Below are positions 1 to 47,010 of a DNA stretch of 47,010 nt, piece by piece. A program made the position numbers and the translations under genes. The notes beneath the pieces were generated by a model. That model was given only the letters and a program-made list of their open reading frames with translations. It was not told where the DNA came from and did no database searches. Numbering within the stretch: position 1 is the stretch's first letter; every line of letters begins with the position of its first letter. The stretch comes from a virus: IMG/VR virus record IMGVR_UViG_3300009285_010022, positions 1 through 47,010 of that record; one strand, written 5' to 3'.

Positions 1-2715
1 TTTTTCTGTAGATAATTTAAATTCATCACTACCATTAGCTCCGGCAATAAGAGCATGGGTAAATTCCTTATAATCTTTTTCAGCTATGCCTATTTGCACA
101 TCAAATTCTCTCATTTTCAAAGCAAGAACTTTTAACTTTTTACTAGTATCTCCAGCTCCAACCTTAGACATTGTGGCATAAAAATCTTCTACGGTTCCAG
201 TTTTAACTCCTGAAGCATTTCTATTTGTAGATTCTCCTAATTCATATTTTGCTCTAGACAACAGATTATTTCTCTTCTCAATTAGAGTATTTATTTTCTC
301 ATAATTCTTAGCGACAGCTCCACCTATATTATTAAATCTTTCAAATTGTGCAAATACTCTATCTTGAACAGAAGCTCCACCCTCTTGTACAATGAAAAAT
401 TTACCAAAAGTTGTTGCTATGCTAGATATGATATTTGAATATTGAGTCATCCTAGCTGAAGTAATATCAGTCTTTTCACCTAACATCTCTTGTCTGTAAT
501 ATGCCGAGGTCAATGCTTCTGTAAATTTTGATGTTGCAAGTGCAGCATCTCTTTTAACCATCTGTAATCTTTCAATTACAGTTGACATATTATCATATAT
601 AACAACAATTCTATTTAATCGTTCAGGGTCTTCACTTATTGGGCCACCTCCTCCAGCTCCACCAGCAGCTCCTCCTCCAATTGCCGCAACTGAAGCTACT
701 TTAGTTTGAGCAGAAGCTCTACTACTTTTTTCAAGAGAATTCAATCTCTGTTTAATAGCTTCTAATTCTTTATTTCTAGCTATGAGTTGATCCATTAACT
801 TAACTTGTTCTTCTGTAAGTTTACTATTTTCTTTAGCAAGTTCATTTTCTTTTTGAAAACTTTCAGCAACTCCTTTAACCTCAGTGGCAGACACATCCAT
901 CCCACTAGGGGAGAAAGTTCCAGTTCTAGTTGCTCCTATTAATGATTTTACCTTGCCAATAGGAACACCTAATTGTCTCGCAGTTCCTATTTGGTAGATC
1001 ATCTGTTGTAAAACAGTGTACATGCCTTTTGGATCGGCATATCCTGTTTTCCAATCAATAATTAATTTTTCAAATTGCTTGCCAAAATCAACCAGCAAAT
1101 CTAAGGTTCCTGTTATGGCTAATCCTCTTTGTTTCAAAGTAGTCATGAATTCTTTAAATTGACTTTTATCTCCTATAACTGTTCGCATTTGCTTAATAGT
1201 TGTTCTCAAATATCTCTGGGCTGATTCTTTCAGTTCTCCTTGTATATCTAATCCGCCACCGGGCTTAATCATAGTTAAGGCTTGAATTGGTTTCTCAAGT
1301 TCAATTCTTGTTGATTGTAACCCTTTGGCTATGGCATCTATGTCACCTCCAAATGCTTTAACAGCTCTTTCTCTTAGCATTGGAAAGAAATTCCTACTCC
1401 ACGTAATAAATTCTCTTTCTAGATTTCCGGCAGCTCTTTCTATTTGTTCTTTAATCTTAGGAGCTTCTGGATTAACACCTCCTTTGCTTAATCCTTCTGA
1501 AACCATTGCCTTAAATGCTGCTGAAGCTGACTTGGCTTCATTAGCCATATTGATAGCAAATTGTTCAGTCTTATATGCTTGACTTGTTATCATTTCAATA
1601 AAACTTTCGCCAATTATGCCACCTTTTCCAACCCCTAAATGTTTAAGAGTTTCTTCAATGGCCTTATGAGTAACAGTACCTCTGAACAATCCCAAAGACT
1701 GTATTTCACCAGGAATTGCTTCGGCATATGTTGATTTAGTGGCAATGCTGGAAAGTTCTGATGCTGAAAAAACTCCTGATAAACCTTTTTCCATTTGAGA
1801 AACTAATCCTGATATATCTCCTGATTTCTTATCAACCATTTGCTTCACAAAAGCATCCATTTCTTGTGAAACAAATCTAACTTTATTTATATATTTATCA
1901 AATGCATTAATGGTTTCTTTATCAATACCTCTTTTTTCTACATCTTTGGATAATCTTTCTATCATCCCTCCAGACATTCCAGACCAATTAATATACGATG
2001 ATGGAGCACCACCTCCTCCACCCACACCAATTCCAGTTAGAGCTCTAGCCATTGCAGAAGCCCCACTTTCCAACCCAGGAGATGACATCAATGTAACAAT
2101 TTTTTCTAAAAGAGAAGCCACTGAAGTTAATTCATCTTTAGTATTAGCTATATCTTTGATTGCTGTGACCATTGTTCCGCCCTGCCCGAATCTTGCAGCA
2201 GCTTCAGACAAGGACTTAAAAAATGTAGATGCTTTTTCAGTATCCCCTCCAGCAGAAAGAGCCTTAACTATCCCTGCCATCTCTTTAAAAACTTCTGTTA
2301 CTCTTGAAATGCCGGCAGGATCTTTTATCGATCCAGCAGCTTTGTTTAACTGTTCTACAACTCTAGTAATAACAGTCATAGAATTTTCAGCCACTGTTAT
2401 GCCCTTGGATATTTTTTCGAATGATGTAGATATGGATTTAAATGCTTCTAGGGTACTTTTTTCTTTACCTTTTTTACCAAACTCTCCAAGAGTTGTTATA
2501 AATTCTTTCAACATAGTCGTAGCTGTTCCAAAAGCAGTAGCCCCTCCCTTACCGCTCATCTCAGTCATGGACTGTAGATCTTCCATTGCTCCCCTAACAG
2601 AAGCAACAGCATCATTTATTTCTTTTATATCTTTCTTAAATCCTGCCACTCCTGATTGCATCTCATTTCTAAGAGTAACAAGGAATTTAATTTCTCTTGA
2701 TTCTACTTTTCCCAT
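1..2715 (-). CDS. Tail tape measure protein (3' part beyond window)
   Basis: Open for 905 codons from an ATG and running off the left edge, so the C-terminus is missing. The product is largely predicted helix and coiled coil with heptad-like stretches and two Gly-rich hinges, near residues 225-232 and 680-690. No enzymatic domain is visible in this part. The position, immediately downstream of the tail tube and the chaperone-like genes, is the standard place for a tape measure, which sets tail length and is injected with the DNA. The call rests on position, length and composition, since tape measures share little sequence. SD GGAGATGATTC lies just upstream. Confidence 0.82.
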   Translation of the reverse strand, partial: MGKVESREIKFLVTLRNEMQSGVAGFKKDIKEINDAVASVRGAMEDLQSMTEMSGKGGATAFGTATTMLKEFITTLGEFGKKGKEKSTLEAFKSISTSFEKISKGITVAENSMTVITRVVEQLNKAAGSIKDPAGISRVTEVFKEMAGIVKALSAGGDTEKASTFFKSLSEAAARFGQGGTMVTAIKDIANTKDELTSVASLLEKIVTLMSSPGLESGASAMARALTGIGVGGGGGAPSSYINWSGMSGGMIERLSKDVEKRGIDKETINAFDKYINKVRFVSQEMDAFVKQMVDKKSGDISGLVSQMEKGLSGVFSASELSSIATKSTYAEAIPGEIQSLGLFRGTVTHKAIEETLKHLGVGKGGIIGESFIEMITSQAYKTEQFAINMANEAKSASAAFKAMVSEGLSKGGVNPEAPKIKEQIERAAGNLEREFITWSRNFFPMLRERAVKAFGGDIDAIAKGLQSTRIELEKPIQALTMIKPGGGLDIQGELKESAQRYLRTTIKQMRTVIGDKSQFKEFMTTLKQRGLAITGTLDLLVDFGKQFEKLIIDWKTGYADPKGMYTVLQQMIYQIGTARQLGVPIGKVKSLIGATRTGTFSPSGMDVSATEVKGVAESFQKENELAKENSKLTEEQVKLMDQLIARNKELEAIKQRLNSLEKSSRASAQTKVASVAAIGGGAAGGAGGGGPISEDPERLNRIVVIYDNMSTVIERLQMVKRDAALATSKFTEALTSAYYRQEMLGEKTDITSARMTQYSNIISSIATTFGKFFIVQEGGASVQDRVFAQFERFNNIGGAVAKNYEKINTLIEKRNNLLSRAKYELGESTNRNASGVKTGTVEDFYATMSKVGAGDTSKKLKVLALKMREFDVQIGIAEKDYKEFTHALIAGANGSDEFKLSTEK

Positions 2716-2718
2716 GAA

Positions 2719-3570
2719 TCATCTCCTACCAATCCTACGACTAGGCGGTCTTGTTCTTGTTACTGAAGGGCTTTTCTGTTGTGACTTTTGCTTCAACTCT
2801 TGTTTCATTATATCACTTTGTTCTGATAGCACTATCATCCTAGCAGTATAGAAATAATTAGTCTGGTCTAAAGCTCCTCCTCCGAAAGGAAGAGACTTAG
2901 ATGATTCTATATAATTAATAAGATTAGTTAACTTAACAGCCCTTGATGATAGCATCGAAACAGGACATCTTGTAATAGAACTATTCTTTGGATTATCTCC
3001 AGGAAAAATAAATTTGAAATGAGGTTTAGTAATCTTCCCACACTTGGGACACTTGCTATTATCTGTTTCTATATTGCAATTAAGACATCTATTGGGCATA
3101 TCTCCATTACAATTCCTAGCTACGAACAATTTTCTTTCAATACAAGTATCACAACTCCACAAATCTTGTTTATCTGATTTGCTAACAAAATCAGACCATC
3201 TTGTGACAAATTTTACTTCATTAGCAACTTCTTCACTAACATCAGAAATATCCATTATGTTTTCAAATATTTCAACCTGATTATCATACTTAATTGCACC
3301 TATGTTAGAAAAAGAAAATGGGATAACTTCGCCATTTTCATAAACGAAGTTATCCCATCCAACAAGGCCAGCTTGCAAAATCTTCAAGGTGAATTCTCCT
3401 AATTGTTGCTGATTGTTTTCCCTATCAGGAGAACCCTCCTCGCAAGACTTAAATTCAAAAACAGTTAGAGGTTTTATTTTAAAAATAGTTGGAGTATCAT
3501 CGTCATCATCCTTACAAACATAATCAAAGATGGTTCTTGGATCTAATCTTTTTAAAATAGGAAATTTCAA
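2719..3570 (-). CDS. Tail-assembly-chaperone-like protein with zinc-ribbon extension
   Basis: The first ~110 residues are paralogous to the next gene upstream: both share DYVCKDD, T-x-F-K and G-W-D-N-F-V-Y followed by an E-x-I-P-F/Y-S segment, which recalls tail assembly chaperones of siphophages. The rest has about eight Cys in CxxC pairs (CDTC, CLNC, CPKC; residues ~138-185), suggesting one or two zinc ribbons, and a basic tail ending RRIGRR. The start is a TTG with GGGGTGG upstream. In lambda-like phages a chaperone is extended by programmed frameshift; here the long form is a separate gene. The chaperone role is inferred from position before the tape measure and from the N-terminal pattern. 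Confidence 0.6.
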   Translation of the reverse strand: MKFPILKRLDPRTIFDYVCKDDDDDTPTIFKIKPLTVFEFKSCEEGSPDRENNQQQLGEFTLKILQAGLVGWDNFVYENGEVIPFSFSNIGAIKYDNQVEIFENIMDISDVSEEVANEVKFVTRWSDFVSKSDKQDLWSCDTCIERKLFVARNCNGDMPNRCLNCNIETDNSKCPKCGKITKPHFKFIFPGDNPKNSSITRCPVSMLSSRAVKLTNLINYIESSKSLPFGGGALDQTNYFYTARMIVLSEQSDIMKQELKQKSQQKSPSVTRTRPPSRRIGRR

Positions 3571-3586
3571 AGAACCACCCCATAAA

Positions 3587-3937
3587 TTACGCTTCTTCAG
3601 TACCTCTAATATGATTAGCTATTTCATCCCTCTGTGCTGGCGGAATACAAGAGAAATTTTCTACACTATAAGGAATCTCTTCTCCGGTATCGGCGTAAAC
3701 AAAGTTATCCCATCCTTTAAGTCCCATTTCAAGAGCCTTGAGCGCTGTAGTTCCAGTCAAGAACTTTTCAGACCTAGTAGCACCTACTCCTGAAACGTCA
3801 TACAAAGCATCTTTAATCTGGGCTTGTTGTTTTGAATCCAAATACTGGACCTTAAAAATCGTTTGTTCGCCAATAGGCAAATCTCTGTCATCCTTACAAA
3901 CATAATCATGTGGGGTATTAAAACGTACACCTTTCAT
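3587..3937 (-). CDS. Tail-assembly-chaperone-like protein (short paralogue)
   Basis: A protein of 117 residues beginning MKGVRF, with DYVCKDD near residue 11, a middle T-A-L-K-A-L-E segment and G-W-D-N-F-V-Y-A-D-T-G-E-E-I-P. The shape fits tail assembly chaperones, small proteins that coat the tape measure during tube growth. I chose this start because the paralogue begins a similar distance before DYVCKDD and GGAGG lies 11 nt upstream; an ATG at 3946 is the alternative. The frame stays open upstream to 4207 and would add about 90 hydrophobic residues starting MKLLPIIFFILT, which I consider more likely untranslated or a separate small membrane peptide. Confidence 0.6.
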   Translation of the reverse strand: MKGVRFNTPHDYVCKDDRDLPIGEQTIFKVQYLDSKQQAQIKDALYDVSGVGATRSEKFLTGTTALKALEMGLKGWDNFVYADTGEEIPYSVENFSCIPPAQRDEIANHIRGTEEA

Positions 3938-4207
3938 AGAATCCATAGCCTCCGTAATGAAATTAAGTTTTAATATTTTTAAGCAGATCTTAAAGATATA
4001 CCCAAATTCAAATGTATCTACTTTTGATTGTGCTATTTTGATCACCCTTTTTATCAATTCTAACTTGCCAAGGTAAATACATAGCACAACAACCCTACCG
4101 ATAAAATCCGAATATATCTCTGCTAATCTGCATAGCCTCCAATTAGCTGCCATTAACGAAAATGTCAAAATAAAAAATATGATAGGTAATAATTTCATGA
4201 TTAACAA

Positions 4208-4239
4208 TGCTGGGATTAGCTATGACACTAATCCCAGCA
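4208..4239 (-). terminator. Stem-loop after the tail tube gene
   Basis: Perfect 12-bp inverted repeat (TGCTGGGATTAG / CTAATCCCAGCA) around an 8-nt loop, lying 7 bp after the stop codon of the tail tube gene. The minus strand continues TTGTTAATC rather than a long U run, so this is probably a partial terminator or an mRNA-stabilising hairpin that keeps the abundant tube message separate from the genes below. Confidence 0.6.
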
Positions 4240-4246
4240 GTTAAAG

Positions 4247-6271
4247 TTAGATGTGAGCGGTGTTGTTTGTCAAGGTCATTCTAAGTTCAGGAATTGAAGC
4301 ATCATCATCATACAATGCGTTAAAAGGATAATCAGTTGTAATGATGTCAGGACCTCCAGCAACTGGAGTTGTTCCTGAATATTTGATATTAGGAAATCTC
4401 AAGACCAATCCATAATGAACAGAACTTGAACCAATATATTCGTCAGATATAAGATTAACTGTCAAGTCACCAGCAACCTGATTAACGAACATACGATAAA
4501 TATCAAGATCGTCAAACTCTAGAGACATGCTTCCTTCAACAGTTCTTTGTTGAGGAACCAGAGCAGCTCTTTGTCGCTCACCAATATGATATTTATCGCC
4601 ATAGAGATTATTAGTAAGTGTGAAATTAAAACCCATGATGCCTTGAGCTACTGCACCAGAACCATCACCACGATCTAGAGTAACTGATCCTTGGAATCCT
4701 GTAAATGATTCTTCAGTTTCATAAGTGGCTCCGCTTGCCTCATCTTTAAAGGTACTGATACTCCAAGTATCATTGGCTGTAAGAACAGTTGTGCTAAGTC
4801 CTGGAAACATTACATCAAATCCAGTATCAACTCCAGCAGCATTTAGAATATCATGCCAAGTATTATTAGTGATTAGTGTAGTGGCAGACCAATCAGAACC
4901 ATTAATAGAGCCCTTAAATACAGCATGAGCCCCGTCAATAGCTCCGCCAGTGCTTACATCCACATATACAGTTCCACTATTACCTGCATCTGTTCCAATA
5001 TAATTTCCACGGAAAAGAGGTTTAATGGTAGCACTAATAGCCATTGTGATAACTTGGTCAGAAGTAGTTACAGGTTCATAAGTATCATCAGCAAGACCCG
5101 TTGTGGCTACCGATCCATCAACTCCACCATACCTGATTACATTAAAATAACCAGTATAATACTCTAGAAATTCAAGAAATCCTTGTACAGTAGAGACATC
5201 ATAGTAATAACCATCATGCGTATGATGCCCACGTTTTAGGGAAAATCCAAATTTCCAAACTTCACTTGCACCCGCTCCAGTCTTATAAGTACAAACATCA
5301 AGAGCCGTATTTATATCAAGAATAGAACTGGCATTTCCAGATGCATCCCTAACAGCACACAATGGAGCAATCCATCCCGTATTACTTCCAACAACAGCAG
5401 GATCGCCACATGTACTTGCTCCCTTAAACATCAGGTTAGTTGTTCCAGTAACAATCTCTCCAGGATTAACAGTCAAAGACAACGAATTAACTCTACCACC
5501 ATAATAATTAAAAGCTGCAACATCACGACCAACTTCAAGAGTCAACCCTTGTGGAACATCAGCAGCACAATCAATCACATGATCATAAATGCCGTAATTA
5601 TACCAAATCGGGAAAAACTTCATATGAGTAGTATCAGCCGCATAAGCAGGAACTTCAATAGCAGTACAAGTTTCTACCAATCCTGTAAGATCACCACTAG
5701 GGGTAAAATCAGCAGTACCCGGAATCTTAACAGCAGCAGTCTTATCTGCAACTGAAAAATAGCCACCACCAACTCCAGTAGTACTATCACCCCACGGTGC
5801 ATAACACACCCAACTATCAAGAGCATCAAGAGCGGCTATGAGTTCTGCTTGGGTATATTCCAAGGTAAGATCTATATGATCCCCAGCAGTAGTTCCGGCA
5901 GAGCTGATGGCATTTGCAGCGATCGTTACAGTTACGTCAGTATCAGCGCCTACATAAATAAGAATTGCACAAATATCACGCCTCTTGGTTCTTTTTTGGC
6001 CAAGAGCATGTTTGAAAAGAGTTCCAAATCCAGCAGGAGCCAACTCAAAACTAACATCTCCAGCCGCTTGTTCAGTTCCTGTTCGTTGTTTATGAATAGC
6101 TCTATCGGCACGTAGTGAAGCACTAACCAAGTTAGTATATTCACTGACAATACCTTCGCCAGTAAACTCAAAAAATTTATTAGGAGGGCTGACTGGATAG
6201 CCCCATCGGGTTTCTTCGGCTATCCCGATCTGAGCCTTACCACCAACCGCTGGTCCGACCGTATACACCAT
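4247..6271 (-). CDS. Major tail tube protein
   Basis: A protein of 674 residues, beta-rich with many Thr, Ser, Gly and Asp. The N-terminus carries a pattern I associate with phage tail tube proteins: an E-F-T-G-E-G-I-V strand, L-R-A-D-R-A-I, G-D-V-S-F-E-L and G-F-G-T-L-F-K-H-A-L-G (residues ~35-92). A similar half-domain returns near the C-terminus (F-T-G-F-Q-G-S-V-T-L-D-R, then R-T-V-E-G-S-M-S-L-E-F). At nearly twice the usual length it probably carries inserted Ig-like or decorating domains between the tube halves. SD GAGG precedes the ATG. The gene lies between tail-completion genes and the chaperones, as expected. Confidence 0.75.
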   Translation of the reverse strand: MVYTVGPAVGGKAQIGIAEETRWGYPVSPPNKFFEFTGEGIVSEYTNLVSASLRADRAIHKQRTGTEQAAGDVSFELAPAGFGTLFKHALGQKRTKRRDICAILIYVGADTDVTVTIAANAISSAGTTAGDHIDLTLEYTQAELIAALDALDSWVCYAPWGDSTTGVGGGYFSVADKTAAVKIPGTADFTPSGDLTGLVETCTAIEVPAYAADTTHMKFFPIWYNYGIYDHVIDCAADVPQGLTLEVGRDVAAFNYYGGRVNSLSLTVNPGEIVTGTTNLMFKGASTCGDPAVVGSNTGWIAPLCAVRDASGNASSILDINTALDVCTYKTGAGASEVWKFGFSLKRGHHTHDGYYYDVSTVQGFLEFLEYYTGYFNVIRYGGVDGSVATTGLADDTYEPVTTSDQVITMAISATIKPLFRGNYIGTDAGNSGTVYVDVSTGGAIDGAHAVFKGSINGSDWSATTLITNNTWHDILNAAGVDTGFDVMFPGLSTTVLTANDTWSISTFKDEASGATYETEESFTGFQGSVTLDRGDGSGAVAQGIMGFNFTLTNNLYGDKYHIGERQRAALVPQQRTVEGSMSLEFDDLDIYRMFVNQVAGDLTVNLISDEYIGSSSVHYGLVLRFPNIKYSGTTPVAGGPDIITTDYPFNALYDDDASIPELRMTLTNNTAHI

Positions 6272-6307
6272 GATTAAATACCTCGCAAAGTAATGGGTGA
6301 AAGTAAC

Positions 6308-6326
6308 AGTGATTGCGACTCACTAA
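6308..6326. repeat. 19-bp repeat copy A (inverted partner at 9419)
   Basis: AGTGATTGCGACTCACTAA, exactly reverse-complementary to 9419-9437. It is itself a weak hairpin (AGTGA/TCACT). It lies in the leader of the tail tube gene. With a few mismatches the similarity extends into a neighbouring TTAGAA block. Confidence 0.75.
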
Positions 6327-6336
6327 ACATTCTAAT

Positions 6337-6798
6337 CTAAGTAATCGTAGCTATCGTAGCCTGATAAGGTGCAGTGAATGTTATTCTTGCAGATGCAAGC
6401 AATGTTCCTGATCTTAGCCTTGGAATATAAACACAATTTCTGAAAACTGCCCTTGTGTTTACCAGCCAATTATTAAGAGACGCTTTTTGGATCAACCTAT
6501 TTGAAACCCTATACGCATGTTCCATAACCAAATTTTTACGAATATCTGGACTAACAGAAGAATGGTAATACCAAATTTCACCAACAAATACCAATTCATA
6601 TCGGACACTTATGCTGCCTAACGTTCTAGGTGTCCCCCATATCGAAGAACATGAAATAGCAATTGATGGATAACTTGGAACAATCAAAACATCTTCTGTA
6701 TAGATTTCTTTCAACCCCAAAGAAGCCATATTATCTTCAAATATAACCTTGGTATTCAACACAAAATCTCTAACCATGTCATCTGTGTTAATTGTCAT
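6337..6798 (-). CDS. Tail terminator / completion-like protein
   Basis: A protein of 153 residues starting MTINTDDMVRDF. It has an N-terminal helix, then beta strands, and ends in a long strand RITFTAPYQATI. Position just before the tail tube and after the connector genes, and the size, fit a tail terminator or neck completion protein (HK97 gp10 / lambda gpU position). I do not recognise a decisive motif. The ATG overlaps the stop of the upstream gene by 4 nt, with SD GAGGGC. Confidence 0.45.
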   Translation of the reverse strand: MTINTDDMVRDFVLNTKVIFEDNMASLGLKEIYTEDVLIVPSYPSIAISCSSIWGTPRTLGSISVRYELVFVGEIWYYHSSVSPDIRKNLVMEHAYRVSNRLIQKASLNNWLVNTRAVFRNCVYIPRLRSGTLLASARITFTAPYQATIATIT

Positions 6799-8174
6799 TC
6801 TATGCCCTCAACCTTCATTATTATAGAATTTCTGAAATGGTTAAACACAGATTCATAAATATCATTTCTGCCAAACATTTCATTGCTGATAATTGACCTT
6901 ATGTTAAATATTAAATCTTGAGACACTCCAATTCTAGATAATGATCGAGTAATATCATCAGAAAGGCTAAATATATATTTCATCCTATACTTATGTTCTT
7001 CTATTTTTGTATCAAAAACATCTATTTTACCAGCCCTGTTTTTAAACTCATCAATGAATTCAAATCTTTCAAATGATTCATATCTTGGATAGGCATCCAT
7101 TATCATATTCTTGCAATCATTAATATAGAAATTATTTAAATGTTCAAGAACATCAATTTCACTTGACACATTAAGTGTTTGTCCCATAGATTCTACAATT
7201 CTACTTAGCACAGGATCCTCAACCAAATCCATACTTGAGATATTATCTCTTATTGTTTGAAGTTTATTAGTTAGAAACTCTAAATCAACCATATATATTT
7301 CATCAAGCATTGAAATTAAACCAACAATATTTTTGAAATCTCTTTTGCTTAAAAGCTCAATAGTTGAATTAAGATTTGATTCTATCTTTACAATCATTCC
7401 AGATATAAACAGGACAATTTCCTTAAATTGACTATCAGTAATATCTCTGAAAAATTTAAATGCTCTTGATTTGCTCAATATTTCATTTTTGCCTATTGCT
7501 TCTATGATTGAATTTATATTTCCTGATACATTATTTAGCATAGTCAACGAATATGACAATAATTTTCTAGCTAAATTAAGAATATTCTCTCCGGCCATTA
7601 TTTCATCTTGATGGGATAAAAAATAATCTTCAAGAGCATCTGCTAAAACGCTTCTTGCTGAAGATATTGCAACATCATCATATATCAACTCAGCCAATTT
7701 TCTAGTATCCTCTTGTCCAACTAAAGCGAGTTCACCAACATTACTTAAAAAATCTTCAAGAGGACTAAGATCAATAGAAGCTCCAGACTTTCCTCCTCTG
7801 ATTATTGGCTCACGTTTTTGAATAGCCTTAACACCTTTGAGTTTTGCAACTTGACCAATTGATGTTAATCTCCAAGCTCTTTCCTCGAAAGCCATTGAAT
7901 CTAACATACTTCTTATGACTTCATCAGCTTGTTCTCTTGTTAGATCAGGATTATTTTTAATCCAATTTTCAATATCGTATAACTGAGCTTTATCTTCTAG
8001 ATCTCCTTCTTTATACATTTCTTGTTCATATATTTGTTGCCCAATATAGTCATATCCAGCCTTGCCTTCAGGTTCACCACCAGGACCGTATATTGTAAAT
8101 CCATAGGAAGAACGTTCTTCACTACTAGATGAAAAATATTCTTTCCACGATACAAATCCTGGTTTCTTAGCCAT
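6795..8174 (-). CDS. Phage structural protein of unknown function (neck region)
   Basis: A protein of 459 residues, highly helical and Asn/Ile/Ser-rich after residue 150, with a polar N-terminus containing a Gly-Pro-Gly-Gly loop and several possible coiled-coil stretches. The gene overlaps both neighbours slightly (ATGA-type joints), so it is co-translated with the connector and the tail-completion gene. Its place suggests a head-completion or minor structural role. No family recognised. Confidence 0.5.
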   Translation of the reverse strand: MAKKPGFVSWKEYFSSSSEERSSYGFTIYGPGGEPEGKAGYDYIGQQIYEQEMYKEGDLEDKAQLYDIENWIKNNPDLTREQADEVIRSMLDSMAFEERAWRLTSIGQVAKLKGVKAIQKREPIIRGGKSGASIDLSPLEDFLSNVGELALVGQEDTRKLAELIYDDVAISSARSVLADALEDYFLSHQDEIMAGENILNLARKLLSYSLTMLNNVSGNINSIIEAIGKNEILSKSRAFKFFRDITDSQFKEIVLFISGMIVKIESNLNSTIELLSKRDFKNIVGLISMLDEIYMVDLEFLTNKLQTIRDNISSMDLVEDPVLSRIVESMGQTLNVSSEIDVLEHLNNFYINDCKNMIMDAYPRYESFERFEFIDEFKNRAGKIDVFDTKIEEHKYRMKYIFSLSDDITRSLSRIGVSQDLIFNIRSIISNEMFGRNDIYESVFNHFRNSIIMKVEGIE

Positions 8175-8977
8175 TACGATTCCTGTTCATTGAAATCTTC
8201 GTCATACTCAACATCAACGGCATCGATTTCACCCTTCATGCCTTCAACACCTTCGGCCTCAGTTATGCCAACTTTCTCAAACAAAGGCTCCCTAGATACG
8301 AATCTGGCATGTTTAGTAGCCTTTCTTAACCTTACGCCTGAAAGTGAAGCTAAATAAGTCCTGATCATTTCACTCGATAGATTAGAATATCTTTTGATAG
8401 CAGGAGGAACATCTTCGGTATTAAGATTCGAAAATACTGAAGAAAATATTAGATTAGCTGACTGGTACATGGATGCCCTAGCTATTAGTGCTGGAACTTC
8501 TGTAAACTCCAATTCATCGCTATCGATCAATTCATGTAATTTCCCGGTAATTATAGCATCGGCATCATTTATAAATTCATCGCCATCATCTGTTGCTATA
8601 TTTGAATCAGTTCTAAATTTGAATTTATCACCAGATTGTGGAGTTCCAGTCCACATTGCAGTGCCAATGGTTACAATACCACTAGTAGAAGTGAAACTAG
8701 CAGATGTGTCACCATTTCCATCAGGAGAACTTTCATCCTCTCCACGATAAAGAGTAAAAGCAGTGCCGGAAGTGAATTCTATCCACCAATGTTCACTTCC
8801 GGCATAGCTTGTCACAATACTAGTTATTCCCTTAAGAATACCGCTACCTTGATTAGTAGAATAGGCTTTCGGTATCTCATATGCATCGGAAAATCTAACC
8901 TTATACTGGTTATTCCCAGATGCATTACTGAGAACACTTAAAAGTCTCTTAACATCATCAAGATCGCAATAAGCCAT
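8174..8977 (-). CDS. Head-tail connector (adaptor) protein
   Basis: Starts MAYCDLDDVKRLL, the opening typical of gp6/gp15-type head-tail adaptors, where the first helix is followed by a helical bundle. Here a beta-rich insertion (residues ~25-110, Gly/Ser/Thr-rich with W-W-I-E-F) separates it from the helical second half, which has D-A-D-A-I-I-T-G-K-L and L-I-A-R-A-S-M-Y-Q-S-A. The tail is acidic. It would form the ring between portal and neck. SD AAGGAAA. Confidence 0.65.
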   Translation of the reverse strand: MAYCDLDDVKRLLSVLSNASGNNQYKVRFSDAYEIPKAYSTNQGSGILKGITSIVTSYAGSEHWWIEFTSGTAFTLYRGEDESSPDGNGDTSASFTSTSGIVTIGTAMWTGTPQSGDKFKFRTDSNIATDDGDEFINDADAIITGKLHELIDSDELEFTEVPALIARASMYQSANLIFSSVFSNLNTEDVPPAIKRYSNLSSEMIRTYLASLSGVRLRKATKHARFVSREPLFEKVGITEAEGVEGMKGEIDAVDVEYDEDFNEQES

Positions 8978-8978
8978 T

Positions 8979-9383
8979 TTAGAGTTTCCTTAGAAAGGTG
9001 ATAAGTTGTCTCAGTTTATTGCCTTTAATACTTTTAACATAGTTATCTTTGCAACCAAGATCAATAGCCATTAATCGTAATTCTTTATTTTTCTTTTCTT
9101 TCAAATCATCATCAATTTCTGGTTCTGTTGACTTTGGGGTACTTTTCATATCATAATCAAGTTCATCACCAAAATCCATATCTTCTCTGCTTTTTTCCAA
9201 ATCATCAGCATCTACAATTCTAGCTATTCTTATTTTCTTATTTGAATCCCTGTGAAATTGTTTAACTTTCTTTTCAGCAAGTTCGACAAGATACTTGGTA
9301 GGGACTAATTCAATATCACCCCTATCATAAATCTTGTCACCAATTGTAAACCCTGGAAAAAGAATTTGAACTGCTTGTTTCAT
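8979..9383 (-). CDS. Small head-region protein, function unknown
   Basis: A protein of 134 residues. The N-terminus (V-Q-I-L-F-P-G-F-T-I-G-D-K-I-Y-D-R-G-D) looks like a short beta hairpin, followed by a helix, a highly acidic linker (residues ~68-95) and a Lys-rich C-terminal helix. It lies between the capsid and connector genes with SD GGAGGGC. Small FI-like or head-joining proteins occupy this slot in other phages, but I see no diagnostic motif. Confidence 0.5.
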   Translation of the reverse strand: MKQAVQILFPGFTIGDKIYDRGDIELVPTKYLVELAEKKVKQFHRDSNKKIRIARIVDADDLEKSREDMDFGDELDYDMKSTPKSTEPEIDDDLKEKKNKELRLMAIDLGCKDNYVKSIKGNKLRQLITFLRKL

Positions 9384-9418
9384 CTGAAATGCCCTCCAGC
9401 ATTTAGTATTTAGAACAC

Positions 9419-9437
9419 TTAGTGAGTCGCAATCACT
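9419..9437. repeat. 19-bp repeat copy B (inverted partner at 6308)
   Basis: TTAGTGAGTCGCAATCACT, the exact reverse complement of 6308-6326. It lies just after the major capsid gene stop; on the minus strand it forms a TAGTGA/TCACTA hairpin with a 7-nt loop. Confidence 0.75.
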
Positions 9438-9456
9438 ATGGTTATGATAACTTCAA

Positions 9457-10695
9457 TTACGCTACAGTCGCCACCACAAAGCCTCTTTTGCGATAAAGAA
9501 CCGGAAGCGCATTGATTCCAGCAATAATTTCAATTTGTTTAGGATCTTTGTTCATGAAAATTGTTTCGGCAAATTTCCCAGGTTTAGGCGACATAAGATT
9601 ACCAGTTCCATAGACAGCGTCAACACTGATGACCTCCCCCTTCGATCCAGAACCAGGAGGAAAATCACCTTCAATAATAAACACATCATCAGGAATGAAG
9701 GTTTTATAACAGCGAATCATACTCGCCGCAGGATATGTTCCAGCAAGAGTTCCTGTACCGGTCAAAGTATTACCAGAAACACCGGAGAGTGTAAGGTTCT
9801 CTTCAGCACTTTCATCAGCAGCAGCAATCTGGACAATATCACCAGTTGCATATCCAGTTCCATCATCAACCGAAATAGTATGAGGACCACCACCAGCCGA
9901 AACAGCACCGATAGTATAAGTAATCAAATTATAACCGCTATCATAAACCTCATATTCGTAATTGCCAATATAGGTTTTCATGATAGATTTAAGAACTTCC
10001 TCACCCATAGAAGCGGGAACGCCACCATTGAAAACACGATCTAGAAGACTCAAAATCCTTTGATTTTGAAAAAGATATTGAAGAACTTGAGTGTTAAACC
10101 AAAACTTCTTAGGTTTACAACCAGAACCTCTAAAAAGACGAACCCATGTTTGAATATTAGAAATAGGATCAGCAGTCGCTACTGTACTCCAGAGAGGAGA
10201 AGCAGTAGGTCTTTGACGAGTAGGCATGTTATAGGTAACTGTGAATTGCACCTTATTTTCATTAATCGTAAGGGTATTATTCACAATCGGCTGCCATCTC
10301 ATCCATTCAATACGATTTTCCAGACGATCATTAAGGTCAATCATGATCTCGGCAATGAGTTCAGCAGCAGTAGATCTTTGTTCCCATGTACCGAGTTTCC
10401 TAAGAGTCGTAACATCTGACTCACCAAGAATTACTTTTTCACGGAAATGAGCAGGCTCAAAAGATGCTTGCCCAACACCCCTACGATGGATGATCGGAGA
10501 CTCAGCGCCACGTGCGACAGCCTGGGTCATTCCACCAAGAGGCCTACGAATATCCCATTCAACTCTAGGTCCGGGTTGAGTAATTAGAGGCATTACATCC
10601 ATGCCTCTAAACGTCTCAGGTTGACGTGGAATATCGTCGATAACACGAATTAAAGCTCTCGGAGTCAAAAGTTGGCTTGAAACCAATGCGTCCAT
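9457..10695 (-). CDS. Major capsid protein (lambda gpE-type, HK97 fold)
   Basis: A protein of 412 residues with the layout of the phage major capsid protein E family: an N-terminal P-R-A-L-I-R-V, then R-E-K-V-I-L-G-E and a long helix L-I-A-E-I-M-I-D-L-N-D-R-L-E-N-R-I-E (residues ~110-135), and a C-terminal segment with P-G-K-F-A-E-T-I-F. Residues ~265-330 form a Gly/Thr/Ala-rich insertion that looks like a surface beta domain. Strong SD AAGGAGATAAACT. It assembles the icosahedral shell and should be the most abundant virion protein. Confidence 0.8.
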   Translation of the reverse strand: MDALVSSQLLTPRALIRVIDDIPRQPETFRGMDVMPLITQPGPRVEWDIRRPLGGMTQAVARGAESPIIHRRGVGQASFEPAHFREKVILGESDVTTLRKLGTWEQRSTAAELIAEIMIDLNDRLENRIEWMRWQPIVNNTLTINENKVQFTVTYNMPTRQRPTASPLWSTVATADPISNIQTWVRLFRGSGCKPKKFWFNTQVLQYLFQNQRILSLLDRVFNGGVPASMGEEVLKSIMKTYIGNYEYEVYDSGYNLITYTIGAVSAGGGPHTISVDDGTGYATGDIVQIAAADESAEENLTLSGVSGNTLTGTGTLAGTYPAASMIRCYKTFIPDDVFIIEGDFPPGSGSKGEVISVDAVYGTGNLMSPKPGKFAETIFMNKDPKQIEIIAGINALPVLYRKRGFVVATVA

Positions 10696-10720
10696 AGTTT
10701 ATCTCCTTAGAATAATAAAA

Positions 10721-11659
10721 TTAGCTTAACCTAATCGGTGTTCTCAAGAACCTAACAGGGGTTCTCACAATCGACAGTTCTCTTACAGGTTCTCGTATCT
10801 TGTGTTTAAAAACTTGATCTTCAGTCCAAACCCTAAAGGTCATGTCATGTTTCTTACAAAACCTGTTTGCAGCTTTGAATTTCTTTCTTGTTCTTACATC
10901 ATTTAAATATCTGTTAGGTCTTACTTCAATTAATTCTTTATCTCCATTTTTAAGTCTAACCATAATATCAGGAATATATCTTCTAAGCTCACCATTTTCA
11001 TCAACATATCTTATATGGAATGGTTCATATTCATAACCGCAAACCATGTGCATAGATTCTAATAACTTGAATGCACATAATTCATAAGAAGAACGATAAT
11101 GATAAGTTTTACCATTCTTCTTAGAATAGTAATTACCCTTAATAAATCTTCTTGGACTAGCATTATCCATTCTTCCTTCTAAAATTGCCGTTGCAACTCC
11201 CTTTCTTATTCTGTTTAAAGACTCAGGAGTATGTTTATAATGTCTTCCAATCCATCTTTTATCTTCGGGATGTTCTTTCATATATCTTTTGTTACCTTCA
11301 GAAATTTTTTTCTTAATTTCTTCTGGCAAATGTTTGCCAGCAGTCCATGGAATTTGCCCCTTATGGGCCTTTGATCTCACCCTAAACGCTTCTTCTCTGT
11401 TTCCATCAATATATTTTCTAATAGCCTTTGACATTTTCTCTTTAGATTCTGTAGAATGTTTCCTACCTTTAGTATAACTATTGCCCCAAGGTTTCTTGCT
11501 TGGATTTTCGGCAAAGTATCTTTTTAAACTTTCAGAAATTTTCTTCTTTTGTTCATTTGACATCTTCAATCCAAGATTAGGATGAGAATCTGGATTTTCA
11601 GCATAAAAACACTTTTTCGATTCTGATATATTTCTTCTATGTTCTTTAGTAAATTTCAT
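10721..11659 (-). CDS. Homing endonuclease: NUMOD3 repeats plus PD-(D/E)xK-like nuclease
   Basis: A protein of 312 residues. The first ~160 residues hold five NUMOD3-like DNA-binding repeats (T-K-E-H-R-R-N-I-S-E-S, S-N-E-Q-K-K-K-I-S-E-S, S-T-E-S-K-E-K-M-S, P-E-E-I-K-K-K-I-S-E, T-P-E-S-L-N-R-I-R). The second half has E193 in R-S-S-Y-E-L, then I-P-D (D231) and I-E-V-R-P (E245), a PD...ExR arrangement as in PD-(D/E)xK homing or TnsA/Vsr-like nucleases. It is a free-standing selfish gene placed between capsid and decoration genes. The extreme C-terminus carries R-T-P-V-R and R-T-P-I-R, a motif also seen in two other proteins here. Confidence 0.82.
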   Translation of the reverse strand: MKFTKEHRRNISESKKCFYAENPDSHPNLGLKMSNEQKKKISESLKRYFAENPSKKPWGNSYTKGRKHSTESKEKMSKAIRKYIDGNREEAFRVRSKAHKGQIPWTAGKHLPEEIKKKISEGNKRYMKEHPEDKRWIGRHYKHTPESLNRIRKGVATAILEGRMDNASPRRFIKGNYYSKKNGKTYHYRSSYELCAFKLLESMHMVCGYEYEPFHIRYVDENGELRRYIPDIMVRLKNGDKELIEVRPNRYLNDVRTRKKFKAANRFCKKHDMTFRVWTEDQVFKHKIREPVRELSIVRTPVRFLRTPIRLS

Positions 11660-11679
11660 TTAGAACATCCCTTTAAGAA

Positions 11680-12117
11680 TTACGCATCAGGCAACCCAAC
11701 AACCGTAATCCTTTGCAGATCCAGCCATTGAGCAAGGGTAATGGCAGTAACACCACTACCAGTATATTTCAGTTTTGCAAGATCAAATGTTCCTTTCCAA
11801 TATGCCTTAACAGGTTGATCACCAAGAGAAGCATCAAGGATTGTTTCGGCAAGAACAACCACGTCCTTCATAAATTGAGTAGGAGTGCCATTAAGGTTAT
11901 TATTACCTGCAACGGTATCAAGATCTATATATGTATTATCCGACAGATCATCATCAAGAACCAAAAGAAGCCCCTTAGGGAGCTTAGTAGATGGAGAAGC
12001 TCCAGTAGGATCATAAGTTGCAGTAGAATCAACTGTAATGCTAATCAGTTGAAAATCACCGCTCCTAAGAATTTCAGAATCGAATTCAGCAGTAACATAC
12101 GAATTTCCAGGTCGCAT
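11680..12117 (-). CDS. Head decoration-like protein A
   Basis: A protein of 145 residues, beta-rich. Paralogous to the next upstream gene: both have E-I/L-L-x-x-G-x-x-Q-x-x-S-I/V-T, a G-L-L-L-x-L strand, N-G-x-x-x-Q-x-F/T-x-x-x-V-V-L-A and a late D-x-Q-R-I-x-x-V. The position between capsid protein and protease is where lambda gpD-like capsid stabilisers are found. The decoration role is inferred; the paralogy is seen directly. SD AAGGAGAAATAACT. Confidence 0.6.
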   Translation of the reverse strand: MRPGNSYVTAEFDSEILRSGDFQLISITVDSTATYDPTGASPSTKLPKGLLLVLDDDLSDNTYIDLDTVAGNNNLNGTPTQFMKDVVVLAETILDASLGDQPVKAYWKGTFDLAKLKYTGSGVTAITLAQWLDLQRITVVGLPDA

Positions 12118-12138
12118 AGTTATTTCTCCTTATAAAAA

Positions 12139-12699
12139 TTAAAGTGTACCGACTGTTTCTTCAACTCTATTCCATAATAGAGCTCTTAGTTTATCATTAA
12201 AAGAACGATTAGATCCTCGAGGAACTAATCGTATTCTTTGTACATCATCCCACTGATACTGCAAAATTTCTTGGTTTGATTTATTGTTATAGTAAACCTT
12301 ATTTTCATATATATTACACGACAAATATGCAGGAACAATCTGATTAACAGGAGTAACCGTTCTTACTCTAGTTCCTCCCATGATAAAAACCTTGTTCATG
12401 TATGTTTTCTTAGCCAATACTACTATGTTGTGAAATGTTTGTAATGGCAAATCCCCATTCAAATATCCATTGGCTGTATTAGCAACGCCATAAACAGAAC
12501 CACCGCCAACTGCAAGTGTCAACAACAAACCAGCTCTAAGGATATTCTCATCTTCAGGATTTTCTTCATCTAAACATGCTGAACTTATTGTCACCGATGT
12601 TACTTGATAACTTCCATCAAACAACAATTCTTCATCATAATAAGGTGATTGCTCACCATATCCTGAAGCCGGGAAGTTTATATCCTGATAATTCGCCAT
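12139..12699 (-). CDS. Head decoration-like protein B (paralogue)
   Basis: A protein of 186 residues from the ATG at 12699 (MANYQDINF), chosen because AGAGG lies 11 nt upstream; an ATG at 12723 has no SD. It shares the strand pattern of the 145-residue neighbour but has a longer C-terminus (Y-Q-W-D-D-V-Q-R-I-R-L, then an Arg/Asn-rich tail). Two decoration-like proteins may occupy different capsid sites, or one may be a portal-vertex protein. Confidence 0.55.
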   Translation of the reverse strand: MANYQDINFPASGYGEQSPYYDEELLFDGSYQVTSVTISSACLDEENPEDENILRAGLLLTLAVGGGSVYGVANTANGYLNGDLPLQTFHNIVVLAKKTYMNKVFIMGGTRVRTVTPVNQIVPAYLSCNIYENKVYYNNKSNQEILQYQWDDVQRIRLVPRGSNRSFNDKLRALLWNRVEETVGTL

Positions 12700-12841
12700 T
12701 ATGACGTTTCCTCTAAGAGGCATCTAACATCTAAGTTAGAACTTTCTAGCTTCATCAGACTCAATGAGTCCTCCACATGGTTGCGTCCCAACCTTTTTGA
12801 TTTCAAGCTGCTAACCTCAATCCTAATCTTATCAGCAGCCA

Positions 12842-13921
12842 TTACTTTTTCACAACCTTAAGACCCTTGCGAGCAAAAACATTTGCCATGGCCTTATCCA
12901 TCAACTTGCTATTTTCCTCTTCACTAAGCTCATGCGAATGAGTTTCTTCCTTATAATCAGCTCTCTGATTCTTTGGAATTGCTTGAAGAAGTCTAAGAAC
13001 CGCATCTTTCACTGTAAGCTCAAGTTCTACAGTCTTCTCATTATCGCCATCTTTAATGGTCTCAGACATTTTAATAATCTTAGCGCCATTATCATTCAGC
13101 ATAATCTCTTTAGCAATGGCGACAATGGCGGGATGATGGTGTTCATCCCTAAGCAGGGTATCACAAAGGCGATCAACATCGACTTTCTTAGCCCTAGACT
13201 GAATATTGTTGTTTGCGTCCTTCAGAGATTTATTTTCCTCTTGAAGGGTCTTAATCACACCGTTCATTTCTTCCATTTGCTTCTTCTGAGCCACAATAAA
13301 ATCGGAAAACTCGGCCAATTGCTTTTTGGTATCATCATCTGTAACAAATTCCTTTTCTTTCACAATAGTCTTGACAGGCTGACGAACAATTTTATTTCCA
13401 TCCTTATCAACTAGCATTGAATTATCCTCCAATCTATACAATGAAACATCCTTATTTCCATCCAAAGAAAACTCAATTTTTTGAAGCTTAGTAATAAACG
13501 GTCTGTTTGTTAATGCACCACCAAGAATCGTAGGGCCAAAAGTATCTCCTGATTCAGAATCCTCATGATCATCACTATACTCAATAGAAAAATAACCATA
13601 TCTCTTATTCTTAACAGAATCAGCTCCTTTATCGGTAAAATCAACAGTACCAATCAACTTATCATCTTCAACACGAACAGACTTCAACCATGCAGAAGCA
13701 TCTTCACTCTTATGATTCCAATCAAAAGAAATGTCTCTGCCTACAACATTATTATCAAAATTTTGAACCATAGTATTGAGAGTTGCAACATCAATATCGA
13801 GCTTTCCATACTTTTTATGATTAAACTTCCCAACTCTCAACATTTCGATATCGATGTCGGTAGCATCAGAAAGATCGATATCACTAAGAGATACTACACT
13901 AAAAAATTTCTCCTTGTTCAT
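12842..13921 (-). CDS. Mu gpI-like head maturation protease / scaffold
   Basis: A protein of 359 residues. Residues ~20-150 match the Mu gpI protease pattern: I-E-M-L-R-V-G-K-F, Y-G-K-L-D-I-D, N-F-D-N-N-V-V-G-R-D-I-S-F-D-W-N-H-K, W-L-K-S-V, L-I-G-T-V-D-F-T-D-K-G, Y-G-Y-F-S-I-E-Y and G-G-A-L-T-N-R-P-F. The second half is a charged coiled coil (~200-245) and helical region, as expected for a scaffold domain fused to the protease. It would shape the prohead and then cleave itself. The following gene toward the capsid side is a decoration-type protein. Confidence 0.75.
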   Translation of the reverse strand: MNKEKFFSVVSLSDIDLSDATDIDIEMLRVGKFNHKKYGKLDIDVATLNTMVQNFDNNVVGRDISFDWNHKSEDASAWLKSVRVEDDKLIGTVDFTDKGADSVKNKRYGYFSIEYSDDHEDSESGDTFGPTILGGALTNRPFITKLQKIEFSLDGNKDVSLYRLEDNSMLVDKDGNKIVRQPVKTIVKEKEFVTDDDTKKQLAEFSDFIVAQKKQMEEMNGVIKTLQEENKSLKDANNNIQSRAKKVDVDRLCDTLLRDEHHHPAIVAIAKEIMLNDNGAKIIKMSETIKDGDNEKTVELELTVKDAVLRLLQAIPKNQRADYKEETHSHELSEEENSKLMDKAMANVFARKGLKVVKK

Positions 13922-13934
13922 AATAACCTCGCAT

Positions 13935-14612
13935 CTAAATTTTTGTCATTTTACCAAAAGATTCTTGCGCCTTCTTCTTGGCACAATTCTTAGAATAAAT
14001 ACGTTTTGCTTTTGCGGCTATTTCTGGTCTCTTAGGGGCTCCACGAGCTCCATTGGCATAAGCCATAGCAGTTTTAAGACCTGTACAGTTAATTGATCCA
14101 TCTTTATTTTTGAACGGATACCGTTTGTTCTTAGAATCAAGAAAATGGCCTGCAGGAACCTCACTACGTTTCTTTGGAGCTTCCCATAATTCAATAGCAC
14201 CAGCTTCTTCTAGAAATATCTTATACTCAGACTCATAGTGCTCATCTTCAGCAAAGGCTTTTTCATCTTCTAGATCAAACATTCCACCTTCTTTTTTATA
14301 ATACCCATCACTTGAATCTTTCAAATCTTGTGGCAAATAATCATCCAATTCAGAATCCCATGTATCATAATAATGAGTCTTATCATTATCAATAAGAGCC
14401 CGTACAATGGCCTCATGAATGGATCTTATATCTTCAACTGTATATCCTTTCAAACCTTCTTCACCAACAAGAAGTGAAAGTGCCTTCCTTTGCTTATACA
14501 AATAGTGAACATCACTATGATCTTTGTGGCTTACTTTAGATGAATCTATAGTAACCAGGGTTTCTAATTTCTTGTCTTTAGCCGCAAAAGAAAAGAGTTT
14601 TCTCTTTCCCAT
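13935..14612 (-). CDS. DUF6582-like phage protein
   Basis: A protein of 225 residues from the ATG at 14612 (MGKRKLFSF), which has SD AGAGG 7 nt upstream; the frame is open further 5' without an SD. The C-terminal third has V-P-A-G-H-F-L-D-x-K-N-K-R-Y-P-F-K-N and a G-A-R-G-A-P-K-R-P-E-I-A-A-K-A pattern that I recall from DUF6582-type domains near phage portal and protease genes. The N-terminal half is acidic and helical. Function unknown; probably a minor head protein. Confidence 0.6.
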   Translation of the reverse strand: MGKRKLFSFAAKDKKLETLVTIDSSKVSHKDHSDVHYLYKQRKALSLLVGEEGLKGYTVEDIRSIHEAIVRALIDNDKTHYYDTWDSELDDYLPQDLKDSSDGYYKKEGGMFDLEDEKAFAEDEHYESEYKIFLEEAGAIELWEAPKKRSEVPAGHFLDSKNKRYPFKNKDGSINCTGLKTAMAYANGARGAPKRPEIAAKAKRIYSKNCAKKKAQESFGKMTKI

Positions 14613-14623
14613 AATAACCTCTT

Positions 14624-14947
14624 TTAATAGAAATATATGATAATCCATTCATTTGCTGATTCATTAGTCACATAAGTAAGTGTCGATCCAGATATTGTAT
14701 AGTTGGTTGTTACTGCCTTAGTTGTAATGGCAAAATTACTCCCAGAGGCAGTAGGAACTGAAAGAACAGCTACGACAGCAACAGGGGCTTGTGTAAGAGC
14801 TTGCGTTCCACTTGCCTTGCCAGTAAACGCTTGAACAATAAGCCTTCCAGGAACACCAACTTTGGAAGTGTCAGAACTACCATCTAACATGCCGAGTGCT
14901 TTCAACTCATTTACAAGAGGTGGATTAATAGAAACATCAAGAGCCAT
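14624..14947 (-). CDS. Small Ala/Thr/Ser-rich structural protein
   Basis: A protein of 107 residues starting MALDVSINPPLV, beta-rich with V-A-V-V-A-V-L-S-V-P and ending W-I-I-I-Y-F-Y. Strong SD GAAGGAG. Its place between portal and head genes, and its low complexity, suggest a capsid decoration or trimeric spike component. No family recognised. Confidence 0.5.
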   Translation of the reverse strand: MALDVSINPPLVNELKALGMLDGSSDTSKVGVPGRLIVQAFTGKASGTQALTQAPVAVVAVLSVPTASGSNFAITTKAVTTNYTISGSTLTYVTNESANEWIIIYFY

Positions 14948-14970
14948 AATTATTCTCCTTCGTGAAAAAA

Positions 14971-16602
14971 TTATTCAACAGGTTTCTTCTTACCTTTAAC
15001 AGGAACTCCTTTTGGTGCCTTTTTAATTTTGTCATTCTTTTGAATATTTGCAGTATTGCCCTTATTTCTTTTATTGACAACTTCTTCTATATCTATAGGA
15101 TTACCGTCTGAGTCAAATACTTCATCATCTTCACTAGATTCGATTTTCATGTACTCTTCTTCAAAGTTACGCAATGGAACACCAAGTACATTTCCCATTT
15201 CAACAATTGACGGAACCAAATGTGGGGCACTTCCAGCCTTAATTAAAGTATTCATATTTCTAATAATTTCAATTAATATTTCTTTCAATATTCTCTTACG
15301 ATCATATTGAATCTTTTCAATCCTTATTCTAGTTGGAATAATTTTATTAGGCTGAAAATTATAATTAACAAGAGGTGGGATTATATGTTCATTAATAGCA
15401 TCTTCCATAGATGCAGCCAAACCTTCTTGAGCTAAAAGAAAGACGTCTGCATGACTGCTAGCCATGCTATAACTTCCAGTACTCAAATCTTGAGTCATAA
15501 CTCTCTCAGGCGTCAACATACCTCTTAATATCTGAGCACCTAGATAATTAAGAGCATTCACAAACATTTCTCCACGTTTTTCATCTTGTAAAAATTCAAC
15601 ACCCCACTGATTCTTACCTTCTTTATTTGGTTCGTATGGAAGAGTAATTACACTATTTTCAATAATATTTTGACCTATCCTTAGAGCTACTGTAGAATTG
15701 TCATATTCATTACCTTGATCATCAACACTAATACCTGTTGGATGAGTAACTAAAGAAGATGGACTTCCTCTCCTTTCAAAATATCTTAACATAAATTGGG
15801 TGAGAACTTCCTTCCAATACCAACTCTTGTAAGCTGGTTTCAATCTCGATTGCCCATAAAAATTACCAAATTCATCATTCAATGCAAACAGAAAACATTT
15901 ATCAGCATCAACAGAAACAGATTGCCCGCCACCTCCAGTTGCTTGAATAATACCTAAAAATTCATCAGTCGTTTGATCGGTTCTAATCTTGATAGTTGAT
16001 GGATAGTGAGGTTTAATTTTAAGGTAGGTTTCAGCCTTACCATTATAATGAGTTTTCTTCCTACCATTTGGAAGAGTAGAAGCAACATTCATCTGAACCA
16101 ATTGCCAAACTTTTTCATGACTAGCAAATCCAAAATCAATAGCAGTTAACATGCTTCTAAGGAGTTTCTTCCAAATAGGAGCCAATGTAGCTTTTATGAA
16201 CTCTCTAATATCAATATCTTCACATTCAACAACCCATCCAAGCGAATACAAAGGCATTTTAATGACAGCAAGACCGATAGCTACTTGTGGATCTGACCTC
16301 ATGCGAATATAAGTATCTACAGGAATAATATCAGGATTATATACACCCAAAACATCACTAGCATATGCACTACTCACATACGGAGAACCATACCTTGTCA
16401 ATTCATTATGCATACTAGGTGTCTTACGGTAAGCAGTAGACTTTGATTCCCTAGTGGCAAGGTAATATCTCATCTCATCGCGAACTTCTCTATCAATGCC
16501 GTGCTTCTTCATAACAGTGAGGAGGCGTTTTCCACCTTCAGAAAATTCCTTCTCACGATTAGGCGAATAATTAGGATCTATGATGCGAACAGTTTGTCTC
16601 AT
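14971..16602 (-). CDS. Portal protein
   Basis: A protein of 543 residues directly after the terminase. Recognisable portal features: Y-I-R-M-R-S-D-P-Q-V-A-I-G-L near residue 98, a W-x-V-E stretch near 123, H-E-K-V-W-Q near 158, an F-A-L-N-D-E-F-G-N-F-Y-G-Q-S-R segment near 238 (a conserved G-x-S-x-L/R-x-x-A in DUF935/Mu gp29-like portals), and a long C-terminal helical region ending in a Lys-rich tail. It forms the dodecameric DNA channel at one capsid vertex and docks the terminase. Confidence 0.8.
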   Translation of the reverse strand: MRQTVRIIDPNYSPNREKEFSEGGKRLLTVMKKHGIDREVRDEMRYYLATRESKSTAYRKTPSMHNELTRYGSPYVSSAYASDVLGVYNPDIIPVDTYIRMRSDPQVAIGLAVIKMPLYSLGWVVECEDIDIREFIKATLAPIWKKLLRSMLTAIDFGFASHEKVWQLVQMNVASTLPNGRKKTHYNGKAETYLKIKPHYPSTIKIRTDQTTDEFLGIIQATGGGGQSVSVDADKCFLFALNDEFGNFYGQSRLKPAYKSWYWKEVLTQFMLRYFERRGSPSSLVTHPTGISVDDQGNEYDNSTVALRIGQNIIENSVITLPYEPNKEGKNQWGVEFLQDEKRGEMFVNALNYLGAQILRGMLTPERVMTQDLSTGSYSMASSHADVFLLAQEGLAASMEDAINEHIIPPLVNYNFQPNKIIPTRIRIEKIQYDRKRILKEILIEIIRNMNTLIKAGSAPHLVPSIVEMGNVLGVPLRNFEEEYMKIESSEDDEVFDSDGNPIDIEEVVNKRNKGNTANIQKNDKIKKAPKGVPVKGKKKPVE

Positions 16603-16610
16603 AATCGTTC

Positions 16611-18464
16611 CTAAATCTGATCTAAATTTCTAGATAAAATAGCAAATTCACCAGCATGAAATGGAGGCATTGGTAATTTTTTATAATCAACAGATCCTAC
16701 CGCCATTGGCATTCCTATAAAATTACGATGTTTTTCAGGTTTCAATAATCTATTGAAACTTTTATGTTCTGGTTGAAGAATACCCGCAGAAACAAATTTA
16801 ACTCTATGCATCTGTGCAGGTTCACCGCTAAAAGAAGCTAATGCTAAAGACCAAAATTTATCTCCGTGGTGTTTCTTTGATTTTTCAGCCTCATAACGTA
16901 CAGTGTTATTACCTTCAGTAACTTTACGTTTGATGCTATAAATCTGCATTATAAGATCACGATCATTGGGAATTCCCAATGTTTGATCTTCTAACCTAAA
17001 TTTAAAGTTAGTAGCAATATCATTTTTTATCTCATTAGTAAAGTGGACAGGATCAATACGACTATGAAACTTCTTTTTCAAATCTTCAGCTAATTGTTTA
17101 CCCATGCCGGTTGAATCTATTTTCATCAACCTTATTGGGAGATGTTTAAACAATTTACATATAAACTGAAATTGTTTTCTAAACTCCATTTTACGCATTG
17201 AAGCAATCAATCTGATTGATTGAAAATAATTCATTTCAGGAACTTCTTCTACAATAATTACCTCAGAACTATCTTCATTGCGACCAATATCAAATCCAGC
17301 AAATAATCTTTTACCTACTTCTCCTTTAGCAACGGCTCTAGATAATGATTCAAGACTTTCATAAACCTTAAAATTATATCCAGGATACACAGAATCAGTG
17401 TGCTCAGGATTATCACCATAGATATCTTCTTCATCTATAATCTCAAATCCAGCAAGTACCTCAAAAGTACATTGCCTAATTAGTGACATTGGATAATAAG
17501 AAGTCTCTTCATCTAATGGCCTTAGTTCGTATTCTTGACAAAAATATTCTTCAAGAGTGTTTAAATATGCTTGAATAATACTGTCATTACCATATTTAAA
17601 TACTCGTTCTTCGGTTGTTAAGGTAGGAGCATCTTCTTGGACTTCAGCAATTCTAGGTATATACTTCTCTTTAAGAAAGTCTGGATTATCCCACCAATAT
17701 ATTTTATGGCGAGAATACATACTAAAATCTTTTTCATTAGCTCCTACTTCATAATGTATACCAGTTCTTCCTAATGGAGAACTGGCCATACTGAGTTGCC
17801 CCAAACCACGAGTAATAATAGGAACACTCGCCACATATACTTTCTGTTGCCATTGGTAATGGGCAAACTCATCGAGAAACACATCTGTATTAAAACCCTT
17901 CCCACGAGGTTCTCGTTGGGGATGACTAATTATTCTAGTTCTTGTTTTCCTTCCATTACTAGTCCTGCCCTCGAACTCCATTGCCGTTATTCTATCTATT
18001 GTAGCCTTCTTACGATATTTATGCGGAGTACTTTCATAGAGAGTTCTTGCATAATTAATCTTATCATTGGCTTCAGACTGATTATAAGAAACAAAAACTC
18101 CAGTATAAATATCCATTAACTGCGATTTAGCATACCCTTCGCAACTAAAAGAATAAGACATGCCTACCTGCCTACTCTTATCACAGTGGCGGTATTTATT
18201 ACGGTCCAACATGAATTTTTTCTGGTAATGATAAAGGCGGGTAGGCGAAAGGTTTGTCTCTGTTAAATTTTCAATATAGCCAACTTCATTAGATATTTTA
18301 CCAGCCACACCTAATATTTTTTGAGCCCTAGTATTTGTCTCATCCATCGTTTTGTTAAAATCTTCAATATCATCACGTGGATCTTTCCTAGACAAAATGA
18401 GCGGACCTCTGACTGGAGTCCGCTCTGTTTTAAGATATTTCACCGGGGTTCTTTTAATCTTCAA
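16611..18464 (-). CDS. terL: Terminase large subunit (ATPase and nuclease)
   Basis: A protein of 617 residues. The ATPase part has an atypical Walker A, D-K-S-R-Q-V-G-M-S (residues 95-103), with the Lys before the loop as in Mu gp28-like terminases, then Walker B V-F-L-D-E (195-199) and S-M-A-S-S-P (coupling motif, 225-230). The nuclease part begins at F-A-G-F-D-I-G (D392) and continues with K-I-D-S-T-G. The start is TTG, 3 nt after the small-subunit stop, with AGG at SD distance. The N-terminus has two copies of R-T-P-V, shared with the homing endonuclease and the GC-rich gene at 35.6 kb. It packages DNA through the portal. Confidence 0.88.
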   Translation of the reverse strand: MKIKRTPVKYLKTERTPVRGPLILSRKDPRDDIEDFNKTMDETNTRAQKILGVAGKISNEVGYIENLTETNLSPTRLYHYQKKFMLDRNKYRHCDKSRQVGMSYSFSCEGYAKSQLMDIYTGVFVSYNQSEANDKINYARTLYESTPHKYRKKATIDRITAMEFEGRTSNGRKTRTRIISHPQREPRGKGFNTDVFLDEFAHYQWQQKVYVASVPIITRGLGQLSMASSPLGRTGIHYEVGANEKDFSMYSRHKIYWWDNPDFLKEKYIPRIAEVQEDAPTLTTEERVFKYGNDSIIQAYLNTLEEYFCQEYELRPLDEETSYYPMSLIRQCTFEVLAGFEIIDEEDIYGDNPEHTDSVYPGYNFKVYESLESLSRAVAKGEVGKRLFAGFDIGRNEDSSEVIIVEEVPEMNYFQSIRLIASMRKMEFRKQFQFICKLFKHLPIRLMKIDSTGMGKQLAEDLKKKFHSRIDPVHFTNEIKNDIATNFKFRLEDQTLGIPNDRDLIMQIYSIKRKVTEGNNTVRYEAEKSKKHHGDKFWSLALASFSGEPAQMHRVKFVSAGILQPEHKSFNRLLKPEKHRNFIGMPMAVGSVDYKKLPMPPFHAGEFAILSRNLDQI

Positions 18465-18466
18465 AT

Positions 18467-19027
18467 TTATGACCTAGACTTTCTATTAATAGAAACCACT
18501 TTACTAGAATTTTCTTCTATTGCTTTTAGTCTAGATTGACCATAGCTTGTTCTTGCAAGTGCAAGTACATCTTCTCCATCAATATCACTATCACCTTCAT
18601 ACCCATCATCATCTGCCACTTTAGTTCCAAGTTGTCCAGCAGGTACAACTTTAGCAATCAATCTATAATCACATCTTATTTCATTATGTACTTGAGACAT
18701 TACTCTAAGGAGATCAACAAACCTCATATCTTTGTGTTCGCCATTCTTAAGTCGTTTTTTTATCTCCTTATATAGAGGAGAAAGAATCTTGTTCATTCGC
18801 CTAGTTCTATATGTGACCTCGTCTTTAGTAATTTCATCAAAAAGCTGAAGTACCTTAAATCTAAAATTAGGCATATTCTTCCATTTCTTAAACTCTGTTC
18901 TTTTTACGCCTAATTTTTCAGCAATTTGATCATCCTTTATGTATTTACCACCAGCTATCATCATTGCAGCTTTATATTGTTGCAATGTCAACCCATCAAG
19001 TTCTATCTCACCTTCGAATCTTGGCAT
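18467..19027 (-). CDS. Terminase small subunit-like protein
   Basis: A protein of 186 residues, first gene of the leftward operon. The N-terminus (L-T-L-Q-Q-Y-K-A-A, then I-A-E-K-L-G-V-K-R-T-E-F-K-K-W-K) is a helix-turn-helix as in small terminases that recognise the packaging site; a helical oligomerisation core follows and the tail is acidic then Ser/Arg-rich. Position immediately before terL supports the call. SD GGAG. Confidence 0.7.
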   Translation of the reverse strand: MPRFEGEIELDGLTLQQYKAAMMIAGGKYIKDDQIAEKLGVKRTEFKKWKNMPNFRFKVLQLFDEITKDEVTYRTRRMNKILSPLYKEIKKRLKNGEHKDMRFVDLLRVMSQVHNEIRCDYRLIAKVVPAGQLGTKVADDDGYEGDSDIDGEDVLALARTSYGQSRLKAIEENSSKVVSINRKSRS

Positions 19028-19077
19028 GATGATGCTCCAATTGAAAGTTAAAAATTTTTAACCAGCTTCCTACTGGT

Positions 19078-19106
19078 ATTATACAACACGCCTCCAAACT
19101 TTACAA
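19078..19106 (-). promoter_or_regulatory. Leftward promoter for the structural operon
   Basis: On the minus strand TTGTAA, 17 bp, TATAAT, followed by ACCAGTAG. The same box spacing and the trailing CAGTAG occur at the rightward promoters, so this is probably read by the same polymerase. It lies back to back with the promoter at 19135. Confidence 0.7.
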
Positions 19107-19134
19107 CAAGAAAATGAAAAATGTGTTTTTACCC

Positions 19135-19163
19135 TTGCATCACTTGTAATTTTATTGTATAAT
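19135..19163 (+). promoter_or_regulatory. Rightward promoter of the exonuclease gene
   Basis: TTGCAT, exactly 17 bp, TATAAT, then GTTGGTAG. It lies 35 bp before the ATG of the exonuclease gene. The best-conserved copy of the promoter type repeated through this window. Confidence 0.78.
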
Positions 19164-19197
19164 GTTGGTAGTAACAAAACTTAGCGAGGGCAATTAA

Positions 19198-20124
19198 ATG
19201 AATTTACTAATTATCGACGGATCTAGCATAACATATCGCGAATTTTTCGCCTTTAAAAAAAGGCCACTTACCATTACTTTAGAAAATGGTACCGAACTTA
19301 CCACAAGTGCTGTTTTCAGCTTTGCAAAAGCCATTATTTATATGGCAGAACGTAATGAGTATTCTTTCTATATTACGACTTGGGATACTCCACCATATAA
19401 AAAGAAATTAAAATTTCCAGATTATAAAGAAGGTAGGAAAAGAGATAAAAAAGATTCCGAAAACTTATTTAGAGAAATGGACATGATTAAAATCTTAGCG
19501 AATTCTCTAAATATACCATGCTTTTATTCTAAAGGATATGAGGCTGAAGATGTTTGCAGATCAGTTATTAAAAGAATTGGCAAAAAGTTTGATGAAATAA
19601 CAATTCTTGCAAACGATAACGATTATAATTCATTACTAAGTGACAAAATATCTATTCTAAAAAATGGTAGAGAAGGTTTGATCAAATTTACCCATGATGA
19701 TCTTAAACTTGATGGTATAGACAGTAAAACATTTACTGAAGCCAAAAAACTGTCAGGGTGTACAACTGACAAAGTCAAAGGATTTAAAGGTATAGGATTT
19801 AAAACAGCAGTTGATCTTATAAGAACATTTGGATCAGCAGAAGCTGTATTTAATAATAAAAGTGAACTCCCAGAAAATATATCATCTAAATTAGAGAAAG
19901 GAGGATATGATACTTTAGAAAAAACAGCCTATCTGATTAAAATACTTAATCCTAAAAAACTAAAACTGCATAAAAGTGATAATGAAGTATCTGCAGAAAA
20001 TATGCTAGAATTTATAGAAGCAGAATCTCTTCTAAAACCAAGGTTTCTATTGCTACTTCCTAAATTGGCAAAACAACAAGCTAAAATGTTTGATAAACTA
20101 GAAAAAAAGTTATTGCAAAGTTAA
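19198..20124 (+). CDS. 5'-3' exonuclease / flap endonuclease
   Basis: A protein of 308 residues of the T5 D15 / Pol I N-terminal nuclease family. Metal-binding acids are visible: D7 in L-L-I-I-D-G-S, D63 in T-W-D, E115, E117 and D118 in Y-E-A-E-D-V, D140 and D142 in A-N-D-N-D. The helix-three-turn-helix G-C-T-T-D-K-V-K-G-F-K-G-I-G (187-200) follows. The arch region P-D-Y-K-E-G-R-K-R is also present. It would remove RNA primers and flaps in phage replication. SD GAGGG. Confidence 0.88.
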   Translation: MNLLIIDGSSITYREFFAFKKRPLTITLENGTELTTSAVFSFAKAIIYMAERNEYSFYITTWDTPPYKKKLKFPDYKEGRKRDKKDSENLFREMDMIKILANSLNIPCFYSKGYEAEDVCRSVIKRIGKKFDEITILANDNDYNSLLSDKISILKNGREGLIKFTHDDLKLDGIDSKTFTEAKKLSGCTTDKVKGFKGIGFKTAVDLIRTFGSAEAVFNNKSELPENISSKLEKGGYDTLEKTAYLIKILNPKKLKLHKSDNEVSAENMLEFIEAESLLKPRFLLLLPKLAKQQAKMFDKLEKKLLQS

Positions 20125-20141
20125 ATAATCAGTTGTATAAT
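20113..20141 (+). promoter_or_regulatory. Promoter of small RNA 1
   Basis: TTGCAA, 17 bp, TATAAT, then ATCAGTAG. It overlaps the last codons of the exonuclease gene and is followed by no ORF start for about 110 bp, so it should start a non-coding transcript. Confidence 0.72.
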
Positions 20142-20147
20142 ATCAGT

Positions 20148-20236
20148 AGAGATGGTTGTTTCGTTTTCCTTCGACGCCATGCTTCTCTCCTCCTTAAGAG
20201 CCCCAAGAGACTCCCCACCTCTTGGGGCTCTTTCCA
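20148..20236 (+). ncRNA. Small RNA 1 with anti-SD-like tract
   Basis: Short unit from the promoter at 20113 to a 13-14 bp hairpin (AGAGCCCCAAGAG / CTCTTGGGGCTCT, 20197-20231) followed by a short U-rich run. Before the hairpin lies CTCCTCCTT (20187-20195), complementary to AAGGAGGAG, so this stretch could pair with Shine-Dalgarno sites. The U run is short, so some transcripts may read into the next gene and the element could instead be a leader. Confidence 0.55.
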
Positions 20237-20252
20237 TTTATTGGGTAATCAG

Positions 20253-20435
20253 ATGAAGAAAATTACAGTTATTAGAATTGTAGCACCTCATTTTGTTGCA
20301 GGAATTTGTAAAAATAACATCAATAACAAATTAACAAAAACAGCTCCTATTTTAAAATATATGAAAAATTGGAGCTTATTCGAAATAGCTATCTATTGCA
20401 AACAAAAACAATGGAAATTATCAATCATCAACTAA
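20253..20435 (+). CDS. Small conserved-type phage protein
   Basis: A protein of 60 residues beginning MKKITVIRIV, with A-P-H-F-V-A-G-I, an A-P-I-L-K-Y-M motif and W-S-L-F-E-I-A-I-Y-C then W-K-L-S. I recall short phage and bacterial proteins with the same A-P-I-L-K-Y-M, W and W spacing, of unknown function. The same frame is open upstream but would run through the hairpin of small RNA 1, so this ATG is preferred. SD is weak. Confidence 0.6.
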   Translation: MKKITVIRIVAPHFVAGICKNNINNKLTKTAPILKYMKNWSLFEIAIYCKQKQWKLSIIN

Positions 20436-20447
20436 CAGGAGGCAACT

Positions 20448-20939
20448 ATGATTTGGAATGACAAAAGACTAACGCAATGGGCAGAAAATGGTGGAGTTGA
20501 ACCTTTTGATCCTAAACTAATTAATCCGGCATCAATAGATCTAAAAATTGGAAGTTTCATTCGCGTCCCAATAGAAGACAATACGTGGTCAGATCCTATA
20601 GATATGAACATTACGCCATGGACTATAAAATGCGGTGAAATTGTACTCTTGCATACCCTAGAATTTACAAAAATACCTACTAATGCTATTGCAATGTTGT
20701 TTTTAAAATCAACAGTCGGAAGACAAGGGCTAGAACATCTACATGCAGGCTATGGTGATCCTGGATTTCATGGGCAATGGACTCTTGAAATCATCAATCA
20801 TTGGCCTTTTCCCAGATTCTTAGTTCCAGGTTTAAGATTAATACAACTAGTGTTAGCTGATGCAGAAGAAGCTGGAGTTGACTATTCAAAAACTGGTCAT
20901 TATCAAAATCAACTAGGCCCTACCGTGCCATGGAGGTAA
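20448..20939 (+). CDS. dcd: dCTP deaminase-family protein
   Basis: A protein of 163 residues with the trimeric dUTPase/dCTP deaminase fold signature: N-P-A-S-I-D-L-K-I-G (26-35), L-K-S-T-V-G-R-Q-G-L (86-95), G-Y-G-D-P-G-F-H-G (101-109) and W-T-L-E-I-I-N (E114 at the position of the deaminase catalytic Glu). This argues for dCTP deaminase rather than plain dUTPase; a bifunctional enzyme is possible. It supplies dUMP for dTMP synthesis. SD AGGAGG. Confidence 0.82.
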   Translation: MIWNDKRLTQWAENGGVEPFDPKLINPASIDLKIGSFIRVPIEDNTWSDPIDMNITPWTIKCGEIVLLHTLEFTKIPTNAIAMLFLKSTVGRQGLEHLHAGYGDPGFHGQWTLEIINHWPFPRFLVPGLRLIQLVLADAEEAGVDYSKTGHYQNQLGPTVPWR

Positions 20940-20941
20940 TT

Positions 20942-21223
20942 ATGGAATCTATTAGAATTATTAATAAGCAAAAAGATCTTGAATTTAAATTTGAGGTAAA
21001 TGGAAAAGATCTTACAAAAGACTTAGGAATTACAAATTTATCTATAGATATAAGAGGTAATAATATACCTGAAATTAAACTAGATTTAGATGCTTTTGAT
21101 ATTGACATCACTATTGATGGCGATATTGTTATTGATAAAATTACAGTTCCTGACTGGTTAAAGGCTCGTGTTTATGATAAGCTCATTTTACAACTAAAAC
21201 AGTACAAGGATATGGAAGTTTAA
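20942..21223 (+). CDS. Acidic small protein, function unknown
   Basis: A protein of 93 residues beginning MESIRIINK. Alternating Ile/Asp-rich strands (D-L-D-A-F-D-I-D-I-T-I-D-G-D-I) suggest a beta-solenoid-like or sheet protein, then an amphipathic C-terminal helix. The start was chosen for GGAGG 6 nt upstream; that SD lies within the last codons of the deaminase gene, so the two are translationally linked. Confidence 0.6.
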   Translation: MESIRIINKQKDLEFKFEVNGKDLTKDLGITNLSIDIRGNNIPEIKLDLDAFDIDITIDGDIVIDKITVPDWLKARVYDKLILQLKQYKDMEV

Positions 21224-21232
21224 ATTTTTATA

Positions 21233-21261
21233 ATGCAATTTGACAAATTTAATTGTATAAT
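21233..21261 (+). promoter_or_regulatory. Promoter of the large structured RNA
   Basis: ATGCAA, 17 bp, TATAAT, then AAAAGTATG. The -10 is preceded by ATTG as in the promoters at 19135 and 22450. A TTGACA is also present but only 10 bp from the -10, so I use the TTGCAA-like box. Confidence 0.62.
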
Positions 21262-21267
21262 AAAAGT

Positions 21268-21910
21268 ATGGGGTAGCACTAGCAATGCGTCTCTATATCA
21301 AGTAACACGCCACCTAGTGTTTAGCATCAAAGGGTTACATTAGAGCCTTGATGCTCTCTATGCAGCCATATGTTTTCTGATTAGTGTCTTGAAAAAACAG
21401 CTTCTTAGTGAAGTATTAAATCAGAAAAACCAAGGGGGGTGCATAGATTCCTCCTCTTCTCCCTAACTTAAGAAGGCGTCCGTTAATTCAGACGATTTCT
21501 CGGGCCGTGTTAAATAGCGACTGTGTACGATATTTTTTAAACCGTTTCTTATCAATGTCGCTGACAGCTCTTTAAGAGTGCTAGAAACGAAAATTAATAT
21601 CGTCTTTTAAATTTTCTTTAGATATCTGCGGAGAACCCTGTAAAGCACTTCGGTGGACGTGCAAATTGAAGCCAAGTCCGGTTACAGGGAACTAAAGAAA
21701 AACCATAGCGGTTCGGGCGTGGGGGGAAGGGGGGGTCTGCCGAGACCTCGGGTCGAGGCAGGTTGGAAGTACAAAGAAAGCTTCTCTCTGATCTTTTTTC
21801 TATAATTTAAATCACTTCTAAAATTAAAGTATCTAAATCTGAAGTCTTTTCTATCCTCATGATGCGATCTCAGATCGCATCATGAGGCAATGAGCCGGAG
21901 GCTCATTGCA
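21268..21910 (+). ncRNA. Large structured non-coding RNA
   Basis: About 540-640 nt with no plausible ORF and many perfect complementary segments. Examples: TATGG 21268 with CCATA 21366; CACTAG 21278 with CTAGTG 21314; AGCATCAA 21323 with TTGATGCT 21348; TTTTCTGATT with AATCAGAAAA around 21374-21427; ACGATATT 21527 with AATATCGT 21596; CGTTTC with GAAACG; AGCGAC 21516 with GTCGCT 21557 (pseudoknot); CTTTAG and CCCTGTAA with TTACAGGG and CTAAAG (21617-21696). A CTGCC-GA-GACC hairpin with tandem GA pairs lies at 21737-21762. Size and complexity recall the giant phage RNAs GOLLD and ROOL, but I cannot assign a class. The 3' end may be near 21800 or after the hairpins at 21855-21908. Confidence 0.72.
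21855..21908 (+). other. Two tandem perfect hairpins
   Basis: First, a 33-bp near-perfect palindrome (16-nt arms CCTCATGATGCGATCT and its complement around one C). Immediately after it, CAATGAGCC-GGA-GGCTCATTG (9-bp stem, 3-nt loop). No long U run follows, so they may protect the 3' end of the large RNA, be a processing site, or act as a protein-binding DNA palindrome. Confidence 0.75.
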
Positions 21911-22039
21911 ATTAAAAACCTTTCTTTTATTCGGTACTAACACTTTGTTTTTTTCTGTCACATGAATCTTAAAATCATTGAAATCTTAACAATCACTAAG
22001 TAAGTTAAGTTTTTAACAATTAAATAGCAGGAATTGATT

Positions 22040-22423
22040 ATGAAAAAGAAAAGATATAGTGGAGAGATATGGACAGCCAACTACTTTATTGATGATCTTG
22101 ATAGACTTGATATCACAATTAGAGGGAAGCATGAAATAGGAAGAATTTTTGCACCTACTTGGGAAATGGTTATGGCTTTAAAGAAAGCCAATGACCCGAA
22201 AACTTATATTCCTAGATATATTGAAAAATATAATCAAATGATGGATGAATCCTATAGAAAGAATAGAGAAATTTGGAGATATGTTATACAGATGCCAAGA
22301 GTTGTTTTTACTTGTTATTGTGGTGCAGACAAGTTTTGCCATAGAGTATTGTTAGCTAATTATTTTCATAAACATTTTGGATCAAAGTATAGAGGAGAAA
22401 TCTATAGGAAAAGAAGAAAATAA
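22040..22423 (+). CDS. DUF488-like protein
   Basis: A protein of 127 residues beginning MKKKRYSGEIW. The C-terminal half has V-V-F-T-C-Y-C-G-A-D-K-F-C-H-R-V-L-L-A, the Cys-x-Cys ... Cys-His-Arg signature of DUF488-type proteins, and an upstream W-E-M-V-M-A-L-K-K-A with a Y-Y-like Arg/Lys helix. Several phages carry this family; the biochemical role is not established. The start was chosen over an in-frame TTG 6 nt upstream because of AGGAA spacing. Confidence 0.68.
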   Translation: MKKKRYSGEIWTANYFIDDLDRLDITIRGKHEIGRIFAPTWEMVMALKKANDPKTYIPRYIEKYNQMMDESYRKNREIWRYVIQMPRVVFTCYCGADKFCHRVLLANYFHKHFGSKYRGEIYRKRRK

Positions 22424-22449
22424 TTTATGCAGAAAAACCTATTATTTGC

Positions 22450-22478
22450 TTGCAATTGCTTATTGCTTATTGTATAAT
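22450..22478 (+). promoter_or_regulatory. Promoter of small RNA 2 / head of the array
   Basis: TTGCAA, 17 bp, TATAAT, then ATTGGTG. The spacer is itself a near-repeat (TTGCTTATTGCTTATTG). It lies before the anti-SD-like RNA and the first gene of the small-protein array. Confidence 0.75.
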
Positions 22479-22484
22479 ATTGGT

Positions 22485-22617
22485 GTAAAGGTACACATGT
22501 AGCAACTAGAGGTTTCACCTCCTTTCTCTCAGTTGCGACCCTAAGAGGCTCTTTGACATAGAACTCATCACTACCACCTCCTGCTTGATGAGCATTCTTG
22601 CAAAGAGCCTCTTTTTT
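22485..22617 (+). ncRNA. Small RNA 2 carrying two anti-SD-like loops
   Basis: About 130 nt between a good promoter and a strong terminator. Hairpin A: GCAACT 22502 pairs with AGTTGC 22531 and encloses TCACCTCCTTTCT (22515-22527), which matches 13 nt of the Bacillus-type 16S rRNA 3' end, including the anti-SD. Hairpin B: CTCATCA 22564 pairs with TGATGAG 22586 and shows CACCTCCT (22575-22582) in a 15-nt loop. The phage's own SDs are commonly GGAGGTGA, the complement. In hairpin A the CACCTC could alternatively pair with GAGGT just upstream. It may be a trans-acting sRNA or a leader/attenuator of the array. Confidence 0.65.
22543..22617 (+). terminator. Rho-independent terminator of small RNA 2
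   Basis: AAGAGGCTCTTTG (22543-22555) pairs perfectly over 13 bp with CAAAGAGCCTCTT (22601-22613), followed by TTTT. The loop holds hairpin B. It lies 19 bp before the first array gene, so readthrough here would control the array. Confidence 0.78.
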
Positions 22618-22635
22618 GACTATTAAGGATTTATT

Positions 22636-22812
22636 ATGAATAAGTACACATTAGATAAATATATTCAGTTAGGAAAATCAGTTATACTCATAAAAGATAA
22701 AACCATTAGGCGTATAATGGGAATATATAAACACGAAAATAAAATATTGGGAGTTGTGGTTGAGGGAATATACGTATTACTTCCTATTGATGAAATAGAG
22801 ATAATAAAATGA
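22636..22812 (+). CDS. MNxYT family member 1
   Basis: A protein of 58 residues starting MNKYTLDKYIQLGKSV and ending I-D-E-I-E-I-I-K. First copy of the array, 19 bp after the terminator of small RNA 2; AAGGAT upstream is a modest SD. Its stop overlaps the next ATG. Short version with a reduced middle strand. Confidence 0.75.
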   Translation: MNKYTLDKYIQLGKSVILIKDKTIRRIMGIYKHENKILGVVVEGIYVLLPIDEIEIIK

Positions 22813-22991
22813 ATCTGTACACACTTAGGAAAACATTTAAACCAGGAACTAAAGTTAGTTGTCCTTTAGATGATTGCGTTGGAACTGTTAAAGGAATTGT
22901 AGAGTTTTGGAAGAAAGTATGGCTAATAGAATTGGTTGAATATGATGATGATTTATTTAGCCCAGAAGATTTGGTGATAATCAATGAATGA
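22809..22991 (+). CDS. MNxYT family member 2 (two-Cys)
   Basis: A protein of 60 residues: MNLYTLRKTFKPGTKV, then C-P-L-D-D-C-V-G-T-V, then F-S-P-E-D-L-V-I-I-N-E. The two Cys sit right after the basic strand, the position where other copies carry a fuller Cys cluster. Translationally coupled to member 1 by ATGA. Confidence 0.78.
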   Translation: MNLYTLRKTFKPGTKVSCPLDDCVGTVKGIVEFWKKVWLIELVEYDDDLFSPEDLVIINE

Positions 22992-23178
22992 TTATGTGTT
23001 TAATAAATATCTTAAACCTGGACAAAAAGTAAGAATAAAATCTGATAAAATAATGCCAAAATTAGATAGAATTCATATAATATCAAAAGTAGATAGATTT
23101 AATAATTCATATCTAACGATATGGCTTAAGGATAATCCATTCCCCTGGTATAAAGATGAAATTGAGATAGTAATATGA
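22984..23178 (+). CDS. MNxYT family member 3
   Basis: A protein of 64 residues: MNDYVFNKYLKPGQKVRIK at the start, Y-K-D-E-I-E-I-V-I at the end. Overlaps member 2 by 8 nt. The Thr of the opening motif is Val here. Confidence 0.78.
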   Translation: MNDYVFNKYLKPGQKVRIKSDKIMPKLDRIHIISKVDRFNNSYLTIWLKDNPFPWYKDEIEIVI

Positions 23179-23369
23179 ATGAATATACAATAAATAAGGC
23201 AATAAGAGAATTAATGACGGGAAGAAGAAAAATAACTATTGAATTTGCTGGTTTTAAAGAATCCTTCTATTTAGAGGGAATAGAAATAACACATGATGAA
23301 ATTGTTCTAAAATTAGATAGACCTACATTTAGTGGAACTAGGACCTTTACGTTTAAAAAGTCGCCATGA
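23175..23369 (+). CDS. MNxYT family member 4 (divergent)
   Basis: A protein of 64 residues starting MNEYTINKAIREL. The G-T-K-V motif is replaced by G-R-R-K-I-T-I, and the usual acidic end is missing (it ends T-F-K-K-S-P). Only the opening and the strand rhythm tie it to the family; the C-terminus may have been lost or exchanged. Confidence 0.65.
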   Translation: MNEYTINKAIRELMTGRRKITIEFAGFKESFYLEGIEITHDEIVLKLDRPTFSGTRTFTFKKSP

Positions 23370-23605
23370 ATGAATATACGATAAAAAAGAAATTTCCAAT
23401 AGGGACTAAAATTAGATATTTTGAAGAACCATATAATGACCATGAATCTGAAATAGAATATCACGGACATGTTATTGGTTATTTCAGAACAACACGAAAT
23501 GAATTATTCATTAATGCAAGGGTATCTGCAATAGATAGTAACAATAATCCAGTTAATTTAGAGTTTGGTGTTATTATTAATCCTGATCATGTTGAAATAA
23601 TATGA
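23366..23605 (+). CDS. MNxYT family member 5
   Basis: A protein of 79 residues: MNEYTIKKKFPIGTKIRYF, a polar insertion rich in Glu and His, and N-P-D-H-V-E-I-I at the end. ATGA joints on both sides. Confidence 0.77.
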   Translation: MNEYTIKKKFPIGTKIRYFEEPYNDHESEIEYHGHVIGYFRTTRNELFINARVSAIDSNNNPVNLEFGVIINPDHVEII

Positions 23606-23817
23606 ACATATATACAGAATTTAAAGAACTTAGAAGAATATTTCCCAAAGGTAAATTTTTTAGAAATAAATACAATCGATGGGAGCATATCTGCATTATA
23701 GGTTATGAAATATTAGCAGATAAATGGTTTGCTAAAGGTAAGGTTATTAAAGAAAGTAATAATGAAGTAATCCATTGGTTAGATTTGAAACAAAAAAATA
23801 AATGGTTAAGAATATGA
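23602..23817 (+). CDS. MNxYT family member 6
   Basis: A protein of 71 residues: MNIYTEFKELRRIFPKGKFF, with the longer opening helix seen in several later copies. The middle is Trp- and Lys-rich and the end is basic (K-N-K-W-L-R-I) instead of acidic. Confidence 0.72.
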   Translation: MNIYTEFKELRRIFPKGKFFRNKYNRWEHICIIGYEILADKWFAKGKVIKESNNEVIHWLDLKQKNKWLRI

Positions 23818-24017
23818 ATATATATACATTTAATAAATTAAAACATGGTGATAGATTTAGGGTTAAAGAGATGGCACAAACACGAGGGTTTGAAGGAAAA
23901 ATATTTACAGTTGATATTAGAGCAGTAGATAAAATAGGCCCATACGTTAGAACTATTGAAATGAATAAATATAACAATATTCAATTAGTATTTTCAGCAG
24001 ATGAAATAGAAAAATGA
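23814..24017 (+). CDS. MNxYT family member 7
   Basis: A protein of 67 residues from the ATG overlapping the previous stop: MNIYTFNKLKHGDRFRVK, K-I-F-T-V-D-I-R in the middle, F-S-A-D-E-I-E-K at the end. A typical copy; an ATG 12 nt upstream is in frame but is not the coupled start. Confidence 0.78.
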   Translation: MNIYTFNKLKHGDRFRVKEMAQTRGFEGKIFTVDIRAVDKIGPYVRTIEMNKYNNIQLVFSADEIEK

Positions 24018-24289
24018 ATAGATACACTGCAAAAAAATTACTAATTCAAAAATACCCTATTGGAGCTAAGCTAAGATTAAAAGAAGATCTTGATTTTTCT
24101 GATTATAGAAAAATATCACTATTTCCAGAAGATTGTTCCATAATTGATTATGTATTACCTATCCTTGAAGTTGAAGTATCATCAATTAGTATGACTAAAA
24201 CCGTTAACGGTTACATAAAAGCTTCAACTTATGAACACGATTTCATATCAATTAATGATTTAGAAAAATATTATGATATAATCAAATGA
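24014..24289 (+). CDS. MNxYT family member 8
   Basis: A protein of 91 residues, one of the longer copies: MNRYTAKKLLIQKYPIGAKL, an extended middle with F-P-E-D-C-S-I-I, and I-S-I-N-D-L-E-K-Y-Y at the end. ATGA joint with the next gene. Confidence 0.76.
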   Translation: MNRYTAKKLLIQKYPIGAKLRLKEDLDFSDYRKISLFPEDCSIIDYVLPILEVEVSSISMTKTVNGYIKASTYEHDFISINDLEKYYDIIK

Positions 24290-24495
24290 ATTATTATACC
24301 AAGTTAAAATATGCTAACAAGCATTTTCCTATAGGGTCAACTATTACTCAGACTTTTGATGAAAAACATATGGGAAAGATATCAAAATTCATATTAAAAG
24401 ATCAATATCTAACGATATTTGTTGAAGGCAATAATCTGGAAGGAAGTATAACGGTAGATATTGAAAGATTAATTGAAGAAGATAAAAATGAATAA
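24286..24495 (+). CDS. MNxYT family member 9
   Basis: A protein of 69 residues: MNYYTKLKYANKHFPIGSTI (long-helix form), ending D-I-E-R-L-I-E-E-D-K-N-E. Stop is TAA and the next ATG lies 5 nt inside this gene. Confidence 0.76.
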   Translation: MNYYTKLKYANKHFPIGSTITQTFDEKHMGKISKFILKDQYLTIFVEGNNLEGSITVDIERLIEEDKNE

Positions 24496-24694
24496 TTATA
24501 CCTTAATGAAATTTTTGAGGAAGAAATATCCAATAGATAAAATTATTACAGAAGATGGACGAATATTAAAAGTAATTAAATGGGAAATAAGTAATTACGG
24601 GATATGGATAACATTTCTTATTCTAGATGGTCTTGAAAAAGGAAAATATTTAGTACAGATGTTAGATGAAGAAACAAGGACGGCTTATGAATAA
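24488..24694 (+). CDS. MNxYT family member 10
   Basis: A protein of 68 residues: MNNYTLMKFLRKKYPI, then D-K-I-I-T-E-D instead of G-T-K-V, so the conserved Gly is lost. I place the start at the MNNYT codon rather than the in-frame ATG 15 nt earlier. Overlaps both neighbours by 8 nt. Confidence 0.73.
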   Translation: MNNYTLMKFLRKKYPIDKIITEDGRILKVIKWEISNYGIWITFLILDGLEKGKYLVQMLDEETRTAYE

Positions 24695-24908
24695 TTATAC
24701 AAAACTAAAAGAAGCTAGAAAAGAATTCCCCATAGGTAGTAGATATATTTCTAAAATAACTTCTTCAGCGTCTATAGAAATAATAGGTCATAGTATTGGG
24801 CATAGTATTGCTGGAACTAAAATTGCAATAATACACTTTGAAGATAAATCTGGAGCAAAATATTCTCAACCTATTGAGATATTTAGAAGTTGGTTTACTA
24901 ATGAATAA
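24687..24908 (+). CDS. MNxYT family member 11 (long-helix form)
   Basis: A protein of 73 residues: MNNYTKLKEARKEFPIGSRY, with an I-I-G-H-S-I-G-H-S-I internal mini-duplication and I-E-I-F-R-S-W-F-T-N-E at the end. Closely related to the copy starting at 25386, which shares A-R-K-E-F-P, I-G-H-S-I and a final L/I-F-R. Confidence 0.76.
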   Translation: MNNYTKLKEARKEFPIGSRYISKITSSASIEIIGHSIGHSIAGTKIAIIHFEDKSGAKYSQPIEIFRSWFTNE

Positions 24909-25113
24909 CTATACTCTACTTAAAGAAGTTAGATCAAAGTATCCTGTTGGTTCAAGGTTTAAGAGTCTTAGAACAAATAAGATATGCTACATCACTTTAG
25001 TAAGATATAGCACGGTATTTCGTAGAATTGTCATACAGGCAGAGCCAGAAACTAATTGTAGTGAAATCAATACACCTTATCTATTCTATCCTGAAGAGTT
25101 AGAGCCATTATGA
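24901..25113 (+). CDS. MNxYT family member 12 (long-helix form)
   Basis: A protein of 70 residues: MNNYTLLKEVRSKYPVGSRF, ending F-Y-P-E-E-L-E-P-L. The frame is open upstream inside the previous gene, but the MNNYT codon is the start by family comparison. ATGA joint with the next. Confidence 0.76.
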   Translation: MNNYTLLKEVRSKYPVGSRFKSLRTNKICYITLVRYSTVFRRIVIQAEPETNCSEINTPYLFYPEELEPL

Positions 25114-25389
25114 ACCTCTACACTAAATTCAAAAACTTTAGAAAAACCTATCCAATAGGAACGAAACTTGTTCGGTACAATAATATTGGAGATACCCTAA
25201 CTATTCTTTCTCATATTGCTCCTGATCACTCTAATGACTACACCTGCCTTGCACTAGTAAAACTACATGGGATTAGAGTATGCAGCTTCTGAAATGTACC
25301 TAGATGTTCTCTATGAGAATCATGCATGTAAAATCAATAAAAATGACTCCATATCAATCAAAATTGAAAATAAGTTGGTAGAAAAATGA
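25110..25389 (+). pseudogene. MNxYT family member 13, frameshifted
   Basis: Begins MNLYTKFKNFRKTYPIGTKL but stops at 25292 after 60 residues in a non-family tail (I-R-V-C-S-F). The plus-one frame continues from about 25260 with G-L-E-Y-A-A-S-E-M-Y-L-D-V-L and ends K-L-V-E-K exactly at the ATG of the next copy, as an intact copy would. Removing one A from the AAAA run at 25259-25262 rejoins the frames into a protein of about 92 residues. Either a broken gene or a sequencing indel. Confidence 0.6.
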
Positions 25390-25601
25390 ATAGCTACACC
25401 ATTCTTAAAGAAGCTAGAAAAGAATTTCCCATGGGAAGTGTTAATGGTTATATCAAAGTAATCGGGCATTCAATAAGAGAGGGTTTCGAAAATGAAAATG
25501 TAGTGAAAATACATTTTAAAATTTTGAGTAATCTAAGTGATGGCTCAGAACATAGGTTATCTATAGATCTATTTAGAAAAGCATTCAGTTTAACATGTTG
25601 A
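25386..25601 (+). CDS. MNxYT family member 14 (long-helix form)
   Basis: A protein of 71 residues: MNSYTILKEARKEFPMGSV, I-G-H-S-I in the middle, L-S-I-D-L-F-R-K-A-F near the end. Nearest relative is the copy at 24687. Confidence 0.75.
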   Translation: MNSYTILKEARKEFPMGSVNGYIKVIGHSIREGFENENVVKIHFKILSNLSDGSEHRLSIDLFRKAFSLTC

Positions 25602-25615
25602 TGCTGAGGTAGAAT

Positions 25616-25951
25616 ATGAATATCTACACTCTAATGAAGAGACTTCGTGAAATACTTCCAATCGGAACAATTCTGCATCCAAGAAGACATATAAAATTCT
25701 CTATCAATCATTCTGTGATGATTGTAGACTTCTACATAATAACTATCCCATTCGTGACTGCAATCACAAGGAGTCTACCCACGCACGATGACTCTTCAGA
25801 GCCATTTAATGCAGACTACCTCATAAATCTTCTATGTTACTATTTTGAAACCCCCGATGATCTAGAACCCTTCATAAAATCCTACCACGTGAGTATAGGA
25901 TATAATGTTTATGATTCTGTTTCAAGTAGTTATAGTTCTAAAATCAGATAA
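25616..25951 (+). CDS. MNxYT family member 15 (long, last of first block)
   Basis: A protein of 111 residues: MNIYTLMKRLREILPIGTIL, then an unusually long hydrophobic and Tyr-rich body (V-M-I-V-D-F-Y-I-I-T-I-P-F-V) and a Ser-rich end. It does not overlap its neighbours; GAGGTAGA is the SD. It may represent fusion with unrelated sequence. A 470-bp gene-free stretch follows. Confidence 0.68.
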   Translation: MNIYTLMKRLREILPIGTILHPRRHIKFSINHSVMIVDFYIITIPFVTAITRSLPTHDDSSEPFNADYLINLLCYYFETPDDLEPFIKSYHVSIGYNVYDSVSSSYSSKIR

Positions 25952-26420
25952 ATTTTTCGAATTTTTTCTACAACATGATCCTTTCTTATCTTCATTTCTA
26001 GATTAAAAATGAATTCAAAAATTTAAGAAACAAAAGTATAAGGTTGGTTATAGCGGGTATACCCTGCTTGTAGTTATACAGTTAATGTAAAGCCTATATT
26101 ATCTCATAAGGTTTCTTAAGTTTCAAAAATTTCGATTAAATCATTTCTTCGATTGAATCATCAAGAGGTTAATACTTCTAAGTTACTAAGAAATCATTTT
26201 TCGAACGAATCAACGAGGGGTCAATAGGTAGTATGGTAGTTCGTAAGTTACTAAGAAATCATTTTTATCGACTAATTCATCGGGTGGTCATAACAAGTAA
26301 TAGTGCCTTACGCCCAAAATAACATGGGGTAGGGGGTGATTAGTGAAGTCAAATAACAACATAACAATCTAACTGTGGTGATAACCTAATGTGTGACAAT
26401 CTAACAATGGAGGTGATAAC
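25952..26420. repeat. Gene-free region with imperfect direct repeats
   Basis: No convincing ORF. Repeats of the form AAATCATTT-TTCGA-AATCA-GGGTCA start at 26138, 26191 and 26256; two of them share the longer GTTACTAAGAAATCATTTTT exactly. TTCGATTAAATCAT and TTCGATTGAATCAT also stand side by side at 26131-26160. Upstream there is a perfect GGGTATACCC palindrome. The layout could suit an iteron-like origin, regulatory binding sites, or gene remnants; I cannot decide. Confidence 0.6.
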
Positions 26421-26597
26421 ATGTGGTGGGATGTATTACCGTTCGTGTCGTTAGTGATGTTTCTATTTGCTATGGTGTGGGGTTTGCATGACATCATCAG
26501 AGGAAGCAGGGTAATAGGAGGAATTGTGTTGTTCTTTTCAACCTTTGGTGCGGTTGCTCATATGTGGGCAATCATAATGTTCGTACTAGGGAGGTGA
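26421..26597 (+). CDS. Small membrane protein, two TM segments
   Basis: A protein of 58 residues with SD GGAGGTGATA. Two hydrophobic segments (about residues 5-22 and 33-55) are separated by the charged turn D-I-I-R-G-S-R. Size and topology resemble small holins or superinfection-exclusion proteins, but nothing here specifies which. Its stop overlaps the next GGAGGTGA-like site. Confidence 0.65.
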   Translation: MWWDVLPFVSLVMFLFAMVWGLHDIIRGSRVIGGIVLFFSTFGAVAHMWAIIMFVLGR

Positions 26598-26680
26598 TAA
26601 AAATGATTAACAACTCAACAATGTAGATGCCTTAGTGTTAACTTATCAACATAACAATTTAACAAAAGAAAGGAATAATT

Positions 26681-26836
26681 ATGAGACCAATGTTTGAGTG
26701 TGATAGGGGATTCAATATATACCAAACGCTTGAGGGCTACTTTGTAGTGGCTCTCTATTTGGGTCACATTCAGGTCAGAGGCCCTTGGGATAGGGTTACT
26801 CCGGCTATACTGGAGGGGTTGCGCCTGACCGCATAG
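26681..26836 (+). CDS. Small protein of unknown function
   Basis: A protein of 51 residues beginning MRPMFECDRGFN, with Y-F-V-V-A-L-Y-L-G-H-I and R-G-P-W-D. SD AAAGGAAT. It is preceded by one of three similar 50-bp intergenic elements. Coding is supported by clean codon structure and higher GC than the array. Confidence 0.55.
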   Translation: MRPMFECDRGFNIYQTLEGYFVVALYLGHIQVRGPWDRVTPAILEGLRLTA

Positions 26837-26853
26837 GGAGGGAGGTGACATGT

Positions 26854-27015
26854 ATGGGACGACCGGTGATTGGAAGTATAATGCACCGTGTCAATCCACT
26901 TCACATCTATTGTAGAATTATTGACCTTGGTTTCAGTAAACTCACAGCCAAACGTCTAGCCTCAATTCTAACCTACTTGTCTAATCTTTTAATCTATGGG
27001 AGAAAATTAACATGA
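26854..27015 (+). CDS. Small basic protein of unknown function
   Basis: A protein of 53 residues beginning MGRPVIGSIMHR. The start is the second of two nearby ATGs; it lies 5 nt after GGAGGTGA, whereas the first is too close and its frame stops after 21 codons. The stop overlaps the next ATG (ATGA). Mixed hydrophobic and basic, possibly a helix-turn-helix-sized peptide (F-S-K-L-T-A-K-R-L-A-S). Confidence 0.5.
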   Translation: MGRPVIGSIMHRVNPLHIYCRIIDLGFSKLTAKRLASILTYLSNLLIYGRKLT

Positions 27016-27269
27016 TAGGAAACGAAGGTTTGAGAAGTGTCTATTTCGGATTCACCGGCAGAATGAAAGCCGGTGATGTTAACAACAAGGGTGCTGTGTC
27101 CAGGTCCGTTGGACAGAAGAAACCCAATATCAACAATATTGACAAAGGGCTCACTGAGAGCCTGGAGTTGGTGTTGGAGTTGGAGCGCAAGGAAAGGTCG
27201 CTCAAGTGCGACATCACACGCATTGGTGATGTGATCAGGAGAAGGCGCAGGAAGGAGGTGACAGAGTAA
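27012..27269 (+). CDS. Small basic protein with C-terminal coiled coil
   Basis: A protein of 85 residues. The N-terminus has Y-F-G-F-T-G-R-M-K-A-G-D-V; residues ~45-70 form a charged coiled coil (L-E-L-V-L-E-L-E-R-K-E-R) followed by R-R-R-R-R-K. Probably nucleic-acid-binding or oligomeric; no family recognised. GC is distinctly higher than in the MNxYT genes. Confidence 0.6.
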   Translation: MIGNEGLRSVYFGFTGRMKAGDVNNKGAVSRSVGQKKPNINNIDKGLTESLELVLELERKERSLKCDITRIGDVIRRRRRKEVTE

Positions 27270-27460
27270 TGACTAAGAAAGAAACATTGGCTATTTTTGA
27301 GAAAGCAAGTCAGCTTGTTGATGAACGGCTTGCTAAAGTTGCTAAGTCAATTAACAGTCATACACTTTATGGTATTCGGGTCACCTGTGAACATGCTATT
27401 GGAACTAGAGCAACTAATGTTCAAGTAATCAAAATTGCTAAGATTCTTGGAATCATTTAA
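27269..27460 (+). CDS. Small helical protein of unknown function
   Basis: A protein of 63 residues beginning MTKKETLAIFEKAS. The C-terminal part (I-G-T-R-A-T-N-V-Q-V-I-K-I-A-K-I-L-G) resembles the recognition half of a helix-turn-helix, so it may bind DNA. The ATG shares a base with the previous TAA stop, and GGAGGTGA lies upstream. Confidence 0.6.
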   Translation: MTKKETLAIFEKASQLVDERLAKVAKSINSHTLYGIRVTCEHAIGTRATNVQVIKIAKILGII

Positions 27461-27533
27461 TTAACTATTACTAACTTGTAGATGCACTATTAACTAGATA
27501 ATCATAACCTTTAACAAAGAATAGGAGAATATT

Positions 27534-27707
27534 ATGAAAAAGAGATTATTTTGGGTATGGCGTGATACGTTAGGCTGGTTTGGATGCTCAGGTGAAGGGC
27601 CACAGAGGACGGCCTTTGGAGTGCCAGTGGTTGTGAGGATTGAAGGGGAAGTTGTGCATTTCGGGTTCCGTTCTTATGAGGACTGGCAAAGAGCCGAAGG
27701 GAGGTGA
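27534..27707 (+). CDS. Small Trp-rich protein of unknown function
   Basis: A protein of 57 residues: MKKRLFWVWRDTLGWFG, then a V-P-V-V-V-R-I-E-G-E-V-V-H-F-G-F strand pair and D-W-Q-R-A-E-G-R. SD TAGGAG. Overlaps an SD for whatever follows. It shares the W-D/R-x-V-x-G style of a small beta hairpin with the 51-residue gene upstream, and the same intergenic element precedes both. Confidence 0.55.
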   Translation: MKKRLFWVWRDTLGWFGCSGEGPQRTAFGVPVVVRIEGEVVHFGFRSYEDWQRAEGR

Positions 27708-27780
27708 CAAACATGATAAACAATATAGATGCTCAATTAACCAGATCATCATAACCCTTTTGAAAGATAGGAGATATGAT

Positions 27781-27924
27781 ATGAAGAGTATGGCAGTGTT
27801 CTTTTGTGTTTGCGGGTGTGTTTTCATTCTTTGCAGGATTATTTACAGAATGATTAAGATTTTCCCTGTGGCTGTGTACTTCACTGTCAAGGCTTTTTTG
27901 AAAGATGCCAACCTTGATTATTAG
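27781..27924 (+). CDS. Small single-TM protein
   Basis: A protein of 47 residues: MKSMAVFFCVCGCVFILCRIIYRM then a short basic and hydrophobic tail. One transmembrane helix with three Cys. The start follows TAGGAGATATGAT; the frame is open far upstream, but only this ATG has an SD. Confidence 0.55.
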   Translation: MKSMAVFFCVCGCVFILCRIIYRMIKIFPVAVYFTVKAFLKDANLDY

Positions 27925-27933
27925 GAGGGTGAA

Positions 27934-28149
27934 ATGAACTTGTATACATTAAGCCGATTAAAAAGAGGAGATTTTGTTCAATTAACAGATTTAATTGAAC
28001 AAAAAGAATCACCTGACTATCAAGCGCCAGAAGTGGCAAAGGTTCTTTCAAATGATTTTGTAAAAAAGTTCATTTCATTTGAAACTAAGAGCCTGGTGGT
28101 GAGGTATAAATATAATTCACTTAGAAAAGAATTTATTATCAAAAGGTGA
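27934..28149 (+). CDS. MNxYT family member 16
   Basis: A protein of 71 residues: MNLYTLSRLKRGDFVQLT, ending in a basic E-F-I-I-K-R. An isolated copy among unrelated small genes; it has its own SD TAGGAGGGTG rather than an ATGA joint. Confidence 0.76.
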   Translation: MNLYTLSRLKRGDFVQLTDLIEQKESPDYQAPEVAKVLSNDFVKKFISFETKSLVVRYKYNSLRKEFIIKR

Positions 28150-28157
28150 GGTGACAA

Positions 28158-28373
28158 ATGAAGGTTGTGAAAGTTATTGATTCAACAGAACTGAGAGGGG
28201 ATTCTGGGCGTGTCTACTTTGCTCAGATCACGGTAGGATTTGCCGTATTCTACTCAGACATTGATCCTACAAAGTTGGAAAACCTCTGCAATCATAGATG
28301 GTCATTGTTCAGGACTTATGACAAAGGAATCGCTTCCAATATCTTTGATGCTTGGAAGTCAAACAAGATCTAG
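28158..28373 (+). CDS. Small protein of unknown function
   Basis: A protein of 71 residues beginning MKVVKVIDSTELRGD. Strand-rich first half (V-Y-F-A-Q-I-T-V-G-F-A-V-F-Y) then a C-terminal helix with W-S-L-F-R and D-A-W-K-S. SD GAGGTGACAA. No family recognised. Confidence 0.6.
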   Translation: MKVVKVIDSTELRGDSGRVYFAQITVGFAVFYSDIDPTKLENLCNHRWSLFRTYDKGIASNIFDAWKSNKI

Positions 28374-28389
28374 TTGAAGGAGGTGATAT

Positions 28390-28524
28390 ATGTGGAATAA
28401 TCAGCAAGTAACTATTCGAGGTCCACCCATGCGGAACGGAGTATTCTATTATCCTGTAACTCAATTAATTGATAACCAAACAATCTTAATGTGGATGGTT
28501 AATTCTGGTATAAATCTTTCATAA
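28390..28524 (+). CDS. Small protein of unknown function
   Basis: A protein of 44 residues: MWNNQQVTIRGPPMRNG, then V-F-Y-Y-P-V. Perfect SD GGAGGTGATA. The I-R-G-P-P segment recurs in a 12-residue ORF at 29621, suggesting duplication and decay. Confidence 0.5.
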   Translation: MWNNQQVTIRGPPMRNGVFYYPVTQLIDNQTILMWMVNSGINLS

Positions 28525-28536
28525 AGGAGAAATACA

Positions 28537-28824
28537 ATGGGAAATTTGACGTTTGGTCGTTCGGATGGTAGTGACCTTCGCGTTGGTCAGATTCGCATGG
28601 CACATCTTAGCCACAGAGTGGATGAGGAAGCCCTTCGTACTGGAAGGGGTGCTGTTAAGGTAGAGGTGATGAGAATCGTCGGAACTATGGTGACGGTGAA
28701 GATCGTCAAGACCGGAACCATCATTCGGATCGACAAGAGAGGATTCAGGCCGATGGCTGAAAAGAAAGCCATGGAATTGAAGGTAAACGAACTGGTTAGC
28801 AAATTCAATGGCGCAAGAGCTTGA
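28537..28824 (+). CDS. Basic beta-rich protein of unknown function
   Basis: A protein of 95 residues: MGNLTFGRSDGSDLRVG, then V-K-V-E-V-M-R-I-V-G-T-M-V-T-V-K-I-V and a C-terminal helix. GC near 50 percent, well above the array, and a strong AAAGGAGAAA SD suggest high expression. The strand pattern would suit a small nucleic-acid-binding barrel. Confidence 0.6.
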   Translation: MGNLTFGRSDGSDLRVGQIRMAHLSHRVDEEALRTGRGAVKVEVMRIVGTMVTVKIVKTGTIIRIDKRGFRPMAEKKAMELKVNELVSKFNGARA

Positions 28825-29003
28825 ACATTAAGTTCTTCGAGTATGACAATGTAACCAAGTTAACTAAAATCATAAAATACCCGAATGTGATTTATAAGAA
28901 TGGGAAACGCTGGACACTTGCAATTCACAGCACAATCTTAGATAGGAAGAGTTCATTTCATATGGTAATTGGTAAACTAAGATATATGACTTCTAGGAGG
29001 TGA
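28821..29003 (+). CDS. Small protein with TTG start
   Basis: A protein of 60 residues starting at TTG inside the preceding stop (TTGA joint): MNIKFFEYDNVTKL. Strands N-V-I-Y-K-N-G-K-R-W-T-L and F-H-M-V-I-G-K-L. The M-N start may be coincidence; the family's Y-T and G-T-K-V are missing. Real coding is likely but not certain. Confidence 0.45.
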   Translation: MNIKFFEYDNVTKLTKIIKYPNVIYKNGKRWTLAIHSTILDRKSSFHMVIGKLRYMTSRR

Positions 29004-29006
29004 CAG

Positions 29007-29249
29007 ATGAACCTCTATTCACTACAAAAACTTAAGAAAGCAAACATCGTAAAGGTAACTGATGAACTTAATGATTTCAATGGAGATCCATATACTCACT
29101 CAATTGTGTATGTAGTTGTAAATAATGATCCTAAAAATAAAAATATAACATTAGCTACTAATATTTACGATAAAGAGACAAGAACAACATTTGATTATAA
29201 AATATTCACTAACTATCCTAAAACCACACTTACTAAACTTACTAACTAG
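29007..29249 (+). CDS. MNxYT family member 17
   Basis: A protein of 80 residues: MNLYSLQKLKKANIVKVTD, so Thr is Ser and the Gly is lost. The end (P-K-T-T-L-T-K-L-T-N) lacks the acidic tail. SD GGAGGTGACAG. Confidence 0.7.
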   Translation: MNLYSLQKLKKANIVKVTDELNDFNGDPYTHSIVYVVVNNDPKNKNITLATNIYDKETRTTFDYKIFTNYPKTTLTKLTN

Positions 29250-29259
29250 GAGGTGACAA

Positions 29260-29607
29260 ATGAATAAATATACAAGCAAGGAGTTAATGAAAGAATTAAA
29301 AGGTAAACTTAGATTTGGAACAATTGTGAGGCTGACCCAAACGTATGGGCGATTATCCAAAGATGATTTATTAGATGTTAAAAAAGTATATGAATCTAGA
29401 TCACACAGGGGTGTTGATTCTAAGTTACTTCAAATAGATCCAATTGATGGTGGTTTTTACGATGAGGAAGTTAATATTAATGATGTAGAGATTGTAATGG
29501 ATGCACCTAAAATCAAATGTCCAAACTGCAATCATGTATTTCACTTTGATATTTATAAATATGAAAAACTATTAGAAAAATTTATGAAAAAACTTAGAGG
29601 CTGGTAA
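29260..29607 (+). CDS. MNxYT family member 18 with C-terminal CxxC extension
   Basis: A protein of 115 residues: MNKYTSKELMKELKGKLRFG, a typical body ending N-D-V-E-I-V-M-D, then an extra ~35 residues with C-P-N-C-N-H-V-F-H-F and a Lys-rich helix. The CxxC and the two His could bind metal. The only copy with an added domain after the barrel-like body. SD GGAGGTGACAA. Confidence 0.72.
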   Translation: MNKYTSKELMKELKGKLRFGTIVRLTQTYGRLSKDDLLDVKKVYESRSHRGVDSKLLQIDPIDGGFYDEEVNINDVEIVMDAPKIKCPNCNHVFHFDIYKYEKLLEKFMKKLRGW

Positions 29608-29620
29608 GGAGATGACAACC

Positions 29621-29659
29621 ATGCAATGCATTAGAGGCCCGCCTTTTAGTGCCAGATAA
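29621..29659 (+). CDS. Micro-ORF, 12 codons
   Basis: MQCIRGPPFSAR, with GGAGATGACA as SD. It shares I-R-G-P-P with the 44-residue gene at 28390 and may be the remnant of a copy, or a leader peptide just upstream of the promoter at 29674. Confidence 0.3.
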   Translation: MQCIRGPPFSAR

Positions 29660-29673
29660 CTGTATTTTTAACC

Positions 29674-29703
29674 TTGCAATTAACATTTAGCCTATGGTAT
29701 AGT
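29674..29703 (+). promoter_or_regulatory. Promoter of the metallopeptidase-VWA / MoxR pair
   Basis: TTGCAA, 18 bp, TATAGT. It lies 25 bp before the ATG at 29728, with SD TTAGGAGG between. The weaker -10 and 18-bp spacing make it a variant of the repeated promoter type. Confidence 0.62.
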
Positions 29704-29727
29704 AAACCATTAACTTAGGAGGGTATT

Positions 29728-30864
29728 ATGGACAAGAAAACAAAGGCAATGATTGCTCTGAGGGCATCTATTGCTGATCAATGGGAGCCATTCTACACAT
29801 GCGCTTTAGGTTCGGCGTGTGATGTAGATTGGGCAAGGCTTTCAGGAGCCTATGCTTGTGTCTATCATAAAGGAAATGGTAGATTTCAAATCTTTGTCAA
29901 TGAGGACATGGTAGATGAACCACTAGATGTCCTCCAGTATGAAGTCAAACATGAACTATGGCATGTACTGTTGGGGCATCTAACTAACAGATTCCATTCT
30001 GTTCTGTTTGCTGATAGTGAAAGGGCAAATGTTGCACAAGACATAGCCCTGAATTGTTGTATTCAAATTCCAGATAAAATAGCAAAGGAAAGACAAACAG
30101 CAGAAGTATGGAAAGTAGATCCAGATAAAACAACAGAGTTCTACTATCATGCACTAGAAGGAAATACAAAACTTCCTAATCTTAAAGAAATAACATTAGA
30201 AGAACTAATGCAAATGATTAAAAATGGCGAAAAAGTAAACTTTAAATTCATTGATACCATCAAAGGCAAACCTCTTGAAGAACACGAAATGCAAGAGGTG
30301 ATGAATAGGATCGGCCAGTTGGCAGGAGCAATGCCTGGTGATTTATTGAGGGCATTGAATCGTGAACGTGGTATCAACTTCCAAATGATGGAAAAGATGA
30401 TGCGTAACATGGTTGATCCTGATGGCAACAAAGGGATCAAGAAAACATGGGCGTATGCTAATCGTAGAAATCCAACATTTAGAGGCAAAGTAAGGAGAAT
30501 GATGGCCAGGATCTTCCTTATCCTGGATTCATCAGGATCAATTACACAGCAACAACTCAACGTATTTGCTGGAACTTTGCACAGTCTGTCTGAATACTGC
30601 AAAATATTTGTGGCAGTAACGGATGCTCAGGTGCATGAAAAATTCTGGTTCAAAGGTCACTTGTCTAAGGTGACGGGAGGAGGTGGCACGGTATTTCACG
30701 ACGCATTCAAATTAGCAGAGGAAATGAGGTTTACTAACATTGCAATTCTAACAGACGGGTATTGCGACTACCCGGACAAGACCACGGCAAAGCAGGTCTT
30801 GTGGGGCATTATTGAGAACAAAGAATTCAAGCCGAAGTTCGGCAATGTCATTCACCTTAAATAA
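29728..30864 (+). CDS. Metallopeptidase-like / VWA-domain protein (DUF2201-type)
   Basis: A protein of 378 residues. The N-terminal part has a zinc-peptidase signature H-E-L-W-H (75-79) with L-L-G-H following, as in the putative metallopeptidase domain of DUF2201-type proteins. The C-terminal third is VWA-like, with MIDAS D-S-S-G-S (267-271), T-G-G-G-G-T near 315 and I-L-T-D-G near 343. Together with the adjacent AAA+ ATPase it forms a MoxR-VWA pair, a widespread arrangement linked to assembly or metal-cofactor insertion. The target in this phage is unknown. Confidence 0.82.
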   Translation: MDKKTKAMIALRASIADQWEPFYTCALGSACDVDWARLSGAYACVYHKGNGRFQIFVNEDMVDEPLDVLQYEVKHELWHVLLGHLTNRFHSVLFADSERANVAQDIALNCCIQIPDKIAKERQTAEVWKVDPDKTTEFYYHALEGNTKLPNLKEITLEELMQMIKNGEKVNFKFIDTIKGKPLEEHEMQEVMNRIGQLAGAMPGDLLRALNRERGINFQMMEKMMRNMVDPDGNKGIKKTWAYANRRNPTFRGKVRRMMARIFLILDSSGSITQQQLNVFAGTLHSLSEYCKIFVAVTDAQVHEKFWFKGHLSKVTGGGGTVFHDAFKLAEEMRFTNIAILTDGYCDYPDKTTAKQVLWGIIENKEFKPKFGNVIHLK

Positions 30865-30882
30865 GAAAGGGAGGAAATGATT

Positions 30883-31890
30883 ATGGAACTTTACAAGAGT
30901 TTGGTTACGGTAAAGGAAATGGTGAAGGCAATGGACATGTGTGCCAATGCTGGTATGACTCCAGTATTTGAGGGAGAGTCAGGCATTGGTAAGACTCAAC
31001 AGATCAGGGCTTATGCTAATGATCGAAAGATGGATCTGGTTGAGTTGAATTGTGCAACTCTATTTGTGGAAGATTTTGGCGCAATCAGAGATGATGGCAA
31101 CTTTGTAAAGTTCAGGCTGAATGCTATCTTTGATATCAAGAGGCCAACTGTGGTGTTCTATGATGAATTCAGCAGAGCCCGTGGGGATTTACGTAACGCA
31201 TTAATGAGTGCCATAAACGAGAACATGATTTATGGTACAAAGCTCAGTGGCAAAATCCAGAATGTTGTTGCAATGAACCCTCCAACTCAGGACTATGGTG
31301 ACACTGATGATCCGTTTGTGGATCTAGCAACCACACGGAGATACTCGATATTCAGTGTCATTCACAAGGCACAGGACTGGCTTGATTGGGCAGTTGAAAA
31401 CAAGGTACATGAACAAGTAATCAGATTCATAAGGAAAAACGAAGTGATGTTGGTGTACGGGCAAGCGTGCCCAAGACAATGGGTTAAGATGAGTAACGTC
31501 TTAAAGATTGATGGAATTGAGGGTGTTAGGATGGTTGCTAATGGTTGTTTGGGCATAGCAGCACGGCATTTTATCGAACACCTCATGGAGAGGAAGGTGA
31601 TAACAGTCGATGATGTGTTAAAGAGGTACGCCGGGGTAAGGGATGAAGTAATTAAGGATAAGCAGCTTCAACTGGCTCTTGGTTCTGAAATTGCAGCCAA
31701 GAGGTTGGAGAAAACGTACAAAACAAACTATCTGGCATTCATCATGGACCTGTCTGAAGAGATCAGATATCAGGTTGTTAAGTTAATTGTGGAACAGAAA
31801 ACAGATGAGGAAGAAAGGGACATGGTGTATGGATGGCATGACAGCAATGCTGCTTTGAAAGAGTTCATGGAAAAACAATCAGATTATTAA
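30883..31890 (+). CDS. MoxR-type AAA+ ATPase
   Basis: A protein of 335 residues: Walker A G-E-S-G-I-G-K-T (31-38), Walker B V-V-F-Y-D-E (90-95), sensor 1 V-V-A-M-N-P-P (128-134) and Arg residues at T-T-R-R-Y (151-154), then a helical lid. The start is the second ATG, 8 nt after GGGAGG; an ATG 6 nt earlier is too close. It is co-transcribed with the metallopeptidase-VWA gene 13-18 bp upstream and probably remodels its partner or substrate. Confidence 0.84.
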   Translation: MELYKSLVTVKEMVKAMDMCANAGMTPVFEGESGIGKTQQIRAYANDRKMDLVELNCATLFVEDFGAIRDDGNFVKFRLNAIFDIKRPTVVFYDEFSRARGDLRNALMSAINENMIYGTKLSGKIQNVVAMNPPTQDYGDTDDPFVDLATTRRYSIFSVIHKAQDWLDWAVENKVHEQVIRFIRKNEVMLVYGQACPRQWVKMSNVLKIDGIEGVRMVANGCLGIAARHFIEHLMERKVITVDDVLKRYAGVRDEVIKDKQLQLALGSEIAAKRLEKTYKTNYLAFIMDLSEEIRYQVVKLIVEQKTDEEERDMVYGWHDSNAALKEFMEKQSDY

Positions 31891-31937
31891 CATATAACCG
31901 AGGGGCTTTCACCCCCTCAAGATTGGAGGTGATAAAT

Positions 31938-32159
31938 TTGAACCAGTATACCTTTAACAAAGAATTTAAAGTAGGAACTAGAATCTATCATCAAAATCAT
32001 GGAGAAGTTTTTATATCTGAAATCCTATATTCACACTTTAACAATAACATAGTATTTGGGCTAAAGTTAAATAGCCTAATAAATGGTAAACGAGTAATGT
32101 TAAGGACTCTTAGAAAATTTTCAGAAGAATATAACAATGGGGATTTCTATAAATTATGA
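31938..32159 (+). CDS. MNxYT family member 19 (TTG start)
   Basis: A protein of 73 residues: MNQYTFNKEFKVGTRIY, starting at TTG 4 nt after GGAGGTGAT. The family alignment fixes this start. It ends Y-N-N-G-D-F-Y-K-L. Coupled to the next copy by ATGA. Confidence 0.75.
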   Translation: MNQYTFNKEFKVGTRIYHQNHGEVFISEILYSHFNNNIVFGLKLNSLINGKRVMLRTLRKFSEEYNNGDFYKL

Positions 32160-32377
32160 ACATGTATACACTGAAAAAAGAATATCCGATTGGAACCATA
32201 TTTAGCTCACATCTTTTTAACAAATTAACCATAACTAATTACACCTATAGTGACCAATTAAAAACCATTTTAGTCCACATATCTTTAGATAATGGTGAAC
32301 GTTATGGGCATTATGAACTTAATCACTTTCTTCATAATATTGGTAAAATATGGGATAAAGGAGAAAGAAAATGGTAG
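32156..32377 (+). CDS. MNxYT family member 20
   Basis: A protein of 73 residues: MNMYTLKKEYPIGTIFSS, ending in the basic W-D-K-G-E-R-K-W, so the usual acidic tail is absent. Overlaps the next gene's start by 7 nt. Confidence 0.75.
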   Translation: MNMYTLKKEYPIGTIFSSHLFNKLTITNYTYSDQLKTILVHISLDNGERYGHYELNHFLHNIGKIWDKGERKW

Positions 32378-33096
32378 AGATTATGAAAAAGAGTGTTGGC
32401 AATGGTGTGATTTCAAGTGCAGTTAACTCTTTAGCAACCGAAATGGAGGGTGAAATGATGGAGAAACAGTCTATGGTGGACCAATTGGTGCAAGAAATTG
32501 ATGAAACTGATTCAAAAACAGCGAAAGTTGAGTCAAAAACGTCCAAAGTTGGTCCAAAAAAGAGGAAAGTTGGGCCAAAAAAGAGCAATGAAAAATCGAA
32601 GGGAGGTGACATCATGAACAAGGATCTGTCTCCAAGGCAGAAGGCAGAGGCTCTCCTTATGAGAGTATGTAAGGAGATGGGCATTCGTGTCCAGAGGATT
32701 CAACCTAAGAGAGACATTCAGCACAAGCCCGGAGCACTTCAAGCAGTCAGGGCTGATGGCCTCAAGGTAGCAGTAAGAGCTGGTGATGTGTGTATCTACA
32801 GCCCTTACAGTGTGATCAAGGTTGGGCGTCCTGAGGTTGGTGGTTATCCACACGTAACCATACTCAGGCACAGTGAACCTGAAATGGAAGTAGCACTAAG
32901 AAGAGCGTTGAAGGACAAAAAGTCCAACGCTCAGTGGGCTGCTGAACTGAAGGCAACTCGTAGGACGAAAACACTTGAAACAATTGAACAGAGAAGGGTA
33001 AGGCTTGAGGCTGAACTCAAAGCGCTCAAGGAAACAGAAAAGAGCATGAAGAAAAAAGAAGTCATGCTAAAGAAACTGAAACCACAAACCGTCTAA
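32371..33096 (+). CDS. Basic protein with heptad repeats and an internal start
   Basis: A protein of 241 residues. Residues 48-75 are four 7-residue repeats (S-K-T-A-K-V-E, S-K-T-S-K-V-G, P-K-K-R-K-V-G, P-K-K-S-N-E-K) encoded by 21-bp DNA repeats. At codon 82 there is a second ATG preceded by GGGAGGTGAC, so a 160-residue product from 32614 is likely made too, and may even be the main one. The body (G-A-L-Q-A-V-R-x-D-G, A-V-R-A-G-D-V-C-I-Y-S-P) is paralogous to the gene at 35649. The C-terminus is a coiled coil. Possibly a DNA- or RNA-binding protein. Confidence 0.68.
   Translation: MVEIMKKSVGNGVISSAVNSLATEMEGEMMEKQSMVDQLVQEIDETDSKTAKVESKTSKVGPKKRKVGPKKSNEKSKGGDIMNKDLSPRQKAEALLMRVCKEMGIRVQRIQPKRDIQHKPGALQAVRADGLKVAVRAGDVCIYSPYSVIKVGRPEVGGYPHVTILRHSEPEMEVALRRALKDKKSNAQWAAELKATRRTKTLETIEQRRVRLEAELKALKETEKSMKKKEVMLKKLKPQTV
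32512..32595 (+). repeat. Four tandem 21-bp repeats
   Basis: Units start at 32512, 32533, 32554 and 32575 (TCAAAAACAGCGAAAGTTGAG and variants, last unit degenerate). They lie in frame and encode 7-residue Lys-rich repeats, so copy number could vary without breaking the gene. Confidence 0.8.
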
Positions 33097-33103
33097 AAAG
33101 GAG

Positions 33104-33130
33104 ATTGGGGAGGACAACAAACTCCCCAAT
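33104..33130 (+). terminator. Hairpin after the basic protein gene
   Basis: ATTGGGGAG and CTCCCCAAT form a perfect 9-bp stem with a 9-nt loop, 8 bp after the stop. No U run follows. It also contains the only GGAGG-like sequence before the next gene (ATG 33138), so it may mask that SD. Confidence 0.5.
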
Positions 33131-33137
33131 ACAAACT

Positions 33138-33347
33138 ATGAATGAATATGTTAAGATAAAATTGTTTAGACCAGGAACTAAAGTAACACCGACAAAAAAA
33201 TTCAGAGGTCTTTATAACAAAATGGATCTATCAGATGTATATGTAGTTAAATCATTCTTAAAAGAAGTTGATCATGTAATTTTATGTGGTGGAAAATATG
33301 ATGAAGAACGATGGCATATAGATCATTTGGAGGTAGTAAATGAATAA
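33138..33347 (+). CDS. MNxYT family member 21
   Basis: A protein of 69 residues: MNEYVKIKLFRPGTKVTP, then a D-V-Y-V-V-K strand and W-H-I-D-H-L-E-V-V-N-E. The family start is used; an in-frame TTG at 33105 lies inside a hairpin. Closely related to the copy at 44188 (R-P-G-T-K-V-T-P-T and W-H-x-D). Confidence 0.75.
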   Translation: MNEYVKIKLFRPGTKVTPTKKFRGLYNKMDLSDVYVVKSFLKEVDHVILCGGKYDEERWHIDHLEVVNE

Positions 33348-33576
33348 TTATATTGCAAGAAAAATATTGAAACCAGGAGTTAAAGTAAGAATCAAAAAAG
33401 AAGCCGGAATAATTTATGAAGAAATAACATCTAAAGAAGTGTTAACCATAACAGAGGTTTTAGTTTCGGAAGATAATAAGGTATTCATATCATTGATTAA
33501 AGGAAATATAAATGACCTTGATGAACTTAATTACTCATTTAAATTAGAAGAAATTGAGGAGGTGATAAATGGATAA
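33340..33576 (+). CDS. MNxYT family member 22
   Basis: A protein of 78 residues: MNNYIARKILKPGVKVRIKK, ending F-K-L-E-E-I-E-E-V-I-N-G. SD GGAGG lies inside the previous gene. Overlaps both neighbours by 8 nt. Confidence 0.77.
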   Translation: MNNYIARKILKPGVKVRIKKEAGIIYEEITSKEVLTITEVLVSEDNKVFISLIKGNINDLDELNYSFKLEEIEEVING

Positions 33577-33865
33577 GTATAACCAGACAAAAAGATTTCA
33601 TAAAATGCAATTGGGCGAAGTAGTAGGTCTTTTTCTAAAAATTGAAAACGAAGCTAATGATGGATGGGGTGATGCAATTTCACATTATTATGGATATACT
33701 TCTCCTAGTCATATCCGAAATAAGAACATTGAAATTCTTAAACTAGATCTAAAAAGATTTACTAAATGGACTCGTAAGAAAATCAAAGAAGAAATAGAGC
33801 GTAGAAGGATTAGTTACAAATGGCTATATAACAATGGTGTTTCATATCTTATAGAGGAGGAATGA
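33569..33865 (+). CDS. Divergent MNxYT-like / helical protein
   Basis: A protein of 98 residues: MDKYNQTKRFHKMQLGEVV. Only the opening K-Y-x-x-T-K and the Gly recall the family; the second half is helical (F-T-K-W-T-R-K-K-I-K-E-E-I-E-R-R). Coupled on both sides and with GGAGGTGATAA as SD, so it is expressed with the array. Confidence 0.65.
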   Translation: MDKYNQTKRFHKMQLGEVVGLFLKIENEANDGWGDAISHYYGYTSPSHIRNKNIEILKLDLKRFTKWTRKKIKEEIERRRISYKWLYNNGVSYLIEEE

Positions 33866-33867
33866 TT

Positions 33868-34077
33868 ATGGCATACACGAGTGTTGATTTCAAAACAAAG
33901 AAAGCGTTGAAAGAAGCTGTGGTTCAAGGTAGGAAGATTTCTATCTATAACCACTCAGGAATATTTCCAACCAAAGACAATGGAATTGAATTCGTTGAAG
34001 GTCCACACTATCCTAAACCTCACACATGGTATGCTCAAGTAACAATGAAAGACGGGGTGATAGTAAAAGTAAAATGA
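33868..34077 (+). CDS. Small phage protein with GPHYPKPH motif
   Basis: A protein of 69 residues beginning MAYTSVDFKTKKALKEAV, with G-P-H-Y-P-K-P-H-T-W-Y-A-Q-V. I recall many phages encoding a short protein with the same K-T-K-K-x-L-K-E-A-V opening and G-P-H-Y-P-x-P-H-x-W-Y-A, of unknown function. The second ATG is used because of its 7-nt spacing from GAGGAGGA. Confidence 0.68.
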   Translation: MAYTSVDFKTKKALKEAVVQGRKISIYNHSGIFPTKDNGIEFVEGPHYPKPHTWYAQVTMKDGVIVKVK

Positions 34078-34292
34078 ATCTATACACATTTAAAAAGACA
34101 TTTAAAGATGGAATGAAAGTTAAACTACTTAGATGTGATAACAAAAACTGTGGTCTACGAAATGACTGTGTTGGGTCTATTGTAGAAATCGGTGATATTT
34201 CAACTCGAAATGGACCGAGTTTTTGGATTGAGGGTGAATATGCAGAGTGTGAAGTAACATGTGACTTTGAAGATTTGGAGGTAATAAAATGA
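34074..34292 (+). CDS. MNxYT family member 24 (Cys-cluster form)
   Basis: A protein of 72 residues: MNLYTFKKTFKDGMKVKLL, then R-C-D-N-K-N-C-G-L-R-N-D-C-V-G, and C-D-F-E-D-L-E-V-I-K at the end. Three Cys sit directly after the basic strand, like a zinc knuckle inserted in a barrel loop. The family start is used; the frame is open upstream. Confidence 0.78.
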   Translation: MNLYTFKKTFKDGMKVKLLRCDNKNCGLRNDCVGSIVEIGDISTRNGPSFWIEGEYAECEVTCDFEDLEVIK

Positions 34293-34510
34293 AGGAAGAA
34301 ATAAAGAAATTAATGCTTGAGTATCCAATTGGCACCATTGTTGATTTTGCCGACGAAGGCGAAGAGATTGATCGATGGATTATTATTGAACATAATCTAG
34401 ACAATAGCCCTGGGGAACTTGATCTTGGGCTAACATACGAAAATGATCCTAGCGAAACTCCAGACTTTTATGCATTCCCTAAAGACGTAACAATTATTAA
34501 GAAACCTTAA
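34289..34510 (+). CDS. MNxYT family member 25 (altered opening)
   Basis: A protein of 73 residues: MKEEIKKLMLEYPIGTIVDF. The family opening has been replaced by an acidic/basic helix, but Y-P-I-G-T-I-V, the F-x-x-P-K-D-V-T-I-I end and the ATGA coupling place it in the family. Confidence 0.68.
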   Translation: MKEEIKKLMLEYPIGTIVDFADEGEEIDRWIIIEHNLDNSPGELDLGLTYENDPSETPDFYAFPKDVTIIKKP

Positions 34511-34522
34511 AGAGATTATAAA

Positions 34523-34747
34523 ATGAATCTATATCAACTCAGGAGATACATAGGTAAACAATTCAAAATGAAAAATTTAGCTAATAGACCAGGGACTATA
34601 GGTACTTATTCAAATATTTGGCCCGGAATCTATATTGTAAAAGATGCTTATTACAGTAATAGAAGGATGTGTAATGTAATAGAATTCATAGATTCAAGTG
34701 ATAATGAGGAATATATTATAAAACTTAAATTTGTAGAGTTTCTGTAA
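34523..34747 (+). CDS. MNxYT family member 26
   Basis: A protein of 74 residues: MNLYQLRRYIGKQFKMKN, where Thr is Gln and G-T-K-V is changed to G-K-Q-F. G-I-Y-I-V-K-D is the middle strand and I-K-L-K-F-V-E-F-L the end. SD weak. Confidence 0.68.
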   Translation: MNLYQLRRYIGKQFKMKNLANRPGTIGTYSNIWPGIYIVKDAYYSNRRMCNVIEFIDSSDNEEYIIKLKFVEFL

Positions 34748-34965
34748 CCATCATAAACCAGTCAACTCTAATTACTAATCTTTAGTCTAAATTAGAATAT
34801 GCTTTAACATTCCGACACGGTGTAGACTGCTCTCGCTCTATACTCGCGATTTCATGATCTTCCATTTCACGCGCGGATTTGCGAACTCGCTGAACCTACC
34901 GAAGTCCATGAATCTAATCACGCCATTCACAACAATCACCAAAAACGAAACATTGCATTTTTTGC
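34748..34965. other. Gene-free spacer
   Basis: No ORF with an SD. A TCTAATT / AATTAGA stem with an inner ACTAA / TTAGT pairing at 34769-34798 could end transcripts of the array block. The right part is unusually GC-rich and pyrimidine-rich for this genome; nothing else recognised. Confidence 0.45.
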
Positions 34966-34994
34966 TTGCATCGGAGCCCTCGCCATGTTATACT
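34966..34994 (+). promoter_or_regulatory. Promoter before the GC-rich gene block
   Basis: TTGCAT, 17 bp, TATACT. It lies 45 bp before the ATG at 35040. The TTGCAT-CGG-AGCCCTCG spacer resembles the second promoter at 35231 (TTGCAT-CGGCAAGCTCG). Confidence 0.7.
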
Positions 34995-35039
34995 GTACCC
35001 GTAACAATATAACAGGGACTTAGGACATAAGGAGGTCTC

Positions 35040-35222
35040 ATGATTTCAAAGAGCACAAAGAAGTGGAATACACTGGTCAACCGGATGCTCAAAACTGGAC
35101 TTGGCCAGGAAGGCCATCAGATTCGGATGGATGAAGTTGAGAACCTAGAAAGGGAAATGTTCAGAAATCAGTATCCGTTCAGGTCAGTACCCTCAGTAAA
35201 AAGGGGTCGCAAGAAAGCCTAA
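35040..35222 (+). CDS. Small basic protein of unknown function
   Basis: A protein of 60 residues: MISKSTKKWNTLVNRML, an acidic helix, then V-P-S-V-K-R-G-R-K-K-A. SD AAGGAGG. First gene of a short GC-rich block that ends at a strong terminator. Confidence 0.62.
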   Translation: MISKSTKKWNTLVNRMLKTGLGQEGHQIRMDEVENLEREMFRNQYPFRSVPSVKRGRKKA

Positions 35223-35230
35223 TTATTTAC

Positions 35231-35259
35231 TTGCATCGGCAAGCTCGACGTGTTATAGT
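35231..35259 (+). promoter_or_regulatory. Second promoter of the GC-rich block
   Basis: TTGCAT, 17 bp, TATAGT. Only 35 bp before the GTG at 35293; the -35 begins just after the stop of the upstream gene. Confidence 0.7.
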
Positions 35260-35292
35260 GGGAATAATAATACAGTAGAGGAGGTGATGAGA

Positions 35293-35697
35293 GTGTCAGA
35301 TTTCCCGAGTCCCACACTAGCCGTTGAAATGGCACTGAAGCAATTCGGCGGATGGTTCAGGATGTTCGGGAGGTCATCTGGAACAGTAGATATCCAGGAT
35401 ATCACATATCGGGAAGGTGAAGTGGGATTCTGGGTTGAATGGTCCAAGGTCAAGATGGCCGAACAGTTGGATGTAGATGTAGAGGAGGCCTGCCAAGAAT
35501 TTGTGAAAGCCTATGGCAGGAAAATGCCGAAGGCCGAACTAAGGGAGAGGATGGTTCGCGCTCTCCTTAAGAACGGATGGAAACCCGATTCGGTAAAAGT
35601 CATCAAAGAAATGCGAACCATTCAGAAGTCCAAGCGGGAGGATATATCATGTCTAAGAAAAAGTCTACGAAAAAAGATGTCAAGAAGGAAGTCGTGA
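35293..35697 (+). CDS. Helical protein of unknown function
   Basis: A protein of 134 residues read from GTG 35293 (MSDFPSPT), which lies 6 nt after GGAGGTG; an ATG at 35287 abuts the SD. It has W-F-R-M-F-G-R, E-G-E-V-G-F-W-V-E-W-S-K-V and a long charged helix; the C-terminus is basic (S-L-R-K-K-M-S-R-R-K-S). It overlaps the next gene by 49 nt. Confidence 0.62.
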   Translation: MSDFPSPTLAVEMALKQFGGWFRMFGRSSGTVDIQDITYREGEVGFWVEWSKVKMAEQLDVDVEEACQEFVKAYGRKMPKAELRERMVRALLKNGWKPDSVKVIKEMRTIQKSKREDISCLRKSLRKKMSRRKS

Positions 35698-36260
35698 AAG
35701 TCGGATGTGCCGCCAAGATCAAGAGAGGCGACAACCAGCACGAGAATAAAACCATTCGGAATATGTTCTCGGCCATCCTGAAGAAGCATTCGGATCTGAG
35801 CCTCGTGGAGAACTCGTGGGGAGCCCTTCAGGTGAAGCGAAACGGGGACGTCCTGTTCTCGGCCAGGCGTGGCGGCGACATGATCATCAGCCGTCCAATG
35901 TTCACCGGCACCGGAAAGAATCGTGAGCGCCTGTTCAAGCATCCGGGCAATCACTACGATTACCTCTCCTCGGTTCCACTCAACAAGGTGACCCTGGCGA
36001 TGCTCGAGGACCGCGTGAAGGACCCGAAGTCCACGAAGGACTACTACGCTGAGATCTACAAGGGGCGTGAGGCTGAGGCTGGCTGGAACATGAGGAAAGC
36101 CGCCGCCGCCAAGAGGGTCGGTGAGGTTGTCAAGGAAGCCAAGGGAAAGGTCTCCAAGAAGACAGTGGAAAAGATCGTTGCTAAGAGGAAGGCCACCGAA
36201 CTGAAGAGGACACCGGTCCGCAAGGCTCTCGCTCAGGTCGCAGCAGAAGCCTCAGCGTAA
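35649..36260 (+). CDS. GC-rich basic protein, paralogue of the 32.4-kb gene
   Basis: A protein of 203 residues beginning MSKKKSTKKDVKKE, with SD GGGAGGAT. Shared with the 32371 gene: W-G-A-L-Q-V-K-R-N-G-D and A-R-R-G-G-D-M-I-I-S-R-P. The C-terminus has K-R-T-P-V-R, as in the terminase and homing endonuclease. GC is near 57 percent, far above its surroundings, which suggests acquisition or selection for high expression. Very basic, so nucleic-acid binding is likely but unproven. Confidence 0.7.
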   Translation: MSKKKSTKKDVKKEVVKVGCAAKIKRGDNQHENKTIRNMFSAILKKHSDLSLVENSWGALQVKRNGDVLFSARRGGDMIISRPMFTGTGKNRERLFKHPGNHYDYLSSVPLNKVTLAMLEDRVKDPKSTKDYYAEIYKGREAEAGWNMRKAAAAKRVGEVVKEAKGKVSKKTVEKIVAKRKATELKRTPVRKALAQVAAEASA

Positions 36261-36269
36261 CCAACTTCA

Positions 36270-36299
36270 GGGAGGGTCACCAAGACCCTCCCTTTTTTT
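36270..36299 (+). terminator. Rho-independent terminator
   Basis: GGGAGGGTC (36270-36278), ACCAA loop, GACCCTCCC (36284-36292), then seven T. The strongest terminator in the window; closes the GC-rich block. Confidence 0.93.
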
Positions 36300-36365
36300 G
36301 ACTTTATTCCATCAGGATATCAAAGTTTTTTATTTCCTTTAGTCAGAGTTTTATGTGGGTGTGAG

Positions 36366-36554
36366 ATGAATAAATACAGTTGGGAAAAAGGTCGTAATGA
36401 ACTTGCAAAAACTCTAAAAGAAAAACTTTCACCAGAAGAAATTATGGTGATAGTAGAAACTGTTTTTGATTTATTAGATGAAGAGGAACATGAACAGGTT
36501 TTTTCAAAAGAAATTCTAGATCTCTTAGATGGTAATTCAAAATATTTCCGGTAA
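36366..36554 (+). CDS. Helical acidic protein with MNxY-like opening
   Basis: A protein of 62 residues: MNKYSWEKGRNELAKTLKEK, followed by two acidic helices. It shares only the first residues with the array family and lacks all barrel motifs, so it may use the same initiation region or be an unrelated gene. Confidence 0.58.
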   Translation: MNKYSWEKGRNELAKTLKEKLSPEEIMVIVETVFDLLDEEEHEQVFSKEILDLLDGNSKYFR

Positions 36555-36607
36555 TAGTTTGCCCTTACTACTATTCCAAGACTAGTCGTAAGAGGATCTG
36601 AAATATC

Positions 36608-36805
36608 ATGAATTTATACTGTTTTCGTAAATTGAAAGTAGGTGATGAAATAGAAATAGCCGACAATTTATTTAAAGGATTATTTCTTCCTGAAAGAATT
36701 ACCATAATAAAATTACGAAAAGATTCATCTGGGAACGATTGTGCGGATATTGATTATGGGCTATATGTTTTACCTTATCAAATCGTTAGAAAGATAGAAA
36801 AATGA
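36608..36805 (+). CDS. MNxYT family member 28 (YCF form)
   Basis: A protein of 65 residues: MNLYCFRKLKVGDEIEIAD, ending L-P-Y-Q-I-V-R-K-I-E-K. Representative of the subfamily in which Thr-x is replaced by Cys-Phe. ATGA joint with a broken copy. Confidence 0.76.
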   Translation: MNLYCFRKLKVGDEIEIADNLFKGLFLPERITIIKLRKDSSGNDCADIDYGLYVLPYQIVRKIEK

Positions 36806-37037
36806 ATTTATATACTTTCAAAAAAGGAGCTGTAACCTGTAAGAAACTAAAGATGATCGCATGTAAGCATGTAAGGCAGATTCTCCTTGTCATAACCGTT
36901 GTCTTAGCGAAACACATGAAATTGTAGAACTAAAATTTAATAGTAATAGAAATGAATATGAAATTAATTTTATTAACAGTTGCACTTCGAGGGTTTGCCA
37001 AGCTAGATATGAAGATGAATTTGAGTTTGTAGAATGA
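36802..37037 (+). pseudogene. MNxYT family member 29, broken by 8-bp duplication (Cys-cluster form)
   Basis: Starts MNLYTFKKGAVTCKKLKM and stops after 41 codons. GCATGTAA occurs twice in tandem (36859-36866 and 36867-36874). Removing one copy restores a single frame with C-K-A-D-S-P-C-H-N-R-C, then V-E-L-K-F and F-E-F-V-E, ending at the next ATG, i.e. a normal Cys-cluster member of about 76 residues. This is a direct, recent inactivation or a reversible switch. Confidence 0.75.
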
Positions 37038-37237
37038 ATCTATATACATTCAAAAAATTGAAAGTAGGTGATAGAATTCTTATTGATTTTCCAATGAGAA
37101 AAACTCCAATGGAATGTGAAGTAGTAGAAGCAGTAACCACAGACAGTGATTGGATAAAAACATTTATTGTTAATTCAAGAAATAAAGAACCTTTGAATGT
37201 CCCAAGAGTAGCAATAATCTGTAAGATAGAAAAATGA
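37034..37237 (+). CDS. MNxYT family member 30
   Basis: A protein of 67 residues: MNLYTFKKLKVGDRILID, ending V-A-I-I-C-K-I-E-K. ATGA joints both sides, the right one leading into a truncated copy. Confidence 0.77.
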   Translation: MNLYTFKKLKVGDRILIDFPMRKTPMECEVVEAVTTDSDWIKTFIVNSRNKEPLNVPRVAIICKIEK

Positions 37238-37272
37238 ATATATGTTTTCAAAGGGCTAATAGCGAGGGTTAA
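37234..37272 (+). pseudogene. Truncated array copy, 12 codons
   Basis: MNICFQRANSEG then stop. The start overlaps the previous stop as in intact copies. Nearly repeated 52 bp downstream; probably what remains of a YCF-form gene. Confidence 0.55.
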
Positions 37273-37285
37273 ATGGGTTATTGAG

Positions 37286-37327
37286 ATGAATATATATTGC
37301 TTTCAAAGGGCTAATGGTAGTAGTTAA
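37286..37327 (+). pseudogene. Truncated array copy, 13 codons
   Basis: MNIYCFQRANGSS then stop. Shares TTTCAAAGGGCTAATG-type DNA with the fragment just upstream, so the pair looks like a duplicated remnant. Confidence 0.55.
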
Positions 37328-37333
37328 ATTGAC

Positions 37334-37540
37334 ATGAATCTATATACTTTCAATAAATTGAAACCAGGAGATAGAATTAGACTTCGCGAAGGAATGGATC
37401 ATAGAGATTGTTCTACAATCCAAGTTGTGAAGAAGCGTTGGGGTAATAGTAAATTATGGATAGTAACAAGTGATAGCGAAACTAGAAATCCAAAACTCAC
37501 TCATATATCTAATGTTGAATGTAAAATAGAAGAATCATGA
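37334..37540 (+). CDS. MNxYT family member 33
   Basis: A protein of 68 residues: MNLYTFNKLKPGDRIRLRE, ending N-V-E-C-K-I-E-E-S. Typical copy, ATGA joint to the next. Confidence 0.78.
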   Translation: MNLYTFNKLKPGDRIRLREGMDHRDCSTIQVVKKRWGNSKLWIVTSDSETRNPKLTHISNVECKIEES

Positions 37541-37752
37541 AATTTTCAGAATTAAAAAAACTTAAGAAAGGAAATAGAATTCTTGTTAATAAATCATATT
37601 TCTCAGAGGTTCATAAAGTTAAAGATCCTGTTTCAAAATCTAAAAGAACAATGATTGTGAAATCTGTGATGATTGAAGAATTTTGGAGGGGTGTATACAC
37701 TGAAAATGAAATACATGTTCATCTCAAATATATCAAAAAGCAAATCACATAA
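37537..37752 (+). CDS. MNxYT family member 34 (MKFSEL opening)
   Basis: A protein of 71 residues: MKFSELKKLKKGNRILVNK. The opening motif has diverged, but K-L-K-x-G-x-R-I-L-V and the coupled start keep it in the family. The C-terminus is basic. Confidence 0.7.
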   Translation: MKFSELKKLKKGNRILVNKSYFSEVHKVKDPVSKSKRTMIVKSVMIEEFWRGVYTENEIHVHLKYIKKQIT

Positions 37753-37835
37753 TTAAGAGACACTACAAAATACAGGATTCATATTTTTATACTCAATATA
37801 GCATACTCTAAATTAGTCACACTTAAAAAAGTCCT

Positions 37836-37982
37836 AAGTTTACCTTGGGGTAAACCACCTTTAAAGTTTTTGAAGTGTAGTAGAAAAGCATGATATATTA
37901 TATCTTAGCTATATAGTTTATAAGGTTTCACACTATTGTAGTTGCAATGATTAAAAAAGGTGTTTTACCCCAGGGGAAACTT
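37836..37982. promoter_or_regulatory. Long-range inverted repeat with palindromic arms
   Basis: Arm 1 at 37836-37862 and arm 2 at 37956-37982 are inverted copies matching at about 24 of 27 positions. Each arm holds its own dyad (GTTTACCTTGGGGTAAAC; GTTTTACCCCAGGGGAAAC). It occupies the gene-free gap before the GTG-start copy at 38013. Possible operator pair, recombination site or origin element. Confidence 0.65.
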
Positions 37983-38012
37983 TTGTTAATCACCACGATT
38001 TAGGAGATACTA

Positions 38013-38228
38013 GTGAACTTGTATACACTGAAGAAAAAATATCCAATAGGAACTAAGTTAATTAGAAATTTCAACAATCATAAGGGATATAAGAAACACT
38101 ATAATGTTTGGATTGTTGATGGATATAATACCAGTCGTAAACATTTAATTCTATTAAGAAGTGATAATAGTAATTATTTAATTGGCGTTCCTTATTCAAA
38201 TCTTAAACACTATAAGAGAATCAAATGA
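38013..38228 (+). CDS. MNxYT family member 35 (GTG start)
   Basis: A protein of 71 residues: MNLYTLKKKYPIGTKLIRN, read from GTG 11 nt after AGGAGA. The basic end (L-K-H-Y-K-R-I-K) replaces the acidic tail. First copy after the palindromic gap, so it may head its own transcript. Confidence 0.75.
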   Translation: MNLYTLKKKYPIGTKLIRNFNNHKGYKKHYNVWIVDGYNTSRKHLILLRSDNSNYLIGVPYSNLKHYKRIK

Positions 38229-38422
38229 ATTTCTATTGCTTCAGAAGACTTAAGCCAGGAGATATCATAGAACTCACTGATGAAACTATGAGAGAATGGA
38301 ATATCCATCACAGAGAACAGATAGTAAAAAAGTTCTGGCGTAGTGGTATCCTAACACGTCAAGGATGGTGTATTCACCCTGATGAAATACTCAGAAAAAT
38401 TCCTTACCCTACAAAGAAATAA
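38225..38422 (+). CDS. MNxYT family member 36 (YCF form)
   Basis: A protein of 65 residues: MNFYCFRRLKPGDIIELTD, with I-H-P-D-E-I-L-R-K-I near the end. ATGA joint to member 35. Confidence 0.77.
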   Translation: MNFYCFRRLKPGDIIELTDETMREWNIHHREQIVKKFWRSGILTRQGWCIHPDEILRKIPYPTKK

Positions 38423-38564
38423 TTAATAGATAACACCTATCATTCCTTATCTTTGTAACAATTACGTTCATCGACTTTTTTCAAGACTTTTCTTTCAATA
38501 TTCTCAATCGAACCGAGTAAATGTGGTAATAATTTACACACACTAACAAGCAAAGGAGAATACC

Positions 38565-38792
38565 ATGTCTAAAAAATCAAGATCATCTCAGAGCACAAGT
38601 GAACACCTTAATGTTACTGTAACGGCAACCTTCCTTCAAGATACAAAGAGTTACCACAAATACTCACTCAATGTTGACCTGAAAGATATCCTTCTTTCTA
38701 GGGATCATGCCTATCTTTCAAAAGATAAACCTGTGCCTTCAACCATAACAATAAAATTCGGAACACTTGAAGATAAGCAAGATAAGAAATAA
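38565..38792 (+). CDS. Small protein of unknown function
   Basis: A protein of 75 residues: MSKKSRSSQSTSEHLNV, strands V-T-V-T-A-T-F and Y-S-L-N-V-D-L, and T-I-T-I-K-F-G-T-L-E. SD AAGGAG with good spacing. Ser-rich start and beta body; not an array member. Confidence 0.62.
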   Translation: MSKKSRSSQSTSEHLNVTVTATFLQDTKSYHKYSLNVDLKDILLSRDHAYLSKDKPVPSTITIKFGTLEDKQDKK

Positions 38793-38818
38793 TTGTAATA
38801 GTAACAGCCATAGTAGTG

Positions 38819-38824
38819 TATAAT
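38819..38824 (+). promoter_or_regulatory. Possible -10 box with family trailer
   Basis: TATAAT followed by ACCAGTAG, the same trailer as the leftward promoter at 19078. The -35 is poor (TTGTAA is 20 bp away), so promoter activity is uncertain. Confidence 0.35.
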
Positions 38825-38891
38825 ACCAGTAGTGGAGGGTGTTAGATTAGTTGTTAGATTGTGAGAAGCATGAAGGTTGAAGGGTTTGAGA

Positions 38892-39032
38892 ATGGGCTAT
38901 AAAGATATAAGAAATTACTTAAAAAATGACTTAGAAATGACGGTCAGACCCCTTGTATCTTTTCTATCGTTAACCTATCGACTCATTTCATTTATCAACC
39001 CTTTAATCTATTACCAATCTATACCACACTGA
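38892..39032 (+). CDS. Doubtful small ORF
   Basis: A 46-codon frame beginning MGYKDIRNYLKND, hydrophobic in its second half. The SD is weak and codon use is unremarkable. It occupies the gap before the YCF copy at 39044; I would not rely on it. Confidence 0.25.
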   Translation: MGYKDIRNYLKNDLEMTVRPLVSFLSLTYRLISFINPLIYYQSIPH

Positions 39033-39043
39033 GGTCTTTAATA

Positions 39044-39241
39044 ATGAATCTCTACTGTTTCAAAAGACTCAAACCAGGAGATAAAGTAGAGGCCAGTGAT
39101 GAATTTATATCTAACTACAATAACAATCCACCAAAAATTCAGACTATTAAAAAGATTAGAGAACGGAGATATAATTCTATCTATGCCCGTACAATTGAAG
39201 GTTGGTGGTTGAGCCATTGTGAAATTGATAAAAAACTATAA
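39044..39241 (+). CDS. MNxYT family member 37 (YCF form)
   Basis: A protein of 65 residues: MNLYCFKRLKPGDKVEASD, then P-P-K-I-Q-T-I-K-K and W-W-L-S. Near-duplicate of the copy at 39531. SD GAGGTC. Confidence 0.78.
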   Translation: MNLYCFKRLKPGDKVEASDEFISNYNNNPPKIQTIKKIRERRYNSIYARTIEGWWLSHCEIDKKL

Positions 39242-39279
39242 CTTTATATTCTTGTTCTTTAATATTTGAGATCATTCTT

Positions 39280-39534
39280 ATGAATCTCTATACACTTAGA
39301 AAAACCTATAAAATAGGAACTAAGATTAGAATCACTAAATGCAGAGGTGAATCTACTAGAATAAGTAAATGTGATTGTGCTCCAATATGTAGCAAAGTAG
39401 TTGAAATCTATAAAATTGATTATGAATCTAAAACAATAGACTTCATCATGAAAGACACTATAAAAAATGAAGTTTCTTCATGTTTTGTATTTTTAGATAA
39501 AAATACAGATGAAGCAATAGAGATTATAGAATGA
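39280..39534 (+). CDS. MNxYT family member 38 (Cys-cluster form)
   Basis: A protein of 84 residues: MNLYTLRKTYKIGTKIRIT, then four Cys in K-C ... K-C-D-C-A-P-I-C, and E-A-I-E-I-I-E at the end. The largest Cys insertion in the family. ATGA joint to the next. Confidence 0.78.
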   Translation: MNLYTLRKTYKIGTKIRITKCRGESTRISKCDCAPICSKVVEIYKIDYESKTIDFIMKDTIKNEVSSCFVFLDKNTDEAIEIIE

Positions 39535-39722
39535 ACATCTACTGTTTCAAAAGACTCAAACCAGGAGATAAAGTAGAGGCCAGTGATGAATTTACCATTT
39601 TCTATCACAAAAGTCCACCAAAGATTCAGACTGTTAAAGAATTCAGCAATGGTAACGATAACTATCTCTACACAGAAGAGGAATGGTGGTTAACAGCTAT
39701 AGATATTAAAAGAAAAATATAA
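39531..39722 (+). CDS. MNxYT family member 39 (YCF form, recent duplicate)
   Basis: A protein of 63 residues: MNIYCFKRLKPGDKVEASD, P-P-K-I-Q-T-V-K-E and E-W-W-L-T. The first ~60 bp and the ~40-bp sequence after the stop (TTTATATTCTTGTTCTTTAA) are nearly identical to those of the copy at 39044. Confidence 0.77.
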   Translation: MNIYCFKRLKPGDKVEASDEFTIFYHKSPPKIQTVKEFSNGNDNYLYTEEEWWLTAIDIKRKI

Positions 39723-39765
39723 TAACTTTATATTCTTGTTCTTTAATGTTTGAGGTCTTCTTCTA

Positions 39766-39978
39766 ATGAACCAATACCTGATTAGAAAGAAGTACAAGGT
39801 AGGAACTAAAGTTATTATCAACAAAAAAATTTATAAAGACCCATATTATGATGATAAGATATTTACAATCAAAAGAGTTGAAATAGATAGAAATATCAAA
39901 ATTTTTCTAAAAGGCTTTGATTATGATAGTAACTGGGATAATGTATCGTGGTTTCCAGATGAAATTATTCTAATTTAG
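39766..39978 (+). CDS. MNxYT family member 40
   Basis: A protein of 70 residues: MNQYLIRKKYKVGTKVIIN, K-I-F-T-I-K-R-V in the middle and W-F-P-D-E-I-I-L-I at the end. Typical barrel rhythm. SD GAGGTC. Confidence 0.76.
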   Translation: MNQYLIRKKYKVGTKVIINKKIYKDPYYDDKIFTIKRVEIDRNIKIFLKGFDYDSNWDNVSWFPDEIILI

Positions 39979-40002
39979 AAGACTATAAGGAGGTGATAAC
40001 AG

Positions 40003-40227
40003 TTAAATGACTATACATTAAAGAAAATATACAGACCAGGAACTAAAGTTGAAGTTATCGGTTACGATCTATGGGTAGAACCATATACGATTCTTAAATC
40101 TGGAAGAAATCTTGTTAAATTCGTTCCTGGATTTCTAATCATATTAGAAGGATACGAAAAAATCTGGTGGACCCCAAGTGAATTAAGAACTCTTAAGGAA
40201 AACGAAAATGAATCTATACACAGCTAA
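40003..40227 (+). pseudogene. MNxYT family member 41 with lost start codon
   Basis: A 74-codon open frame reading N-D-Y-T-L-K-K-I-Y-R-P-G-T-K-V-E-V from the second codon, with a normal middle and W-W-T-P-S-E-L near the end. Where ATG should be there is TTA, although a perfect GGAGGTGATAA lies 6 nt upstream. Either translation starts at a non-standard codon or the gene was silenced by mutation of its start. Too weak a start for ordinary gene calling. Confidence 0.65.
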
Positions 40228-40423
40228 TAAAATCTATAGAAAAGGAAGTAGAATTAGAGTAAAGAGCCACGAATCGAGTTTTTTCAGTGAACCTTTTATA
40301 ATTAGGGAAATTGACGTTGGTCATTCAATATATTTGAGAAGAGAAGCAGTCTATATCTTTGTTGAAAACCGTAATTTTCCATCAAATAACTTTTTCTATG
40401 ATTATGAAGTTGAGGTCCTATGA
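40208..40423 (+). CDS. MNxYT family member 42
   Basis: A protein of 71 residues: MNLYTANKIYRKGSRIRVK, P-F-I-I-R-E-I in the middle and F-Y-D-Y-E-V-E-V-L at the end. Overlaps the end of the start-less copy by 20 nt. Confidence 0.76.
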   Translation: MNLYTANKIYRKGSRIRVKSHESSFFSEPFIIREIDVGHSIYLRREAVYIFVENRNFPSNNFFYDYEVEVL

Positions 40424-40536
40424 ATCTATATACAATAGGAAAGAAAGCCAAACCAGAATCACAATAAATGCTATGTTGCGATTGATAGGGATGAATTTGA
40501 AATCATAGAAACTCAAAAGGAGGTGACAAAAGATGA
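40420..40536 (+). pseudogene. MNxYT family member 43, internally deleted remnant
   Basis: Opening MNLYTIGKKAKPESQ ends at a TAA after 15 codons; another frame continues K-C-Y-V-A-I-D-R-D-E-F-E-I-I-E, a typical C-terminus. The central strands are missing, so this looks like a deletion plus frameshift. SD for the next gene follows. Confidence 0.65.
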
Positions 40537-40805
40537 ATGAGTATACAATAAGGAAGAAATTCCCAATAGGAAGCAAAATAAGAGTGATTAATAACATTGA
40601 AGATGAAAGAATTATAAGGCGACATGGAAATATATTTACAGTGAAATCAATAGAAAGATGGGCATTCTTTACAGGTGAAGATGGTCCTATTGAAGGCATA
40701 AAATATAGTAATTTCTTAATAATTCCCGATGATAAAGAAACTTGGGGGATGGGTGTGGTGGTTTCATCCAGATAATGTAGAAGTTTTAAAGAAGATTAAA
40801 AAATG
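40533..40805 (+). pseudogene. MNxYT family member 44, frameshift in a G run
   Basis: Starts MNEYTIRKKFPIGSKIRV and reads normally to about residue 71, then ends in V-V-V-S-S-R. One base less in GGGGG (40744-40748) would give W-V-W-W-F-H-P-D-N-V-E-V-L-K-K-I-K-K, a typical family end whose stop overlaps the next ATG. Either a homopolymer error, a real inactivation, or a slip-prone switch. In-frame product as read: 80 residues. Confidence 0.65.
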
Positions 40806-41030
40806 AATTTATATACAGCAATGAAAGAATTGAAACCAGGAATCTTTATAAGATTTAAGGGTCATGATGAAGAACAAAAGATAAAAGAAGTTAGAGAAGG
40901 AATAAGATATCATAAATTTTGGAATAAATATGTAGTTACTGTTCGTGATAGACTTGGAAAAAATGGAATAGTCTTCTTAGAAGAGATTTTGGAGGTGATA
41001 AATGAAAAGAAGATCAATATTGAGGAGTAG
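40803..41030 (+). CDS. MNxYT family member 45
   Basis: A protein of 75 residues: MNLYTAMKELKPGIFIRFK, ending E-E-I-L-E-V-I-N-E-K-K. Its coupling to the upstream copy depends on the out-of-frame end of that copy. The 3' end contains the SD GGAGGTGATAA of a micro-ORF. Confidence 0.75.
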   Translation: MNLYTAMKELKPGIFIRFKGHDEEQKIKEVREGIRYHKFWNKYVVTVRDRLGKNGIVFLEEILEVINEKKINIEE

Positions 41031-41052
41031 ACCTAAAAGAAAAATTAAATAA
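41002..41052 (+). CDS. Basic micro-ORF, 16 residues
   Basis: MKRRSILRSRPKRKIK, preceded by a perfect GGAGGTGATAA at ideal spacing and overlapping the previous gene's end. Ten of 16 residues are Lys or Arg. Could be a functional RNA- or ribosome-binding peptide, or just the start of a deleted gene. Confidence 0.4.
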   Translation: MKRRSILRSRPKRKIK

Positions 41053-41078
41053 TATTGTTGAAGTGTGTAAATTTACCC

Positions 41079-41107
41079 TTGTTTTTGAAATGTTAGTATG
41101 GTATAAT
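41079..41107 (+). promoter_or_regulatory. Promoter before the 41.1-kb gene
   Basis: TTGTTT, 17 bp, TATAAT. It lies 26 bp before the ATG at 41133, with AGAGGAGG as SD. The -35 departs from TTGCA, so this is a weaker match to the series. Confidence 0.58.
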
Positions 41108-41132
41108 AAATAAAAAAGAGGAGGCAAAAGAG

Positions 41133-41555
41133 ATGTGTAATGAACTGCATAAAGGTTTCCATGAAATTCCAGTTAACGGAACTGCTTACAAAATTTTTAA
41201 TAAAGATAAAGAAACTGGTGATTTGATAGGGATGTGTAATGATAAATATGATTTTGTTAAATTAACAAATAGTAACAGTCATCTTCTGGCACAATGGGAT
41301 TATAGATATCAAATGGATAGGTATGAACCCATAAAAACAGGAAGATTTGGATTTTGCATGTTTATGACCCATGAAGAAGCTGAGAAATGTCTACGTGAGT
41401 GGAAAATTGACTTTCCACGTGATAATAGTTTTATCTTTGAAATTCAATATCTAGACGGGATTGGCGAGTTCACTGAAAATAGGATTATCAGTGGTCTTAA
41501 GGAATTCAAAATTGCTATATGTAAAGCATTCATTGTCAAACCTTTAAAGGACTAA
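41133..41555 (+). CDS. Protein of unknown function
   Basis: A protein of 140 residues: MCNELHKGFHEIPVNG, then W-D-Y-R-Y-Q-M-D-R-Y-E-P, F-G-F-C-M-F and a H-E-E-A-E-K-C-L-R-E-W helix. The pattern of a short beta sheet plus helix (a R-F-G-F-C-M-F strand followed by E-E-A) resembles small phage and bacterial proteins that I cannot name. Own promoter and SD. Confidence 0.62.
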   Translation: MCNELHKGFHEIPVNGTAYKIFNKDKETGDLIGMCNDKYDFVKLTNSNSHLLAQWDYRYQMDRYEPIKTGRFGFCMFMTHEEAEKCLREWKIDFPRDNSFIFEIQYLDGIGEFTENRIISGLKEFKIAICKAFIVKPLKD

Positions 41556-41558
41556 CTA

Positions 41559-41750
41559 ATGCCAAAAAGATCCAAGAACTGTAAAAATCATGGTATAAAA
41601 TCTCATAGATCTCATATAAGTGGAAAGAGATCTATGATTAAACCGTTCGGTAAATTCTGCAAAAATCTATCGGAAGAGGAACACAGTGAGTGGCTGGAGC
41701 GATTTAAGGAATTAGAAAATGAACGCTTACCTCGCAAAAAAGAAATATAG
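41559..41750 (+). CDS. Small basic protein of unknown function
   Basis: A protein of 63 residues: MPKRSKNCKNHGIKSHRSH, then a charged helix with F-C-K-N-L-S-E-E-E-H-S-E-W-L-E-R-F. Overlaps the next array copy by 32 nt, more than the usual 4-8 nt. Confidence 0.58.
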   Translation: MPKRSKNCKNHGIKSHRSHISGKRSMIKPFGKFCKNLSEEEHSEWLERFKELENERLPRKKEI

Positions 41751-41925
41751 AAAAGGCGCTAAAATAAAAGTAACTACTGAAAGACTTGATGGTTATCATA
41801 ATAAAATTTTTGAAATTTCAGATATTGATTATTTTACAACTGATGGGGGAACTTTCATTGTTAGAATTTTTGTTCAAAACGATATTACTTACTTTTATGA
41901 TTCAGAAGTAGAGGTTGTAAAATGA
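41719..41925 (+). CDS. MNxYT family member 46
   Basis: A protein of 68 residues: MNAYLAKKKYRKGAKIKVT, K-I-F-E-I-S-D-I in the middle and F-Y-D-S-E-V-E-V-V-K at the end. Similar in its Y-R-K-G to the copy at 40208. ATGA joint. Confidence 0.76.
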   Translation: MNAYLAKKKYRKGAKIKVTTERLDGYHNKIFEISDIDYFTTDGGTFIVRIFVQNDITYFYDSEVEVVK

Positions 41926-42182
41926 ACGCTTACACCATAAGAAAGAAATTCCCAATAGGAACTAAGGTTAGAGTAACATGTTTGATAGACGATAAACTTG
42001 TATATGAAGATTGGATAGGAAGAATTGGAATTATTACTAAACTTGACTTTGGAACAATAAAATATACAAAATATGTAAGACACATACCCATTCATATAGA
42101 AACAGAAGAAGGTGAGAATAATCAATTTTTTCCTGAAGAACTGGAGGTGATAAATGAAACCAAAAGTAATCCAGAAGGGTAA
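41922..42182 (+). CDS. MNxYT family member 47
   Basis: A protein of 86 residues: MNAYTIRKKFPIGTKVRVT, ending F-F-P-E-E-L-E-V-I-N-E then an extra T-K-S-N-P-E-G. The extension overlaps the start of the next gene, whose GGAGGTGATAA lies within it. Confidence 0.77.
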   Translation: MNAYTIRKKFPIGTKVRVTCLIDDKLVYEDWIGRIGIITKLDFGTIKYTKYVRHIPIHIETEEGENNQFFPEELEVINETKSNPEG

Positions 42183-42420
42183 GAAATTTTATATACTTCA
42201 CAAGACGGAATTCATTGATAACGTAATCATAACAAATGGCAAATCAATAACACTATCAAAGGAGGGTAAAATAATCTGCATATATTGTGAATCTGAACTG
42301 AGAATGATTCTAACTGGTTCACCTAAAAACGATAAAGGTAGATTTTTCTGCACTCAATGCAACGAACACATGGGAAACTATAGAACGTCTAAGGATTTCT
42401 CAATATTTAGGAGGAAATAG
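42154..42420 (+). CDS. Zinc-ribbon-like small protein
   Basis: A protein of 88 residues with C-I-Y-C (42-45) and C-T-Q-C (66-69), a two-pair zinc ribbon. Starts MKPKVIQKGKKFYIL and ends basic. Perfect SD inside the previous gene. Possibly a transcription- or DNA-associated factor; function unknown. Confidence 0.62.
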   Translation: MKPKVIQKGKKFYILHKTEFIDNVIITNGKSITLSKEGKIICIYCESELRMILTGSPKNDKGRFFCTQCNEHMGNYRTSKDFSIFRRK

Positions 42421-42422
42421 AA

Positions 42423-42911
42423 ATGAAGAAAATAATGATCGGTATGGTGGTATTTTTCTTGGCAATGGCAAGTGTCACATTTGCTGACATTAGAGAAGAT
42501 ATTCTAAAAGAATTCTATAAGATGGAAGCGAGATGTGAAGCAGGAATTACCTATATCGGACATGCTGATAGCCTTGCAAATATAGGCTTCAAAATGAAAG
42601 AATATAACAGACAAAAGAAAATAAATAAATATGAGCCTATAAAATCAATTGGATTCGATATAGCTATAAATGCAGCCTATCTCGAATATGAATTTGCACA
42701 GACTATTTGGAGATGGAAGGTTCAATTCGGGGATACATCTCATTATCCGGCTATGGATTTGTACAAGGCATTCTACAAATTCTTTCCTGATAGTGATATT
42801 GAAAAAGATTATGACGGTAGAATATTCTATATGGATATGATATCATACGCTTGGGGAGAAGCAAGCAAACATGTAAAGAAAGCTGAAAATGAACTAACTG
42901 GAAATAAATGA
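42423..42911 (+). CDS. Secreted protein with signal peptide
   Basis: A protein of 162 residues. The first 21 form a classic Sec signal: M-K-K, a hydrophobic core (I-M-I-G-M-V-V-F-F-L-A-M-A-S-V) and V-T-F-A before Asp. The mature part is helical with many aromatic and acidic residues. A secreted phage protein placed between array genes is unusual; it may act in the envelope, for example in exclusion or lysis control. SD TAGGAGG. Confidence 0.72.
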   Translation: MKKIMIGMVVFFLAMASVTFADIREDILKEFYKMEARCEAGITYIGHADSLANIGFKMKEYNRQKKINKYEPIKSIGFDIAINAAYLEYEFAQTIWRWKVQFGDTSHYPAMDLYKAFYKFFPDSDIEKDYDGRIFYMDMISYAWGEASKHVKKAENELTGNK

Positions 42912-43117
42912 ATGAATATACTATAAATAAATATTTAAGAAAAGGCCAAAAAGTAAAAATAATTTGTGAATGTGACCATTGTAGAATTCATAATGAAGTC
43001 ACTGGCAAAATTTTTAATATTGTTAAGGTAGAATGGGAATCCCCAATAGAATTTATCCACATAGAAGGATATCCAAAAACATATTTCAGGCTTGATGAAA
43101 TTGAAATAGTAAAATGA
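42908..43117 (+). CDS. MNxYT family member 48 (Cys-cluster form)
   Basis: A protein of 69 residues: MNEYTINKYLRKGQKVKII, then C-E-C-D-H-C-R-I-H, K-I-F-N-I-V in the middle and F-R-L-D-E-I-E-I-V-K at the end. ATGA joints on both sides although the upstream gene is unrelated. Confidence 0.78.
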   Translation: MNEYTINKYLRKGQKVKIICECDHCRIHNEVTGKIFNIVKVEWESPIEFIHIEGYPKTYFRLDEIEIVK

Positions 43118-43305
43118 ACTTATATACATTCAAAAGATTAAAGATTGGCGATAAAGTTAGAATAAATGAAAATGAAACAACCTATAGAAGTATGATTGGT
43201 CAAATTGTAAGAGTTGATTTAATTTGGGAAGGGCATAATGTTATACTGTCTGACTGCGGATGCAATTTTCTCTATTATGAAATAGATAAGGTGGAGGAAG
43301 GATAA
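43114..43305 (+). CDS. MNxYT family member 49
   Basis: A protein of 63 residues: MNLYTFKRLKIGDKVRINE, a short loop, and I-L-S-D-C-G-C-N-F-L-Y-Y-E-I-D-K-V at the end. The C-G-C pair is in the last strand, not at the usual cluster position. Shares one base with the next start. Confidence 0.76.
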   Translation: MNLYTFKRLKIGDKVRINENETTYRSMIGQIVRVDLIWEGHNVILSDCGCNFLYYEIDKVEEG

Positions 43306-44186
43306 TGCAATCACTAATAAAGAGAAAAAGTAAAGTATCTATAGGCTCATTTGGTGAAATAGACAAAAATTTATTTAAATCACTACCAAACATATTGGCT
43401 GGTAGTGATTTATTAGATATTGTCAATATCATAACTGCCCAAATTCGACATGATCCTAAATTACCTATTATATTAATGATGGGTGGCCATCCGATCAAAG
43501 TAGGAGTATCCCCATTCATAATAGATCTAGCAAATAGAGGAATTATATCACATATCGCTATGAATGGATCGGGATTAGTTCACGATCTAGAAATTGCTAT
43601 GGAAGGAAACACATCTGAAGATGTTGAGGAATCATTGTGTAATGGGAATTTTGGTGAAACAGAAGAAACAATAAATGTCATTAATTCTATATTTTGTGAT
43701 AGTATTCATAGTGACAATGATTCATTAGGGGATATAGCTAAAAGAACGATTAAAGATATGGAATATGAAAATTATAGCATCATAGCTTCAAAAGCTGAAG
43801 TAACTATTCACCAACAATTAGGATGTGATGTTTATCATAAATTCACAAATGGACAAGGATTAAAATATTCAATAAATGATTACAGGAGTTTTAGATGTGC
43901 TATCGATATTCTTGTAATTAATGGCGGCATTATCATTAATCTTGGCTCTGCAGTAGTCATGCCAGAACTCTTCCTCAAAGCATTATCAGCATCCCTTTCA
44001 GGCCATCCTAATAATAATCAAATGCAACAAGTAACAACTATTAATATGGATTTTATTCCTCAGTATCGAGCAATAAATAATATTGTCAAAAGACCTAAGT
44101 TACTCGGTGCTAGAGGATATAACTTGATTGGACACCATGAAATTATGTTTCCTCTATTATATCATTTAATCATGGGGGGATTATGA
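43305..44186 (+). CDS. Deoxyhypusine-synthase-like enzyme
   Basis: A protein of 293 residues. I recognise the pattern of a bacterial family distantly related to deoxyhypusine synthase: L-M-M-G-G-H-P-I-K-V-G-V-S-P-F-I-I-D-L (58-75), I-A-M-N-G-S-G-L-V-H-D-L-E (84-96), T-S-E-D-V-E and N-F-G-E-T-E-E (103-121), I-N-L-G-S-A-V-V-M-P-E-L-F-L-K-A-L, and G-H-H-E-I-M-F-P-L near the C-terminus. The fold is a Rossmann-like NAD-binding one. The substrate is unknown. Rare for a phage, and embedded in the array with ATG and SD of its own (GTGGAGGA). Confidence 0.72.
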   Translation: MQSLIKRKSKVSIGSFGEIDKNLFKSLPNILAGSDLLDIVNIITAQIRHDPKLPIILMMGGHPIKVGVSPFIIDLANRGIISHIAMNGSGLVHDLEIAMEGNTSEDVEESLCNGNFGETEETINVINSIFCDSIHSDNDSLGDIAKRTIKDMEYENYSIIASKAEVTIHQQLGCDVYHKFTNGQGLKYSINDYRSFRCAIDILVINGGIIINLGSAVVMPELFLKALSASLSGHPNNNQMQQVTTINMDFIPQYRAINNIVKRPKLLGARGYNLIGHHEIMFPLLYHLIMGGL

Positions 44187-44187
44187 T

Positions 44188-44403
44188 ATGAATCTATACA
44201 CACTCAAAAAGAAATTTAGGCCAGGAACAAAAGTAACACCAACACTTAGATTTAAAGATGATCCTAATTATGGAAAAATATTCACAGTTAAGAGTATTAT
44301 TGAATATACTGCAGATTACATTCTAGTAGATGTATATAGGGGTGAGGGATCAAAAGAATCAGATGGCTGGCATCCAGATAATCTAATGGTGATTGATGAA
44401 TAA
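44188..44403 (+). CDS. MNxYT family member 50
   Basis: A protein of 71 residues: MNLYTLKKKFRPGTKVTPT, K-I-F-T-V-K-S-I in the middle and G-W-H-P-D-N-L-M-V-I-D-E at the end. One of the clearest family examples and a near relative of the copy at 33138. Confidence 0.8.
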   Translation: MNLYTLKKKFRPGTKVTPTLRFKDDPNYGKIFTVKSIIEYTADYILVDVYRGEGSKESDGWHPDNLMVIDE

Positions 44404-44599
44404 ATATCTCTTCAATAGATTAAAGGTAGGTGATAAAGTAAGAATAAATAAAAAGGGAATAGAATCATATTGCGATTTCCATGAAAATGAAGGTATTGTT
44501 ATTGGCATTGGTCAATATGCAGAAAATTGTTTTGTTGATATAAAAACATCTCATAACAAATTAGTATTTTTTCCTGATGAAATAGAGTACAAATTATGA
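44396..44599 (+). CDS. MNxYT family member 51
   Basis: A protein of 67 residues: MNKYLFNRLKVGDKVRINK, ending F-F-P-D-E-I-E-Y-K-L. The ATG lies 8 nt inside the previous gene; a TTG 3 nt upstream is less likely. Confidence 0.77.
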   Translation: MNKYLFNRLKVGDKVRINKKGIESYCDFHENEGIVIGIGQYAENCFVDIKTSHNKLVFFPDEIEYKL

Positions 44600-44820
44600 A
44601 TTTATACACTGCAAAAAAACTGTTAAAACCTGGAGTTCTAATAAGATTAAATAAAACAGTAGTAGTTGCTGATCGCAGTACATATTCAGAGCTTAGCGAA
44701 TTTACTGTTAAAGAAGTATACAGAGGTGTTGAGGATAAGTATTTCTTGGTATATGTAGAGGAACATTCTGATTTCTTTTATTATCATGAAGTAGACATTA
44801 TTGATGAAATAGTTGAATGA
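44596..44820 (+). CDS. MNxYT family member 52
   Basis: A protein of 74 residues: MNLYTAKKLLKPGVLIRLN, E-F-T-V-K-E-V-Y in the middle and F-Y-Y-H-E-V-D-I-I-D-E at the end. ATGA joints both sides. Confidence 0.78.
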   Translation: MNLYTAKKLLKPGVLIRLNKTVVVADRSTYSELSEFTVKEVYRGVEDKYFLVYVEEHSDFFYYHEVDIIDEIVE

Positions 44821-45011
44821 ACAAATATACTCTAATGAAGAAGTTAAAAGTTGGTAATGAAATTATATCTAAATTTAGTAGAAATAAATATATTATCTGC
44901 GAAATTCGCAAAACTCAATATGGGAGTTTAGTTATTCTTGCTAGAACTAAAGAAAAACTCCATAAGCATCTTACATATGAGTTTAATATTACAGAAATAG
45001 AATTTTTATGA
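44817..45011 (+). CDS. MNxYT family member 53
   Basis: A protein of 64 residues: MNKYTLMKKLKVGNEIISK, ending F-N-I-T-E-I-E-F-L. Compact copy with a basic middle. Confidence 0.77.
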   Translation: MNKYTLMKKLKVGNEIISKFSRNKYIICEIRKTQYGSLVILARTKEKLHKHLTYEFNITEIEFL

Positions 45012-45220
45012 ATCAATATACTCTTAATAAATTATACCACGTAGGTAGAAAGATAAAAATAATTTACTGCTCTCATACACATTGCGAACGCTGTTGTGGA
45101 TGTATAGGAGTGGTAACTAAAATAGAAAAATTATTATTTGATTTTAATAATCATCCTATTCTTATCTATACTGAAAAATTTGCATGTTATTTTACAAGTA
45201 ATGAAATTGAATTGTTATGA
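45008..45220 (+). CDS. MNxYT family member 54 (Cys-cluster form, last in array)
   Basis: A protein of 70 residues: MNQYTLNKLYHVGRKIKII, then Y-C-S-H-T-H-C-E-R-C-C-G-C-I-G, and F-T-S-N-E-I-E-L-L at the end. The densest Cys/His cluster in the family (five Cys, two His). Ends 17 bp before gyrA. Confidence 0.79.
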   Translation: MNQYTLNKLYHVGRKIKIIYCSHTHCERCCGCIGVVTKIEKLLFDFNNHPILIYTEKFACYFTSNEIELL

Positions 45221-45237
45221 ACATCTGGAGGTAAAAG

Positions 45238-47010
45238 ATGAGTGATTTTGAACTGGTTGATATTTCTGCCGAATTAAAAAAGTCTTATCTTGACTATTCA
45301 ATGAGCGTCATAGTAGGTAGGGCTCTTCCTGATGTTAGAGATGGATTGAAGCCAGTACATCGAAGAATCCTTTATACAATGCATGGACTACATAATTTCT
45401 ATAATAGGCCACACAAGAAATCAGCCAGGATAGTTGGGGAAGTCATGGGGAAATACCATCCTCATGGAGAAAGTTATGGAACTATAGTAAGAATGGCACA
45501 AGATTTCTCACTAAGATATCCTTTAGTAGATGGACAAGGGAATTGGGGAAATGTTGATGGAGACCCTCCTGCGGCAATGAGATATACCGAATGCAGGATG
45601 TCAGAAATATCACATGAAATGTTAGCTGACATTGATAAAGAAACAGTTGAATTCGTTCCTAATTACGATGAATCAACTTCTGAACCTACAGTTCTTCCCA
45701 CTATAATTCCAAATCTGCTTATAAATGGATCGTCAGGCATCGCAGTAGGTATGGCGACCAATATACCACCACACAACATTACTGAGGTCTGCGAGGCCAC
45801 CATACGCTTAATAGACACACCAGAAATTCCTCTTAAAGAACTTATGTCAATTATTAATGGCCCAGATTTCCCAACCGGAGGGATAATTCTTGGCAGAAAG
45901 GGAATCAAAGAATATTTTAGGACCGGTAGAGGCTCTATCAAACTTAGAGGATGCGCTACAGTAGAAGAAGGTTCATCCAGGGAAAAAATAATAATTACTG
46001 AGATTCCTTATCAAGTCAATAAAACAAATCTAATAGAAGGAATTGCTGACTTAGCTAAGGAGAAAAAGATTGAAGGAATTTCAGATATTAGAGATGAATC
46101 ATCACGTGAAGGTATGAGGATTGTAATTGAGCTAAAGAGAGGAGTAAACGGTCAAATTGTTCTTAATCATCTCTATAAGTATACGAAACTAGAAGTTTCT
46201 TATGGTGTAATAATGTTGGTCATTGTAGGAGGCCAACCTAAAGTCCTTTCCATCAGAGAAGTAATTAATAGATTCATATCATTTAGATCTGAAATAATAG
46301 TAAACAGAACTAAATATGATCTTAAAAAATCAGAAGAAAGAGCACATATATTAGAAGGTCTAATTAAAGCTCTTGAAATAATTGATGAAATCATTAAACT
46401 ATTCAAATCTTCTAGCGATGGCAAGGAAGCTAAAGCTAGACTGATAGATGAACATAAATTTTCTGATATTCAAGCACAAACGATTTCAGATATGCGACTT
46501 CAGAGATTAACTGGTCTTGAAAGAAATAAAATAAATGATGAATATCAGGAAATAATAACTAACATAACAAGATTCAAGACAATATTAGGTAGTCAAACGA
46601 TGGTAATGCAAATCATTAAAAATGAAATACAAAACATAATAGATAAATATGGTGATAAAAGAAAAACAAGAATAGTTGAAAGTGAAGGTGAGGTGAAAAT
46701 TGAAGACTTAATCCCCGAAGAAGATGTTGCTGTAACGATAAGCCATGATGGGTATATAAAAAGAAGTTCTGCTTCAAATTATAGAATTCAGAAAAGAGGT
46801 GGTAAGGGGTCAACAGGATTCAAATCTACTGATGATTTTGCAACTCATTTCTTCGTAGCCTCTTCTCATGATTATCTATTATTTTTCACAAATAAAGGGA
46901 AAGCCTATCTCAAGAAGATACATGAGATACCTGAGGCTGGTAAACTATCAAGAGGGAAAGCAATTATTAATCTGTTGTCAGGACTAGATAATGATGAAAA
47001 GGTAGCTACC
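45238..47010 (+). CDS. gyrA: DNA gyrase subunit A (C-terminal part beyond window)
   Basis: 591 codons visible. Strong GyrA match: [17 protein letters not shown] (16-32), catalytic Tyr116 in [31 protein letters not shown] (~154-177), E-I-P-Y-Q-V-N-K, and the first beta-pinwheel blades. It lacks the insertion typical of E. coli GyrA. The quinolone-determining loop is two residues short ([11 protein letters not shown]). The enzyme would manage supercoiling during phage replication with a GyrB partner not seen here. SD GGAGGT. Confidence 0.9.

Follow-up and report, generated by a model that had tools for sequence, protein, structure and literature searches.

The internal proteins of the T-even phages (IPI, IPII and IPIII) may be the nearest working analogue of the gene array described here. 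As described in PMC12373910 and PMC3012670, those of T4 are small and carry a common N-terminal leader but are otherwise different, and Ip1-3 disable different restriction enzymes. The leader (MKTYQEF, MKTYQEF and MKTFKEF) directs packaging, and its fourth residue is aromatic, as is that of the octapeptide that begins the proteins of our array (MNxYTxxK, hereafter the tag), although the tag is not that leader in sequence. Whereas T4 has three such proteins with bodies unrelated in sequence, the present locus encodes about fifty that share one predicted barrel; the tag also stands on six open reading frames (ORFs) that have no clear barrel, though the majority of tagged proteins are barrels related to one another.

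Tandem copies of a small gene are also seen for the counter-defence gene tifA of T4, which is reported to be amplified by recombination (PMC9391042) between short homologous sequences. There the amplification is segmental and recent, having arisen in an experiment, whereas the copies of our array look old and are diverged. A third comparison is offered by SH3-like proteins (PsaE, PetP, NusG/Spt5/uL24, the N-terminal domain of CarD, the VapX antitoxin and YorP), which are alike in predicted fold and in length. No membership of the array in any of these families was found by sequence, and the array differs from them in its N-terminal tag and helix and in its multigene organization; with the RNA-polymerase-binding domains of CarD, Mfd and UvrD it shares a predicted fold resemblance alone.

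Extent and composition of the array

This tailed phage has about 50 small related proteins that have so far been found only in its own contig. The DNA analysed (the window, 47,010 nucleotides) comes from a viral contig of 114.6 kb, with 0 mismatches over the 41,033 of 47,010 bases compared, and holds 46 plus-strand M-N-x-Y family copies (median 70 aa) between positions 22636 and 45220, while seven further copies lie on the contig outside it. The raw list contained 49 plus-strand M-N-x-Y starts of at least 35 aa, from which we dropped three: 14110 lies beyond the array, 39099 is in a different frame within 39044, and 36366 carries the tag but has no barrel match. Among 200 simulated first-order sequences modelled on 22001-45300 and searched by the identical start rule, such starts numbered 0.245 on average and 2 at most, so the MNxYT array noticed in a first-pass annotation is real. 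BLASTP clustering, which involves no profile, groups 39 of the contig's ORFs together; under the same procedure, the largest paralogue cluster of seven further phages or viral contigs had no more than 7. The full family profile matches all 46 copies, which had themselves trained it, and copy 23175 is matched over its N-terminal part alone. N2 and Y4 are invariant by construction, the copies having been selected on MNxY, and a profile without the tag was therefore used as a check. This profile, trained on the same tagged rows, recovered 51 open segments at E 0.5, of which 49 contain [MLV]N.Y somewhere in the segment; the remaining two have E >0.4, leaving no convincing case of a tagless barrel.

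All features listed in this paragraph are on the plus strand. The array opens with one run of 15 copies (22636..25951), identified by the profile and by their M-N-x-Y starts at 22636, 22809, 22984, 23175, 23366, 23602, 23814, 24014, 24286, 24488, 24687, 24901, 25110 (truncated), 25386 and 25616, which includes a sub-family with a longer N-terminal helix. Further profile matches are a single copy at 27934..28149, pairs at 29007..29607 (29007 and 29260, the latter with an extra C-terminal stretch weakly resembling a zinc ribbon, E 0.0067), 31938..32377 (31938, with a TTG start, and 32156) and 33138..33576 (33138 and 33340), and single copies at 34074..34292 and 34523..34747. The tagged ORF set aside above, beginning MNKYSWEK (36366..36554, 62 aa), matches neither the family profile nor Pfam and precedes four copies at 36608..37540 (36608, 36802, 37034 and 37334), among which a remnant consisting of the tag only, MNIYCFQR, occupies 37286..37309. 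Then follow two copies at 38013..38422 (38013, with a GTG start, and 38225), four at 39044..39978 (39044, 39280, 39531 and 39766), three at 40208..41030 (40208, 40533 and 40803), two at 41719..42182 (41719 and 41922), two at 42908..43305 (42908 and 43114) and a last run of five at 44188..45220 (44188, 44396, 44596, 44817 and 45008). Directly downstream, a gene for DNA gyrase subunit A runs off the window (45238..47010).

The first-pass annotation was about right in speaking of half: the copies cover 9,916 of the 22,585 bases in 22636-45220, with other genes interrupting the array. Its figure of some 45 intact genes was slightly high, the number being closer to 43, as 36802 and the end of 40533 are frameshifted and 25110 is truncated. 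At least seven broken copies had been claimed; six broken copies or remnants are seen in the window (25110, 36802, 37286-37309, the end of 40533, a degenerate copy from 40420, and 40000-40224, where the start codon is lost and the barrel frame is open), and one more, with an internal TAG, lies elsewhere on the contig at 78336. The assertion that the genes are mostly joined by 4-nt ATGA overlaps was overstated: 17 of the 46 starts overlap the upstream family gene by 4 nt and 6 of the 46 do so by 8 nt, while 21 have an ATGA overlap once every upstream open frame of 40 codons or more is considered. A Shine-Dalgarno sequence precedes 11 of the 46 starts, promoters in 27000-46000 gave no signal (79 found against 77.4 expected), and no RNA family was matched in Rfam at the gathering score.

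Predicted fold and the search for relatives

AlphaFold2 models of two divergent members (42908 and 24687; pLDDT 85 and 90) both consist of an N-terminal helix and an SH3-like barrel, with about five strands, the last preceded by a helical turn. The octapeptide MNxYTxx(K/R) is predicted to be part of a short helix, after which comes the barrel with its variable middle. Together with the fold neighbours, these models bear out, as a prediction, the SH3-like barrel proposed earlier, and the family is probably built in this way throughout. When the family profile was compared with PDB sequences, PsaE accounted for 13 and uL24 for 3 of the 17 matches listed (best E 0.017, to PsaE), and both of these are SH3-like. 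The neighbours of the main model (42908) are PetP (Z 8.1 over 69 residues, rmsd 3.1), PsaE, NusG, Spt5, YorP and domains of ribosomal proteins. Those of the second sub-family (24687) are CarD, the closest (Z 7.4, 58 aligned, rmsd 2.2), the VapXD complex (chain at 7.3), Mfd, UvrD and also CdnL; the matched chain of 6zn8 is presumably VapX. Fold Z-scores of 5-8 may reflect no more than a common arrangement, SH3-like barrels are put to many uses, and no Foldseek match had an E below 0.001.

No known family fits the 45 members scanned, in agreement with the first-pass annotation. At E 0.05, eight Pfam families were matched, the best being DUF6927 (one member, E 0.0014), and none was KOW (the type of the NusG, Spt5 and uL24 domains), PsaE or SH3. 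DUF4314 (PF14192) matches a single member (34074) over residues 5-44 with 18.7 bits, under the 27-bit curated cut-off, and none of the other 44 at E 0.05. PHROG has no family for most members (best phrog_16588, of unknown function, three of 45, E 5.1e-4), and the best matches in PADLOC (REase_II, E 2.4e-4) and NCBIfam (E 0.0037) each concern one of the 45.

The proposed profile search of viral and bacterial genomes likewise gave no convincing relative. The profile returned 51 matches on G001, and none in three sets of 6, 398 and 398 whole genomes (about 800 distinct), in T4, SPO1, phiKZ, phage G and Emery, or, at E 0.1, in 19 other viral records, many of them fragmentary, whose terminase is related. 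Fetched viral loci totalling 556,780 bases yielded one sequence at E 0.7, and tblastn of three members against 50,697 phage records gave a best E of 2. Peptide-pattern scans of IMG/VR returned 39 and 9 stretches, in which all relatives came from this contig, and a GTDB peptide scan returned 30 stretches and no relative. A DNA pattern for tandem tags found 10 viral stretches, five of them from this contig, and 27 in GTDB contigs. Among 48 fetched loci, some obtained with a pattern that demanded two bases before the start codon and so tests almost nothing, the best profile match (E 0.0028, locus L070) is a short tag-like piece within another protein, and the rest have E of at least 0.43. At the level of abstracts, no such array was found among the literature matches listed.

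Conservation and history of the copies

Mean pairwise identity among the copies is 25%, with a maximum of 58%. Column entropy over 45 of the 46 copies (36802 left out) confirms the earlier description of conserved ends and a divergent middle. T5 is present in 34 of 46 copies, K or R at position 8 in 45, and the full motif MNxY(T/S/N/C)xx(K/R) in 38. The tag codons vary synonymously (N2 AAT/AAC 33/13, Y4 TAT/TAC 30/16), with C-ending forms commoner than in the rest of the copies. The constraint therefore acts on the protein, and a DNA-level element at the 5' end, such as an initiation signal, is ruled out. Most copies are too diverged for dN/dS, which is limited to the only close pair, 39044/39531, where dN (0.28) is below dS (0.60), giving no support for diversifying selection in that one pair.

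Diversification by tandem duplication, as previously suggested, stands in so far as growth by duplication is concerned: a start codon falls within nine of the 11 DNA repeat families, and 39043-39279 and 39530-39762 are a duplication with 78% identity. It fails with respect to a fresh tandem order, since adjacent copies show no significant excess of similarity over shuffled orders (p = 0.16); fresh local tandem growth was rejected on this ground, and the array looks old and shuffled.

Possible roles of the shared octapeptide

What is new here, and absent from the first-pass annotation, is that the N-terminal motif of the family is found on other proteins of the same contig. Of the 407 ORFs of 50 aa or more that were counted, 52 belong to the family, and six of the roughly 355 others start with MNxY(T/S/N/C)xx(K/R), compared with 2 of 2789 control ORFs, both from loci fetched with a DNA pattern spelling the tag. 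In a stricter gene set 5 of 150 ORFs are tagged, where one start per ORF would give an expectation of 0.015-0.04. Because the six ORFs had been seen before the motif was settled, these counts are no blind test. Eight other non-family N.Y starts (at least 20 aa) lack the full motif, and one of the six tagged ORFs, at 87865 on the contig, weakly resembles the family (E 0.022). As it begins six ORFs without a clear barrel, the octapeptide is probably a separable module, although these ORFs could be fusions keeping an unused 5' end.

The explanation that we tentatively favour, without regarding it as assured, is a diversified repertoire of binding proteins with one shared docking tag. Production of this repertoire would be separate from that of the structural genes, which are on the strand opposite to the array. 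The variable parts of each barrel may bind, block or redirect a different host protein, candidates being a defence enzyme, a toxin or a transcription or translation factor, while the tag would dock all barrels to a single shared partner, for which RNA polymerase, a host chaperone or protease, or a phage assembly are candidates. Recombination at the 5' ends that the copies share could generate new ones, some of them decaying, and about half may be translated via start-stop overlaps with the preceding copy. The devotion of around ten kilobases to a single family of diversified small barrels suggests that many different surfaces have been selected for. It is possible, though rather doubtful, that the tag is an address label sending the roughly 50 barrels and several other proteins to one place as an effector repertoire. 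If so, it would represent a new kind of phage address label, with the capsid, a host protease, RNA polymerase or another structure as its hub, and the array would let binders to many hosts or defences evolve by swapping the part after the tag. The octapeptide would then provide a handle for finding the common partner, the whole set could be retrieved from sister phages by the N-terminus alone, and what each barrel binds might lead to new defence systems.

An alternative that we consider unlikely is that of a gene accordion, with copies amplified for dosage or by repeat recombination and many of them without a distinct function. Shared 5' DNA blocks, the broken copies and the 78%-identical duplication would fit it, as would the tifA precedent. 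It is disfavoured because functionless copies would have decayed, whereas some 43 of the 46 frames are still open despite 25% mean identity, and dN is below dS in the closest pair.

We regard as improbable that the octapeptide is a capsid-targeting leader by which barrels and tagged proteins are packed and injected to disarm defences, in analogy with the T-even internal proteins described above. The phage has a Mu-like head protease, 28 of 46 members are basic (pI >8), and position 4 is aromatic in both leaders. Against this, the leader sequences differ, no common cleavage site follows the tag by eye, 10 members have a pI <6.5, and both models predict the tag inside the folded protein; moreover, no tagged ORF occurs in two pieces carrying structural genes (75 and 12 ORFs) or in the left arm of the window.

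A low probability also attaches to a role of the barrels in transcription or translation, binding to ribosomes or RNA polymerase and reprogramming the host. The predicted closeness of 24687 to CarD and to CdnL, Mfd and UvrD domains, some of whose entries were solved together with parts of RNA polymerase, and the resemblance of the main model to NusG, Spt5 and ribosomal protein domains are consistent with such a role, but no Z-score of this sub-family reaches 8 and other barrels, the VapXD chain among them, score equally well; the 45 members match no such Pfam family at E 0.05; and around fifty divergent copies and a tag on other proteins would be left unexplained.

Chance open frames or a mis-assembled repeat are very improbable and we reject them, since, although the family comes from one contig and the agreeing window and 114.6-kb records may be one assembly, 46 copies stand against 0.25 expected, they are too different for assembly duplicates, and their BLAST cluster has 39 members where the seven comparison phages or viral contigs reach at most 7.

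Composition and relatedness of the array

Between window positions 22636 and 45220 we counted 46 plus-strand copies of the family (49 M-N-x-Y starts were found and three dropped), compared to a mean of 0.245 such starts in simulated sequences, which bears out the array of about 45 MNxY copies proposed in the first-pass annotation. The copies, named here by start position, are 41–115 aa long (median 70) and cover 9,916 of the 22,585 bases of the array; seven more lie outside the window on the parent contig (IMG/VR IMGVR_UViG_3300025073_000817; 114,591 bases), at 74.0 kb, 78.3–78.9 kb and 113.5–114.1 kb. That annotation also claimed at least seven broken copies, whereas only six visibly broken copies or remnants were seen in the window, three of them within the 46, and one more, with an internal TAG, in the outlying 78.3–78.9 kb group. 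Non-family genes break up the array, including a pair at 29728–31890 (G+C 41%, above most of the array) in which a DUF2201 protein, labelled VWA-like by Pfam and ‘HNH endonuclease’ by PHROGs, adjoins an AAA ATPase. The array also holds the strongest terminator-like hairpin of the scanned stretch (36269–36293; 10 pairs and a T run), and the copy at 29260–29607 has gained a CPxC stretch at its C-terminus that weakly matches a zinc ribbon (E 0.0067).

Mean pairwise identity among 45 copies is 25%. Column entropy showed conservation at M1, N2, Y4, T5 and K/R8, of which N2 and Y4 were selection criteria; hydrophobic positions form a weak pattern, the C-terminus is acidic, and a glycine precedes the first strand in 43 of the 45. 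Since N2 and Y4 had served for selection, we searched with a profile lacking the N-terminal tag; it retrieved 51 segments, 49 with the tag motif and the remaining two at E above 0.4, although, having been trained on tagged members, it is not fully independent. Profile-free BLASTP clustering (by single linkage at E 1e-3, with SEG and composition correction switched off) joined 39 contig ORFs in one cluster; the largest clusters obtained by the same procedure numbered 7 in T4 (by eye resembling homing endonucleases), 5 in SPO1, 3 in Brevibacillus phage Emery, 5 in phiKZ and, in three contigs with a related terminase, 2, 4 and 0. Nine of 11 DNA repeat families span a start codon, a placement suggestive of recombination at the 5′ ends. 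Neighbouring copies showed no significant excess of likeness over shuffled order, and the array looks old and reshuffled, the 39044/39531 pair (DNA 78% identical over 245 columns) excepted.

The N-terminal tag on other proteins

The main new point beyond the first-pass annotation is the presence of the tag on ORFs without a clear barrel. Across the contig pieces, 50 ORFs with a length of 50 aa or more begin with the motif M-N-x-Y-(T/S/N/C)-x-x-(K/R), namely 44 family members and six others, all on the plus strand, at window 36366 and contig 74215, 87865, 88278, 89076 and 111336; it should be noted that the motif was fixed after these six had been seen, and the search is not a blind test. The rest of their sequence is unlike the barrel and none matched Pfam at E 0.05, while contig 87865 gave a weak family score (E 0.022). 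The ORFs at contig 87865 (L046:14866, on a fetched contig piece) and 88278 (L046:15279) have similar starts, MNDYTLMRENPELYK and MNDYTLLKTNPKLYE, and are a possible second small tagged family. Of the 14 N.Y starts outside the family whose frames reach 20 aa or more, these six combine the full motif with the plus strand and eight do not.

Other viral loci (556,780 bases) carried the motif on 2 of 2789 ORFs, both in loci retrieved with a DNA pattern that spells out the motif, compared to 6 of about 355 non-family ORFs in the contig (407 minus 52 family ORFs, with overlaps between pieces counted twice). In a stricter gene set, from which 88278 drops out, the tag begins 5 of 150 genes, where chance would give 0.015–0.04 at one start per ORF and at most about 0.3 with eight candidate starts each. 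At longest-frame starts it occurs 34 times in this contig and 0 times in seven other phages and contigs. Given its presence on six ORFs without a clear barrel, its rarity in controls and the variation of synonymous codons at N2 and Y4, the tag is probably a module constrained at the protein level that can be separated from the barrel.

Predicted fold, relatives and possible function

AlphaFold2 models of members 42908 (pLDDT 85, pTM 0.69; helix 3–9) and 24687, from a divergent sub-family (pLDDT 90, pTM 0.73; helix 3–13), both place a predicted barrel behind the helix, with a longer helix preceding the last strand in 24687; the alignment supplied for 42908 comprised 45 sequences, of which 42 came from the 46 window copies and three from outside. 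Searched against the PDB, the sequence profile ranked PsaE first (13 of the 17 sequences listed up to E 1; best E 0.017) and L24 proteins second (3 of 17). Structure comparison matched the main model to PetP (Z 8.1), the mitochondrial ribosome chain 3j7y_V (7.8), which we take to be uL24, photosystem I chain E (7.0), NusG (6.6) and YorP (6.4), and the 24687 model to CarD (7.4), a VapXD complex chain (7.3), Mfd (6.0) and UvrD (5.9); Foldseek against the PDB and viral models gave nothing under E 0.001. We take the family to be a predicted SH3-like barrel belonging to no single known family.

Pfam, PHROGs, NCBIfam and PADLOC offered no fitting family for 45 members (best single-member E 0.0014, 5.1e-4, 0.0037 and 2.4e-4, respectively). 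Neither tblastn of three members against named phages, nor profile searches of five named phages (T4, SPO1, phiKZ, phage G and Emery), 19 terminase-related viral records and about 800 genomes, nor pattern scans of IMG/VR and GTDB outside the family's own contig, found a relative. The models agree with the small SH3-like barrel envisaged at first pass, and the absence of the family from known ones held in the records searched. Distant relatives may exist, since neither pattern scans nor BLAST are sensitive with proteins this short and divergent, and the profile covered only those records. Phages are known to carry clusters of small accessory proteins, and diversified proteins tagged by a leader are known as well; however, we know of no array of such size with one barrel and a common tag, and none comparable was among the literature matches listed.

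The observed family, tag and open frames, together with the predicted fold, are tentatively best read as a repertoire of binding proteins with a common docking tag, in which the array would be expressed apart from the structural genes, the barrels would each have different partners and the tag would have one single partner. The best-fitting working analogue is the T-even internal proteins, described as having a common N-terminal leader and blocking different restriction enzymes (PMC12373910, PMC3012670). Their leader sequence differs, however (MKTYQEF, MKTYQEF and MKTFKEF in T4); we do not claim membership, and any cleavage or packaging of the present proteins is hypothetical. Besides such a docking repertoire, the fold neighbours, and only these, hint that the barrels might bind RNA polymerase or ribosomes, and the VapXD match hints at possible antitoxin-like inhibition.

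The phage and its gene order

The window, a virus record of 47,010 bases, agreed with the fetched contig pieces at all 41,033 comparable window bases (0 mismatches). Its left arm carries minus-strand head and tail genes (large terminase, Mu-like portal, capsid protein E, tail tube and Mu-like protease), and from 19.2 kb on the main genes are, by eye, plus-strand. The first genes of this part are one for an exonuclease and one that is dCTP-deaminase-like, followed by the array and, directly downstream, a phage-encoded DNA gyrase subunit A from window 45238 onward. The terminase reaches at best 35% identity to a named phage (Emery) and 39% to other viral contigs, its own aside, and the phage group is therefore poorly sampled. 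By eye, two TnpB-like genes lie at contig 97720 and at the end of the fetched piece L048 (contig about 114,260–114,591). The contig breaks off within the second, so that the genome is probably incomplete and longer than 114.6 kb, and family copies may be missing. Amid the structural genes, an ORF at window 10721–11659 resembles, by eye, a homing endonuclease with NUMOD-like repeats.
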